DNA from: Chondrosia reniformis
Taxonomy: Eukaryota; Porifera; Demospongiae; Chondrillida; Chondrillidae
Direction: 5' to 3'
Length of the DNA stretch: 64,000 nt
Assembly (NCBI GenBank): GCA_947172415.1
Contig: OX359190.1
Coordinates: 7,688,001 to 7,752,000, forward strand
Shown: piece by piece, positions 1 to 64,000 of the stretch
How the letters are laid out: each line of letters opens with the position of its first letter
Numbering within the stretch: the stretch's first letter is position 1
The notes under the pieces: model-generated
Database searches by the model: none
Seen by the model: the letters and a program-made list of their open reading frames with translations, nothing else
What the model was told of the DNA's origin: nothing
Position numbers and translations under genes: made by a program

Positions 1-62
1 GTATTATTAGAACATAAAGCAGTCAACATGCAAGTTACGTTACCGTCTTCCTGTGCCGATTC
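1..62. repeat. Dispersed repeat, end of a copy
   Basis: The first bases match 18329 onward (the same run ending in acataaagcagt), so the window opens inside or beside a dispersed element. The match fades within about 60 bases. The following 63-375 are AT-rich and hold no gene that I can see. Confidence 0.6.
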
Positions 63-375
63 TGCTTACTCTATGAAACGGAACTCAAAATGTATTATAA
101 TATTATTGCTAGCTATAAGGTGGTTTGTCTATATCCTGCTATTGCATGAGCTTGAACCCTAAATATTGAAAAAGGGGACTTTAAGATCTTAAACTGATAC
201 TGATAATAATGAAAAGCAGTTTGTTCACGTAATACGGCTCCATCTTTGATCCATATAGATTAATCTTTCATAATCTTTTATTAAACTTTGACTATATACA
301 GTATCAAATCAATATCGATTGATATATACCATCATAAACCTTTGCCAATATATGGTCCCACTATACATTAACTTC

Positions 376-800
376 ATGGTGAGAGTTCATATCTTTCCAT
401 TTGGTAGAGTTACAGTTTGGGTATACAGACCTGGAGTTAATGTATGGTGAGAGATAGGGCAAATTATAAGTTCCATAAAATTTCCAAAACCTCATTGAAC
501 ATACTGTACAGATGTCTGTGATTGCTGACACAAAGTAGTAACTTCATATCATTCTATTTTATAGAATTACAGCCGTCAATGTACATTAAATTCTGATATA
601 CAGAGTTAATGTATTGTGAGAGATAGGGCAAATTATAAGTTCCAGCAAAATTCCAAAAACTCATTGAACATACTGTACAGATGTCTGTGATTGCTGACAC
701 AAAGTAGTAGCTTCATATCTTTCCATTTAAAAGAGTTACAGCCATCAATGTACATAAAATCTGAGTTAATGTATGGTGAGAGATAGGGCAAATTAAAAGT
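376..800. repeat. Tandem repeat, about 175-base monomer, left part
   Basis: At least two and a half diverged monomers are present. Each carries the marker words gagagatagggcaaatta, tgctgacacaaagtagta and agagttacagccatca. The array resumes at 2637 after an inserted Penelope-like element. There is no coding potential. Confidence 0.85.
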
Positions 801-802
801 TA

Positions 803-2636
803 GAATAAGGATTTCTTCTAACTGCGTCGAACTTATCTTTGTAAAGATTCATCTTTCGATTTTGGGAGCATCTAGAGACGCAGTTTTTTCAATTCTTCTT
901 TCTGCCAGTTTCGACCCTGGGGGTCTTCTTCAGTGACTGATGTTGGTTTTCAAGGTGTCTTCATTTATAGGCATCCATTTCGATTACCTCATCAGTGATG
1001 TCATCGGTTACATCATTTCTGGAGGAAGGTTAAGTGAAGGGAGTATTCATAAAAAAGGGTTTCCAACCACTTTATAGTACAATTCCTTGATCTAAGTTCA
1101 TTCTTACCTGACATTGTTGGATCTTCAGGGCTTCCTTAATCCTTCTTCTATACCAGTCCTCTTCCCTCTCCACCACTCTGGCTTGGCTCCACTCAATTGG
1201 ATGGCCAGTTTTTAGGGAGTGAACAGCTAAGCCATTGTTCACATCCCCCATCCTGACTTTCAGCGTTCTTCCTGTTTCTCTAGTGTACACTGCAGGGCAA
1301 CTAGAACAGGGGATCTGGTAAACGACACCTTTAATATCCATGGTAGGCTGTGGTTGTTTAGGCCTAGAGAGGATACTCCTCAGTGATCTCTGCTTTGTGA
1401 AGATGGTTTCAATGTTCATCTTCCGGCATGTTCTGGAGATCATTTCACTGAGGCCTTTCACATACGGAATAAAAAGTTTACGTTTACCATCTACCCTACT
1501 TCCCTGGCTCCGTTGTCTCTTCATGTGCCTAGCAGCAACCTTACTGGGGTATCCATTGGCCTGGAGTACCCCTTTCAGGTGCTCTTTTTCCTCTTGGAGG
1601 ACACTGAATCCAGCACTACAGATCTTCTCCGCTCTGTCCCTGAGGAAAGGGCAATGCCAGCTTTCACCCTAGGATGGTGATGAGATGAGAAGTGAAGGTA
1701 TCTATCCGTGTGGGTTGGTTTTCTGTACACGGATGTACTCAAACTTCCTTTGTTCTTCTTCACTAGCACGTCAAGAAACGGGATAGAACCATCTATCTCC
1801 TCCTCCATGGTGAACTGGATGTTTCCATGTCTTCCATTAAGGAAAGATAGAAAATCCTCCAGCTGATCCCTACCCTGGCTCCAGATGACAAAGGTGTAGT
1901 CTACATAACGTAGCCAGAGCCTGGGTTTGGAGCCAGCCTCCTGGAGGGCTTCGTTTTCAAACTCTTCCATGAAGATGTTTGCCACCACTGGAGAGAGAGG
2001 AGAGCCCATGGCTGCCCCATCCTTCTGCTCAAAGAACTCGTTACTGTACTGGAAGTACGTTGTCCTAAGACAGAGTTCTGTGAGCGTTGTGATGGTGGGA
2101 GGGTCCAGAGTGGTCCGGTCTGATAGGGTGTTGTCTTCCCTCAGCCTCCTATCAATGATCTGTAAGGAGAGATCTATAGGTACCTTCGTAAACAAGCTCT
2201 TCACATCAAAGCTGATTAGCTTATCTTCATTCTCTACTTGTAATCCCCTGGTTTTCTTTACAAAGTCCTCCGAGTTCCTCACAAAGTGAGGAGTGTTCCC
2301 CCACAAGGGTGACAGGATATTCGCCAGATATCTGGATAGGTGGTAGGTAGGGGAGTTTATAGAGGAAACAATAGGTCTCAAGGGGCACCTGGCCTTATGT
2401 ATCTTTGGGAGTCCATATAACGAGCTTTGTTGGTTCTGAACCCTCTTCCTCAGATCATTGGGGAGTTTACCATTTTTCTCCAGTGACCGTAGGACTTCAG
2501 TTACCTTCCATTGTATTTTCAATGTTGGGCTCTTTTTGATTGACAATGATGTCAACCTGTGGAATGTGACGAGGAGTTGGTATGAAATTAAGGCCAAGGG
2601 TAAGAACCTGTTGTGGTGTCAACTCCCTGAGTGAGT
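803..2636 (-). mobile_element. Penelope-like element (RT + GIY-YIG), degraded, 5'-truncated
   Basis: Reading leftward, a reverse transcriptase region (about 2600-1575) is followed by a GIY-YIG type endonuclease region (about 1524-1072). RT landmarks are GLPKIHK, CPLRPIVSSINSP, SFDVKSLFTKVPI, AAMGSPLSPVVANIFMEEFE, IPFLDVLV and YRKPTHTDRYLHFSSHHH, all typical of Penelope-like elements. The endonuclease keeps the VYQIPCSSC ... VYTRETGR ... LKVRM pattern with the usual zinc-like cysteines. The reading frame is split into pieces (roughly two or three breaks) and the N-terminus is missing, so the copy is a fossil. It lies inside the surrounding tandem repeat. A 5-base aatta at both junctions may be the target duplication. 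The non-coding tail (803-1070) holds a hammerhead-like motif. Confidence 0.9.
869..942 (-). ncRNA. Hammerhead-ribozyme-like motif in the Penelope-like tail
   Basis: On the minus strand the core CTGAAGA (fits CUGANGA) is followed by a perfect five-pair stem II (gaccc/gggtc, loop cca), then GAAAC, a stem III candidate (gcag/ctgc with a small bulge), and a GTC cleavage triplet. Outer strands catc and gatg, with bulges, can form stem I. Penelope-like elements of many animals are known to carry hammerheads in their terminal repeats, so the position makes sense. Self-cleavage is not shown; the bulges may weaken it. Confidence 0.65.
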
Positions 2637-2960
2637 AATAATTATAAGTTCCAGCAAAATTTCAAAAACTCATTGAATATTCTGTACAGCTGTCTGTGAT
2701 TGCTGACACAAAGTAGTAGCTTCAGATCTTTCCATTTAAATGAGTTACAGCCATCAAAGTACATAAAATTCTGGTATAAAGAGTTAATGTATGGTGAGAG
2801 ATAGGGCAAATTACAATAATCCTCAAAATTTTAAAAACCCATTGAAAATGCTGTACGGATGTATGTGTATAGGTATTACTTTCATAGTCTATTTGATAGA
2901 GCTGCAACCCCTCAGACGTATAATTACGCAATACTAGTAAATGGCCGACTGTGAGTAATA
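2637..2960. repeat. Tandem repeat, right part after the insertion
   Basis: The same monomer words as at 376-800 resume here (aagttccagcaaaattt, ctgtctgtgattgctgacac, gagagatagggcaaatta), in the same orientation. This shows that the Penelope-like copy landed within an existing array. Confidence 0.85.
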
Positions 2961-3060
2961 ACAAAAGGCAAATTTGCTATAGTATTGTATATCTGAAAAA
3001 TTAGAAGATTTCTTATACACTTTGACATGTAATTTGGTGTCAATCACAGACATCTATCAT

Positions 3061-3270
3061 AGGACAGTTAGCAGACACCTGGACCCCCTTAACAGTCAGT
3101 TTGGGGCTTGCCAGTGCTTAGAGCAAAAAGTGAATTAAGCACCGGCAAGCTTATAAGATGGGCGTAGGACAGTTGGCAGACACCTGGACCCCCTTAACTG
3201 TCAGTTTGGGGCTTGCTGATGCTTAGAGCAAAAAGTGACTTAAGCACCAGCAAGCTTATAAGATGGGCGT
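3061..3270. repeat. Tandem duplication of a 105-base hairpin unit
   Basis: Two copies (3061-3165 and 3166-3270) differ at only a few bases. Each contains an inverted repeat, gcttgc...gtgctta pairing with taagcac...gcaagc, with a short A-rich loop. One stem base pair differs between copies on both arms (C-G in the first, T-A in the second). The flanking 3271-3596 has no recognisable gene. Confidence 0.85.
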
Positions 3271-3596
3271 AGGAGCAATCAAGTTGAGTGTTACTTACCT
3301 TTTCCAACGTCATACATCGGCAAACTGATTTAGCTTGCAAGGTTTGCGATTTCTTATTTTACAAATTGGTACCTTACAGTAGGTGTAATGCAAGCCACTT
3401 TCCTTTGGAACATCTTTTGCTACAGGCATATACTTTCTGACTTCCTCTTTTCTTTCCCTTTTGCCATTCGCCGAGCGAAAGAAATAACTACGGTGTTAGA
3501 ATGAACTGTGCACAAAACAGAATGGAATATATTGCTGCTGTTAAAAGCATTCTTCAATTCATTCATGATAAAGCATGAATTACAACTACAGGTAAG

Positions 3597-3890
3597 GCTC
3601 ATAAGGCCCATAAGGCTCCTCACATGGCAACAAGGTCATTCTCATGGATATAGCTTAGGAAAGCTTAAATTAATAGGTCATAGCACATTCCAGTATAGTA
3701 AAATTGTCACTTTTGCTACATATTCCATTGAGGTCAGAGTTGGCAAGTTTGTCAGAAATGTTATCTAAGGAATTACACATGTCTTCTTTTGATACTGAAA
3801 TGGGAGAAGATGTTGGTAAGATGGTTTCAGACAGTGAAGGCTGTGTTGTAGCTAGTGTAAAAGAGAATGTGGAAAAGATTTTCCATTGCA
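3597..3890 (-). pseudogene. Relic of the Cys-module exon family
   Basis: This fragment is clearly homologous to the gene A exons at 10.6-13.9 kb. It keeps the stretch that translates as SVSKEDMCNSLDNISDKLAN in one frame, and the upstream ATTQPSLS-type linker. The part matching TMTLLPCEEPYG carries inserted bases and the frame is interrupted. It has no paired flanking exon and looks like a stranded duplicate of gene A's repeated exon. Confidence 0.75.
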
Positions 3891-4350
3891 AATGTAGCAC
3901 CTCATATATTTATGTTTGAAATGCTTCATCCTTATCAGTATGGCATACGATGGAAGCAAAAATGTTTGTGGTTTCCTTATTAGCAGATAAGGGGTGCAGT
4001 CAAAAGTGTGGCTTTAGATCTTAAAGTTTCCCTATTTTTCCATGTTAAATTGATTAACTATATAGTAGTGAATATAAATACGTATTAACAAGATTTATAT
4101 AAACAAATAGTATTGTGGTACAGTACATATATGAAAAATACTGCCAGACATGTGACCTAAGATGCACTGAAACTGCATAAGACTGACTATAAATAAAGAC
4201 TGATAAAGACCGTTTATTAATATGTTAATACTGAAAATGATATAGATACGTATAGAGTACATTCCTAATTGACAAAGTAAAGTTTTGGCTTGTATGTGAT
4301 GGTGAAACCATAAAATATAACTAAGATGTGTATAATCAAGCTAGTGACAC

Positions 4351-4417
<67 letters not shown>
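4351..4417. repeat. (AAT)n microsatellite
   Basis: About 22 uninterrupted AAT triplets. They produce artificial poly-Ile and poly-Tyr open frames on the two strands. The surrounding 3920-4580 is AT-rich intergenic DNA with nothing else recognised. Confidence 0.97.
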
Positions 4418-4584
4418 TACGTATATATAACTTTCATGCAGTTGCATATATGTAATATAATATATATAATTTGGTTAACAAAAACTAGCTACATACGTAG
4501 TCTACATACGTATATACTAATGACAACACTAGTATATAGTCAAGAACCAAAACTTTGACTATTATGATGAACTTAACCATATAT

Positions 4585-4735
4585 AAAAGTGATGTGTATG
4601 TGTTAAGTCACTAAAATTTCAATATATATGTATGGTTATCAAATGATCACTGTCTTAGTCCAGATGTGCCAGTCACTGTTTGCAAGCATTGTCATTGATC
4701 CTACTTCTATACTTCTAAATTATTTCTTATATTTA
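4585..4735. repeat. Half copy of the fold-back MITE family
   Basis: The sequence matches one arm of the fold-back elements at 36182-36525 and 57071-57433 (gtgatgtgtatg, ttaagtcact, ccagatgtgccagtcactgt, cctacttct). The opposite arm is absent. 4736-4960 holds nothing that I recognise. Confidence 0.7.
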
Positions 4736-4959
4736 ATGGTTTTATAACTTACACACTAATCAATCCTTAATAAAGTATAATTACCTATACGAGTAAACAG
4801 ACAATCTCGTCAGAGTGTGTTCTGAAGATATACATTAACTTGAGCTTGTCCCCTGTTTCTTGTTCAAGAAACATCTGAACCTATTGGAAGTCTTCCTTGA
4901 ATCTGGCACCTATATAATTAATCAACTAGAAATTGTGAGCAAACAAGAAATGTGCATGC

Positions 4960-5213
4960 TTATCCTGCCTTTATGTAACACACATTTGCATATCTGGAAA
5001 ACTTGGTGATGCAACTTCCAAGTCTATTCAGACATGTCTGTCTATCAAAGGCTTGCACTCTACACTCAAATTCCATGGCAGTTCTGCACCTTCTTGGAAT
5101 GACCTTCTCTTGTTTGTTGTAATAGCAGGAAGCGCATGTTGTAACAGGGAAGCTAACACCAGATGGATGCACATACTGGACGCTTCCCAGGGAGACATCA
5201 GCATCTCTAAATG
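4960..5213 (-). CDS. Possible terminal exon of gene A (Cys-containing)
   Basis: An open frame follows a plausible acceptor (cttgcatttag, minus strand) and runs about 85 codons to a TAA. It contains YVHPSG, TTCASCYYN, RRCRTAMEFECRV and DRQTCLNRLGSC, a Cys-spaced extracellular look downstream of the VWC exons on the same strand. The acceptor phase does not join directly to the VWC exon at 6114, so an unseen exon must lie between, or this is a chance frame. I do not recognise the family. 5214-6113 between them shows no certain exon; it contains a triple gatcacatgat repeat at 6048-6080. Confidence 0.3.
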
Positions 5214-6113
5214 CAAGGGAAAACCAGTGATGGATCTATTGGTATGTTGTATTAATTAAATGCTGTTAAGATCTTGTATTTAAAATGGTTGAATATAATT
5301 TGTGCATGTGCAGTACTCGCTAGAATGGAAATGAAATAGACATATTGTACAGCAATATACTTACACATAGCAGTAAGTATTAATCTGCTGTTCATCATTC
5401 AAATTAACACAGAGATCATGTGAACACTCTGGCAAAGGTACTAAATAGCAAATTGAATATATAAACTCTTATAACACAGTCTACATATGTATATATGTAC
5501 ATGTACATATGTATATACGTATAGGTCAATTGTATATATGTTCAGTTACAGGTCACAATTCTTACCACAGTTATCATGAGTACAAGTATGTTTTCCATCC
5601 ATTGTACAGTTACTATACACAATAAATACCAAACAATACACATCTCTCCTTATATATACACAAAGAAATTGTATAATATATATGTTGAAAAAGTATAGGT
5701 CTGGCCATGGGGACTTTATGATCTATAAAGCTGATCTTTAAATTCCCTATTTTTCATTGTACAGTGTATACAGTCACATTTTGGCAGTCTCCTAATATAC
5801 TGATAAGGACCACATGCAGGCTTGTTAACCTGTGAGTGTATTTATTAGGTGAGTGTCCGTTGCCATGCAATATACTTCCAACACATGCAATAATTGATAA
5901 GTCATAATTATGTAAATGAAACAGATGTTTGTGGCTTGACCATCCTTTAAGTGGCAAAGAGGAAACTGTAGTTCCCATTAAGGGGACTGCAGTTATTAGC
6001 TCTTTGTGCCTCTCAGCAGAAGTTAGTGGGAGGGATTAATCTAGGTCACATGATGATCACATGATGATCACATGATGATCATAAACTGTATAATATGTAA
6101 AAAGAAGGCTAAC

Positions 6114-6759
6114 CATGTGTTACACCCATCTCCAAAAGCAAAGGTTTCTCCAGGTGTAAAGTCTCTCCCTTTATACGGACAGGAACAAATATCACAACAT
6201 TCACCATCAGGAGCTGTCAATACTTTAGCACTTGCATCACAAGTAGGGCATGTGATTTCCTTATATGGAAAGATTATGAATACGTATGTAAAATGGGTGT
6301 ATAGGTACAAATACGTATGTATGAGTAATCAAACTAAAAGTAACTATAATCAGTCTCAGTATCAAGAAGAATATAAAATAAGTAATTGCTGGGAATCAAA
6401 CCCAGCTAGAACAGCTGGTTATGACCACCAGTGCTCTGCCACTGAGCTACAATTGCCCAAGCAATGAGAATTAGCTTAATCAAGACCCAGACCAATTCCA
6501 GTATATATGCATTAATAGAAACAGGATATCTACATATATAATATAGCAAGGCTAACTGACTTACTGGACAAGTTGCAACTCCCTTTTTGCAAGTACTAAT
6601 GGATTATAGAGAAAGTATATACTGACATATACCACTTAAAACTTAAATGAAAATAGGGACATTACAGAATTTTTATTTACCAATTTGGCATGCAGGGATT
6701 TCCAGATTTAAATATTGCCCCATCTTCCACCACAGAACCATCAGGAAGAGTACATGAAG
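6114..6759 (-). CDS. Three exons encoding von Willebrand factor C modules (gene A, 3' part)
   Basis: Exons at 6681-6759, 6565-6595 and 6114-6259 join with matching phases (1 to 2, 2 to 0, 0 to 2). Together they give one VWC module: CTLPDGSVVEDGAIF, NPCMPNWCTCKKGVATCP, ITCPTC and GECCDIC. A second module then begins (CPYKGRDFTPGETFAFGDGC) and runs into an intron after 6114. The middle exon is only 31 bases. VWC modules bind growth factors or mediate matrix contacts in secreted and membrane proteins. The incoming phase 1 matches the last FN3 exon at 7662, so these exons probably belong to the same gene. The end of the second VWC was not found. Confidence 0.75.
6390..6470 (-). repeat. tRNA-derived SINE head
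   Basis: The minus strand reads like a tRNA, with A box TAGCTCAGTGGCAGAGCA, a five-pair anticodon stem, T arm CTGGG/CCCAG and B box GGTTTGATTCC. The acceptor strands do not pair and position 33 is not T, so it is not a working tRNA gene. A second, more damaged relative is at 47757-47830. Confidence 0.65.
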
Positions 6760-7661
6760 CTAAATTAAGAAGCACCAGAACAAACTCAATATTTCAAGAT
6801 ATACGTATATATGTATGTATATGTAACCAAAAGGCTATAGCCTAATGTGTATACACATGCCTAGTTAGAAAAATTATCATCATAAGTACGTGCACTATAT
6901 ATAACTTCTGTTGGACTATTTTCACAAAAAATACAGGACTTGTTATATGAAAACGTTAACATCAAAAACTTTCTATAATAGGGTGAAGGCTGACTTGCAA
7001 GATCTGCTTAATATACACTGAGGAACACTGACACCCCAGTAACTTTAGCTGGGACTGAAACAAAAAGCACACAAGTGTGCATGTTTTATTTTAATAAACA
7101 GTTCATTTTAAGTATACCTTTATTTTCTACATGAATAATTTAATGAAATATGAAATAAGAATACCTTATAATCAGTGAATGGTAGATACATAGATAAATT
7201 AATAGCAACTACCTATACTATATATCAGGTAGTAAACTGTATTTAATTAAATCAAAGCTGATGGAGTCAATTAATGTCATTGTGTAAAATTGATATAGCT
7301 TTCTATAGCTTCAATGATGGAAAATTTGTTCGGCAGCCATGAACCACATATAACTGGTCTATACTAAATCTTTAAAAAAGTAAATTTATATAGTATTAGA
7401 ACACATGCAGTGGGTTCTTTAATGCCTAAGTTCCTTATATATATTCAGAGGTATTGCTCATTATATAGCACATGTTTTAGATAAACATATAGTGGCACTA
7501 TGTATAACAAATACAGTATACGTACATGTATCAGGGTATACCTACGTATGTATAATAGAGAACTGTTAGTGGGAGGTTAGTGGGAGTACCTGGAACTTGA
7601 TATACGTACAATATCATGAAAAGAGAATGTCAGCCATTTAATAAACATTAAATTTTAATAC

Positions 7662-8460
7662 CTGTAAAAGTTGTCCTGCTAACAGTATCACTCCATGCTC
7701 CGCTTCCCAAATCAGACACAGCTCTCACTCTCACTTGATACAGTGTCCCAAGTAGGAGATTCTCTATAGTAACCATTGTTGTGTTACCATTTGAGGTCCT
7801 CTCCATCCAACTACCACTAGTTCCTCTCCTGTACTCTATCTTATAACTAGTGATGGTACGATCACTTGATGGAGCACTCCAAGTTACTCTCAGTGATGGT
7901 TTGTTTGAAGTGACTGTCCTAGTTACTTGATTGGCAGTCAGCGATACCTTATTTGGAACTACAAAAAGAATATTCAAATTGTTTTTCATGATCACTTCAA
8001 ATTAACTTGCTTACATAGAGATCTTTGTTCATCAAAATATATATATAGTTGTATGCTTACCATTAAAAGTTGTCTTGCTGACAATATCACTCCATGCTCC
8101 ATCTCCTAAATCAGACACAGCTCTCACTCTCACTTGATACAGTGTCCCAAGTTGGAGATTCTCTATAGTAACCATTGTTGTGTTACTATTTGAGGTCCTC
8201 TCCATCCAACTACCACTAGTTCCTCTCCTGTACTCTATCTTATAACTAGTGATGGTACGATCACTTGATGGAGCACTCCAAGTTACTCTCAGTGATGGTT
8301 TGTTTGAAGTGACTGTCCTAGTTACTTGATTGGCAGTCAGCGATACCTTATTTGGAACTACAAAAAGAATATTCAAATTGTTTTTCATGATCACTTCAAA
8401 TTAACTTGCTTACATAGAGATCTTTGTTCATCAAAATATATATATAGTTGTATGCTTACC
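7662..8460. repeat. 399-base tandem duplication of an FN3 exon with its intron
   Basis: Positions 7662-8060 and 8061-8459 are almost identical through the whole 297-base exon and most of the intron, including intron words such as catagagatctttgttcatc. 399 bases is 133 codons, and the phase 1-1 exon is duplicated without any frame change. The near identity in the intron points to a recent event or gene conversion. Confidence 0.9.
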
Positions 8461-9272
8461 ATTAAAAGTTGTCTTGCTGACAATATCACTCCATGCTCCA
8501 TCTCCTAAATCAGACACAGCTCTCACTCTCACTTGATACAGTGTCCCAAATTGGAGATTCTCTATAGAAACCATTCTTGTGTTACCAGTTGAGGTCCTCT
8601 CCCACCAACTACCACTAGTTCCACTCCTGTATTGTATCTTATAACTAGTGATGGGACGATCACTTGATGGAGCACTCCAAGTTACTTGAAGTGATGGTTT
8701 GTTTGAAGTGACTGTCCTAGTTACTTGATTGGTAGTCAATGATACATTATTTGGCTCTACAGACAGAATAGTATAGAGTATATCAATATCTGTGACTGAT
8801 ATATACACTCAAACATAAATGTAGAAGAATGTCTGTATACTTCTCTGTAGATATATATATCTACACACTTTACATGCAAATCAATTTCTGAAACGCAACA
8901 CTAATCAATAAATAATTTTACCTGAACTTATTACATATTTACCTGCAAATGTAATCTCTGACACTTTTGTACTGTAAGGTCCTTGTCCATCGGATGAAAC
9001 AGCTGCTACCCAAATGTAGTACATTGTACCTTGTGTAAGTCCACTCAGTGTAGTTGATGTACCACCTATTCCTGATATTGTTGATGCTCCAGATGGTGGT
9101 TCTGTTGTAGTACCACTACTAGTTGAATACCTCACAGTGTAGGTTATTCCAGATCCAGATACTGCAGTCCATGAAACTGTCAAAGATGGAGATCCACCTG
9201 ATACACCTCTTGTAACAGTGACACCTTTGACTTGCGGTGGAGGTGGTGTTGGAGATGGCATTGCTGATGTTG
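7662..9272 (-). CDS. Gene A, four fibronectin type III exons
   Basis: Exons 8943-9272, 8460-8756, 8061-8357 and 7662-7958 are all phase 1-1. The first encodes an FN3 with SLTVSWTAVSGSGITYTVRY and LTQGTMYYIWVAAVSSDGQG. The other three encode near-identical FN3s with LRVTWSAPSSDRTITSYKI, LGTLYQVRVRAVSDLG and GAWSD. FN3 is a seven-strand beta sandwich used in adhesion and receptor ectodomains. The open frame reaching upstream of the first exon looks like a signal peptide, but the phase-1 acceptor at 9273 and the paralogue at 59318 argue that it is intron. The last two exons plus their intron are a 399-base tandem duplication. Upstream exon 10140 ends in phase 1, compatible with this run. Confidence 0.85.
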
Positions 9273-10139
9273 CTACAATGTATAGAGGAAGAATGCAAAA
9301 AGCTTGTAACATCAATTATAAATTTAAAAATATGAGCAGAATGTATAAATGTTTGGTATCAAGTTAATTAATACTCTTTAAACCAGCCCAATACATCATA
9401 CGTACATATTTCAAACTTAATTTTATAAACAAATTGGAGATATAAAAATGTTAGTATACAAAATGAATGCAGTCATGTAGAAGTTTTCCATACATGTTTA
9501 GATAGGCACATATATGCACGTATACGGTATGAAAAAATCTTTACACTTTGAGGTAGTTTCTCAAAAATGCCTAGGAAGTTTTTTTAAAAGTTCCTGAAGT
9601 TGTATAGGAAGAAATTTATCTTAGAGGAACTTTCGGAGGCAGTTTTGAGAAACTATTCTAAGACAGATTTAGAGGTAATAAGCTGTGACATTCTTTGAGG
9701 AAGTTTCGAATTCAAGGCACAAATGAGGCAAAAATAAAATATACCTATCATTATAAATTATAACAAGTCAAGTGGAGGTTAATTTTATCACGGATAGTGT
9801 GTCCTATCAATAACAATGTCAAAGTATACTGAATACAAGCAAATACTGTTGGATACACGAACTTCCAGAATTTATAACTGTTATAATTTGTATATTTTAC
9901 TCTTGTTATATAATTTCTTAATCAGTTGATTATGAACAATATAATAATTATATAGACGTTCTAGCCAACTGAGAAGATTTATGATCGAGATAAGTCCTTC
10001 TTCCTCCCAAAACACGAGTATATGCTTTAGCTGCAGCCATAATTCGTTGTCAATAATTGCTTGTTTCTATATTCGTAACTGCCATCTGTTTAAGCTCAGT
10101 TGTCAAATGTGTGAACATCGATTCACACCTAGTGCTTAC
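9273..10139. repeat. Intergenic/intron block shared with 44.27-44.91 kb
   Basis: From about 9520 to 10140 the sequence matches 44290-44915 (shared words aggaactttcggaggcagtt, ataacaagtcaagtggaggt, tccttcttcctcccaaaaca, gctgcagccataattcgttg). Both blocks adjoin the same terminal cassette exon. This marks a segmental duplication linking genes A and B. I see no coding exon in it; a short ATG frame in this copy is not kept in the other. Confidence 0.85.
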
Positions 10140-13100
10140 CAAATTCCAATCCGTACGTGGAGGGTGTAGCTGAGGATGTGATGGGCTTAATTTCACAAAA
10201 CATGAAAAATCTTGAAGATGGCAAAACAGGAAGTTCCAGGCCTAATAATGGTACTGTCACTGTAACCTGAAGTAAAATAATGAAAAGTAAGTAGTTACTG
10301 CAATGTTGACTGCCAGTTAAAAATCTATTGTATAAAAACAGATTCACTATATACAAAATTGAATTCTTGGATGTAATATCATGATATTGTAACTACTGGT
10401 ATTAGCATCACAAATTACCTACAACTATAAATGTTTACACAGTCATGATAAATAAACATATAAAACCATATTGTAAAGTAATAAATACTTCAAGTGTCAA
10501 GAAAACAACATCAAAAACAGAATGGAACTGACTTAAAGTTTTCTTATATACACGTATATAAGGTCACCTATTTAGTTTAGATGTTTCAAACTATAGTCAG
10601 CAGTACCGGGTACCAGAGTTCCATTCCATATAAAGTCCATCATACTAGTTTCCACTAACCTCCACATCTATGAAACCACTTCTTTGTGAAATGGAAATGT
10701 CAGCTATAGCTCGCTGTCCAGCAACTGTTAGGCTCAAAGTTGTGTCATTCTTAAAGACACCATCAATTAATGTACCAAGTACACTACTACGAACAAAGAT
10801 AGCTATCCCATAAGGTTCCTCACATGGCAACAAGGTCATTGTCATGGATATAGGAAAGCCTATATAGGTCATATCACAATCTAGTATAGTACAATCGTCA
10901 CTTTTGCTACATCTTCCATCGAGTTCAGAGTTGGCAAGTTTGTCAGAAATGTCGTCCAAGGAATTACACATGTCTTCTTTTGATACTGAAATTGGAGAAG
11001 ATGTTGGAGATGGTTTAGGCATTTCTGAAGCTGAGGATATGGAGGATGTAGCTGAGTATGTGATGGGCTTAATTTCACAAAACATGAAAAATCTTGAAGA
11101 TGGCAAAACAGGAAGTTCCAGTCCTAATAATGGTATTGTCACTGTAGCCTGAAGTAAAATATAATGAAAAGTAAGTAGTTACTGCAATGTTGACTGCCCA
11201 GTTAAATTCACTATAAAATTGAATTTTTGGCTATACGTAATATCATGACATTGCAATACTGGTATTAGCATCACAAATCACTTACAACTATAAATGTTTA
11301 CACAGTCCTGATAAATAAACATATAAAACCATATTTTAAAGTTTAATAAATACTTTATGTGTCAAGAAAACAACTTCAAAAACCAACTTAAAGTTTTCTT
11401 ATATATACATATATAAGGTCACCTATTTAGTTTAGATGTTTCAAACTATAGTCAGCATTACCAGAGTTCGGGTCTATATATATAAAGTCCATCATACTAG
11501 TTTCCACTAACCTCCACATCTATGAAACCACTTCTTTGTGAAATGAAAATGTCAGCTATAGCTCGCTGTCCAGCAACTGTTATGTTCAAAGTTGCGTCAT
11601 TCTTAAAGATGTCATCAATTAATGTACCAAGTACACTACTATGAACAAAGATAGCTATCCCATAAGGTTCCTCACATGGCAACAAGGTCATTGTCATGGA
11701 TATAGGAATGCCTGTATAGGTCATATCACATTCTAGTACAGTACAATCGTCACTTTTGCTACAGACTCCATCGAGTTCAGAGTCGGCAAGTTTGTCAGAA
11801 ATGTCGTCTAAGGAATTACACATGTCTTCTTTTGATACTGAAATTGGAGAAAATGTTGGTAAGATGGTTCCAGATGGTGAAGGCTGTGTTGTAGCTAGAA
11901 TAAGAGAGGGCATGGGTGAGGATGGGGAGGGTGGTACAGCAGTCAGTCCTGTGTCAGAAGTTGGAAGAATTATTATATCTGTTAGATCAATTGAGTCTGT
12001 TGCAAGATCAGATGATGGTTGAGGCATTTCTGAAACTGAGGATATGGAGGATGTAGCTGAGGATGTGATGGGCTTAATTTCACAAAACATGAAAAATCTT
12101 GAAGATGGCAAAACAGGAAGTTCCAGTCCTAATAATGGTACTGTCACTGTAACCTGAAGCAAAATATAATGAAAAGTAAGTAGTTACTGTGTTGACTGTC
12201 TAGTTAAAAATCTATAAACAGATTCACTACACAATTGAATTCTTGGATATAATATCATGATAATGCAACTACTGGTATTAATATTAGCATCACAAATGAC
12301 TTACTTTATAAACATTTACACAGTCCTGATAAATAAACATAAAAATCATATAAAACCATATTGTAAAGTTTAATAAATACTTTATATGTCAAGAAAACAA
12401 CATCAAAAACAGAATGGAACCAACTTAAAGTTTTCTTATATATACGTATATAAGGTCACCTATTTAGTTTAGATGTTTCAAACTATAGTCAGCAGTACCG
12501 GGTACCAGAGTTCCATTCCATATAAAGTCCATCATACTAGTTTCCACTAACCTCCACATCTATGAAACCACTTCTTTGTGAAATGAAAATGTCAGCTATA
12601 GCTCGCTGTCCAACAACTGTTAGGCTCAAAGTTGTGTCATTCTTAAAGACACCATTAATTAATGTACCAAGTGTACCACCATTAACAAAGATAGCTATCC
12701 CATAAGGTTCCTCACATGGCAACAAGGTCATTGTCATGGATATAGGAAAGCCTACATAGGTCATATCACATTCTAGTACAGTACAATCGTCACTTTTGCT
12801 ACAGACTCCATCGAGTTCAGAGTCGGCAAGTTTGTCAGAAATGTCGTCTAAGGAATTTCACATGTCTTCTTTTGATACTGAAATTGGAGAAAATGTTGGT
12901 AAGATGGTTCCAGATGGTGAAGGCTGTGTTGTAGCTAGAATAAGAGAGGGCATGGGTGAGGATGGGGAGGGTGGTACAGCAGTCAGTCCTGTGTCAGAAG
13001 TTGGAAGAATTATTATATCTGTTAGATCAATTGAGTCTGTTGCAAGATCAGATGATGGTTGAGGCATTTCTGAAGCTGAGGATATGGAGGATGTAGCTGA

Positions 13101-13960
13101 GGATGTGATGGGCTTAATTTCACAAAACATGAAAAATCTTGAAGATGGCAAAACAGGAAGTTCCACTGCTAATGATGGTACTGTCACTGTAACCTGAAGT
13201 AAAATATAATGAAAAGTAAGTAGTTACTGCAATGTTGACTGTCTAGTTAAAAATCTATAAACAGATTCACTACACAATTGAATTCTTGGATATAATAACA
13301 TGATAATGCAACTACTGGTATTAATATTAGCTTCACAAATGACTTACAACTTATAAATGTATACACAGTCCTGATAAATAAACATATAAAAATCATATAA
13401 AACCATATTGTAAAGTTAAGTCAAACTATACTCAGCACTACCAGAGTTCGGGTCTATATAAAGTCCATCATACTAGTTTCCACTAACCTCCACATCTATG
13501 AAACCACTTCCTTGTGAAATGGAAATGTCAGCTATAGCTCGCTGTCCAACAACTGTTAGGCTCAAAGTTGTGTCATTCTTAAAGACACCATTAATTAATG
13601 TACCAAGTGTACCACCATTAACAAAGATAGCTATCCCATAAGGCTCCTCACATGGCAACAAGGTCATTGTCATGGATATAGGAAAGCTGAAATAGGTCAT
13701 AGCACATTCTAATATAGTACAATTGTCACTTTTGCTACATCTTCCATCGAGTTCAGAGTTGGCAAGTTTGTCAGAAATGTCGTCCAAGGAATTACACATG
13801 TCTTCTTTTGATACTGAAATTGGAGAAGATGTTGGTAAGATGGTTCCAGATGGTGAAGGCTGTGTTGTAGCTAGAGTAAGAGAGGGCGTGGGTGAGGTTG
13901 GGTAGGATGGTACAGCATATGAAATATTGCCAGAAGAATATTGTATGGTAAAAGAATATA
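10140..13960 (-). CDS. Gene A, tandem array of Ser/Thr/Pro + Cys-module exons
   Basis: Five homologous exons run leftward: E (13488 to about 13945), D (12552-13193), C (11512-12153), B (10660-11148) and A (10140-10266). B, C and D are phase 0-0; A is 0 to 1, fitting the FN3 exons that follow. Each full exon starts with PLLGLELPVLPSSRFFMFCE, passes through a Ser/Thr/Pro linker, and ends with a Cys module: MCNSLDDISDKLA, CSKSDDCTILECDMTY, MTMTLLPCEEPYGIAIFV, TLIDGVFKNDTTLSLTV and SGFIDVE. Exon borders cut the module, so one unit holds the end of one module, a mucin-like linker and the start of the next. I do not recognise the domain; it looks extracellular. The 5' start of the gene was not found. 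Splice donors are gttagt and acceptors ttcag. Confidence 0.75.
12552..13193 (-). pseudogene. Array exon D with an in-frame stop
   Basis: This exon has the same 642-base length as exon C and is nearly identical to it from about 12760 to 13060. A conserved Cys codon TGT of the motif KEDMCNS is TGA here (minus strand, 12858-12860). Because the exon is phase 0-0, skipping it would keep the frame, so the gene need not be dead. It could instead be a recent non-functional duplicate or a sequencing error. Confidence 0.75.
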
Positions 13961-14046
13961 GTGTGGTACATGGTAAAAGAATTTTTTATGCTAAGAGAAT
14001 TGTATGTACATATATAGATAATATATGGAATAAGGTATTGATGGTA

Positions 14047-14285
14047 TAGTCATGTTTTTGGCTCAGTGGTAGAGTAGGCTAAATTCCCAATAGTGCCTGC
14101 ACTCCATAATGAAACAGTTGTGGTTCAATTATCACTTCAATTATTCATATATATACACATGGCAGGTAGACACCACACTGCTCCAATGACACATACTACA
14201 GTAAACTTAGTAAGAGCTTTGGATGAGGATACAAGAGTTTTCTCCTACTCTTCTTCTCCACTGGGCCTTTTGTACAATAGAATAG
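14047..14285 (+). repeat. SINE-like element with tRNA-like head
   Basis: An A-box-like tggctcagtggtagag (14057) and a B-box-like ggttcaattatc (about 14122) lie about 60 bases apart. They are followed by a body segment (gagctttggatgaggatac, cttcttctccactgggc) shared with copies at about 19300, 26460, 54410 and 61350. This suggests a tRNA-derived SINE family. The body is continuous with the minisatellite that follows. Confidence 0.55.
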
Positions 14286-14286
14286 A

Positions 14287-14525
14287 GCTCCAAAGGACCT
14301 GGATTCCCAACATTATCACTTCAGCTCCAAAGGACCTGGATTCCCAACATTATCACTTCAGCTCTAAAGGACCTGGATTCCCAACATTATCACTTCAGCT
14401 CCAAAGGACCTAGATTCCCAACATTATCACTTCAGCTCCAAAGGACCTAGATTCCCAACAATATCACTTCAGTTCCAAAGGACCTAGATTCCCAACATTA
14501 TCACTTCCGTTCCAAAGGACCTGGA
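14287..14525. repeat. 37-base minisatellite
   Basis: About 6.5 copies of a unit beginning gctccaaaggacctggattc and continuing cccaacattatcacttca. The unit derives from the inside of the SINE-like element (the words ccaaggattcac and agattcccagg occur in other copies), so the array probably grew from it. Confidence 0.93.
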
Positions 14526-14611
14526 TGGGTAGGGCCAACATCAGAGGAATGCAACATTATTCTACAGATGAACATTAACGGAGTAGCTCAAGTGACAGAA
14601 CATGCCTCCTT

Positions 14612-15030
14612 TCCTCAGACACAGACAACCAGTAGCCTCAGGGAGCTAGTCATGTGACCTTCAGACACAGACAACCAGTAGCCTCAGGGAGCTAGTCATG
14701 TGACCTTCAGACACAGACAACCAGTAGCCTCAGGGAGCTAGTCATGTGACCTTCAGACACAGACAATCAGTAGCCTCAGGGAGCTAGTCATGTGACCTTC
14801 AGACACAGACAACCAGTAGCCTCAGGGAGCTAGTCATGTGACCTTCAGACATAGACAACCAGTAGCCTCAGGGAGCTAGTCATGTGACCTTCAGACATAG
14901 ACAATTAGTAGCCTCAGGGAGCTGGTCATGTGATCTTCAGACACAGACAACCAGTAGCCTCAGGGAGGTGGTCATGTGACCTTCAGACACAGACAATCAG
15001 TAGCCTCAGGGAGCTGGTCATATGACCTTG
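14612..15030. repeat. 46-base minisatellite
   Basis: About nine copies of a unit containing cagacacagacaaccagtag, cctcagggagctagtcatg and tgacctt, diverging by a few bases each, more so toward the right end. 15031-15485 has no gene that I recognise. Confidence 0.95.
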
Positions 15031-15485
15031 GACACAACTGTTTACCTCTTAGTCTGATAGGGTGGTATCTAGGAAGAAGATTTGGAGGAAGGGAGATCTA
15101 TAGTACCTGTAGACATGTCTCCCATGATTCTGGGGTATGGTCCCTAGGAATTTTGATTTCAGGCCCTTTCTAATTGATTGTAATGCAATCTGAGAGATAA
15201 CTATTGTATTTTTGGAATAAAATTAATTAGTTACAGTTAAAAATTACTTATTGAGTAAATAAGACCCATGGAAGGAAGTGAAAAAGAGAGAGGAGTTGGA
15301 AGGTGACGTACATAGTTATTCTTCCTGTGTCTTGATATGTACTACCTAACTCATAATATGTAGACATACGTATGTCTACTGATAGGCCAGAGATATCTCT
15401 ATGAATTGACAAACCTTTTGGGGAGAAAGCTGTAGAGTTTGGTGGAGAAGTTCCTCCCACTAGATTAAACTCTACCCTACCATAT

Positions 15486-16436
15486 GGTTCCAAACATCAT
15501 TCAGAAGCTGTTTACATATATACGTACATACTGTAGGTTCATGTTAACCTTTCATTATGTTTACATATGCAGCACTCCTAAATAAAGTGTTGTGTATAGA
15601 GCAATGCTTTCTGAACTTAACCAGTCATGCAGGCTAATTCAGAGAGAGAAACCTCATGATTGATTGATTTTTCTGTAAGACTTCTATTTTAGAAGCCTCA
15701 TGAAACATAAATATTAAATTACACGTTCACACATAAAGGTTTCACATAAAAACTGGTTAAAATGTACATAATCATATTCTACAAAGTGTAGAATGATCCA
15801 AATTTAGATGATGCAAACCATCTAATTAGAATGCAGGAGGCAATAATGATGAGCATAGTGATTAAGCAATATGTCACTGCAACTGCCAATCAGATGGTAC
15901 CATGCGTCTAATAACCACGCCTCAATTACAGAAGTCCTCAAACCTCACCTCAATTACAGAAGTCCTCTAACCCCTACTCTACGTATCTCTGCAGTGCCTG
16001 TGGTCAGAAGTTATTTCTAAAACTGAGACTGTTTCAAAGCCGATATGTACTTATAAAACTTTATCTTGTATTTACATGTTATATCTAGTCTTGATAGATT
16101 ACATGTCTAATTTCCAAGACATTGCAATGGTGCTGCAGGTCTACACTGATAAATACATCAAATGGATCACATCACCAATCCTCCACATCAAAGGAATACT
16201 ATATCCCAGGAAACCATAAAAGAAAGAGTGGGAGGGTTGCCATGACTACCACTTAGGAAGTCTGGCGTAATGCCACCGATCAAGCTAGTGTATTAATGAG
16301 AATGCCACCTCACATGATCAAGCTAGTGTATTAATGAGAATGCCACCTCACATGATCAAGCTAGTGTATTAATGAGAATGCCACCTCACATGATCAAGGC
16401 ATGAAGACACTCAAGAGCACTCAACTTAAGGCAAAC
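15486..16436. repeat. Dispersed repeat, copy 1
   Basis: Matches 50764-51660 over most of its length (start ggttccaaacatcattcaga, middle tctgtaagacttctatttta, end actcaacttaaggcaaa), with insertions and deletions. Copy 1 contains an expanded 38-base unit that is single in copy 2. No protein was recognised. Confidence 0.85.
16278..16400. repeat. 38-base minisatellite inside the dispersed repeat
   Basis: Three full copies plus a partial of gatcaagctagtgtattaat followed by gagaatgccacctcacat. The homologous element at about 51577 has one unit, so the expansion happened after the two copies separated. Confidence 0.95.
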
Positions 16437-16474
16437 CCATTTTGCTTTTAGGGGGCTTCCCCTTAATAATATTT

Positions 16475-16712
16475 ACCCCTGCCCTTCCACCTTCAAGACA
16501 GTTTGCCCCACCTTGAGACAGTTTACCCCTGCCCTTCCACCTTCAAGACAGTTTGCCCCTCCCCCTTCCACCTTGAGACAGTTTACCCCTGCCCTTCCAC
16601 CTTGAGACAGTTTGCCCCTCCCCCTTCCACCTTCGAGACAGTTTGCCCCTCCCCCTTCCACCTTCAAGACAGTTTGCTCCTCCCCCTTCCACCTTGAGAC
16701 AGTTTGCCCCTT
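16475..16712. repeat. C/T-rich minisatellite, units about 30-33 bases
   Basis: About eight variants of gacagtttgcccctccccct followed by tccacctt, with strand-asymmetric composition (pyrimidine-rich on the plus strand). The open frames over it on both strands are artefacts. Confidence 0.93.
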
Positions 16713-16785
16713 TGAACATGGGAAGAATAAGAGAAGACATCATGAATTTTCTAGTGGGAAGCACACCATGCAACATGCTACCAGA

Positions 16786-16876
16786 TGTAGGGATATGTTG
16801 CATGCACAGCTAATGCTTCACTGCATGTGTAACATCATTTCTTGTTTTCTGTACTTTTTATGCCATCCCTACATCT
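16786..16876. repeat. Small MITE-like element with 12-base inverted ends
   Basis: Left agatgtagggat and right atccctacatct are exact inverted ends. A related piece lies at 55270-55345. 16877-18047 otherwise holds no recognised gene; around 17040-17110 there is a CpG-richer patch of unknown origin. Confidence 0.55.
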
Positions 16877-18047
16877 TCACTACTTTTGAAAATTTTTAAT
16901 ATTTCTAGTTTCTGTACTTTTTATGGAGCACGAGCTAGTGTATTTTAAAACCATTTTGGTTTCGCAATCTTCAACACGGTCACTTGCCTTATAAAGGCCA
17001 ATTTATAGCATGGCTGGTCTATCTTTAACTATACATAGCCTTTTTTCGGCCGTTTTCAGCCTATTTCGGAATTTCGCTCCTATACAAATGTATAGGGAAA
17101 ACGAAACAACCGGTACCATCTCTACATAGAGAGTACTACCGCTGATATGCAATCGTCATAACCACTGTCCCATGAACGTTTCCCACAGCCATCAGATGCA
17201 CTCTGCTTCGCACATTTCAGTAATTACGTAGCCACTATTTAATATTACTAAAAGAAAAGGTCAAAGCCGATGATTGAAAGGATACCCAGCTACCAAGCCT
17301 TATGATTGTTAGTGGTTGATCTGTAATCTGTAAACATTGTGTATCTATATACGTACCTCAAGAGCCAATGACCTTTCAGAATAAGATAAAGCGGGGTTAT
17401 TTGGAACAGACCTTATTTAACTAGACCTAGCTGAACACAAGGGCCTAGGTAGCATACCTCAGAATGAACACTTGCTTGCCTTTAAGTAGGCTGCATCAAC
17501 ATGCAGCGCTCGTCTTGCTGTTAGAAGGTAAAGGAAAGCTTTGTTCCAAGTTACCCTCCTGTCGTTCCGCTTTACCCTACACCTTTAATCACTCTTTTCG
17601 ACCGTTACAGACACAGAACAAATGCTCAGGCGCAGATATCGCTTACTATGTTGCTGCTACAAGAAGCCCAAGGTATTCATGGAAGTACTAAGAACATTCT
17701 CTATTCCAAATTGTTAATTAGCTAAGGGAAAGTTAGCTCAACAAAAGCAGGACTTGGATATAAATCTCGTCTTAAAATGGCCGGTGTGTGTAGTCATAAA
17801 TTATCTCGTAGTCTAGACTGTCTATGGTTTAACAAGTAATTTAAGTAGTAGATACAACAGCTGCGAGAATACACGTACTGGTTTAGCAATGCATACATAA
17901 TACAGTACTACCAACTTACGTGTAACGTGAAGGAGATTAAACGCGGCCAGGAATAACAGAACTAGCGTTGTGCACGACATTATTTTCCCTAAGGACAATC
18001 TGCGACCGACAGAACTTGTGTAAAACCTTGTGCACGTATTTCTTACT

Positions 18048-18331
18048 ACCGTATAATTCGGGAAATTTTCGTGTTAAAATATTTTCGTGGTTTGGGGGCA
18101 ACTACGAAAATACGTTGAGAAATTGGAGGATTACGAAAGGGATCATCCTTGCGCTGCAGGTGTCGCAGTAGAACCATTTTCAGCTGTTTGTGTGGCCGTA
18201 TGTTATATATACGTAGATCGTACAACGCGTTATTATTTCGTTGTTAAAAATATTTCGTGTGAGAAATTTTCGTGGTTTGGGCCAACCACGAAAATATTCA
18301 GTTAACAACGAAAATTTCTCGAATTACGGTA
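18048..18331. repeat. MITE with inverted terminal repeats
   Basis: The left end taccgtataattcgggaaat and the right end, read in complement as taccgtaattcgagaaattt, form terminal inverted repeats. Inside, ttttcgtggtttggg and its complement form further inverted pairs. At about 284 bases with no coding capacity it fits a non-autonomous DNA transposon. Confidence 0.75.
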
Positions 18332-18629
18332 TTATTAGAACATAAAGCAGTAAATTTGTCAACATACAAGTCACAAGCTGCTTTGTTAATCACATTTTCA
18401 GACTTGCAAGTCTGTAACATATATACTCATATATCTTACTAACATCTTCACAAACTGCACTCCAAAAGATTATGTTAATTTTGTCCAAAGGCTGCAAGAT
18501 TAGTTATGCATGGATCAGGGCAAACTTGTACCAGATTACGAGGCAGTAAAGTGAAGAAATTGTTATTATTGAGATACCTATAACATTACACCAATGAGGA
18601 AAAGGAATCATGTATATTATGTATAATAT

Positions 18630-18752
18630 ATAACTTACTGTAACATATTTTCCACATGTAGCAGGCTCCATGTCAACTTTAATTACAATTGTGAATGTTA
18701 GGATTGTCTTAGAAATTATGCCAGAGCTGATAATAATTCGTTTGCCAGTTCA
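18630..18752 (-). pseudogene. Decayed small exon, copy 1
   Basis: The frame ISKTILTFTIVIKVDMEPATC ends at a good donor (ACA|gtaagt). The paralogous piece at 19610-19730 gives TITIAFDIIIEPANCGINVA with the same donor. Earlier codons fall into different frames in the two copies, so at least one is decayed. Confidence 0.45.
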
Positions 18753-18819
18753 GAAGTTCTATAGTGTAATAGCAGATTTATTAATCTCAAAAGTAAGCTT
18801 AAGCAATATAGATACTTAC

Positions 18820-19240
18820 CCAAGAATTGATTCAGAAGTAAAATTACCATAAAGGTATATTCCCCCAGGTTGATCTCCATTTGGTTTTACTATGCGTGTA
18901 GAAAAGTAACCTGTGCCCAAAGTTGATCCAACAACACTAGATATTCCAATGCAATCTGTTTCAATAGTACATGTGACAGAATTTAAATTCTCAGAAGCTT
19001 TAAGTGTTTTTTCGATAGCATTCATTAGAGGGCATGTATTACAATCACAAAGGATGGGGAATGGAGAGGTTAAAGGTGATCTTGTATAGTTGTCGATGCT
19101 ATAGAAGATGTAAAGGTTATAGGTTGTTTTGAAATCATTGTGGAAGAAGTTTCAATTGGGACAAGGCAAAGTGGTATACCAGCTATAGGTTTCGAAAACA
19201 GTAAAATAACGGCACTGTTATTGTTGAACTGCATTGATAC
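18820..19240 (-). pseudogene. Divergent Cys-module exon with a frameshift
   Basis: An acceptor (ctatag) at 19241 opens a frame with SMQFNNNSAVILLFSKPIAG and a Ser/Thr-rich stretch, the position occupied by PLLGLELPVLPSSRF in the array exons. The second half, in another frame, reads CDCNTCPLMNAIEKTL, VTCTIETDCIGIS and PGGIYLYGNFTSESILG, ending at a donor (ttgg|gtaagt). The pattern of Cys and the turn before the GI-I/L block parallel the gene A module. The frame change inside the exon suggests a decayed paralogue. Confidence 0.5.
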
Positions 19241-19299
19241 CTATAATATACATTTGATATGAAAAAGAATACGTATATATTCCAAGTAATGTAGTACAT

Positions 19300-19550
19300 A
19301 TATGAAAAATCTAATACATCATTTTCCTACATGCTAAATGTCTATTCTGTAAAAAAGCCTATAGGGGAACTAAACCCTGAAGAGCTTTGGATGAAGATAC
19401 AGGAGTCTTTTCTTTCTTCTTTTTCTTTCTTCCATCTTCTTCTCCACTGGCCATGGGTCAGACAGCTGTTTCTGGGAATTCCACCTTCATCAGTGATCCT
19501 GCGAGTCTTTGTCTTAAAGTTTTCTTTATCTTGATCTTCTGTGCATGAAT
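19300..19550 (-). repeat. SINE-like dispersed element
   Basis: Shares aaaaagcctataggggaact, gctttggatgaagatacagg and cttcatcagtgatcctg with copies at 26460, 54410-54785 and 61350-61580 in either orientation. It lies between decayed exon copies. Confidence 0.75.
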
Positions 19551-19599
19551 TTCCTTGTCATATGTACATATGGAAAACCCTGTAATTAACTACTCATAT

Positions 19600-19960
19600 A
19601 GCAACTTACAGCAACATTTATTCCACAATTTGCGGGTTCAATGATGATATCAAAGGCAATTGTAATAGTATCATACAGTAAAGAAAAAACTCTTAGTAAC
19701 CGCTTCAGAGCTGGTGACAATTTTATCAATCAGAGTTAGAGATCTAGCGTAAAAAGAGGATCATCATGTAGATTAATTCAGAAATGAATTTCAAAAGTAA
19801 TTAAGCCTATACATACCCAAGTGCAGTGGCATATATAAATATATATTCCCCCTGGTTCATTTCCAATTAGCACATAGCAGAAGCGTTGGCTGCATTCTTG
19901 ATAACATTCATTAGAAGACACGTGTTATGAGTAATCAAATTCAGCATGAGCTTTCCTAGC
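19600..19960 (-). pseudogene. Second decayed copy of the small exon and Cys-module exon
   Basis: 19610-19730 parallels 18630-18752. 19810-19960 parallels 18820-19025 (shared words atattccccc, ggttcatttccaatt versus ggttgatctccattt, and cattcattagaa). It is strongly diverged with no open frame. This indicates an old tandem duplication of a two-exon unit. Confidence 0.5.
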
Positions 19961-20044
19961 CACCCAGGACTTCATAGTAATGTATACATTTTACATGTGA
20001 TCTTGAATAATAACTATTTATGAATATATATGTGCCTTTAGATA

Positions 20045-21510
20045 TATACAATACATTCTGTCTCCACTTTTGTTTTCCCTGTACATAAATAGCTTGGTGT
20101 CAGAGTTGAAGCACATGCAGGGATTGTGAGGTTTTGTGTGGAGGAATTCGAAGTATGGTGTCTAGCCTGTTGTTTGTGAATGACACGGCCTTGTTGGCAG
20201 AGAATGTAGAGGATATGAAGAGGAGTCCTTTGTATGAGAAATGGTCTGTAGAGATTAATGAAGAGAAGAGTGTTACGATGCACATGAGGAAAATAGGTGC
20301 GGATAGATGTTCTGACACTCTCAATATTGGTGAGGATGAAATCCCTTTGGTTTCCACTTTTACAAGTATTTGGGTTGCGTGGTAGATGAGTTCCTGGACT
20401 GTTCTAGTATGGTGGAGCAACGGGTGAAGTTGTGATCACAGGCATTAGGTGCATGGTTGCGGAAGTGTCGGGAAGTAAGTGGGAGAGGTAAATGGTAGAT
20501 CTTTTATACAGTTAATGCAGTCACTGGTGCAGTCTGTATTATTGTATGGAGCAGAGATTTGGGGCTGCCACCATAAGTTGAAGGGATTGAGTCAGATCCA
20601 GCTACGGGCACTGCGTATCTTTTTCGGTGTGGGTCTACGCGACACAAGGGGGTCATTGCTGATGGAGGCTGATGCTTTTCCTGTTGTTTGGTTAGCGAGG
20701 ATCAGATGTGTTGCATTCTGGTTTAAAGTGTTGTCAAGCCCATTGTATGAAGGGAGGATTCTGAGGGTAGCTGCATTGGAAGCAATGGAGTGTGGAGGGT
20801 CATGGATTATGAAACTGCGGGAGTGTCTCAAGTCCTTTGGGTGGTGTCGTGTTGGAGCTGAGGAGGTACATGGTCTATCTAGTGGAGAAATCAGGGCAAT
20901 GTTAGAGACTTGTGCGAGGAGGATGATTGAAGAGGAATGGTCAGGTGAGCTTAGCACCAAACTGAAGTTGGCAATTTTGCGGCTTCTTAAGTAGAATGGT
21001 GGTGAATCACAGTGCTTGGACATGGCCAGCAAGAGTCGCAGACGAGTGATGATGATGTTGAGAGTTGGGACTGCCCCCCTCATGATTGAGTGTGGATGGT
21101 GGTGAGGGCTTCAGAGAAAGGAGAGGACATGTCGGGAGTGTCAGGCAGGGAAGGTGGAGGATGTTACCCATTGGCTGCTTGAGTGTAATGTATATGGTGC
21201 ACCGAACGTCAGCCTCTCTTACAGGCAATGAGGCACATAGCCAATGATTTTGAGAATCTGTACATGTGCGAAGACGATAAGTCAGTTCTAGTTCTGGACA
21301 AGGGATGCCAGCATTTGTCAATACTGAAGAGTATTATGAAAATGTGGACTGCTCGGTTTTAGTTATGAAGCAATTGCCTCTTTTTGTTGTTGCTGAACTG
21401 ACTGTTGAGTTTATGATTTATTGTATTACTAAGACATTTTGTTACTGTTGTAGTTGTTTTGTGCCTCATAGGGCAGTTTGGCCCTAGTGCTGGTGAGCAT
21501 GTGGCAAATT
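20045..21510 (+). mobile_element. LINE (non-LTR retrotransposon), 5'-truncated and degraded
   Basis: Reverse transcriptase pieces appear in order: ILSPLLFSLYINSLVSELK near 20058, SLLFVNDTALLAENVEDM near 20165 (the usual FADD box is FVND here), KWSVEINEEKSVTMHMRK near 20240, then the thumb region LLYGAEIWGCHHKLKGL (20479-20994). A C-terminal zinc-knuckle-like CRECQAGKVEDVTHWLLEC lies near 21130. Several frame changes and a stop separate them. The clade is uncertain (CR1/Jockey-like layout). The 5' half, including any endonuclease, is missing. Confidence 0.88.
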
Positions 21511-22116
21511 AAAACCACATTTGAATTCACATGTTGTTGTAAAGGCTATGAATATGATTAAAGACTAGAAGGAGGGACATGTCTTCAATTGTCATGAATA
21601 TTATTAGTAATGATAATTCAATTATGAAATGCAAGCCAAGGTGTTCCCATGTACTATTGTGCAAACAAAGGTCTGCAGCCATAGTTGATTGAATAAAAAA
21701 ACGGGCAGTATGCATATACTGGTGAGGTTTATTCTCATCTAAAGTTTACACTAGGTTTAGTTTCCTATCAGCATTTTACTCTAAATTTGATTTAGCATTT
21801 TGAAAAATGGTGTGTCAACATATTCATGTACAGGAGCTAGTATTTGTTATTAGCTAGCTATAATTTATAAAAGATCTAAAAATCCATGGAATAGTGTACA
21901 GTCTATAAGTCAAAATAGCATAGGTGGCAGGAGGCGGATAAAGTAATTTCCAGCGGTAATTATAAGTTTCATTGTGGGTGAGTAATGGCATTATCACAAT
22001 TTTGTTACGCCCCCTATATTTGATATAAAAAGGTCAACTTCTCAGAAAGTTGTATATCTTCACCAGAATCTATTTATATAGTCTGCCGAAGAAGATATCC
22101 TCAAGAGTTAGATTTA
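21511..22116. other. Intergenic region and probable NLR promoter
   Basis: No gene, repeat family or clear core-promoter motif was recognised. The last 200 bases lead directly to the ATG at 22117 and must contain the start of the NLR transcript. Confidence 0.3.
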
Positions 22117-22496
22117 ATGCTATCGACAAGGAAGAGACCGAGAATAGAATCTGACAGCTCTGAGGATGAGGAAACGTTAGTATACGTATATACGTATGGA
22201 ACGATAAGTTGATTGAAATTACCGGTCCGATCGAGCGTGTATAAAATACTTGTGCAGTACCTATTATGCATTTGTGACAGCAGTTTCTTAAGCAATCCCA
22301 AATCAATTCTTATAAATCCTGTTTGTCCTAGTGGGATGTCGTGGTCGTTTACCCTATCAGTAGAAGGCTCTTGGTCGCTATACGAGATAATCTGGAGCAC
22401 ATGGTTTCTATCAATGGTTCCTTGCAAAGTTATGGGACACCCTACTCGATAAATTAACAAACGCGGAAAAGCAGCATGCAAAGATTGCTCGTACAC
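22101..22496 (-). other. Antisense 131-codon open frame over NLR exon 1/intron 1
   Basis: A long frame in a relatively CpG-rich patch, antisense to NLR exon 1. It has no recognised domain or signal. It may be chance, or part of a divergent transcript from the NLR promoter region. The adjoining 22500-22680 is also CpG-rich with short open frames and no recognised content. Confidence 0.2.
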
Positions 22497-25400
22497 TTTA
22501 AGTGGTTAGTCGGCCCGTCGACGATAATTGCGCGGGGGCGAGAAAGTAGGATCTTGCAGAAAATCACGTGGCGGTTCTATGGTTGTTACGGCGGTCCGAC
22601 GATGGTTTCAGCTGAAGCGTCTTGTGGTTTGTGCCAAAAGGAAGCTACGGCAGGAAGTAGGAGATAGCAAGCCAGACTAGCATATAAACCCGAAACCAAG
22701 CGACTCTTTGGCAAGCGTGGGCAGCTTGTATCTTCATAAATGTGTCCAACACAATGGCGTGCAGAAAAACTTAAAATTTAATGCAGCCTTGAAACGGCCA
22801 TGTGCAAATTTTATCAAATTGTTCACAATTGGAAGTCAATAGTAGCTATTTGCTATAAAACATTAATAACTACACATTACAAGTGGTATGCTAAGTTTAT
22901 TTTGGATGTTTAAGCATCCAAGTATTTGAATCAGCCATCCCAGGGCAGCCATAAGCTATTTAACTCAAATTGCTTTTATAAATTTTAATGAATGAGAATG
23001 GCTATCACAAACTGATTGTCTTATTTTTGATCTGGTGTTAATTTATACTATACAGATCTAAACCAAAAATAAAAAATGGGACCCAATATGAAGGGGAAAA
23101 ATCTTTAAATACTCAATCAAGTATTGACATGTGTGAAAAACAATTGAAAGAAATCCCAGGTGAGTGAAAAATACGAATGTTGCTCAAAGCAGAGCATTTT
23201 GTACAAATATTGCAATTCCTACTACAGGGTTAAGGCTAAAGCATACAACACCTACCTGCCTCCACTGTAATCTTCTATTGTCCCTATCTTTTCTTATACC
23301 TGAACAAAAGTAATCCTCTAACCCACACTGCATTTCTATGTTTTACAAAAAGCATAAATATGGAAATATAGTCATGCAGAATCAAATTTACAGTAACTAC
23401 AAAAGTGGTCAGAAAAATGCACAGTAAGCTGTTGCAAATATTCCATTATTTTTATTCCAACAATTTATAGATTCTCCAAAAGAAGTTAAAGATTTTATAA
23501 GAGATGAAACTTTTCTTCATTATCTACGTCACTGTGATTTCCAATCTCTCTCATCTATTTTGTACTGCACAAAAGTTATTAGTGAGGAGCAACTAGACAA
23601 ATTACAAAATAGTAACAAAAGGGAAGCTGCTGATACCTTCTATACAATTTTAGTAGGAGATCCTGGTGCTGAGAAGTTAAGAAAATTAGCTCAAGTTTTG
23701 ATAGCTGAATCTGATGGCCATGGCTGTCACAAGCGCTTGGCACAATATATTGAAACACGATTCCCGGCTAAAGGTAGGATTTTGTACATTAAACTTTGTG
23801 TCCTATCATTCCCCAATCTAAAATTCTTCTTAATCTTATCATTTAATGTACATAATACATATAGGTGCCTGTAAGAATCAAGAAAAAGACAAAGTTCAGG
23901 TCAGAATATATATATACCATGCATACAGCAGTAAAATGGTGAATATTTTATTCGATTTAGTAGAAAATGGTATGTGATTAATGTATATTCATAGATAAGG
24001 GTGGGCAGTATAGACTCTTTTTAATACCGAATAAGTATTCACAATAATAAGTAAATTACAACTAAAAGCTAATTAGCTTCTAGTATATATGACATCAAAT
24101 TCCTTCCCTTGACTATCACTCTGAAAATGTTTAAATATTTTGTTTGTAATTCATGGTGTCATATGTGTGAATAACATGGCTGACTAAAAGTGATGTTTTA
24201 ATGTGAAGCAGACTTCTGCATGTGCCAATTTGAAAGATGGCAGTAGGTACTTAGAAACTATACAATGGTAAATAAAACACATTCCAGAGACGATCTGTGA
24301 CAATTTGAGAAGGAGCAGAAAAGGGTGATGACACAACAAGAGATGACACATATGACATACGTACGTAGGAGACAGAACACTGGCAAACTGTAGCATATTT
24401 ACATAGACTATTAGTCATAGCTGGAAAAAAAAGTATTTTGATATCCCTAATTCATCGTACGTACGTACACACAGATACCATTTGGTTTTGCATAAATAGT
24501 GAAATTATATAGTAATACTGCCAACCCTTATTTATAAGTTTTTAGTACAATTTGTATTGGTAACAGTGTTACTTCTTGATTTACTTTATTACCAGCGCCT
24601 TTCCTAATATAAATATAAAATCTTAAATTATGTTAAAATCTCTGCTCTTTTTATAGGCAAGCAGGAGAATCTTAGATAACATTTACAAATTACCTGCCTG
24701 TGAAGACAGCTGGATGCCACCTATTGATCATGAGTGCCATGGTTTAGAGTTACTTCCTGCACAGTTTATTGAGGTTAAGCAATCAGATATTAAAAATTTC
24801 AAAGAAAATTTAGAAGCTGAAAAAGAGCCAATTCAGTATGCAGATCTACTTTCCAGTTTTGACTCCCAAAAAATTGCAATGTTAATTGAGGGTGAGCCTG
24901 GTATTGGCAAAACCCTTTTTACCAAGAAATTGTGCAAAGACTTTGCTGAGGGAAGAATTAGACATACATTTACAATGGTGATTAGAGTGGTTTTAAAGGT
25001 TCTCAAGGACACTCCCTTAGAACTAAGGAGTCTTATCCATAGTTGTACAGCAGATGTTAACTATTCACTTGCTCCAGAAGAAGTAACTCTTATAGATAGT
25101 GCTATACGTGAAAGCTTTGGGGAAGGGGTTCTTTTTATTTTTGATGGCTTTGATGAGCTTTCGAGGGAATTGCAGGAGAATTCCTTGTCAATGATTACTA
25201 AAATTATTACAAGCAAGGAATATACTTGTCGCGAGTCTTCTTTTATTGTCACCTCAAGACCTGTTGCATCATATGCTGTTTGCAAGCATCAAACTATATC
25301 TAAAAAAATTAAAATAATAGGGCTTGATGAATCTAATCAGTCACAGCTAGTTGCTACATATGGTAATCAGAAATTTGAATTTGCTCCACTATACAAAAGT

Positions 25401-28400
25401 GTTTGCAAAAATCCCTTCTATTTAAAATTGCTTTGCATTGTACATAGGTTTAGTGCTTCAGAAAATATTCCTCATCTAAGTAACTTAAAGACAGAAATCA
25501 TTATTAATGTTGTCCCCTTTGTAATTCAGCGTTATTTGTGCAAAAGCAAAGGCAAAAATGACCCTGAAGATTTTATAAGGAGTTTGGAGGACATTTGTAA
25601 CCATAAGGAAGTAGGAAGTCAATTTGTTAGGCTTTGCAATCTGGCTTTAAAAGAAATTGCAAGTGGTAGCTCTTCTTTATCAGAAAAAGATTTTAGTTTA
25701 CAGGATGGTTTGGATTTTGTTAGTTGCCTTGTATATAAATTCATTGGCATGGAGCAGTCATTTTACTTTGTACATGATATTTTTAAAGAACTATTTGCTG
25801 CCTATGCCTTGGTTTGTTTACCCCAGCAAGGATTTGTTGAGTTAGCAAACAAATTTATTGAAAGAGAATTTATTTTTCACTGTAGAGACAAATGTTTTTA
25901 CTTTGGTGACATACAGAGTATGTCTAGTTCAGTCTTTGAATTTTACTGTGGACTTGGAGGTTTGAGCAATGCAGCAGTTCAAGAAAACCTACTTCGAGGG
26001 CTCAAACAGAGCTATGGAACTGTTTCAACTATGTCAGATGAAAGTGCATTGTATTACTTATGTAAACTCTACAAAGAAAATCAAAGCAAATTTCCTGATG
26101 TTCTATACTCCAAAATCGTTGAAGAAACAGGCCCTGAATGGTTCATAGATACCAGTGTCTTCCATAACCCTTTATTTAATGATGCTGAACTTTTTCTTTT
26201 GCATTTTATAAACTATCCACCAAAGCACTGTGATCATAATGTAACTGGATTGCGTTTTAAAAAAATCTCTATTCATTGCCTGATAGAGTTTCTTCCTAAG
26301 TTGAAGGTGGCTATTTCTTCTCTCATTTTGGAGGAAATTGTAGATATGAATGGTTGGTTGCACATGTTTAAGTGATATATAGTTTCATCTCTTACAGCTG
26401 TGGTTCCACTTTTCTTTTTAATGCATAGCCTTACATTTTTTAGAGAGCTAAGGATCTAAGAATTAAAAAAAGACTTCAAGGATCACTGATGAAGGGTGGT
26501 ATTCTCAGAATCAGCCGTCTGACCCAGTGGAGCAAAGACAATAGAAGATTCCTGTATCCTCATCCAAAGCTCTAGGTTTAATTTTCATAAGTATGTATAT
26601 ATGTATCTTATATAGCTACGTATGAGTCTTAGTTATACGTATGTACGTATATACGCAGGAAAGTGAAGTTCTGGAACATTATACTGTATTTTCATTCTCT
26701 CTTGTCTACAGACGACTTGATCGAAGAATTGACAGAGAAAATTGAAGCTCTCAATTGTGGTTTGTCAACCTTGAAAGTCTTGGATTGCAAAGTAAAAAAT
26801 GTATGTAGTTAATCTGTATTAAATTATAAGTATGACCGTAAGATAATATATATAGCTGTTGTCGGTGGTTTTTTTTACATTGTATATATGAGCAGCTGGT
26901 CTACAAATATAATTGTTGATTTAGTAATATTTGGTTGTTTGACACATACAGTAACTGTAAGAGATGAGGATGTTATCCAAGATGCACTGCAGTTGATTAT
27001 TAGTTGCATATATACATTTGTGCACTACAAGAATGTATGTACTAGTAGAGATATGGGTACAATATACATATAGCAGCATGGCATATAAATTGCTCCTTTA
27101 TCATACTCCTTTAGTATTCATGTCTGAGATGTTCATTTGATATTTTATCATGATAACAATCTATAGGTTCTGGAACAGTTGCAAGATAGTGATTCTGTTA
27201 GTGAAGTCCAAAGTATGGATTCTGAAGCCACAAATTCCAATATTGAAGATTATAATGAAGATTATAATGAAGATTCGGAAAGATCAAGTACTAGTTTTGG
27301 GTCTTTTCTAGACCTTGAAGCTGATGAAGAGAGTGAAGAAGAGGACATGCATTCATTGACAAGTGAAAGCCTTACAGATGGTTTCTGTATTATTCAAAAT
27401 ATTCTCCACTGCCAGGAATTTATTAGCCAATTAGTTAGGTTGTCATTAAAACCAGGTTAGTGACACATAATATACTGTGTTATGCATGTAATCCTCGCAT
27501 TAGCAACCTGTATATATGTACATTGTGAGTAGAGAGGGGACCTTAGAAACTTCATCTTATAAAGGTTGCTTTCTGGAGAGACTAAATTTTCAATAATTAA
27601 GGACATGTATACTATTGATCATTAATACATTTATTAAATATTATAGCAGTCATTAAAATACTTCACATAATGGTGCTGATTTTAATTCTTGGAATTAGCC
27701 ACAAGTTGCCTGTTAGTAATACTTTGAGAAGTACGTAGAAACACTGGATTTTAATATGTACACACCTGTACGTAATTGCTAATTTGGGTACAAAGAAAAA
27801 GTTGATACCCAAATGATGTGGTTGTATGACTCATCAAATTTTCTCTACACTTAAAGAGTTCTATTATTGTATTGTTACATACTTTTACTTGCAGTTTCGG
27901 TAAACCATTTATGTCAATATTTTCATGTAGTTACCCCAGATATTGTAAGAATTTTGTCAGAATTGAGTCAGCTTAAGTATCTTTCACTTTCAAATGGAGA
28001 AAGTAAAATTCCAATTAATTATTTCTTTGATATTTGTAAGATCAAACTAGAAACACTGAAACTCAAGTCAATTCAATTTGATTTACAGTCTTCAAGTAAA
28101 GCAGTAAGTATATGGATTTGTTTATTTCCTATCTTCACCATTCTTATGGTGTATTTTACATTGTATATATTTACTGCTGAATCAGGTTGACATCGATCAA
28201 ATAACTCAATCTGCTAGCTGTCTAGAAAGCCTCAAGCATCTAACCCTGTCTGGTTGTGATACGTGTATATCTAAGGGCCTGTTAGAAGTTCCTATACCAC
28301 TTAAAACGCTGAAATTTACAATACGCAATCAAAGGGAACTTGAGTATGTTCTCAAACACAAGCAAAGAAACGCTTTATTAAGCAATATGGACATTAGCAA

Positions 28401-30101
28401 TGTCAAACCAGGAAAGCAGCTGTGCCAGCTTCTTGATCATAACTGTATGAAAGGCATTGAAGTTCTAGACTTTGAAACAAAGGTAATTTCATAGACTATG
28501 CTATACATTATCAATCTTTAACTCACCTGTGACTTCTTCTATCTAGAGCTCAAAAGAGTCCGCTAAAACTAAAGAGTCCTTTCAAAAATTTATTGAAAAT
28601 ACTGGTTTCCTGAAACATGTAACATTTTGGAACTGTGATGAGCACATAACCACTGGAATCATCAGTGGAGTTATTGGAAACACTTCAATAGAAACCATTG
28701 AACTGAAATATTGCAATTTTTCAGGTATATATTCCCGCATACTGTAAGTATAGTTACAGTAACCATTGTCAAATTACAATGTATTCCAACATGAGTCTCA
28801 GTATTTGGATTAGGTATACTTATAAATAGAATCTGCCTAATTTTAATACAGTCTCTCTATTGTCAATACTTTATTTCAAATGAAAAGTATCAAAGTGAAG
28901 TAGTACAAGAAGTACAAGTGTACTTCAAGCTGTCTGTGTTTCTTTGATGATTTTTTTCGATCTTGGATGACTGGGAGGCAATCACTGGTTACCATTTTAA
29001 TAGGACTTTGGTCCCCCAGCCAAGATTAGACTGCGGTCACTTGGCTGGTTTGGTGTAATATTTTCCAGTGAATATATGCTTATCATCATAGCCTTGCACA
29101 GCTCAGCGTAATTAACTCCCTTACTTCAAGCTCTTAGTTAGATTCCTTATTTCCTTTTTATGCACTCATATTACCTGCAGTATATATGTTAGAATAATTC
29201 TCTTCCTGATTCTAGTACCATTTTTCAGTTTTGTAATATCCAAGTTTAGATAATCAATCCTATCACTTCTAATTCTAGAGATTAATACCATGTTACCATA
29301 AATCAATTTCACTCGAAATGTTCTACTCTGATCATGAGTGGGAAGTACCTATGATTGAACATTAGGTGAGAATGAATAAATGAAGAACCATACTGTCTGA
29401 TAATTGATGACTTTAGTCCAAAATCACTAGGATATTAATTGACATAAATTCTGAAATAATGATACAGCCAAGAGAAAGTGCCCAATTTTAGATAGTGTCT
29501 GAAAAAGATGCCACATCCTTTACATATGGCTTCTACAAGTTATTATGTATACCTGTGCATGTTGCTGATAACTATAGGATGTGGCAGTCTTCTGGAACGT
29601 TTGGGACAGTGCTTGGAGAGGAAAGGCATAAGAAGGATTTCTCTTGCCTCAGATCAAGCATTTCCTGTTGTAACGTTTTTAATACATGCACTTAAAGGTC
29701 ACAGAAATCTAATTCATGACCCTGAAGAGGAAAAGAAAGAGCTTACAGAAGTTGAGATTGAATGTACTACCACTAAAGTATGTTTCAAGCCCTGTTATGT
29801 ATACGTACACATATAATTACTTCTTTAATTTTATTGACAGGTGTGTGAAGGTAACTATCAAGATCTTTGTCGGATGATTCCAAAGGTTGTAGCTGAAAAT
29901 TTAACATTAGAGATCCTCATTGTATTTGCTGGTGAATGTTACAGTGACTTAGCTAAAAGTGTGCTACGTGGAGCATTGGAGAATAAAACATTAAAGTATC
30001 TGAAGCTCAAAATGCATGATAAAAGTCTTGTTAAATTGATTGAGGAAGTCAGAACAAAGAGACCACAATTGCGACTGGACATTGAAAACACATCATTTTA
30101 G
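22117..30101 (+). CDS. NLR-type receptor: CARD-like + NACHT + LRR, 12 exons
   Basis: Exons are 22117-22175, 23056-23159, 23471-23773, 23865-23899, 24657-26352, 26712-26800, 27167-27455, 27895-28103, 28186-28482, 28547-28724, 29578-29777 and 29841-30101. All phases agree and sum to 3,720 bases (1,239 residues plus stop). Residues 1-20 are basic then acidic (TRKRPR). About 55-155 form a CARD-like death fold (FLHYLRHCDF, VISEEQLDKLQN, LRKLAQVLIAE). The NACHT has Walker A GEPGIGKT at about 246-253 and Walker B LFIFDGFDEL at about 326-335. Leucine-rich repeats run from about 730 to the end (LKYLSLSNG, LETLKLKS, LKHLTLSGC, LKYLKLK). Such proteins sense intracellular danger or microbial signals and oligomerise through NACHT. 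NLRs are expanded in sponges. The donor after exon 5 (AATG|gttggt) is weak; without splicing the frame ends at 26375, giving an LRR-less form. Confidence 0.9.
26450..26585 (+). repeat. SINE-like element in NLR intron 5
   Basis: Contains gacttcaaggatcactgatg, gacccagtggagcaaa and cctgtatcctcatccaaagc, which match the family at 19300, 54410 and 61350. It lies in the intron between 26352 and 26712. Confidence 0.75.
28931..29120 (+). repeat. Dispersed repeat in NLR intron 10
   Basis: About 190 bases match 31541-31735 (words cttggatgactgggagg, aatcactggtt, ggtcccccagcc, cacttggctggttt). No coding content. It explains part of the unusually long 28725-29577 intron. Confidence 0.85.
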
Positions 30102-31540
30102 TCCCAATCATATATGTTCCAAACAGCCATTAAAACTTATATTTTTCTCCTATACGTATGTTAGTATTATGTTTGTATATAGACCTAAAAATTGTCTTTA
30201 AGTAGTGACTAGGTAGCCTGATCAAATTAGGTCTCTTACTGGAGCAATAATTGCATAAGAATAGGGTCTGATTTCATCAGACAAGTGACTAGCAGGATGC
30301 AATTACTGTTAATCGGATTTACGAAACAGACGTCCTGCAAGATAGTAATAGTAGTAGGCTATCGATGGTTCAGCTGGGTGCTGCAGTATCTGGCCATATA
30401 CGGTACGTACAAAAAAACGTTTACATTGCGTGCGAAATGTGCTCGTACTTCGATCGAATTGGGAGCGATTTTCTCACGAAGTTCACGGTTTTACTGTTGA
30501 TCTCTAATGTGATACCTATGCATCATAGTGTGAACTTAAAATAGAATATTAACATGATAAGGCCTACCACTTGAAGGTTACTTTTAAAACACAGAGATTT
30601 AAATTTGACTGTCTACAAGGATTAGTAACTCTTTTTTGAAGGAAGCAATACGTACAGTACATAATGTGTACATATGTACATTGGGTCGTACGTACGTTAT
30701 TCGGTATGTTATCAATTAGAGTAAATAAAATGGAAACATAGATACCATGCAATTTAGGGAAGATGATTAAGTGTATTGATTTATGGGTTGTCCATTTTAC
30801 CAGCCTGACCTATTGTAATAACAACTGCGATATTAAGTTACACATACATATGTAGCCTTTAGCATAATAATGAAGCTGACACTTTGTGTCAGCATTCACA
30901 CGTACAGACATCCATAAAACATATCCAGAGAGTTTTGCAAATTTTGATGTTCACTCATATTGTATGGTGAAGTGCTACCTCTCATCTCATACTCAACTCC
31001 ATCCAGTTGTGCCACCCAATTAAGTGTTAGCGGTATCCCGAGATAAGTACTGAGGACTATTATATAGGAAGACAATGATGGTCAGTGGTCCCACCTGTTT
31101 TACTATGCCTACCACCTGCTGCTCTTCCTGAATATACAACAGCAGCTCCATTTGGACATGTAGTCCTCCCCCACCTGACATAGACAGCTCCACTAGAGTG
31201 TATTGTATATATTATCTAAATGAAGTGTCGTTCCTTGAAAGAATGTCAAAGTTCAGTTTTGATTTAAGCAATCCATTTGAAAAGGGCCCTGGAAATTATA
31301 TAATGATAGGAACTATATTTTAAAGTAAAATATTCCATGTAATGAGGTGAAACAATTATATATATGCACATATTATGTACAGAGTCAGCTAGAAATTATA
31401 ATACAAGATCTAGAGATGCGAGACGGTTTGGTTATTATTTTGCAATTGCCATGGCTACTACAAACTAAAATTGAGAGCTCGAGAGGACTGCTATATTGCC
31501 CCCAGAGCACCCCTTGAATCCACCACTATAGCATAAATAC
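30102..31540. other. Convergent intergenic region between the NLR and gene B
   Basis: No exon was recognised. No canonical AATAAA was found just after the NLR stop. 30280-30500 is CpG-richer than its surroundings and may be a transposon scrap. Short (TACGTA)-type runs are common. Confidence 0.4.
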
Positions 31541-31735
31541 GTCTGTGGTTCTTTGATGAAATTTTTTCCATCTTGGATGACTGGGAGGTAATCACTGGTT
31601 GCCATTTTTAATAGGACTTCGGTCCCCCAGCCTAGATTAGACTTCGATCACTTGGCTGGTTTGGCGTAATATCTTCCAGTGAATATTTTTGCTTATCATC
31701 CTAGCCTTTGCACGGCTCATTGCAATTAACTCCCC
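31541..31735 (+). repeat. Dispersed repeat, second copy
   Basis: Matches 28931-29120 in the same orientation. It lies just downstream of gene B's stop codon (31922, minus strand) and could fall in its 3' untranslated region. Confidence 0.85.
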
Positions 31736-31921
31736 TTTTTTCATATGTACACTACGTATATCCAGAAATAATTTGAATTCCTTCATTAATATTTCAACCT
31801 TATTACTCTTGGTCCTATAGTTTGTGTTTTCACAAATCATGCCTTTCTCTGCTACTAATTCCTAGTGAAAAGTTGGCAAAAATTGAATTGTTAACTCAAA
31901 ACAAACACTTTTTTTCTTTTT

Positions 31922-32462
31922 TCACATTTCTATCTGCTTCTCAGGATCCGTACTAGATGGCTGAGGATCACCTATACCAAAGGTAGTCACTGATGGGATG
32001 GATGGAGGATCTTTGGTGGAACCATATTTTCCCTTATTATCTGTTTTATCACTATCTTTGGACTCCTCTTTCCCCAGACTTTTCTTCTCCATTTCCGATT
32101 CTCCATTAGTGATACCAAATGATGTTGAGGTCACATTATCTGGCTCTCCATTCTTAGCTTCCGGACCACCAGATATAGGGTTCATCTGAACATCTTCGTC
32201 CTTGATGCTCTCAGCATCATCATCCTGCTTTACAACAAGTCCCATTCCTTCAGTGCCACCAAGAGAGGATTTGACTGAGGTAGTAGCATACAAGTTTGAT
32301 TTAGCAGTTGAACGGGAACCAAATGAAGCTAAACGGGAACCAAATGAAGCTAAACGGAATCGTAAAGATTAGTAATGATAAAAAGACTAAATAGATATAC
32401 GTAAACACTATACTATTAAAATAAAGAATACCTTTTCCTGTTGAACTTGGAGAGAGGATACC
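31922..32462 (-). CDS. Gene B cytoplasmic tail exons with tandem splice acceptors
   Basis: A 31-base exon (32432-32462) is followed by the last exon ending at the 31922 stop. Its acceptor is duplicated: ccgtttag followed by cttcatttgg occurs twice, 21 bases apart, giving starts at 32349 or 32328 with the same frame. The choice adds or removes the seven residues ASFGSRL. The tail is hydrophilic, rich in Ser, Lys, Asp and Glu, with no recognised domain. Confidence 0.75.
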
Positions 32463-35400
32463 CTTAAAGGAAGGAGGGATGTTAAAATAATATACACACA
32501 TTTACACTATATATATGTTACATATGTTTTCAACTATATACATAGCACAAATATCCAGTTGTTATATATAGGATTAGTTTACCTTGTCACATTTACACCA
32601 AGCCTTTATCTTTCCCCAAACCTTTTCATGTCTCAATACGTGAAGCACAAAGATAAGGAAACCCTTTGATGCATAAAAATAGTAACTGTATAAGATAACT
32701 ATCATGCAAGCTGACAGAAATGAAATGCACTGAAATGACAGCTGCATGGAGTGAAACTGATTATATACGTATATACCTGTAGTGAGTTGGCAACTATAAA
32801 GAGTATAGCAAATACTTGTCCTGCTTGACCTGGAGCTATAGCAAACAATCCAATGACCCAAGTGAAACAGAACAACGGCAGCAAAATGATGATAGTCTTC
32901 AGTAGTTGTCTAATGAACATAGTAAAGGTTATCAAAGATTATTATTTACTTAATTGTATGAACCACAGTGCTTTATGGGCAGGAAAGTGTGTTTGGTAAT
33001 GAGGTGATCTTCTAATTCACAGACAAATGTTTTAATATGTAGATGTAGTATACATTATCTCATTATGAAATGTATGTACTTACTTTCCAATAGCCTTCAT
33101 GTTCGAACTATCTCCTTTTTTGAAATTTGCTTTATTTCTACATTGATTCTTAGCTAATGAAGCCATACTTAGAAACAGCAGTACTGCATTCACCTACAAA
33201 GTGATACAATTTCATATGGGTGTACCATTTATGGACTGTAGACGTCTCACTTTAGCCTTACCACTACAATCAGTATCATAGGTCCAATGAAGGCCCAAAT
33301 CACTCCAAGATGAGGAGGAAGCCAACAACTGTGTATATATAAGACATCCAGTTAAGGGAGGAATACCTTTATATAAATTAAGTATTGCATAGCTCACGTA
33401 TGAATGTGTTCATAAAATGGATCACTTGTGTCAAAGGATGCTCTCCTGAAATAGACCTCGTGTCTAATGGCAACTGACACAATTACAGCTGGAATAGGTA
33501 GACCTTTACAATAATGAGTCGGAATAGAAAAGATTGTTATACATATACGTACATTCAAACATTTTTATAAATGTTACCCCATCCAAGTGCAGTGTAAATG
33601 TAAATCCACTTCTTTTCATTAACTCCAAACACTTTAACAAGAAGGTTGTAGATGAGAACTCCTTCACAGAGTGACCAAGTGAACACTGATAGGAAGAAGT
33701 AGTGCATCAGAGTGGTCACTACTTTACAGGCAGTCTAAACAGGCAGAAAAAGAATAGTTAATTAATCACCGCATCATTGAGATCATTTGTGTTCTTACTG
33801 GAACAGATGTAGCAGTGTCTACACCAGCCAGAAACACAATGAGACCCAGTGTCAATGCAATACACAAGTTCAAGTGTACATAATTGTGAACCTTTGTGAT
33901 TAGTTCTTTCCTGAAAATGCAATAAAGTATATGGATAACTTGGACGCCTGTTGAACATATAATATATTAAACAGATAATAGGCAGTGTGTATAGTGCAAT
34001 TTGTATAATATGTATATATACACGAAATCTCACTTTAAACACAAGAAGAATATGATTGAGATTATCAAGAACAAAATAGATATTCCACATCCGATGTACG
34101 TCAGAACATCAAATGCTAATGGTTCACCTAAAGTCTACATGAACATAATATGGAAAACATTTAAAATTGTCATTAGTGATTGAAAATTAATTATCATACC
34201 AATTATATAATATATGTATACGTATGTAGTATACGTATACTTACTGTATCCACCAGAGAAACTAGTACTACAAAACTGGTCAAATGAACAGTTTCACATG
34301 TAACTTGTGTTCCATTCTCAGTTTCAGTGAAGTTTAGTCTTGCTACTCCACTTCTAGACCATCCTCCAGTTCCCTTGTTAGCATCGGGATTCCAAAACAC
34401 ACAAGTATACTCTCTCCTTTTACCAGAAGGCACTGGACCATTCAGTACCTCATCCTATACGGGTAAATATACACCATATGTACGTAATTATTAAATGTAA
34501 TTATGGTATATATACCTTAACATTAAATTCAATGATAACTTTATCCGTAAAGTTTTCAGTTACACTTGGGACTTCTATGTCACCAATCTGACTGGAGACT
34601 ACAGGAGTACCTGGTACTATATTATCACCTTCTATCTCTACTTCACCATCTCTATAGTAAATAACAATTTGATACATATAAATGTTGTGCTGTTTTAAGG
34701 AACATTTTTCATTTCAACAACAAGTACTTACTGAAATTTTATTGGTAAATAATCCTCCATATTGTTCATTACAAAGTTGACTACAGTAGTAGTGTCTTCA
34801 TCTTCTGAGGAAACAGACGGTGTTTCAGTTGTGGGTGCCACTGTAGAGCCATCAGTTGGGGATGTAGTTGTGGGTTGATCCATTGGAAGGGACACTTCAG
34901 AGAGTTACGTAACATAAAGAGATATAGTATGTATGTAATACTAAAGTTTAAACTGGAGCAGACAAATTACTACATAAATGACTAATGATAATCAAATACA
35001 GACCTTGTTTTACTGCCATTTTGATGAAACTTGAGGGAATATTCAACTTTGGTATGAATTTTTGGTTATTAAAGTTAGATCTAAGAAGACTACCTGGAAA
35101 TAATATACCACCTGGACGTCTCAAATTAACTCTACTACCTTGAAAACCTGAAATAGTATATAACAGAAGTGGTAGCTTTAAATGCAAAGGACATGAGAGA
35201 ATGTCATATCAAACATTCATATCATACCAAAATTAGGTCTAGTGAGTGTAATGGTTGGCTTTGAAGGTGTAAGAGCTCTACCAACACCATTAGCTATCCC
35301 CTCAGTTGTCCTCAGTATGGCTGCTGATTCAGTTGTCTGGTTAGCAACTGGTACTTCATTGGTAGCTGTAAAGGCTGCCTTATTATTTTCATCCAGTATA

Positions 35401-38400
35401 TTGCTCACAATATCAGCAATATTCTGTAGAAAATGTATAGTACATTTTACTGTTTAATTAAATGTAAGTACATATGTTCATGAAATAAAGATATAATTAA
35501 GGCATGCAATAGCCACAATTACCTCAATAGTTGCATTAGTTGCATTGCTGTCCGGATCAAAAAGGTTGTTGCTTTCACCCAATCTATTCAGAATAATATA
35601 CAGAACATCCATATGTACATACGTAATACTTATCAATTGAAAAAGTCAAGCGAATGTATTTTTAATACAAATACAAGTATTATCAATATACATACGTATA
35701 CTTGAGCATTCAAGCATAAATGTATCTACACAGTGATATTGTTTTGTAATGTACTTGAAGCTAACTTCTCTATTTGTTGTAGTACAAAAGTAGTAGTTTT
35801 CAATTCTCTTGGTAGGATAGTCTCATTTTCAACTGGTTCAGTAACAGTACTGAGTTGTGCTGTAATATCATCAACAACCTCCTTAGCTGTTTCAGTCAAA
35901 GGCTCATTGGTAGCATTAGATACATTCAGTGTGTTTACCAGAGATTCGGCCTATTTCATATGGAGAGATAAAGGTACAGTACGTATATGTATATGCATTT
36001 ATTGAGAATATACATATACACAACTAATTGATTCTGCTTGCTAAATTGGTACAGTTGTACATGTACCTCTAATATTATATTGTTGAATTCTTGAGAAGTA
36101 CATGCAGTAACATCTACTTCACCCCAAGTCCTATCAGAATTGCACCTCCTTTCAGCAAGACCTATGTAATAAAAGCAAAATAAAAACATTTAAAAAAATG
36201 AAATTAGAAGTAGGGATGGCCCATGCAACAAATGACAAACACATCTGGAAAAAGTAGCGAAACAAGACAGTCACCATGTGATAAGGCATACTGAAATTTA
36301 AGTGACTTAACCATACACATCACTTCAATGTTTGGGCGCACCAGTATCATGATAGCTGAAGTAGGGATGATGTGCCCAAACATAGAAGTGATGTGTATGG
36401 TTAAGTCACTTAAATTTCAGTATGCCTTATCACATGGTGACTGTCTTGTACTTTTTCCAGATGTGTTTGTCATTTGTTGCATGGGCCATCCCTACTTCTA
36501 ATTTCATTTTTTTTAAATGTTTTTATAATTGGCTACATTTATATTTATACATACTATATATATATTACGTACTTAAATTGCTGAAGCACTGTATATGTAC
36601 AGTACAATAGTATGTTATTGCATACCAGTAACAGTTCTGCCTTCCCTTTGTGGACAACGCAGATGAGCTACTTCACCAGCAAACACTTCTGGCCACTCTA
36701 ACTGCCATTCTTGATCAGTATTTGGTGGACATGTAATTTGACCTTCTTCAGCTATAGTTATCAAGAGTGCTTAATTGTCAAAGCTGTATTTTGTAATATG
36801 TACATAAAAGTAAATGTTCTTCAGACCAGAGTATATGGATATAAACTTACGTTTATCACAGATTCCTGGCTTATTTTTACATTCATCCTACATTAAACGA
36901 ACAAATACGGAATGATCATTTTAAAGAAACTGCATTCAGCAGATTAGACACACAGACTACACAGGTGCACGTGCATATATATATATATTTAGGTCAGCCA
37001 TAAAGCGTACATATTCATCCAACAGTAAATAACGCAGATGTAAATATATGTACATACGTACGTACATACATTGCTATGTATAATAGGAGACTATGTACTA
37101 ACGTCAGAGTCTGGTATGCCATCTCCATCACTGTCAATTTCACAATTACCATGGCGGTTCCTCACAAATGGTGTTACACACTGTACATATGTTATATTCA
37201 ATGTGTAAGTTATTAAGTCTTACTTGAACTCCTGTTATATACAACTCACCATACATCCTCGTTGCCCTGAACAGGTACATGATATACCAGTACCAATACA
37301 TAAGCTCTGTCTACCTCCTAACGTCACTGGTGTACTTTCATTACATGAGCAATCATCTATAAATAGTGTATCAATAATTCAAAATCCTAGGATCTCTAAG
37401 CTAAAGTAGATTATGTACGCATACTCCACTGATTTTTCAAAGTTAGAATTATTGGTATTAGTCAATACTTCATACACATACACATATATATAGTGATGCA
37501 AGCTAACAGATATACTGCTATGTATGCAGCTGAGTCCATATACGTATATACATACACCTTAGATCAGAATATGGAGTATTGCTTACTTGATGATGTGTAT
37601 ACAGTGGTGTCCTCGACTGGTTGAAATACTGCTGCTGTCGCATCTTTAGTAAGAAATGTGACAATTGCAACAAAACTTGTGTTGTCTGGTGTTACAATTT
37701 TAATTGTATAATTCTGCTTTGTTACATTCTGGATCTGAAATAAAGGTAGGTCACATTGCGGGCTGATATTACATTTTTGTCATTGAGACCTATTTGTGAC
37801 TATTAATAGTATATTGCATGCATTCCAACTATATAACATGCATCTACTTGTATAAGTATAATATAACTAGTGCATGTATTAGGTACTTTTAGAGATGTTT
37901 CAACTTTAACTTCAAAACTCTCTACATCACTTCTACCACTCTCTGACACAATTACTACAATTTCATTCTCCTCTGTTCCATTCTTAAATGTACATCTGCT
38001 TATATCCACTGACTCCCACAGTCCTGGGACATTACATCTTCTAGTTGCTAGGGAACTTGAGAAAGAACTGTGGATCTCAGAACACTGTAAAGAGGCACTT
38101 TGACCAATAGCTGTTACAGGCCATGTAATGTTTCGAATAGTCTCCTTCCGGCAGCATCCAATACAAGGATCCTATACGTATATACATTTTATAAGTATAT
38201 ATATACAGTACAAGTTACAATATACTAAGGTAATCTAATATAATATAATATAAATAATATAATTAATTAATTCATATGGCTCCAAGAAAGGACTTAGAAA
38301 CAAAATGGGCATATCATCATAAAGATTAGGGTATAAAACTCATTTTAAATTAAGGGATTTTTAATTTAGGCCTCAGTTTATTAGAAAACAGAGGACAAAG

Positions 38401-41400
38401 TCTGCATATAAAAGGCCATAGGACTATAGAAAACCTATGGGAAATTTATATGCAAACAATGTGTTATATTGATAAAAAATTTCAATTTGTCAGATAACTG
38501 TGAAATCAACATATATCATGGTACATGTGTATAAGAAACGTCTGACGAAGTTTTGCTTAATTAAATGAGCAAAATAAGCAAGATATAATGAAGAATTCAA
38601 AGTTACGATTGCGCAAGCTGGTGATGTATTGTGATGTTCTTCTAATGCGTCACCGTATGTCGCTCCGTACACACATTTTGTGAATCATGTGACGTTGCGT
38701 AAACGTCACCGACTCGTTGCTAAAGAAGATCATCCTTCGAGAACGGCTATGACAAGTCGACGCTCTCCTACGAGAAGGAGCTACCGAACAGGCGAGTTGT
38801 AGCGAAGGTTAGATAAAGCGTTTTTGTATACGTTCCCGTCAAGTTTGAGGCAGAGTTGTTCCTATATTGATGCGAAAGACGATTCGTTTGGTCGACCGTA
38901 TTACTTTGGTAATTTAAGCTCTGTCTTCTCTTCTTACGTTATCTGTTAATATTTTTACTTGTCCATGTGTAGGAATTAGGAGTGTTTGTTGCGATCATTA
39001 CGAGAATAAAGCTTTGTTGAGTGTCAGCAACATGAATTTACTAATTTCCTATTTATACTGAATTGTATTCCCACTCCTCATATATTGCTGATGCATGAAG
39101 ACCTCTGGGTCGAAACGTCCAGAATTAGTAAATTCATATTGCTGACTTTCAACTAGGCTTTATTCTTATCCATGTTAGTACGTTTTCCATGTGTACTACA
39201 TACAGTAACGAAATTGCTTATAGCGAATGTCTATAAGTATAGTGAAATACTTTGTTAGCTAATTACACTCAAGTACACTACACAGTGCAAGTTACTAGCA
39301 AATATATAAAATATTAAATTACAATCAAGTACTACACAGTACAAGTTACAAATTTAAGAGATCCAAGTGACTATGTAATATTAAAATTACAATCAAGTAC
39401 TAGCTACACAGTGCAAGTTACAAATTTAAAGAGATCCAAGTGACCCCTAGGATAATCAGTATTTTAAACAGTACAAGACTTTAGTCACACTAGTACTGTT
39501 GCAGGCTTTGAAATCCTCAACTACTGCATAGAGAGTAGTAGTTGATACAGATCATCCAATTGCAAGGTAGAACACATGGCCTACCAATTACCTTTTCACA
39601 CCTTAGTATAGACTGAAGATGATGCATCTGCATGCCATATATCAACAAAGGCTCCAGTATTAAAGGGGTCTCAGCTAATAACCACAGCAGATTTGATTTG
39701 CCTTGTGAGGGAGCTAAGAACACCGACGGTTGGTTGCATGCATTGGCATAATCAACAGGGTTAGAGACCATTTTGTAACTTGTACACAAGGGACATCATA
39801 TATACGTATATAAAGGCCTTGGCCTTTTATGTCCCTTGTGTACAAGTTACAAAATGGTCTCTAACCCTGTTGATTATGCCAATGCATGCAACCAACCGTT
39901 GGTGTTCTTAGCTCCCTCACAAGGCAAATCAAATCTGCTGTGGTTATTAGCTGAGACCCCTTTAATACTGGGGCCTTTGTTGATATATGGCATGCAGATG
40001 CATCATCTTCAGTCTATACTAAGGTGTGAAAAGGTAATTGGTAGGCCATGTGTTCTACCTTGCAATTGGATGATCTGTATCAACTACTACTCTCTATGCA
40101 GTAGTTGAGGATTTCAAAGCCTGCAACAGTACTAGTGTGACTAAAGTCTTGTACTGTTTAAAATACTGATTATCCTAGGGGTCACTTGGATCTCTTTAAA
40201 TTTGTAACTTGCACTGTGTAGCTAGTACTTGATTGTAATTTTAATATTACATAGTCACTTGGATCTCTTAAATTTATATATATATATATACAGTGCAAGT
40301 ATATATATAGCAGTAAAATACAGAAATATACATAAATAGAAAATATAATTATACCCCAATGATAATATATGATGAATGATTTGCTAACTTTATAGTCTGC
40401 AATCTTATCATCATCGGTGTCCAAAGTGCATTCATAATCTTCCATTAAATATCTCTCATTACACTAAAATCATATTGTATACACATATATTATATCAAAG
40501 AAAACTTCTATGGTATTATAGAGAGCAACTATATAGCATTCCAATATGGAGAATAGCCTAGCTATGCGTAGTAGATAAATATGATCATAAACACAGTACT
40601 AACTACATTTGTTTTTTCATCTGAGCATTTGCAGGCTGATGTTGCTCCAGGTGATCCGACACAAAATGTTAAGGGACTAACTGATGACGTCACATTTATA
40701 ATATTTTCACAACAACCACATGAATCTAAGTAGTAGAGCAAGAGCAATGAAAACTGATAATGCATTGCATCCAGACAAAAATGAATATTAACACTAATTG
40801 TGTGATATATATATATATATATATAAACCAACCATTTGCTGACATAGCGACTACAATTCCAACTTCAACTACTGGGGACATTGTATCTTCAATTACAATT
40901 ACAGAATACACTGTTCCATGTCTGAGCTGTGAGGTCTACAGAGAGTGTAAAGCATATATAGATATACAGCATAAGGATGATAACTGTATATATATACTTC
41001 ATCTTCACTAGGCACTAGGTTTTATACTATAAAGCATCAGCTACCCTTGCTAATTATATATAAATCAAGGGATGTGATGGTTAAGCTAGTTTTAAACATC
41101 TTGCTATTTCACAGATGAAGACCTTTATGTTTGAAATAAGTAAATTATTGACTCAGCTAAGTATAGCTATTAAATAAATTGACCAATAAATTCATATCAC
41201 AATGAATACAACAAGTACACAACACTCCCTATACGTTTAGATACAATTTCATTGGGTTGGATTAAGTATTGACTCAGTCAAACTTACATATTTCCTAATG
41301 TTAGTATCTGTTGCTTCCAATAAGTGAATCTTGTTTGGAAACTCTCTGAATGTACATTGTGACAGGTCCAGTGACCCCCACTCTCCATCACTTCCACACC

Positions 41401-44400
41401 TTGCTGATATGATACCACTGTAGAGAAGATCACTGAGTGTGGAGCACCTCACAGTGCGAGTCTCACCAACCGGGGTGGAAGTGAAGATGAGAGTATTGGG
41501 ACAAGCTGCAATGTAAATGAAACATATATGATTAGAATTTAATTGATACATTACCATACCCCACATTTAAAATGTATTATCTGAGGAAATTTTCATCAGT
41601 TACATGACAATATAGTTCAAACGTTAACATTATACTGTATATATACACCAATGTGTTGCCTAGTGACCATATCATGTCCTTCTGCAAACCACCAAATTAT
41701 AGAAATACAAATAATTGATATAGTTACATTCTAACAATTCACAAAAGAGTTTACTAACAAAACATATTTCTAAGCATTGTTAATAATATTACATATCATA
41801 CTGGTCAGGTAGTTTTAGATTATTCTTACTTCTAGGAAGAGGACTAGGAGTGAGTACTGCACTGCTTGATGGAATAGAACTGCTTTCTGAGCTTGGAACT
41901 TCACTAGTTGTTACAACACTACTTCCATAACTCTCACTGCTTGTTGTATCTTGTGATATCTCAGAGGACGTGGGTTGCACAAAAGATGATGAAGGAGTTT
42001 CAGTAGTCCCCAAGTTATCACTGGTTGTAGTTCCAATTACTACATGCGAAAATACAGTTTCAAAATATTATGTACACGTACATGTGATTAATATTTGACT
42101 GATTTATATAGTATTCTGAATAGAAGCATATATATACTATTGTGTTTAAAGAGAGTGAGTACTACTTGACATATGACCTATTGTATAAAGTACTAAAATA
42201 AAGTAGGTACGTACGTATATAAAACAGTATATACTTAAACACAATATATAGCATATATACATACATGCTTAGATACAGTGCAAATTACAATATACTAGGG
42301 TAATATAAAATCAAGTATTACACAGTACAAGTTACTAAACAAGTGACCCCTATAAACAGTACAAGACTTTAGTCACACTGTTGCAGGCTTTGAAATCCTC
42401 AACTACTGCATAGAGAGTAGTAGTTGATACAGATCATCCAAGGTAGAACACATGGCCTACCAATTACCTTTTCACATCTTAGCATAGAATGAAGATGATG
42501 CATCTGCATGTCATATATCAACAAAGGTATATAATATATATATAATTGTATAGAGGCATAGACTATACATATATATAACAAAATCAAGCTAACAAGTTAC
42601 TAAATAAAATGTGTGATAGTATACATTCACACACAATTACAATGATGGAGGAATTGTTAATTAGATATCTTACTGTCAGGAATTGTTGTAAACATCACCA
42701 TGACAGCATCAGGTCCAGTTCCATTACTATTGATAGCAGCTACAGTAAAACTGTATGTCACTCCAGTCATCAGATTATCCAATGATATTTGAATTACTGC
42801 TCCAACTGTTCTTGTCATCTGACTTGATGGATCACTACTTAACTGGTACTTTATCAAATATCCAGTAATTACTCCATTTTGGTCCTTCTCAGCTGGTGGG
42901 TCCCATGTTAAAATGACTGAGTCTCGGGCTGGAACTGCTCTTAGATCAAGTGGAGGACCACTGGGAACTTGAAAATGTATTGGAAACTTAAATATTAAAC
43001 AAGATTTTAGTGAAATACCATATGCATTATAATTATGGTTTATCTTTACTGGCATTCTAATTTTAAACATATACATTGTCACTTGAGAGAAGGTAGTACA
43101 ATATATATATAAGCATTTAAAATACTCACCTGCTGAAGGCAGTATGGTGTCCATGTTAGAATTACAGGAATTTTCTCCATTTGAAGATGTACATTCAACA
43201 GTGTAAGTAACATAAGGACTTAAACCATCCACTGTATACTGTAACACTGTACCAGTTACAGTCTTTGGAGACAGACCACTCACAGCTGTAGATATAGTAC
43301 ACTTGTAAGTAAGAAAAGATGATCTAGCTGGTGCAGTGAGTGTGATGATGAGTTGTGTTGAGGAACTGGCTGACAGTGAAGATATTGAAGGAGCTATACG
43401 TATATATTAGAAGATAGAAACAGTAGATATTCAGAATTCATAACACCTGTTCTGACTATATTCAGGTGATGATTTTATACATTGAGCCTAGACCTAGTAC
43501 AGGTCTATATATAGATAGATAAATAGCAGCTAATTCATCTATATAGGCTTGTACTATAGGTACGTATATATGCTATAAGTATATTTTTAAATCTCTTAGG
43601 CATTATATATATTTTTTATAAACACCTACGTACGTACGTATGTATATATTTTATGACATTATGCAGTGAAAATATTGTAGTAGTACCCATTTCATCACAT
43701 CTTCACTATGCATATATCCAAAGATGAAATTTTTTGTGCAGTCTATAAAGTCAGACATTTTACTGAAGAAAATCCCTATATATATAGGTAAAGACTGATC
43801 CACAACACTCCATCAAAGAGGCTAAAAGGTCTATTATATTAAAATCATAATCTAATTAAATCTTATTTTCATTAATAAAATTATCTACGTACTACGTAAT
43901 TTTCATAAACACTCATCCTATAACAACCTTGTGGTCTAGTTCTTCCTGTTCCTGTCACTTCTCCTCCATCTCCCAAGTCATTGAAAGCTAATACTCTTAC
44001 TACGTACAGTGTGTTAGCTGTTAGACCACTCCATGTAGTAGTCTTAGTAGTTCTCATTGAATGTATTAATGTATCATTTCTATACACTTCATACTTGACT
44101 GGTAGTCCTCCAATGTTAGATGGTGCTGTCCAAGTAACCATCAGTTGGTCACATGATCCAGATGGAGGAGATATCATGAGGTTAGTGGGAGCACCTGGAA
44201 CTTGATATAAAATATCATGAAAAGAGAATGTCAGCCATTTAATAAACATTAAATTTTAATAGTTTAGATTTCTACATGCAATTAGGCATATACAGGTATA
44301 CGGTACGTCTAGAAAATATCTTTACATAAAAACTTCCTCTTTGAGGTAGTTTCTCAAAAATGCCTAGGAAGTTTTTTTAAAAGTTCCTGAAGTTGTATAG

Positions 44401-47286
44401 GAAGTAATTTACCTTAGAGGAACTTTCGGAGGCAGTTTTGAGGAACTAATTTAAGACAGATTTAGAGGTAATAAGCTGTGATATTCTTTGAGGAAGTTTC
44501 AAGGCACAAATGAGGCAAAAATAAAATATACCCATCATTATAAATTATAACAAGTCAAGTGGAGGTTAATTTTATCACGGATAGTGTATCCTATCAATAA
44601 CAATGTCAAAGTATACTGAATACAAGCGAATACTGTCACGATACACGCACTTCCAGAATTTATAACTGTTATAACATACGTAATTTCTGAATCAGTTGAT
44701 TATGAATAATATAATAATAATATAAACGTTCTAGGCAACTGAGAAGATTTTATGATGGAGATAAGTCCTTCTTCCTCCCAAAACACGGATATACGTATGC
44801 TTTAGCTGCAGCCATAATTCGTTGTAAAAAATTGCTTGTTTTTATATTCGTAACTCCCATCTGTTTAAGCTCAGTTGTCTAATGTGTGAACATTGATTCA
44901 CACCTAGTGCTTACCAAATTCCAAACCGTACGTGGAGGGTGTAGCTGAGGATGTGATGGGCTTACATGAGGATGTGGAGGGCTTACCTGAGGATGTGGAG
45001 GGTGTAGCTGAGGATGTAATGGGCTTAATTTCACAGAACATGAAAATTCTTGAAGATGGCAAAACATGAAGTTCCATTCCTATTAATGGTATTGTCACTG
45101 TAACCTGAAGCAAAATATAATGAAAAGTAAGTACGTAGTTACTGCAATGTTGACTGTCCAGTTAAAAATCTATTATATAAAAACAGATTCACTACAAATT
45201 TGAATACTTGGATATAATATCGTGATATTGCAACTACTGGTATTAGTATCACAAATGACTAAATTACAACTATAAATGTTTACACAGTCCTGATAAATAA
45301 ACATATAAAACCATATTGTAAAGTTTAATACTTCAACTGTCAAGAAAACAACATCAAAAACAGAATGGAAGTCTTCTTATATATACACGTATATAAGGTC
45401 ACCTATTTAAAGTTTAGATGTTTCAAACTATAGTCAGTACTACCACAGTTCCTGTCCAATTAAAGCCCATCATACTAGTTTCCACTAACCTCCTCATCTA
45501 TGAAACCACTTCCTTGTGAAATAGAAATGTCAGCTATAGCTTCCTGTCCAGCAACTGTTAGGCTCAAAGTTGTGTCATTCATAAAGACGTCGTCAATTAA
45601 TGTACCAAGTGTACTACTATGAACAAAGATAGCTATCCCGTAAGGCTCCTCACATGGCAACAAGGTCATTGTCATGGATATAGGAAAGCTTATATAGGTC
45701 ATATTACATTCCAGTATAGTACAATCGTCACTTTTGCTACAGCCTCCTCTGAGTTCAGAGTTGGCAAGTTTGTCAGAAATGTCGTCTAAGGAATTACACA
45801 TGTCTTCTTTTATTACTGAAATGGGAGAAGATGTTGGTAAGATGGTTCCAGATGGTGAAGGCTGTGTTGCAGCTAGAGTAAGAGAGGGCATGGGTGAGGT
45901 TGGGGAGGGTGGTACAGCAGTCAGTCCTGTGTCGGCAGTTGGAAGAATTATTATATCTGTTAGATCAATTGAGTTTGTTGCAAGATCAGATGATGGTTGA
46001 AGCATTTCTGAAGCTGAGTACATGGTAGGTGTAGCTGAGGACGTGGAGGGTGTAGCTGAGGACGTGGAGGGTGTAGCTGAGGATGTGGAGGGTGTAGCTG
46101 AGGATATGGAGAGTGTAGCTGAGGATATGGAGAGTGTAGCTGAGGATGTGGAGGGTGTAGCTGAGGATGTGGAGGGTGTAGCTGAGGACGTGGAGGGTGT
46201 AGCTGAGGACATGGAGGGTGTAGCTGAGGATGTAATGGGCTTAATTTCACAGAACATGAAAATTCTTGAAGATGGCAAAACAGGAAGGTCCAGTCCTAAT
46301 AATAGTACTCTCACTGTAACCTGAAGTACAGTATAATGAAAAATGTCAGGTTGACTAAATTAATAATATTCATCTAAAAAACAGATTCATTATCAAATAA
46401 TTATTGGTAGATTATATTAAAATTAGCATCTCAAAAGACTTACAATTTGTAACTGAACTCTATACACAGTATACTGATTAATAATAAGTAAAAGTTTCAT
46501 TAAAAGTAACATATAAAAAGATTTCAAATTCTAATGAATACTTTAAGTGTCAATAAAACAACATCAAAAACAGACTGTACCCAAGGCATCTTATGTGCTC
46601 TTTACTTCTTATCAAATTAAAGGGTCATCTCTTTAGTAAACTATAGTCAGCACTACTGCAGTTCCTGTCCAATTAAAGCCCATCATACTAGTTTCCACTA
46701 ACCTCCTCATCTATGAAACCACTTCCTTGTGAAATAGAAATGTCAGCTATAGCTTCCTGTCCAACAACTGTTAGGTTCAAAGTTGTGTCATTCTTAAAGA
46801 CACCATCAATTAATGTACCAAGTGTACTACTATGAACAAAGATATCTATCCCATAAGGCTCCTCACATGGCAACAAGGTCATTGTCATGGATATAGGAAA
46901 GCTTATATAGGTCATATCACATTCTAGTACAGTACAATCTTCACTTTTGCTACATCCTGCATTGAGTCCAGAGTTGGCAAGTTTGTCAGAAATGGCATCT
47001 AAGGAATTACACATGTCTTCTTTTGATACTAAAATTGGAGAAGATGTTGGTAAGATGGTTCCAGATGGTGAAGGCTGTGCTGTAGCTAGAGTAAGAGAGG
47101 GTGTGGGTGAGGTTGGGGAGGGTGGTACAGCAGTCAGTCCTGTGTCAGCAGTTGGAAGAATTATTATATCTGTTAGATCAATTGAGTCTGTTGCAAGATC
47201 AGAAGATGGTTGAGGCATTTCTGAATCTGAGGATATGGAGGGTGTAGCATATGAAATATTGCCAGAAAGTATATTGTAAAAGGTCT
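31922..47286 (-). CDS. Gene B: adhesion G-protein-coupled receptor with mosaic ectodomain, 35 exons
   Basis: Thirty-five exons from 47286 down to the stop at 31922 have mutually compatible phases and encode about 2,160 residues. The order is three Cys-module/mucin exons; FN3-like exons at 43928-44200, 43130-43393 and 42674-42967; a Ser/Thr mucin exon at 41830-42039; an HRM-like module at 41288-41505; small Cys-rich and Asp-rich exons at 40833-40926, 40607-40725 and 40389-40463; an HRM-like module at 37887-38171; a linker at 37587-37734; Cys-rich, TSP3 and adjoining exons at 37250-37356, 37103-37180 and 36851-36887; HRM at 36067-36751; GAIN-like at 34516-35950; GPS at 34245-34454; and seven membrane segments at 32583-34134 with a cytoplasmic tail. 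Adhesion GPCRs couple matrix or cell contact to G proteins through a tethered agonist exposed at the GPS. The 5' start is unknown because the first exon begins in phase 1. EGF, FN3 and Ig exons at 53-63.9 kb may continue it. Confidence 0.85.
32583..34134 (-). CDS. Gene B seven-transmembrane exons
   Basis: Exons are 34034-34134 (TM1, LTYIGCGISILFLIISIIFF), 33799-33910 (TM2, VHLNLCIALTLGLIVFLAG), 33578-33734 (TM3 and start of TM4, MHYFFLSVFTWSLCEGVLIY), 33398-33503 (TM4 and loop 2), 33262-33328 (TM5, CWLPPHLGVIWAFIGPMIL), 33084-33193 (loop 3), 32777-32909 (TM6-TM7, LLPLFCFTWVIGLFAIA) and 32583-32663 (end of TM7 and helix 8). The W..CEG in TM3 and the CWL before TM5 are family B2 hallmarks. Exon phases all agree (2,0,1,2,0,2,0,0). 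Confidence 0.9.
34245..34454 (-). CDS. Gene B GPS motif exon
   Basis: The translation contains YTCVFWNPDANKGTGGW, SRSGV, TQVTCETVHLTSFVVL. The cleavage tripeptide HL|T and the following hydrophobic tethered-agonist segment (TSFVVLVSLV) are present. Canonical GPS motifs have four cysteines; here the first and third remain, while the second (after W..SG) is Val and the fourth (C.C.HL) is Thr. The two missing residues would be disulfide partners. The exon is phase 0-0. Confidence 0.9.
34516..35950 (-). CDS. Gene B GAIN-like region exons
   Basis: Exons 35730-35950, 35523-35583, 35228-35423, 35004-35147, 34732-34894 and 34516-34651 lie between the HRM exon and the GPS. Features include SLVNTLNVSNATNEPLTE, many N-glycosylation sequons (NAT, NIT), the helical LQQIEKLASS region and beta-type stretches (FTDKVIIEFNVK). 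The position and pattern fit the GAIN domain that enfolds the GPS. Sequence similarity alone is weak, as usual for GAIN. Confidence 0.7.
36067..38171 (-). CDS. Gene B HRM, Cys-rich and TSP3 exons
   Basis: 37887-38171 encodes an HRM-like module (CIGCCRKETIRNITWPVTAI, LATRRCNVPGLWESVDISRC). 37587-37734 is a linker. 37250-37356 is Cys-rich (CSCNESTPV, CTCSGQRGC). 37103-37180 carries the calcium-binding thrombospondin type 3 signature CEIDSDGDGIPDSD, and 36851-36887 continues with DECKNKPGIC. 36626-36751 and 36067-36161 make another HRM split by an intron (ITCPPNT, LEWPEVFAGEVAHLRCP, ERRCNSDRTWGEVDVTAC). HRM modules occur before GAIN in adhesion GPCRs. Confidence 0.8.
36182..36525. repeat. Fold-back MITE in a gene B intron
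   Basis: Two arms of about 155 bases (36182-36337 and 36374-36525) are near-perfect inverted copies ending in agtagggatggcc-type sequence. A second member is at 57071-57433 and a half copy at 4585. A transcript of the intron would form a long hairpin. Confidence 0.92.
38204..38720 (-). repeat. Dispersed repeat, also at 52.0-52.5 kb and 58.2 kb
   Basis: Shares tatggctccaagaaaggac, aaaatgggcatatcatcat, gctcaatttaatt-type and gtcgctccgtacacac words with the inverted copy at 52000-52505. Its tacagtacaagttacaatat end recurs at 56960-57060 and 58170-58330. It lies in the gene B intron between 38171 and 40389. 38720-39000 is CpG-richer and unassigned. Confidence 0.85.
39003..39166. repeat. 43-base-arm fold-back enclosing a hammerhead-like hairpin
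   Basis: Arms 39003-39045 and 39124-39166 pair at most positions (agaataaagc...atgaatttactaat). Between them lies tgaagacctctgggtcgaaa followed by cgtc, resembling the stem II, GAAA and GTC part of a hammerhead, although the base before TGAAGA is A instead of C. A related scrap is at 60645-60710. Confidence 0.65.
39350..40275. repeat. Near-perfect 2 x 447-base palindrome
   Basis: Arm 39350-39796 is repeated inverted at 39829-40275 with a 32-base spacer (which is itself partly palindromic: aaggccttggcctt). The only differences that I see are a handful of bases, two of which change the shadow 90-codon frames. Older single copies lie at 42280-42540 and 51790-52010. It sits in a gene B intron. 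Confidence 0.95.
41830..44200 (-). CDS. Gene B FN3-like exons and mucin exon
   Basis: 43928-44200 is an FN3 (VPGAPTNLMISPPSG, LMVTWTAPSNIGGLPVKYEV, LYVVRVLAFNDLG). 43130-43393 is a shorter beta-sandwich type (YTVDGLSPYVTYTVECTS) with paired Cys. 42674-42967 is FN3 (VILTWDPPAEKDQNGVITGY, YSFTVAAINSNGTGPDA). 41830-42039 is a Ser/Thr-rich mucin-like stretch (SSEISQDTTSSESYGSS). All four are phase 1-1. Confidence 0.87.
42280..42540 (-). repeat. Single diverged arm of the palindrome family
   Basis: Matches the left arm at 39350-39660 (ttgcaggctttgaaatcctc, agagagtagtagttgataca, catggcctaccaattacc) with several deletions. It lies in the gene B intron between 42039 and 42674. Confidence 0.9.
44915..47286 (-). 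CDS. Gene B Cys-module/mucin cassette (three exons)
   Basis: Exons F (46703-47286, phase 1 to 0), G (45490-46320, 0 to 0) and H (44915-45104, 0 to 1) are homologous to the gene A array exons E, C/D and A. Together they form a cassette that enters and leaves in phase 1, so it fits between EGF and FN3 exons. G carries a 21-base VNTR. The Cys-module motifs are SKEDMCNSLDDISDKLA, CTILECNMTY, TLLPCEEPYGIAIFV and FMFCEIKPITSSAT. Confidence 0.82.
46026..46240 (-). repeat. 21-base coding VNTR (mucin-like)
   Basis: About ten units of 21 bases (gtagctgaggatgtggaggg plus one base on the plus strand) encode SSATPST heptads on the minus strand, a likely O-glycosylated stalk. The other homologous exons have only one or two units. 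Confidence 0.93.
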
Positions 47287-47756
47287 CTTTATGTTGCAAA
47301 AGACCTCATATATACATGTTATGTTTGAAATGATAGACTAGTAGTAAATATATAGCAAATAAACACATATAAAAGAAATTAGACCAATTACGTGATCATT
47401 TTCTATATATTCTGTTAGTTTAGATGAGCTTTATGAACATTTTATGTTTCTCTGCTGTGGTTAGGAGGGTGACCCGGAAAGGACCACCTTCATGCCTGCA
47501 GTAGTAACAGTCTAATGTATGGCTGTACATAAATATCACTTTTTCACACACTATATATGTAGAAAAATCAAAGTGAACTATGTGGGTACTATTACTGTTG
47601 AGATAGAGTATAATTTATTCATATACTTATAACCACACACAATGGATACACATACAATCACTTGTACATATATAGGATATACCTGTGTAGATGATTATTT
47701 ACTAATGAAGTGATAATCAAACCACAAGTAATCATTAAGTAGAGGAAAAAACAGAA

Positions 47757-47830
47757 AAGAAGCAATCACTGGGAATGTTATGACAACCAGGGCTCCGCTA
47801 CTGAGCTACAAGTGCCACAGCAATACTCTG
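47757..47830 (-). repeat. Damaged tRNA-derived SINE head
   Basis: The minus strand has TGTAGCTCAGTAGCGGAGC and TTGTCATAAC as in the 6390-6470 element, but the T arm is partly deleted. The rest of 47290-48815 shows no gene, apart from a small (tcaa)n run near 48768. Confidence 0.6.
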
Positions 47831-48829
47831 TTCAAGATGAAATGATACATGATGAGTTTGTATAGCATTTTCTCTAAATAGTGCAGTAAACATTAGGATT
47901 ACAAGGAGCCCACGAGTGCAATTGCTATGACTAAAGATCTAATTAAAGAGAAAATGGAATGTTTAACAAAGATTTAATAACATAAGCTTCATTTAGTAAT
48001 TTGTTATATAATGAAAACTGATGTATATGTAAATACATTGAAAGTGGCCAAATTAGGTAGCCATTGATTCTTAAATTAGTAGATAACAGATGAAATACAT
48101 TATCAATTGCCAATTAAACAGAGAAGTAATTATACAATTACTGTGCCATTAAACTATTCATTTAAAGACTACGTATATGCCTTCCATATAAGGATATATT
48201 GATTTGCTAAATTACATATGAAATTACTCAGCAGATAAATTTTATATATCAACTCTTGACACTCAACTACAATACATGTACGTATAAAAATTAACTGTGA
48301 AACATCAATAGCTGATGCTCTCCATATCAATTTCACTACCCTCTAACCACTTGAGCGGTATATTGTCATTTAATGCACTAATAAACAACCAAATTGTGTA
48401 CCGATATACGTAGCTGAAAGTGAAAGTGACATTCAGATGTACAATAATATTATGTAGTTGACAGTTTATGGTTTACAGGCAGCTTCAGGAAATGGAAGGA
48501 ATGGTAACTACTGTTACCATAGAAACCCAATGTAGATTACAAGATACACCATTAGTCAACCAGGGCAAATAAAAGATACCACTTTTCAGTTATTTCAATA
48601 GCAATCCCTGCTTTATAACTAAATATTAATAAAAGTAACCCATTTAATGTATGGATATTCATAGAAACATTAAGCCAATTAGTGTACTGCAAATTGATTT
48701 GAATACAGTGTCCAAGGTGTTTGGATAAGTGAAATAGTCTAGAAAAGCGAAGAACCTGTGAACATCAATCAATCAATCAATTCACCATGCAGCTCATCTC
48801 CTCAGTAGGAGGTCGCTGTTACATACAGT

Positions 48830-50200
48830 AAAAAATACTTAAAATTTTATCTAATTCAGTTACTATAGGAATATAGACTGTTCTCCATAATAATATAAGT
48901 GTGTTCTCCCCATCTCTTCCTTGGCCATCCTCTTGGTCATTTACCACCTCTTCCTCAAACCCTCTTCTCACCAACCTCTCCTGCGGTATTTCCTCAATCT
49001 TCTTCCTCCACTCCTTCTTCTTCCTATCTGCCACTTCTAAAACTGCTTCAACCCCCAGCCTTCTTTTAATGTCTTTATTTGCTAATCTGTCCATTCTGGT
49101 CACACCTTCTACTCTCCTAAGGTACCTCATCTCCATTGCCTGGATCTTACTTCTGTGTCTTCTCTGTAGGGTCCACGTCTCACTCCCATACAGCAAAGTT
49201 GGTACAACCATGGCATTGATAACTCTTAGCTTTGTAGCTTTGCTCAACTCTTTGTGTTCAATAACTTCACTTCTTAATGCCCCCACTATTCTCGCTGCTG
49301 CCCCCTATTCTGTTCTCAATCTCATGATCGCATGATCCTTCCTCATTAAACATGGCCCCCACTGAATATTTTGCTGTCTGCACTCCTTCCACCTCTACTC
49401 CATCTATGACTATGTGACATGTGCCACCTCCCCTCTGCACTACCAGCACCTTGTTTATCTTCATCTTCCACTTTGTTGTTACTTCATTGAGCACTTCAAC
49501 ATTTCTTTTCATGTCCTTGTCCTTTTCAGTCACTAACGCTAGGTCATCTACAAACATCAGAAAATGCTTCCAACTGCACACCATCCTGGTAACTCTCCCT
49601 TGCCCCCCTCACTATGTTGTCCAAAAATAGGTTAAAAGGCCAAGACGACAACGTACACCCCTGTCTCACCCCTCTCTCTATGCCAAACCAGTCTGAATTT
49701 TGCCCATGTATCCGTACACATGCTTCACTTCTTAAGTATAGAGACTTCACTGCTTCCTTCAGCCTCCCCCTGACACCATATCTCTCTACCACCAACCATA
49801 GAAACTCCCTATTCACTCTGTCAAAGGCCTTTTCTAGGCCTACAATAACATGAACATTGTTTTGTTTTTCTCAATTATCTTCTCCTCGAGTTGTCTCACT
49901 GTGAATAACTGATCAATGCAGCTTCTTTGCCTCCGGAATGTACCCTGTTCTTCTATACTATCTCTTCAGTGATGGCTCGTATCCTCTTATCCAATACAGT
50001 AGTGTACCCCTTCCTGGAACACTTATACGATATTTCAGTTTACCCTCTTTAGTAGTTAACCTTTCACTCCTCAGTCTACTCTCCCAGAGCTTAGAGTACT
50101 CACAAAACATTACATGTTCCTAGCCTATATATTGTTCTTTCGTTTCCAAAGCACGCTGGCATCCTTGCTGCTCCAGTGGGCTGTCAAATGGTAGACAATT
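48830..50200 (-). mobile_element. LINE (non-LTR retrotransposon), 5'-truncated and degraded
   Basis: Reading leftward: EKAFDRVNREFLW (near 49820), IERGVRQGCTLSSWPFNLFL (near 49660), FVDDLALVTEKDKDM (catalytic FVDD, near 49545), WKMKINKVLVV, then the C-terminal part LLYGSETWTLQRRHRSKIQ and MRYLRRVEGVTRMDRL (49286-48819). Frames change several times. The thumb-region wording is RTE-like, but the clade is not certain. It separates the EGF exons at 53 kb from the gene B cassette. Confidence 0.9.
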
Positions 50201-50369
50201 TACCCGACACGGTGGACTACTGCTCCACCATTTTTCACACTTTTTGCTTTGCACAATTGCTCCTGTGAACATACTAATTAATATACAAATACATACAGTA
50301 CTAATTTGCCACCAAGCTAATTACATCACCGACTTAGCCAAGTACGACATAACAAAATGGCTGCTGCAA

Positions 50370-50436
50370 TGATCGCTGTTTGGATAATCGAGGGTCCGGT
50401 TAATTGAGGTAAAGATAATCAAGGAAGCACTGTAAT
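50370..50436. repeat. Possible pogo-type DNA transposon end
   Basis: The words ggataatcgagggtccggtt and gataatcaaggaagcactg resemble the repeated terminal sequence of pogo/Tigger-like elements ending next to TA. No matching opposite end was found. The neighbouring 50200-50760 has nothing else recognised. Confidence 0.35.
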
Positions 50437-50763
50437 AACAAATTATACTAGTTGTATTCTCATTCGTAGGTACGTAGCCCTACAATTAATAAGTCACACA
50501 GGAATAACATGGAGTTGCACTCCTAAATACTGTAGCAGTTAATAAATGAAGTATTTGCATAATATACAATTAATGTTTCGGATAATTGGTACATATTGAA
50601 GGAGCGAGTTGCCTAGGGTCACAGAATGAAGAGGAAACGTTTTACTTGATATCTGCTAAACAGTAACAAATGATTATTAGGTTCAAAAGATTGAAAGAAA
50701 ATGTGTTAAAGTTTACTTGGACAGAATAAAGATGTACTTAGGATAACTAGTCTGTTAAAAAGA

Positions 50764-51660
50764 GGTTCCAAACATCATTCAGAAGCTGTTTACATATGTA
50801 GGTTCATATTAACCTTTCACTATGTTTACAGCACTCCTGTATAGAGCAATGCTTTCTGAACTTAACCAGTCATGTAGGCTAATTCAGAGAGAATGTTTTA
50901 CATCTACAATACCGAATGCATCCTATATATACGTACATACTGGATAACCTATGAAAGTTACATATTGATGAGGACAAGCTAGGAATGCTGAATTAGACAA
51001 ACTTTATGCATAATATATACTGTACTTTATTTTGAGCTTCCAATGAAGTGTTAAGGAGTGTTTCCAATTGCATTCATACTAGTCTTCAGTTGAGCAATCA
51101 GCAATAAAATTCAATGAACAGAAAGTACAGACCAGTAGGACATTAATATATTCACTGTCCCTTTCCACAACAACATCAATAACACATGTCAAAACTTTTC
51201 TATTTAAAGTGGCCCCTTTAGTAAACTCTACACCATTTAGCTGATGAAGGCCTACTGGTTGAAATGGTCCATTTTGTTGTTATGAATATCATTTAGCACC
51301 TCATATAGTAAATACAGTTAAAAACCTCATGATTGATTGATTTTTCTGTAAGACTTCTATTTTAGAAGCCTCATGAAACATAAATATTAAATTACACATT
51401 CACACAGAAACGTTTCACATAAAAAATGGTCAAAATGTACGTAATCACATTTTACAAAGTGTAGAATAATCCAATTATATTTTTAGATGATGCAAACCAT
51501 CTAATTAGAATGCAGGAGGTGTGGTTATCAGATGTATGGTGCCATCTGACTTAGGAAGTCTGGCCTAATGCCACCGATCAAGCTAGTGTATTAACGAGAA
51601 TGCCACCTCACATGATCAAGGCATGAAGACACTCAAGAGTACTCAACTTAAGGCAAAGCC
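50764..51660. repeat. Dispersed repeat, copy 2
   Basis: Counterpart of 15486-16436, with only a single 38-base unit and an extra internal segment (about 50900-51330) that copy 1 lacks. The extra segment includes a hammerhead-like stretch at 51242-51272. Confidence 0.85.
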
Positions 51661-51789
51661 GTGATACTCCTAACATTTCATGAGGGCAGGATCCATGGCA
51701 AATAGGTTGCTGCTATATGTTAAATATAGCTTGATATACAGTCTACTAATGACATCCATATTAGTTCATTGTTCATGAAATAAATTAAA

Positions 51790-52010
51790 GGCCCCAGCCT
51801 TTATTCCCTTGCGTGCAAGTTACCAAATTGTCTCTCACCCTGTTGTTTATGTGAATGCATGCAAGCAACCAACGGTACTTCTAGCTCACAATCAAGGCAA
51901 GTCAAATCTGCGATGATTATTGGCTGAGACCCCCTGCATGAGACTGGAATTTTGGCTGATAATGGCATGCAGATGCATCATCTTCAGTCTATATATTTTC
52001 GGAACGTCAC
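51790..52010 (+). repeat. Older single arm of the palindrome family
   Basis: Diverged match to 39815-40035 (gtgcaagttaccaaattgtc, gcatgcagatgcatcatctt, cagtctata). It runs directly into the 52000-52505 repeat. Confidence 0.85.
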
Positions 52011-52505
52011 ATGATTTACTAAATGTGTACGGAGCGACATACGAGAGGTGTTGGTGACGCACCAGAGAAACATCACCATACATCACCATCATAACCTTGA
52101 ATTCTTCATTATATCTTGATTATTTTGCTCATTTAATTAAGCAAAACTTCGCCAGACGTTTGTCATATACATGTACCATGATATATGTCGGTTTCACAGT
52201 TATCTGACAAATTGAAAAATTTTACTATATAATATAACACTTGGTTTCAATATAAATTTCCTATAGCTTTTCTATAGTCCTATGGCATTTTATATGCAGA
52301 TTTTGTCCTCCGTTTTCTACCAAACAGAGACCTAAATAAAAATCCTTTAATTAAAAATGAGTTTTATACCCTAATCTTTATGATACTATATATGCCCATT
52401 CTGTTGCTAGGTCCTTTCCTGGAGCCATATGAATTATATATATTATATATTTTATATTATATTAGATTAGATTAGATTACCTTAGTATATTGTAACTTGT
52501 ACTGT
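52000..52505 (+). repeat. Dispersed repeat, inverted copy of 38204-38720
   Basis: Shared words in complement include the gtacggagcgacat, tttaattaagcaaaacttcg, catatgaatt and tatattgtaacttgtactgt regions. After it, 52506-53048 holds an (AAT)n at 52639-52664 and no gene that I recognise. Confidence 0.85.
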
Positions 52506-53048
52506 ATATAGTTGTACAGTTGCTGATTAATGATATACATATACATATATAAATACGTATAGTATAAACATACAGTAATTTATGGGCCCAACTTGGCCTT
52601 GTGTTTCCTTTCTTAAAGGTACATACACGTGTCACTTTAATAATAATAATAATAATAATAATAAAAATATATGTTCTTAATCTTAACGCTTAAGTGTCCT
52701 GAACATTATAAATAATGATATCAATAGAAAAACTTCGTTAACTAAAGCTTCCTGAATGCCGCCATTTGCAAAAATGATGTATTGACGTATAAATCAAGTG
52801 TTAAGTGTTATAATAGTTGCGTATGAACTCGTATTTACTATAGATATCATGATAATACATATACATATTGTACAGTACAGTATATATACCAGTATAGATA
52901 TTGCAGTTAATTAAGTACATGGTATTCCTGTTCTATATGCATACACCATACAGGAAGAGATCCTTTGAACATGTAGCCATTAAACAATTATAGAAAACTA
53001 AAACATGCTTTTTAGGGAAAAACACCGGCCAGTACTTTTCTCACTAAC

Positions 53049-54105
53049 CTATACAGGTGTTATTGGAAACTCTAAACCCTTGATCACATGAGGAACAGGA
53101 GTAACTACCATTAGAGCTATGGCACAACTGATCTGCAGCACAACTGTGGTTTCCATTGGTACAGGGGTCAATAACTATAAAAAATGAAATATGACTACAA
53201 TAAATGTATACACATTATGTACATACATACAGTAGTGATATATATAGTCATGTATATTATCCGCATGTTGTACTATATAGAATATATAATGTACTGGTGA
53301 TATTATCCAAAATAATTCCAAAGCTTGACTATACGTACGTAGCTAATATATGCATTTACAGTACTTAATATCAATATGAAAATGGAATGAAAGGGCTATA
53401 TACTATATATATGTAGACATTAAGTAAATGATTATATATATACAAAATAACAGAAAAATTGTGCGCTTCTATATTAATAAATCCTTCTTCTAAAATGTAG
53501 ATCAAAATATGGATACACATGGTCATACCCTCATAGGAAACTAATGTGGTATATACTCCAAAAGGAGAGAATTCAGGATAATATATATAAATGCAAATGT
53601 GTTTGCATATACCTACCAATGCAATGATACTGATCTCTTAGAGTGTACCCACTTCTGCAGGAACATAAATATGATGTGGGTGTATCAATACAGATGTGAT
53701 CACAATTATGTGTTCCTCTTTCACATTCATCTAAACCAATCAAGGCATAATTAACTCATAGCAGTTCTTATTTGGTAAAAAATTACACATCAAATAACTT
53801 ACCATGATCTAATCGAACTGTTATTCTTATCGCATTACTGTCTCCACCCTCATAAGAAACAATAACATCAATTGTATAAGTAATGTCTGGTTTTAATCTT
53901 CTAAAGGTGTGCATCAAATTGCTACCAACTGCATATGTCGACTGTTGGAATATGGAAGGATCATGGGAACTCTGTATCTGAACAGTGTACAACTGATATA
54001 TAGTGGTTACATTTGTTGGTGGATCCCAAGCTATTGTAACAGTACGGGTCTGACCGGCGTGAGTTACCTTAACAATTGTTAGGTTTACAGCACTTGGATA
54101 AGTAA
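53049..54105 (-). CDS. FN3 exon and two EGF-like exons (possible 5' part of gene B)
   Basis: 53803-54105 is FN3 (TVTIAWDPPTNVTTIYQLYT, LKPDITYTIDVIVSYEGGD). 53617-53730 is a calcium-binding type EGF (DECERGTHNCDHICIDTP, CSCRSGYTL). 53049-53174 is an EGF-like module (DPCTNGNHSCAADQLC, SYSCSSCDQGF) with an extra Cys. All are phase 1-1 with good gt/ag sites. The next exon leftward on this strand is the cassette exon 47286, which also starts in phase 1, so one transcript is possible. Confidence 0.8.
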
Positions 54106-54409
54106 CTATATACATAGAGAATATATTGCTCTAGATCTATAAATGACAATATTTGCGGCATGATAATCATAACAACATACATACATATATATACATGAAT
54201 AGCTCTCATGCATCACCTCATTTGCATATACGTCATCATCATTTCATACGTATGTATATAAATTTCAATCAAGCCAGCTCACTTGCAATTGGATGAATTA
54301 TAGATATATGACACCTCTTATGGTATATGGGTAAACTATATACCTGGTTGATTAATTATGTACATTCTATTCCTTCTGCACTTTTAAAATGTATGCATAT
54401 ACGTATATG

Positions 54410-54785
54410 CCAAGGATTCACAAAAGATCAAGATCGCGAAAAAGACCAAGATTCCCAGGGTTACTGATGAAGGGTGGAATACCCAGGAGGAGAAGAAGAA
54501 AAGAAAAGAAAGACTCCTGTATCTTGCAGAGTAAGAATAGCATGTCAGAAAATGGCAGGGTGTATTGTGTTTTTCATATAGTATTTTCAGGATTTCTGTG
54601 CTTGTAATGATCCCATTGCAATACAATTAATTCAGGCATATCCTATATTTGTCTATTCTCAAATGTACATATGTATATATATATACTCCTGTATCTTCAT
54701 CCAAAGCTCTCTCCTGCAGGTTTAGTTCCCCTATAGGCTTTTTTACAGAGGCACAGCATGTAGGAAAATAGTGTATTAGATTTTT
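54410..54785 (+). repeat. SINE-like element, interrupted
   Basis: Two parts (54410-54530 and 54685-54785) match the family at 61350-61580 (ccaaggattcacaaaaga, cctgtatcttcatccaaagc, cctataggcttttttac), with about 150 unrelated bases between them. 54786-55215 shows nothing recognisable. Confidence 0.75.
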
Positions 54786-55215
54786 CATACAGTAATAGCA
54801 TAAGCCATTTAGGCAAAATATTCTCATTAAGTACATATTATTTCCTATATACTCAATTGCCAGCTTGTTTACACTATATATATATTAGTTAAACTTGTAA
54901 ACATGATGACACAGGCCATATAAGTAGTGTGTAAACGCTTCACATATATGTACCCATTTCTGCAAATGCACATGTTGTTTAGTTAATGTATATAGCTCGC
55001 CTTACACATATACACATTCCATATACATTTGCACCACACATACATACAGTTAGGTAAAGGAATTCCTACAAAGTTTTCCCAATGACCCAATATACCCCAG
55101 TCAGTCGGGCAATCAGTCAGCCTGAATTGATTATATTTTGGGCATCACATGCAATATTGATTATAAATATATATAAATAAAGTTTATATAAAACATATTA
55201 ATATATATAAATAAA

Positions 55216-55278
55216 GCATTATTTATGCATGAATCCTACAAGCAAGGGTGTTGTATGATTCATGCATAAATAATGCTT
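55216..55278. repeat. Perfect 22-base-arm hairpin
   Basis: aagcattatttatgcatgaa and tc are followed, after 20 bases, by the exact complement ending gcataaataatgctt. The loop can pair further (tacaa/ttgta). The right side continues into a MITE-like segment related to 16810-16876. 55280-56117 otherwise holds only a weak tRNA-like A-box near 55545. Confidence 0.9.
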
Positions 55279-56117
55279 CACTGTGTAACATCCCTTTCTT
55301 GTTTCTGAACTTTTTTCGAACCATCCCTACATCTTCTATATTTTTGTAGAAAATTTTATCGTTCGAATTCTCTAGTTTATATAAATCTAAAAACGTCCGA
55401 TAAACAATTATAATTAATTACAATTATTGGACGCCGTATTTTACTCATAATAGCGAAGTTATTCGCGCTTGGATGTGTCTCGAACTTGCGAGTCGAGCTT
55501 ACACTCTAATAATTGAGAGAAAGCATTCCCTCTGGCGCTTATGTAGTTCAATGGCAGAGAGCTGGTGCTTAATAACTGTTTCCATTTTGCATCGTTGCAT
55601 ATAGGAGCGTGTATTTAAAATGAAATACAAGATATAGCTATCTTTATTAAGCGCTTTGGTAACACGATAAATAATAATATTTATCACACTTGTCCATTTA
55701 CCTTGTGTGTTTACAAACTTCAAGAAATGTACCAAACTGAGAATAGTGATCAATCTTCCAACCATCTTGACCGATAAAATTTAGACCATACTACCTGCCC
55801 ATGCATAACACAAGTGACGTATTATATAATAATTAAGCCGGCGACCAGACGGGCCAAATTGTAATTATAGTCTTGTAGTCACCTTATATATTGAAAATAG
55901 TTAGATATTGGATTTCAAACCGAAACCTTTTTTATACTATACAGCTAGGGAAATACAAATCAATTAAGACACTTTTTCGTATTCTGTGTGGTATATTGTA
56001 TATCCAGATTGTATGTATATAGGGATTCCACTATTATATTACGGAAATTGGTAATACCTTGAGATTGAGCTATGTAAGACCTTGAAGCCTGATTGCTTTC
56101 ACACACATCTATATGGC

Positions 56118-56193
56118 TAGTCTCGGTCGCAGACCCAGCCGCCATTTTTATTCGTTCGGATAAAAATGGCGGATGGGTCTGGGACCGAGACTA
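56118..56193. repeat. GC-rich 33-base-arm hairpin
   Basis: The arms tagtctcggtcgcagaccca...gccatttttat and their complement are separated by tcgttcgg. The sequence stands out as GC-rich. atatggcta occurs on both sides, possibly a target duplication. A ccgccattttt word lies in each arm. 56365-56450 nearby has short ttcaa and gatact runs. Confidence 0.9.
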
Positions 56194-56624
56194 CTATATG
56201 GCTACTGGCCATTGTTTATAGACCATTTAGTAACTGAATTATAAATGTACAGACATGAAAGGTTGAAACCTTTATAACCTTGATCCATGCAAATGGGTTG
56301 TCAGTGATAATCATCTCCTGGGTGGTGTTCTTACCTACAGTCGTCACTCTGACTGGGGCAGTATAGTATATTCAATTCAATTCAATGATTAAGGTGCACC
56401 ATGCCCAAGGGCATTAAGACTGATACTGATACTGATACTGATACTGGTCCAATGTAGCACTAACACATGTGATTGTACATAATTATAAGCAAAAAGATAT
56501 ATAACAACACGTACATAAATAGTTCAAGTCAAACATACATAGTATACATAGACAAAACGTATATAGCTCTTAGTAGTTCTTTGGAATACTAATAATTGTT
56601 ATTTAAAATGAAATATGATTAAGT

Positions 56625-56925
56625 TACATCTTGTCCACCAGAAAAACAGCTGGGGAACTCTCCACTTGTCCAGTTTTAGCAGTCACTTCAATCTTGTACC
56701 TTTTCCCTCTCTCCAGTATAGTAACATAAAATGCTCTCACAACACCTCTCACTCTGATCATCCTCAGTTTGGTCACATGATCATGATCATCTTCTATTGA
56801 TAGGCTGGATACTGTAATGATAAACCAGTCTACTGGAGAGGATGGGAATTTCCATAACAAGACAACTCCTTACACTGTTCGAAAACTTCTTGTTATAACA
56901 GGAGGAACTGGAATGACTATATATT
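56625..56925 (-). pseudogene. FN3 exon relic with in-frame stop
   Basis: The frame reads VLLWKFPSSPVDWFIITVSS, RAFYVTILERGKRYKIEVTA and KTGQVESSPAVFLVDKM, an FN3 pattern. A TAA (56870-56872, minus strand) lies in frame ahead of VVLLW, and no good donor follows. It is probably a dead exon in the line of FN3 exons. Confidence 0.6.
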
Positions 56926-57070
56926 GACAAGGAAGGAAGTGTAGTTACCATGAATACATTATATACAGTACAAGTTACAATATATACTAAGGTAATCTAA
57001 TATAATATAATATAATATATACAGTACAAGTTACAATATACTAAGGTAATCCAATATAATAAAGTTAAAT

Positions 57071-57433
57071 AAAAACATTCAAAAAAATGAAGTTAAAAGT
57101 AGGGATGGCACTATAACTGTGATTGGCACATCTAGAAAAAGTAATGAAACAAGAAAGTGATCATATGGTAAGGCTAACATTGCAGAAGTGGCATACTGAA
57201 ACTTAACTATACACATCACTTCTATGTTTGGGCGCATCATGGATATACTATATAGAAGTAGGGATCGATGCGCCCAAACATAGAAGTGATGTGTATAGTT
57301 AAGTTTCAGTATGCCACTTCTGCAATGTTAGCCTTACCAGATGATCACTTTCTTGTTTCGTTACTTTTTCTAGATGTGCCAATCACTGTTATAGTGCCAT
57401 CCCTACTTTTAACTTCATTTTTGAATGTTTTTA
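57071..57433. repeat. Fold-back MITE, second copy
   Basis: The arms of about 165 bases are nearly perfect inverted copies and homologous to 36182-36525 (aaaaacattcaaaaaaatga, agtagggatggca, cacatcacttctatgtttgg). The end word gccatccctact occurs again at 58141-58152, so a larger composite element (57100-58152) is possible. Confidence 0.92.
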
Positions 57434-57489
57434 TTTAACTTGTATTGCCTCTTTTTTCTTGTTAATATTTGTTTTGAAAGTTTTCTTGG

Positions 57490-58170
57490 CGAAAACTCGA
57501 AATAAAGTAGCAGAATAGACGATATAATAGAGAGCTCTAAATTAAAAAATGGCGTCCGAAAAGATCCCAAATTTGATAAGATGTTTTCTACCGTTCTTTA
57601 ACATTCAGTTTAGGATATTAAAGGGTCCATCATCGTTAAGAATACGACTGTATATAGGCCCTGCAAAGCGACTAAGAAATTCGATCGCGGGTAACGGCAG
57701 TACCACAAATATTACTCATTCGGGTTACTTATTTTACAGAGAATTTGAAACTTAATTAAAAAATGGCGTTCAAAGAGGCCCTAAATTTGGCACTTTCAAA
57801 AGTAACACGCTTCGGTTGGAGCGCGTTGAAATCTAGGGTAGCCTATTCCCTAGTTCGGAAACATTCATGACGATTTAGTATTTGTATGTACCTGCGTAAG
57901 TTCGCATGTTAGCGCTAGCTCATTTGAAAAAGGAAGAGAAAATGAGGAATTGCAGAATTTGGCCTATTTCGGTTTAACCACTTTGCGAAGGTTGTAGAGC
58001 ATCGTAACATGTTTTGGCGTTTAGAAAAGCATGCAAAAACGACTGCAAACACACGAATGTAACCGAAAATCTGAACGTTGTTGATTTATGAGGTGTTAAT
58101 TGATAATACATTGAATAGGGCGGCCATGTTTTTTTTTCGGCCATCCCTACTTATAGAGTACTACCGTACT
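57490..58170. other. CpG-richer non-coding block with an internal repeat
   Basis: Contains two related starts about 213 bases apart (aattaaaaaatggcgtccga at 57540 and aattaaaaaatggcgttcaa at 57753). A 68-codon frame begins at the first ATG, but it is not kept at the second. It may be the interior of a transposon ending at 58152. No domain was recognised. Confidence 0.4.
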
Positions 58171-58334
58171 CTATACAGTACAAGTTACAATATACTAAGG
58201 TAATCTAATATAAATAAATAATATAATATAATTAATTAATTAAATAATTCATATGGCTCCAAGAAAGGACCTAGAAACAAAATGGGCATATCATCATAAA
58301 GTTTAGGGTATAAAACTCATTTTAAAGTGTACCT

Positions 58335-58757
58335 CTAAAAGTTGTCCTGCTAACAGTATCACTCCATGCTCCGCTTCCCAAATCAGACACAGCTCTCACT
58401 CTCACTTGATACAATGTCCCAAGTTGGAGATTCTCTATAGTAACCATTCTTGTGTTACCAGTTGAGGTCCTACTCAAGTTGTCCTGCTAACAGTATCACT
58501 CCATGCTCCGCTTCCCAAATCAGACACAGCTCTCACTCTCACTTGATACAATGTCCCAAGTTGGAGATTCTCTATAGTAACCATTCTTGTGTTACCAGTT
58601 GAGGTCCTCTCCATCCAACTACCACTAGTTCCACTCCTGTACTGTATCTTATAACTAGTGATGGGACGATCACTTGATGGAGCACTCCAAGTGACTCTCA
58701 GTGATGGTCTGTTTGAAGTGACGGTCCTAGTTACTTGATTGGTAGTCAATGATACAT
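58335..58757 (-). pseudogene. FN3 exon broken by internal duplication
   Basis: Paralogous to gene A FN3 exons (SLRVTWSAPSSDRPITSYKI, LGTLYQVRVRAVSDLGSGAW). About 137 bases of its 3' part are tandemly repeated (58338-58469 and 58475-58606), which puts a TGA in frame at the junction. One base is also missing near the start relative to the paralogues. A repeat fragment abuts its 3' end at 58330. Confidence 0.75.
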
Positions 58758-58988
58758 ATTTGGAACTACAGACAGAATAGTATAGATTATACCAATATCT
58801 AATACCTAAAAATGTTGTTTTCAAGAAGCAATGACTGATATATACACTCAAACATAAATGTAGAAGAATGTCTGTATACTTTGCTGTAGATATATACAGT
58901 ATATCTACACACTTTACATGCAAATCAATTTCTGAAATGCAACACTTATCAATAAATAATTTTACCTATAAACTTATTACATATTTAC

Positions 58989-61900
58989 CTGTAAATGTAG
59001 TCTCTGACACTCTTGTACTGTAAGGTCCTTGTCCATTGGATGAAACAGCTGCTAAACAAATGTAGTACATTGCACCTTGTGTAAGTCCACTCAGTGTAGT
59101 TGATGTACCAGTGATTCTTGACATTGTTGATGCTCCAGATGGTGGTTCTGTTGTAGTACCACTACTAGTTGAACACCTCACAGTGTAGGTTATTCCAGAT
59201 CCAGACACTGCAGTCCATGAAACTGTCAAAGATGGAGATCCACCTGATACACCTCTTGTAACAGTGACACCTTGGACTTGAGGTGGAGGTGGTGTTGGAG
59301 ATGGCATTGCTGATATTGCTACAATGTATAGAGGAAGAATGCAAAAAGCTTGTAACATCAATTATAAATTTAAAAAATTGAGCAGAATGTATAAATCTTT
59401 GGTATCAAGCTAATTAATACTCTTTTTATTTTATAGAAGTTACGTATATACGTAGGTAGGTATATAAGTGCCTAAACCAGCTGCATACATCATGCATACG
59501 TATTTCAAACTTAATTTTATAAACAAATTGGAGATATAAAAATGCTAGTATACAAAATGAATACAGTCATATATATATATATATAATACAAGAGTGTAAA
59601 CTAAGCCAGTTGTGTTTTCCTCCAGAGTTGTTCCATTAGAAGATGAATAATATATAGTATAGTACTTTGGAGCATCATTTTCTGAAGTTGCAGGTTCACT
59701 CCAATAAAGTGTTTGATTGATACTCTTTTCTGTTGTTTCTGTAGTTCCTTTTGTAATGTTGTTTACTCTTTCTGGTACTGTGAGAGAATAATCAATGCAT
59801 ATCAGACATATTTTATGATATATAATTTGCTAAACTTACCTTCAAACTTAGTTGTCACACTAGAGTTGAACTCCAAACATACTTCTCTACTTCCATTGTA
59901 TCCAATACAGTGAATGCTGTAAGTTGTATTTGAACTTAGTCCTGACACTTCATCTTCAGTGGCTGAAATATTCACTGTTATATTGTTGTTCAAATGACAT
60001 TTAAAGTATTGTGAGTTAAGTAACATTGTGTGGTTCTTTGAAATTACTATGTTGATGGATGATGAGTTTAATCGTTTTACATTGCCTTTAGCCTTATCTA
60101 CAGTATATAAAATAATAACAGCTTATACACCAATCTTCAGAAACCAGCAACCGTGCATGGCATAGATTTTCCATTACAGCATTAGCATAAAAGAGAGTAT
60201 TTTATTCTCTCAAATAAAGGTAGTCAATGAATAATAAATGCATTAATGTTATTCCTGGATTCTACCAAAGGTCATAAAACATTTGCGTACCTCTTTCTGT
60301 AGTTGTTATGTTAATTTCTGTGGCTTCACTGCTTGTGGCAGCATTGATGCTTCTCACTTGTATTGTATAGGAAGTTAAGGGAAGTAAATTGCCTATAACT
60401 GTTGATGTTGTATTCTCTTCAGTGACAAAGGTAGATTGATTACGAACAGCTATGTCATACATTAAAATTGGTAGATCTCCACTACTTTTACTTTGATTCC
60501 ACTGAACTTCAATTGACTGACATGTTATCATAGCATTAGCATCAGAAATTTCCACAGGGGCTGCAGGTTCTACAAGCACATTTATTGCACATTTATAGTC
60601 TTATCATATTAGGAGTATATAACATGTTATTACATACGTATATACATATATTGCTGATGAAGGTAATTAGTAAAGCTGCTAATGCTCAATAAGGCTTTAT
60701 TCTCTTCTTACATACAGTATATATGTACATATGTATGTAAATACTATATATACTATTATAATTATAATTGCACAACCAAAACATACTGCTTACTGTAGTC
60801 TAAGGTTATACTGTCACTAAATGGTCCTGTGTTGTTTCTTGATTTTCCAGCTACTGACACACTGTACTTCATAAGAGGACTTAATGGTAAAGTTAAGTTG
60901 TATTCTGTATGGTTTCCTTTAGTTTCTAATATTGTACAGTTAGTTGTGATCTCTTTACATGTCCGCACAACATATACCTCTGGTTGGTCATGTTTCTCGT
61001 TATTAGGTGTATCCCAAAGTAAGCCTTGAACTATGTTTGAGCTATTTTCAGGTACACTGGTTTTTGCAGTTTGCAGATTCTGTATCACATTAGGAACTGA
61101 TGGATTGAAACAATTAATTATACATATGTACATGATATTGTAGTGGCTTATATTGTTGCATTTGATAATGGTACTAAATGGTCGCAATTGAGCAAATTAT
61201 AAATAGAATGAATCAATAATAATTACAGGACATTTCAACCATGAACGTCTTTTCAACTGTAAAAGCATACATACATACGTTCATACGTATATTCTACTTT
61301 ATGAATATATACATATGCAAGCATGAATTCAAATTCTTAATGACATTTTAAAGTACATGCCAAGGATTCACAAAAGACAAAGATTCCCAGGGTCCCTGAT
61401 GAAGGTTGGAATTCCTAGAAACAGCGTCTGGCCCAGTGGAGCAAAATAGGAAATATATAGGAAAAAGCTCTATATCTTCATCCAAAGTTCCCTCCAGGTT
61501 TAGTTCCCTATATATAGGCTTTTTTTTATTTTTACAAATTAGGCATAGCATGTAGGAAAATGGTGTATTAGATTATTCATGTGTATAGATACTTCATACT
61601 TTAGTTTCCTTTTCTACATTTTATCAAACAACCCACAACTTAGTACATACGTACATATACATATCTCGTTTTGTGTGCATTAGGTTCATCATTTAAACAT
61701 ATATACGTACCTTGTGACTTAGTTGTTATGTCTAAGCATCCTTCAGTACTTCCATTGTATCCAGTGCACCGAATAAGGTAAGATGTGTTTGGTTGTAGAC
61801 TGCCTACGATCACCTCTTTGTCAGCAGTGATATTAAAGGTAGTTGTCAAATTACCATCATATACGTACTTCACATTCATATCTTTCAAGGGGTATTGTGT

Positions 61901-63897
61901 TTACATCATGATAGCTTATCTTCAGTGTTGTAGAGTTAGTACTCACTACCTTTAGCTCACTTTCTGTGTACAGTATGTGACCACAGATAATTATATATAT
62001 TTTCATATGCATTTCATATTAACGAACATCATCTGTATTATATACGTATACGTATAATACACAATATACGTAATGTATACCTATAAGTTAATAATAATAG
62101 TAATAATAGTAATAATTAGTAATACCTTTCAATTTAACAGTTTCACTTTCATTCTCATTTGTGTATCCGATTGCATTCATAGTGACAAATTTAAAGGTAG
62201 TTTGAAGAGACTTTAATTCAGTTATTATCACAAATGACATGTTTGTTGTAATATTCACTTGTCTGCCATCCTCCTCGTAGAAAACAATATATCCCTCTAT
62301 TGGTAGACCTCCAGAATTGGCTGGTGGGTACCAGGTAATGTTAACACTAGAGCATGTCATTTGTGTCACAGTTACATTGACTGGAGCTGATGGTTCTAAA
62401 CAAATGTACAGACATCTATAGTTAAAGCACAGTTCGTAATGGAATAAGATTTTAAAGGACAAAGAGGTTAGGAGAGCACTATTTTGATAGAATGTAAACT
62501 GAAACAAGAGGTTAGCCATAAATATAGTAATCCCTATCCTATATAGTTGTTTGCCAATATCAGTCAAAATAACTTACTGTATTACATGGCTGTACATGTT
62601 CCTAGCAATAAGAATAGCATGCAAAATATACATATAACTACTGTAGCCATCACTACTCTGGAAGCAATTTAGCACAACAAAGCAACTACATACATATGTA
62701 TATACATACGTACATATTGCACCACAGATTTTAGTTTGTATTTTATATAATAAAGGTTTAGAACCTGTAAGTCACTAAATGCCAAAGATTATTAAATACA
62801 CACAAAGACTATTTACAAAATATGAATTAGAAAATGAAAAGCTAAGATCTACAAATTGTTGATGTACTATGTACTGGTAAAAATTAAAAAATCTTTATAA
62901 TGTGTTTATAGTGAACTTAAGTACACATATAGAACTAAAGGTATTTTTGTGTTAGAAGGTATATTGTGTTAGTTGCACACCTACGTGACCTATTATAGTG
63001 ACATTACCTGAATATGTAGTCTCTGACATTCTCATGCTGTAAGTTCCTGGTACACCTGATGAAACAGCTGATACCCAAATATAGTAGGTTGTACCTTCAG
63101 CAAGTCCACTCAGTGTAGCTGATGTACCAGTGATACCTGACACATTTAATGCTCCAGATGGTGGTTCTGCAGTAGTACCACTATTTGTAGAATACCACAC
63201 AGTGTAGGTTATTCCAGATCCAATTACTGCAGTCCATGAAACTATCAATGAAGCAGATCCATTAGATGTACTTCTTGAAATGTTAACACCTTGGACTTCT
63301 GGTGGTACTGGGGTAGCTACATAAGATGCGGAGGGTAGGACTAGGATTAATGCATATATATACACTTCAACCAAACTATGGTGTAACTTTATATGTATAT
63401 ACTCAAAGGATTTTAGCTCTTCAATTGTAAGAAACTGACTTATTGTCTACTAAAGGTGCTACATCAAACATATACATCAAGTTCCTACTTTATGGTTTTA
63501 AACACATAATTAGTGGTAACTATGACTGTGAGTTGAATCATAACTCTGCACATATACACAATAGGACAGCTATGTTTTGCATTTAGTTTTACAAACTTAC
63601 CAAGCACTACTGTGTAAGTTGTTATGATCGTTTCATCCTTATTTCTTACACGACAAGAGTATGTTCCAGCATGACTTGTAGCAAATGTAGAAAAACCTAA
63701 TCTACGTCCAGTAGGTCCACCAGCTGTCCACACTTCACCTGTGGCTTTTACTATATTTCCTGTAGTATACCACTGCTTGGAAGCTGGTGTCCTGCTACAC
63801 CATAACTCTACTGATTGATTAATGGTGGGTGTTGCAGTTATGTCGACTGGAGGAGAACCTGATCCAACTATAATAGTTGTAGCTGGTTGTGAAGCAA
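58989..63897 (-). CDS. Ig and FN3 exon series (possible 5' part of gene B)
   Basis: Phase 1-1 exons: 63601-63897, an Ig domain (VELWCSR, KQWYTTGN, HAGTYSCRVRN); FN3 or FN3-like at 63008-63316, 62126-62395, 60794-61096, 60291-60569, 59840-60097 and 58989-59318. Typical cores are VNITWYPPANSGGLPIEGYI, LPILMYDIAVRN and LIVSWTAVIGSGITYTVWY. 61711-61963 is an FN3-like exon of 253 bases, one base out of frame. About 59600-59781 is a half FN3 whose second half is missing. Ig and FN3 arrays act in cell-surface recognition. The first exon lies beyond the window, since 63897 starts in phase 1. Confidence 0.8.
61350..61580 (+). repeat. SINE-like dispersed element, fullest copy
   Basis: Contains ccaaggattcacaaaagac, ccctgatgaaggttggaatt, tggcccagtggagcaaaat, cttcatccaaagttccctcc, ataggctttttt and gcatgtaggaaaatggtgta in that order. 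The other copies hold subsets. It lies in the intron between 61711 and 61096. Confidence 0.78.
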
Positions 63898-64000
63898 CTG
63901 AAGGAGAGAACAAAAGTATGCATACAAAGGAACCTTCAGTCAAAAGGTCAAAGGTCGATTGAACTAGTCTATACGTAAAGAATAGATTTTACATTGAAAA

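What the first reader, a model, noticed from the sequence alone, without database searches (positions are those of the whole stretch)
31922..63897. One giant adhesion GPCR gene, or two abutting mosaic genes
The 35-exon gene B begins in phase 1 at 47286. All intact upstream modules on the same strand (EGF, FN3, Ig; 53049-63897) are phase 1-1, so they could be its 5' end, giving an Ig-FN3n-EGF2-mucin-FN3-HRM-TSP3-HRM-GAIN-GPS-7TM receptor of well over 3,000 residues. I know of no described adhesion GPCR with this order. A LINE and several broken FN3 exons lie between, so the alternative is a separate decaying gene.
Basis: partly seen in the sequence, partly recalled or inferred. Interest (0 to 1): 0.8.

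Follow-up and report, generated by a model that had tools for sequence, protein, structure and literature searches.

The report
Sponge receptor with a borrowed front
In a sponge, an adhesion receptor gene that lost its own front end appears to have gained the upstream region, secretion signal and first binding modules of a different receptor from another chromosome, while the long immunoglobulin and fibronectin stretch beside it is a fragment of a third, unrelated gene.

Summary
Gene B (minus strand, 31,972-47,226) is a real adhesion GPCR, one of six near-identical tandem copies. The other five have a conserved signal-peptide exon 5' of their mucin-type modules; gene B has none. Its homology stops at 51,768, at repeats.

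Beyond them, 52,510-56,965 matches, in collinear pieces with introns, the 5' end of chromosome-1 adhesion GPCRs: presumed promoter, signal peptide (55,765-55,702), FN3, EGF, EGF. It breaks off in a phase-1 intron, and its last donor joins gene B in frame.

The Ig-FN3 array (59,585 to beyond the window) is a fragment of a chromosome-6 receptor-like gene, cut inside an exon; the chromosome-1 segment lies between it and gene B.

Best reading: a young chimeric receptor of about 2,000 residues, SP-FN3-EGF-EGF-mucin modules-FN3x3-HRM-(TSP3)-HRM-GAIN-GPS-7TM, made by exon shuffling between two adhesion-GPCR families. No RNA was available, so the splice is inferred.

The parts
55702..55765 (-). Signal-peptide exon, chromosome-1 type: MVGRLITILSLVHFLKFVNTQ, phase-1 donor; proposed start of gene B
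   Evidence: 21 of 21 residues identical to two of the three chromosome-1 relatives (the third gave no match); splice site and ATG conserved
53803..54105 (-). FN3 exon (chromosome-1 type), phase 1-1
   Evidence: length changes against three relatives only in multiples of 3
53617..53730 (-). EGF_CA exon 1 (chromosome-1 type), phase 1-1
53049..53174 (-). EGF exon 2 (chromosome-1 type), phase 1-1; its donor joins 47226 in frame
52510..56965 (-). Segment collinear in pieces with the 5' end of chromosome-1 adhesion GPCR genes (upstream region, four exons, introns); ends in the intron before their third EGF exon
   Evidence: blastn pieces against C1:6122525-6127681 (83-94%) and C1:6115972-6121157 (75-94%, and one 26-base piece at 100%)
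51767..52510 (.). Repeats at the breakpoint; a related 159-base piece lies inverted at 58168-58326
   Evidence: (51996-52510 found on 13 of 14 chromosomes; 40 scored of 1461 candidates)
50764..51768 (-). Block P: stretch largely specific to the C2 cluster, 5' of the mucin-type modules; gene B's C2 homology ends at its 5' edge
48822..49897 (-). LINE reverse-transcriptase remnant inside the proposed first long intron
46703..47226 (-). First body exon of gene B: Ser/Thr/Pro-rich mucin-type stretch plus a Cys-rich module of unknown family (M)
   Evidence: (0 Pfam families)
44915..46320 (-). Second M module and linker exons (46320-45490, 45104-44987, 44944-44915)
42674..44200 (-). Three FN3 exons (44200-43893, 43365-43130, 42967-42674; ends approximate)
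41288..42039 (-). Mucin-type exon (42039-41830) and first HRM exon (41505-41288)
36067..37180 (-). Weak TSP3-like exons (37180-37103, 36887-36851) and second HRM (36769-36626, 36161-36067)
34245..35950 (-). GAIN domain exons and GPS exon (34454-34245, HLT cleavage motif)
   Evidence: GAIN PF16489 E=1e-8, GPS E=1.9e-10
31972..34134 (-). Seven-transmembrane exons and cytoplasmic tail
   Evidence: 7tm_2 E=4e-42
59585..64000 (-). Part of a chromosome-6-type segment (Ig, FN3 array), continuing to about 68450 outside the window; cut inside an FN3 exon at 59585; not part of gene B
58319..59573 (-). C2-type FN3 block; the piece that gene B lacks between 44288 and 44262
56627..56869 (-). Broken FN3-like exon (TAA where chromosome 1 has TCA): an orphan exon carried in with the chromosome-1 segment

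Best explanation
Gene B is a chimeric adhesion GPCR. Its body (M modules to 7TM) is one of six tandem chromosome-2 copies. Its ancestral 5' end, with the C2-type signal peptide, was lost at 51,768 and replaced by a 4.5-kb segment copied from a chromosome-1 adhesion GPCR: presumed promoter, signal peptide, FN3, EGF, EGF. Transcription would start near 55.8 kb. The donor after the second EGF (53,049) would be spliced over 5.8 kb of repeats, LINE and block P to 47,226, both in phase 1. Inferred product, about 2,000 residues: FN3 and EGF modules and mucin-type stretches at the tip, then FN3 repeats, HRM, GAIN and GPS, with cleavage at HL/T and a tethered agonist (TSFVVLV) that signals when the tip is pulled or removed, as in other adhesion GPCRs (recalled). 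The Ig-FN3 array upstream belongs to another transcription unit. Shown: sequence homologies, breakpoints, phases and open frames. Inferred: the splice, promoter use, direction of copying and signalling.
For: 1. The C2 signal-peptide exon M(S/P)C(A/T)TLVLLFLAAFNLLHVT with a GTAAGT donor occurs at 8 places in the 264 kb and at a ninth in L034; it lies 5' of the five other 7TM copies and no match lies in gene B's region. 2. Window 52510-56965 matches chromosome 1 in collinear pieces, introns and upstream region included. 3. ATG, frames and splice sites of the four exons are conserved with two chromosome-1 genes. 4. Frameshifting indels against C1b: 0 in 607 exon bases versus 33 in 3,046 non-exon bases; about 3.3 would be expected on the window branch alone (P 0.037). 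Against C1a: 0 in 610 versus 24 in 1,315 (P 0.004, not independent). 5. An orphan FN3-like exon in the same segment has gained a stop. 6. The donor at 53,049 and acceptor at 47,226 join in frame. 7. Gene B's 26 consensus exons show 0 stops and 0 frameshifts in 1,153 codons; omega in its five pairs is 0.13-0.40 over GAIN/GPS, 0.41-0.60 over 7TM and tail, 0.48-0.80 over the ectodomain. 8. First introns of the five other copies run 2.6-13.3 kb from signal peptide to first M core (positions; differences), so 5.8 kb is not unusual.
Against: No transcript was seen. The chromosome-1-type segment differs from its relatives by 5.6-12.1% in non-exon parts, so it could be intact by youth alone. Its exons are not slower than its introns against C1b (6.4% against 5.6% substitutions), though they are against C1a (7.1% against 12.1%). 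Its FN3 has dN above dS in the window's pairs, which fits relaxed constraint as well as diversification. The 26 consensus exons were chosen because at least 4 of 6 copies leave them open, which favours a count of 0 stops. If the intron after the second EGF is retained, translation stops at once (CIG*), so a secreted protein of about 200 residues is possible.
Confidence: 0.65

Rival explanations
1. Beheaded gene: gene B lost its signal peptide and is not expressed or not secreted; the chromosome-1 piece is a passive or separate fragment, at most a small secreted FN3-EGF-EGF protein.
For: Own signal-peptide exon missing; intron retention after the second EGF gives a stop (sequence); the chromosome-1 piece is young and its exons are not slower than its introns against C1b.
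Against: 0 stops and 0 frameshifts in 1,153 codons, constrained GAIN/GPS, no frameshifting indel in the four exons while a neighbouring orphan exon has a stop, in-frame phase-1 junction.
Confidence: 0.21
2. Giant read-through receptor: exons from 64 kb (or from the C2 signal peptide at 79.3 kb outside the window) are spliced through to gene B, giving Ig-FN3n-EGF2-mucin-...-7TM.
For: Exons are phase 1-1, so skipping broken ones keeps frame; a C2-type signal peptide lies at 79,334 upstream.
Against: The array is a chromosome-6 fragment cut inside an exon at 59,585 with a 4-bp insertion in another exon. The chromosome-6 cluster has none of the 95 7tm_2 matches. A chromosome-1-type upstream region with signal peptide lies between. 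The Ig search found no match in the C2 receptor cluster besides the window's own (150 of 279 candidates scored), so the sister receptors seem to lack it.
Confidence: 0.09
3. Assembly artefact: unrelated haplotypes or repeats were joined wrongly at 51.8, 58.3 or 59.6 kb.
For: Breakpoints fall at repeats and in a highly similar tandem array.
Against: No N in the 264 kb; the published assembly reports contig N50 4.71 Mb and QV 69.8 (PMC12181767, passages).
Confidence: 0.05

Closest known systems
Sponge adhesion GPCRs (Amphimedon queenslandica; Krishnan et al. 2014, PMC4302439, passages seen)
   Same: 7tm_2 with GPS in 28 of 40; HRM in at least 8 of 40; fn3, EGF and Ig domains listed in the Figure 4 legend
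   Different: The passages seen give no order FN3-EGF-EGF-mucin-FN3x3-HRM-TSP3-HRM-GAIN-GPS-7TM and no chimera with named donors; the figure itself is not held
Chromosome-1 EGF-type adhesion GPCR of the same genome (C1:6119.1-6110 kb); recalled parallel: vertebrate EGF-type ADGRE
   Same: Signal peptide, FN3, EGF and EGF at the N-terminus, same splice phases
   Different: The donor goes on with further EGF domains, GPS and 7TM; gene B switches to C2-type mucin, HRM and 7TM parts
Class 1-1 exon shuffling (Patthy 2021, PMC8001218, passages seen)
   Same: Phase-1 flanked extracellular modules joined through introns; intron in phase 1 behind the signal peptide
   Different: Here the event is recent enough for donor introns and upstream region to be recognised, and the signal peptide and upstream region moved with the modules
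Large Ig/FN3 gene cluster of chromosome 6 (C6:5.38-5.60 Mb), probably single-pass receptors
   Same: Source of the Ig-FN3 array at 59.6-68.4 kb
   Different: No 7tm_2 match there; the window holds only an internal fragment

Membership tests
Adhesion GPCR | 7tm_2 seven-transmembrane domain | tested here: met
   PF00002 E=4e-42, positions 4-246 of 250, on a protein joined from predicted exons
Adhesion GPCR | GPS motif next to the first helix | tested here: met
   PF01825 E=2.9e-10 and 1.9e-10; HLT at the expected place (motif recalled)
Adhesion GPCR | GAIN domain | tested here: met
   PF16489 E=1e-8, 35.3 bits against cut-off 26.5, with exon pieces added that the model had shortened or missed, without them, gave no match
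Adhesion GPCR | Signal peptide and long adhesive N-terminus | tested here: inconclusive
   Own-family signal peptide absent; chromosome-1 type present 8.5 kb upstream of the body; the splice needs RNA
Adhesion GPCR | Autoproteolysis and tethered agonism | not testable with these tools
   Needs expression
Chimeric gene by exon shuffling | Parts derive from distinct source loci | tested here: met
   chromosome 1; chromosome 2 tandem copies
Chimeric gene by exon shuffling | Junction in introns of matching phase | tested here: met
   phase 1 on both sides, in-frame join
Chimeric gene by exon shuffling | Chimeric transcript | not testable with these tools
   No RNA data held
One giant Ig-FN3n-...-7TM gene | Ig-FN3 exons belong to the receptor family's 5' end | tested here: not met
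   Array is chromosome-6 type; no other Ig match in the C2 receptor cluster (150 of 279 candidates scored)

The most novel reading that the evidence does not exclude
This stretch of sponge chromosome 2 is an active exchange site for receptor front ends. Phase-1 segments from chromosomes 1 and 6, moved with their introns and in one case with a promoter and signal peptide, are spliced onto a tandem adhesion-GPCR array. One product, gene B, has gained a new ligand-binding tip and a new expression programme, and its FN3 is under diversifying selection, as expected of a recognition receptor.
Probability: 0.25. Interest if true: 0.78.

Novelty: new variant of a known kind. Interest (0 to 1): 0.58.

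Why it matters
Class 1-1 exon shuffling is credited with building the animal adhesion and receptor toolkit, mostly from ancient examples. Here donor relatives, recipient, breakpoints and five sister copies that kept the original front end are all in one assembled sponge genome at mostly 75-98% DNA identity, so steps such as promoter capture, signal-peptide swap, phase matching and decay of orphan exons can be tested directly. It also warns that automated gene models across this locus may fuse or split unrelated genes.

Tried and rejected
Gene B starting at 47.3 kb without a signal peptide: a strict scan of 44.3-82 kb found only 79,322 (20 shuffles, mean 0.05); a relaxed scan gave 7 rows on the minus strand, 0 on the plus strand, shuffles mean 0.73 (30 shuffles). 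No row lies between 44.3 and 55.7 kb; the strict scan misses the chromosome-1-type exon, whose support is homology.

Block P (50,764-51,768) as the 5' end: rejected, because sister copies stay homologous for 2-4 kb further upstream and their signal peptide lies there.

A signal peptide at 64,472 (outside the window, before the Ig exon): a candidate of the relaxed scan. The genome search with it returned Ig relatives but no separate signal-peptide match (150 of 279 candidates scored), and an EGF exon precedes Ig on chromosome 6, so I treat it as chance.

A target-site duplication explaining the FN3 block at 58.3 kb: rejected on reading the junctions; gene B lacks the block between two introns.

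Transposon carriage of the chromosome-1 segment: inverted repeat ends flank it, but the repeat is widespread, so the mode of transfer is unresolved.

Substitution tests on the chromosome-1-type exons: few changes (window-specific 5 synonymous, 13 non-synonymous). The EGF1 rows for two chromosome-1 genes used only 45 bases through an anchor error; they also enter its concatenated rows, and neither is used. In one search my frame for one FN3 exon (FN3h) was wrong, so its stops are not counted; 20-base flanks were included, and two further frameshifting indels (FN3c 1 base, FN3i 5 bases) probably lie in flanks, since the predicted exon lengths differ from C6 by multiples of three.

In one search I joined the two TSP3-like exons in the wrong order, one of them from a sister copy, and the GAIN region lacked some exon pieces; one search repeated both with gene B's own exons in order and is the one used.

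The gene finder was home-made, trained on eight loci and iterated on its own predictions. Several short or low-support exons are not in the part list.

M module: 0 Pfam families, best PDB match E=0.85, structure prediction not available.
Full report
Where it is. The held genome has 117,379,552 bases in 15 contigs, and the window is C2:7,688,001-7,752,000. C1, C2 and C6 are 10,409,357, 10,288,994 and 8,731,016 bases. Table 3 of PMC12181767 gives 10.41, 10.29 and 8.73 Mb for chromosomes 1, 2 and 6 of Chondrosia reniformis (passages). The species is an inference from these lengths.

Gene B is real and one of six. A 7tm_2 search of the genome gave 95 matches (150 of 153 candidates scored), which show six loci on the C2 minus strand from 7.72 to 7.92 Mb. 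The 190 kb upstream of the window and 10 kb on the other side were fetched. The part of gene B from 31.85 to 44.26 kb is 95.4-97.5% identical at DNA level among the six copies. A home-made exon model run on all six gave common exons: three FN3, a mucin-type exon, HRM, weak TSP3, HRM, GAIN, GPS, seven helices and a tail. Pfam confirms fn3, HRM twice and 7tm_2 (4e-42), GAIN (1e-8) and GPS (1.9e-10); TSP3 is below its cut-off (0.0015). Across 26 consensus exons and 1,153 codons gene B has 0 stops and 0 frameshifts, while copy u3 has three frameshifting deletions. Exons were selected for being open in at least 4 of 6 copies, which favours that result. dN/dS in the five pairs that include gene B is 0.13-0.40 over GAIN/GPS, 0.41-0.60 over 7TM and tail and 0.48-0.80 over the ectodomain. 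Two apparent splice defects were resolved by reading the alignment.

What lies in front of the body in the sister copies. In C2 copies the body is preceded by modules of mucin-type sequence plus a Cys-rich domain unknown to Pfam (M), then by block P. Grouping the hits by eye, P material lies 5' of 12 of 13 close M arrays; the exception is a stop-containing fragment at window 3.6 kb, and one array has only 40 bases of P. More distant M relatives (53% identity or less, outside these arrays) were left out. P bases 487-721 also occur, at lower identity, on other chromosomes. Homology among sister copies continues 2-4 kb beyond P. There, a conserved exon encodes MSCATLVLLFLAAFNLLHVT or a close variant, with a GTAAGT phase-1 donor, at 8 places in the 264 kb, and a ninth stands 5' of the sixth copy. 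So the five other 7TM copies have this signal peptide; four of the nine belong to 5' units without 7TM. Gene B has none: its homology stops at 51,768, at repeats, of which 51,996-52,510 was found on 13 of 14 chromosomes among 40 scored of 1,461 candidates.

What took its place. A scan for signal-peptide exons showed a candidate at 55,765-55,702. A genome search with the joined SP-FN3-EGF-EGF protein (150 of 476 candidates scored) found three relatives on C1, two of them with signal peptide, FN3, EGF and EGF in the same order. DNA of C1:6,110,001-6,128,000 and 6,165,001-6,175,000 was fetched. The window from 52,510 to 56,965 matches it in collinear pieces of 75-94% identity (one 26-base piece 100%), introns and upstream region included; up to 56,544 the match runs along one C1 gene (C1b), the last 400 bases match upstream of the other (C1a). 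C1a runs SP-FN3-EGF-EGF, further EGF exons, GPS and helices (7tm_2 at 6,111,392). The copy in the window breaks off in the intron before the third EGF. All four exons keep frame and splice sites, and the first its ATG. Frameshifting indels are 0 in 607 exon bases against 33 in 3,046 non-exon bases versus C1b, and 0 in 610 against 24 in 1,315 versus C1a; substitutions, however, are 6.4% in exons and 5.6% outside versus C1b, 7.1% and 12.1% versus C1a. An FN3-like exon carried in the same segment but 5' of the signal peptide has TAA where C1 has TCA. The FN3 of the segment shows dN above dS in its pairs with C1a and C1b, mostly in its first half, while C1a against C1b does not; numbers are small.

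The join. EGF2 ends in phase 1 at 53,049. The two exons join in frame. Repeats and a LINE lie in the 5.8-kb gap. The five sister copies have 2.6 to 13.3 kb between signal peptide and first M core (positions; differences).

The Ig-FN3 array is something else. After the window's own match, the best 19 Ig matches all lie in a chromosome-6 cluster at 5.38-5.60 Mb, and FN3 exons of 60.3-62.4 kb match there at 76-96%; the 7tm_2 search had no match in that cluster. Window-scale coordinates 59,585-68,450 match C6:5,525,933-5,517,351: three long collinear pieces at 84-92%, shorter ones at 77-98%, one of them inverted. The fetched C6 gene (5,517-5,533 kb, both ends open) reads FN3s, EGF, Ig, many FN3s and one weakly predicted hydrophobic exon, so a single-pass receptor is likely but not shown. 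The copy stops inside an FN3 exon at 59,585 and has a 4-bp insertion in another; of 14 exons compared, one (FN3h) could not be judged for stops, and the other 13 show no stop when read in the C6 frame. The C2 block at 58.3-59.57 kb is the piece that gene B lacks at 44.26-44.29 kb.

Conclusion. The locus holds at least two transcription units. Gene B most likely starts at the chromosome-1-type signal peptide and is a chimera of two adhesion-GPCR families. The Ig-FN3 array is a chromosome-6 fragment that lies in another C2-type 5' unit (signal peptide at 79,334, outside the window). The giant gene remains possible only through splicing over a presumed promoter and broken exons.

Known and new. 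Sponge adhesion GPCRs with HRM, fn3, EGF and Ig are known (PMC4302439, passages), domain shuffling in adhesion GPCRs has been proposed (PMC12716839, passages), and class 1-1 shuffling is classic (PMC8001218, passages). Searches for adhesion GPCR with sponge and domain terms (1 paper, 10 papers), for exon shuffling with sponge terms (8 papers), for this species with GPCR (4 papers; the species name occurs once in each), for adhesion GPCR with exon shuffling and segmental duplication (53 papers with at least three of four terms, 10 listed, none of these 10 containing 'adhesion GPCR') and for sponge adhesion GPCR with domain shuffling (1 paper) showed no report of such a recent chimera. Apart from passages of the papers named above I saw listings only.

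Noticed in passing
window 24657-26375, + strand: A 572-residue open frame with a NACHT domain (Pfam E=3.7e-18), so an NLR-like immune-type gene may lie inside the receptor array.
   Followed up: no
window 7.6-18.0 kb, - strand: Another C2-type 5' unit (signal peptide at 17,992, block P, four M modules, FN3 block) without a 7TM part; one M exon has an in-frame stop near 12.86 kb.
   Followed up: partly
window 44.9-47.3 kb and copies in L012, L014, L020, L023, L024: Cys-rich M module with no Pfam match and no PDB match below E=0.85; relatives on chromosome 3 (2.15-2.19 Mb) and C2 8.74-8.76 Mb. A possible unnamed extracellular domain.
   Followed up: partly
window 46009-46231; window-scale 211.5-212.1 kb (L023): 21-bp Ser/Thr/Pro-coding minisatellite whose copy number differs between tandem receptor copies.
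   Followed up: no
window 53803-54105 against C1 FN3 exons near 6117.1, 6124.4 and 6173.3 kb: FN3 module of the chromosome-1-type receptor changes mainly at non-synonymous sites in its first half: possible diversifying selection, small numbers.
   Followed up: partly
L029-L030, C1:6126.9-6120.8 kb: A chromosome-1 relative may be SP-FN3-EGFx3-FN3 and then a stop, that is a receptor 5' end without 7TM (open frames only).
   Followed up: no
window 1578-2618, - strand: A second reverse-transcriptase open frame (RVT_1 E=4.6e-9).
   Followed up: no
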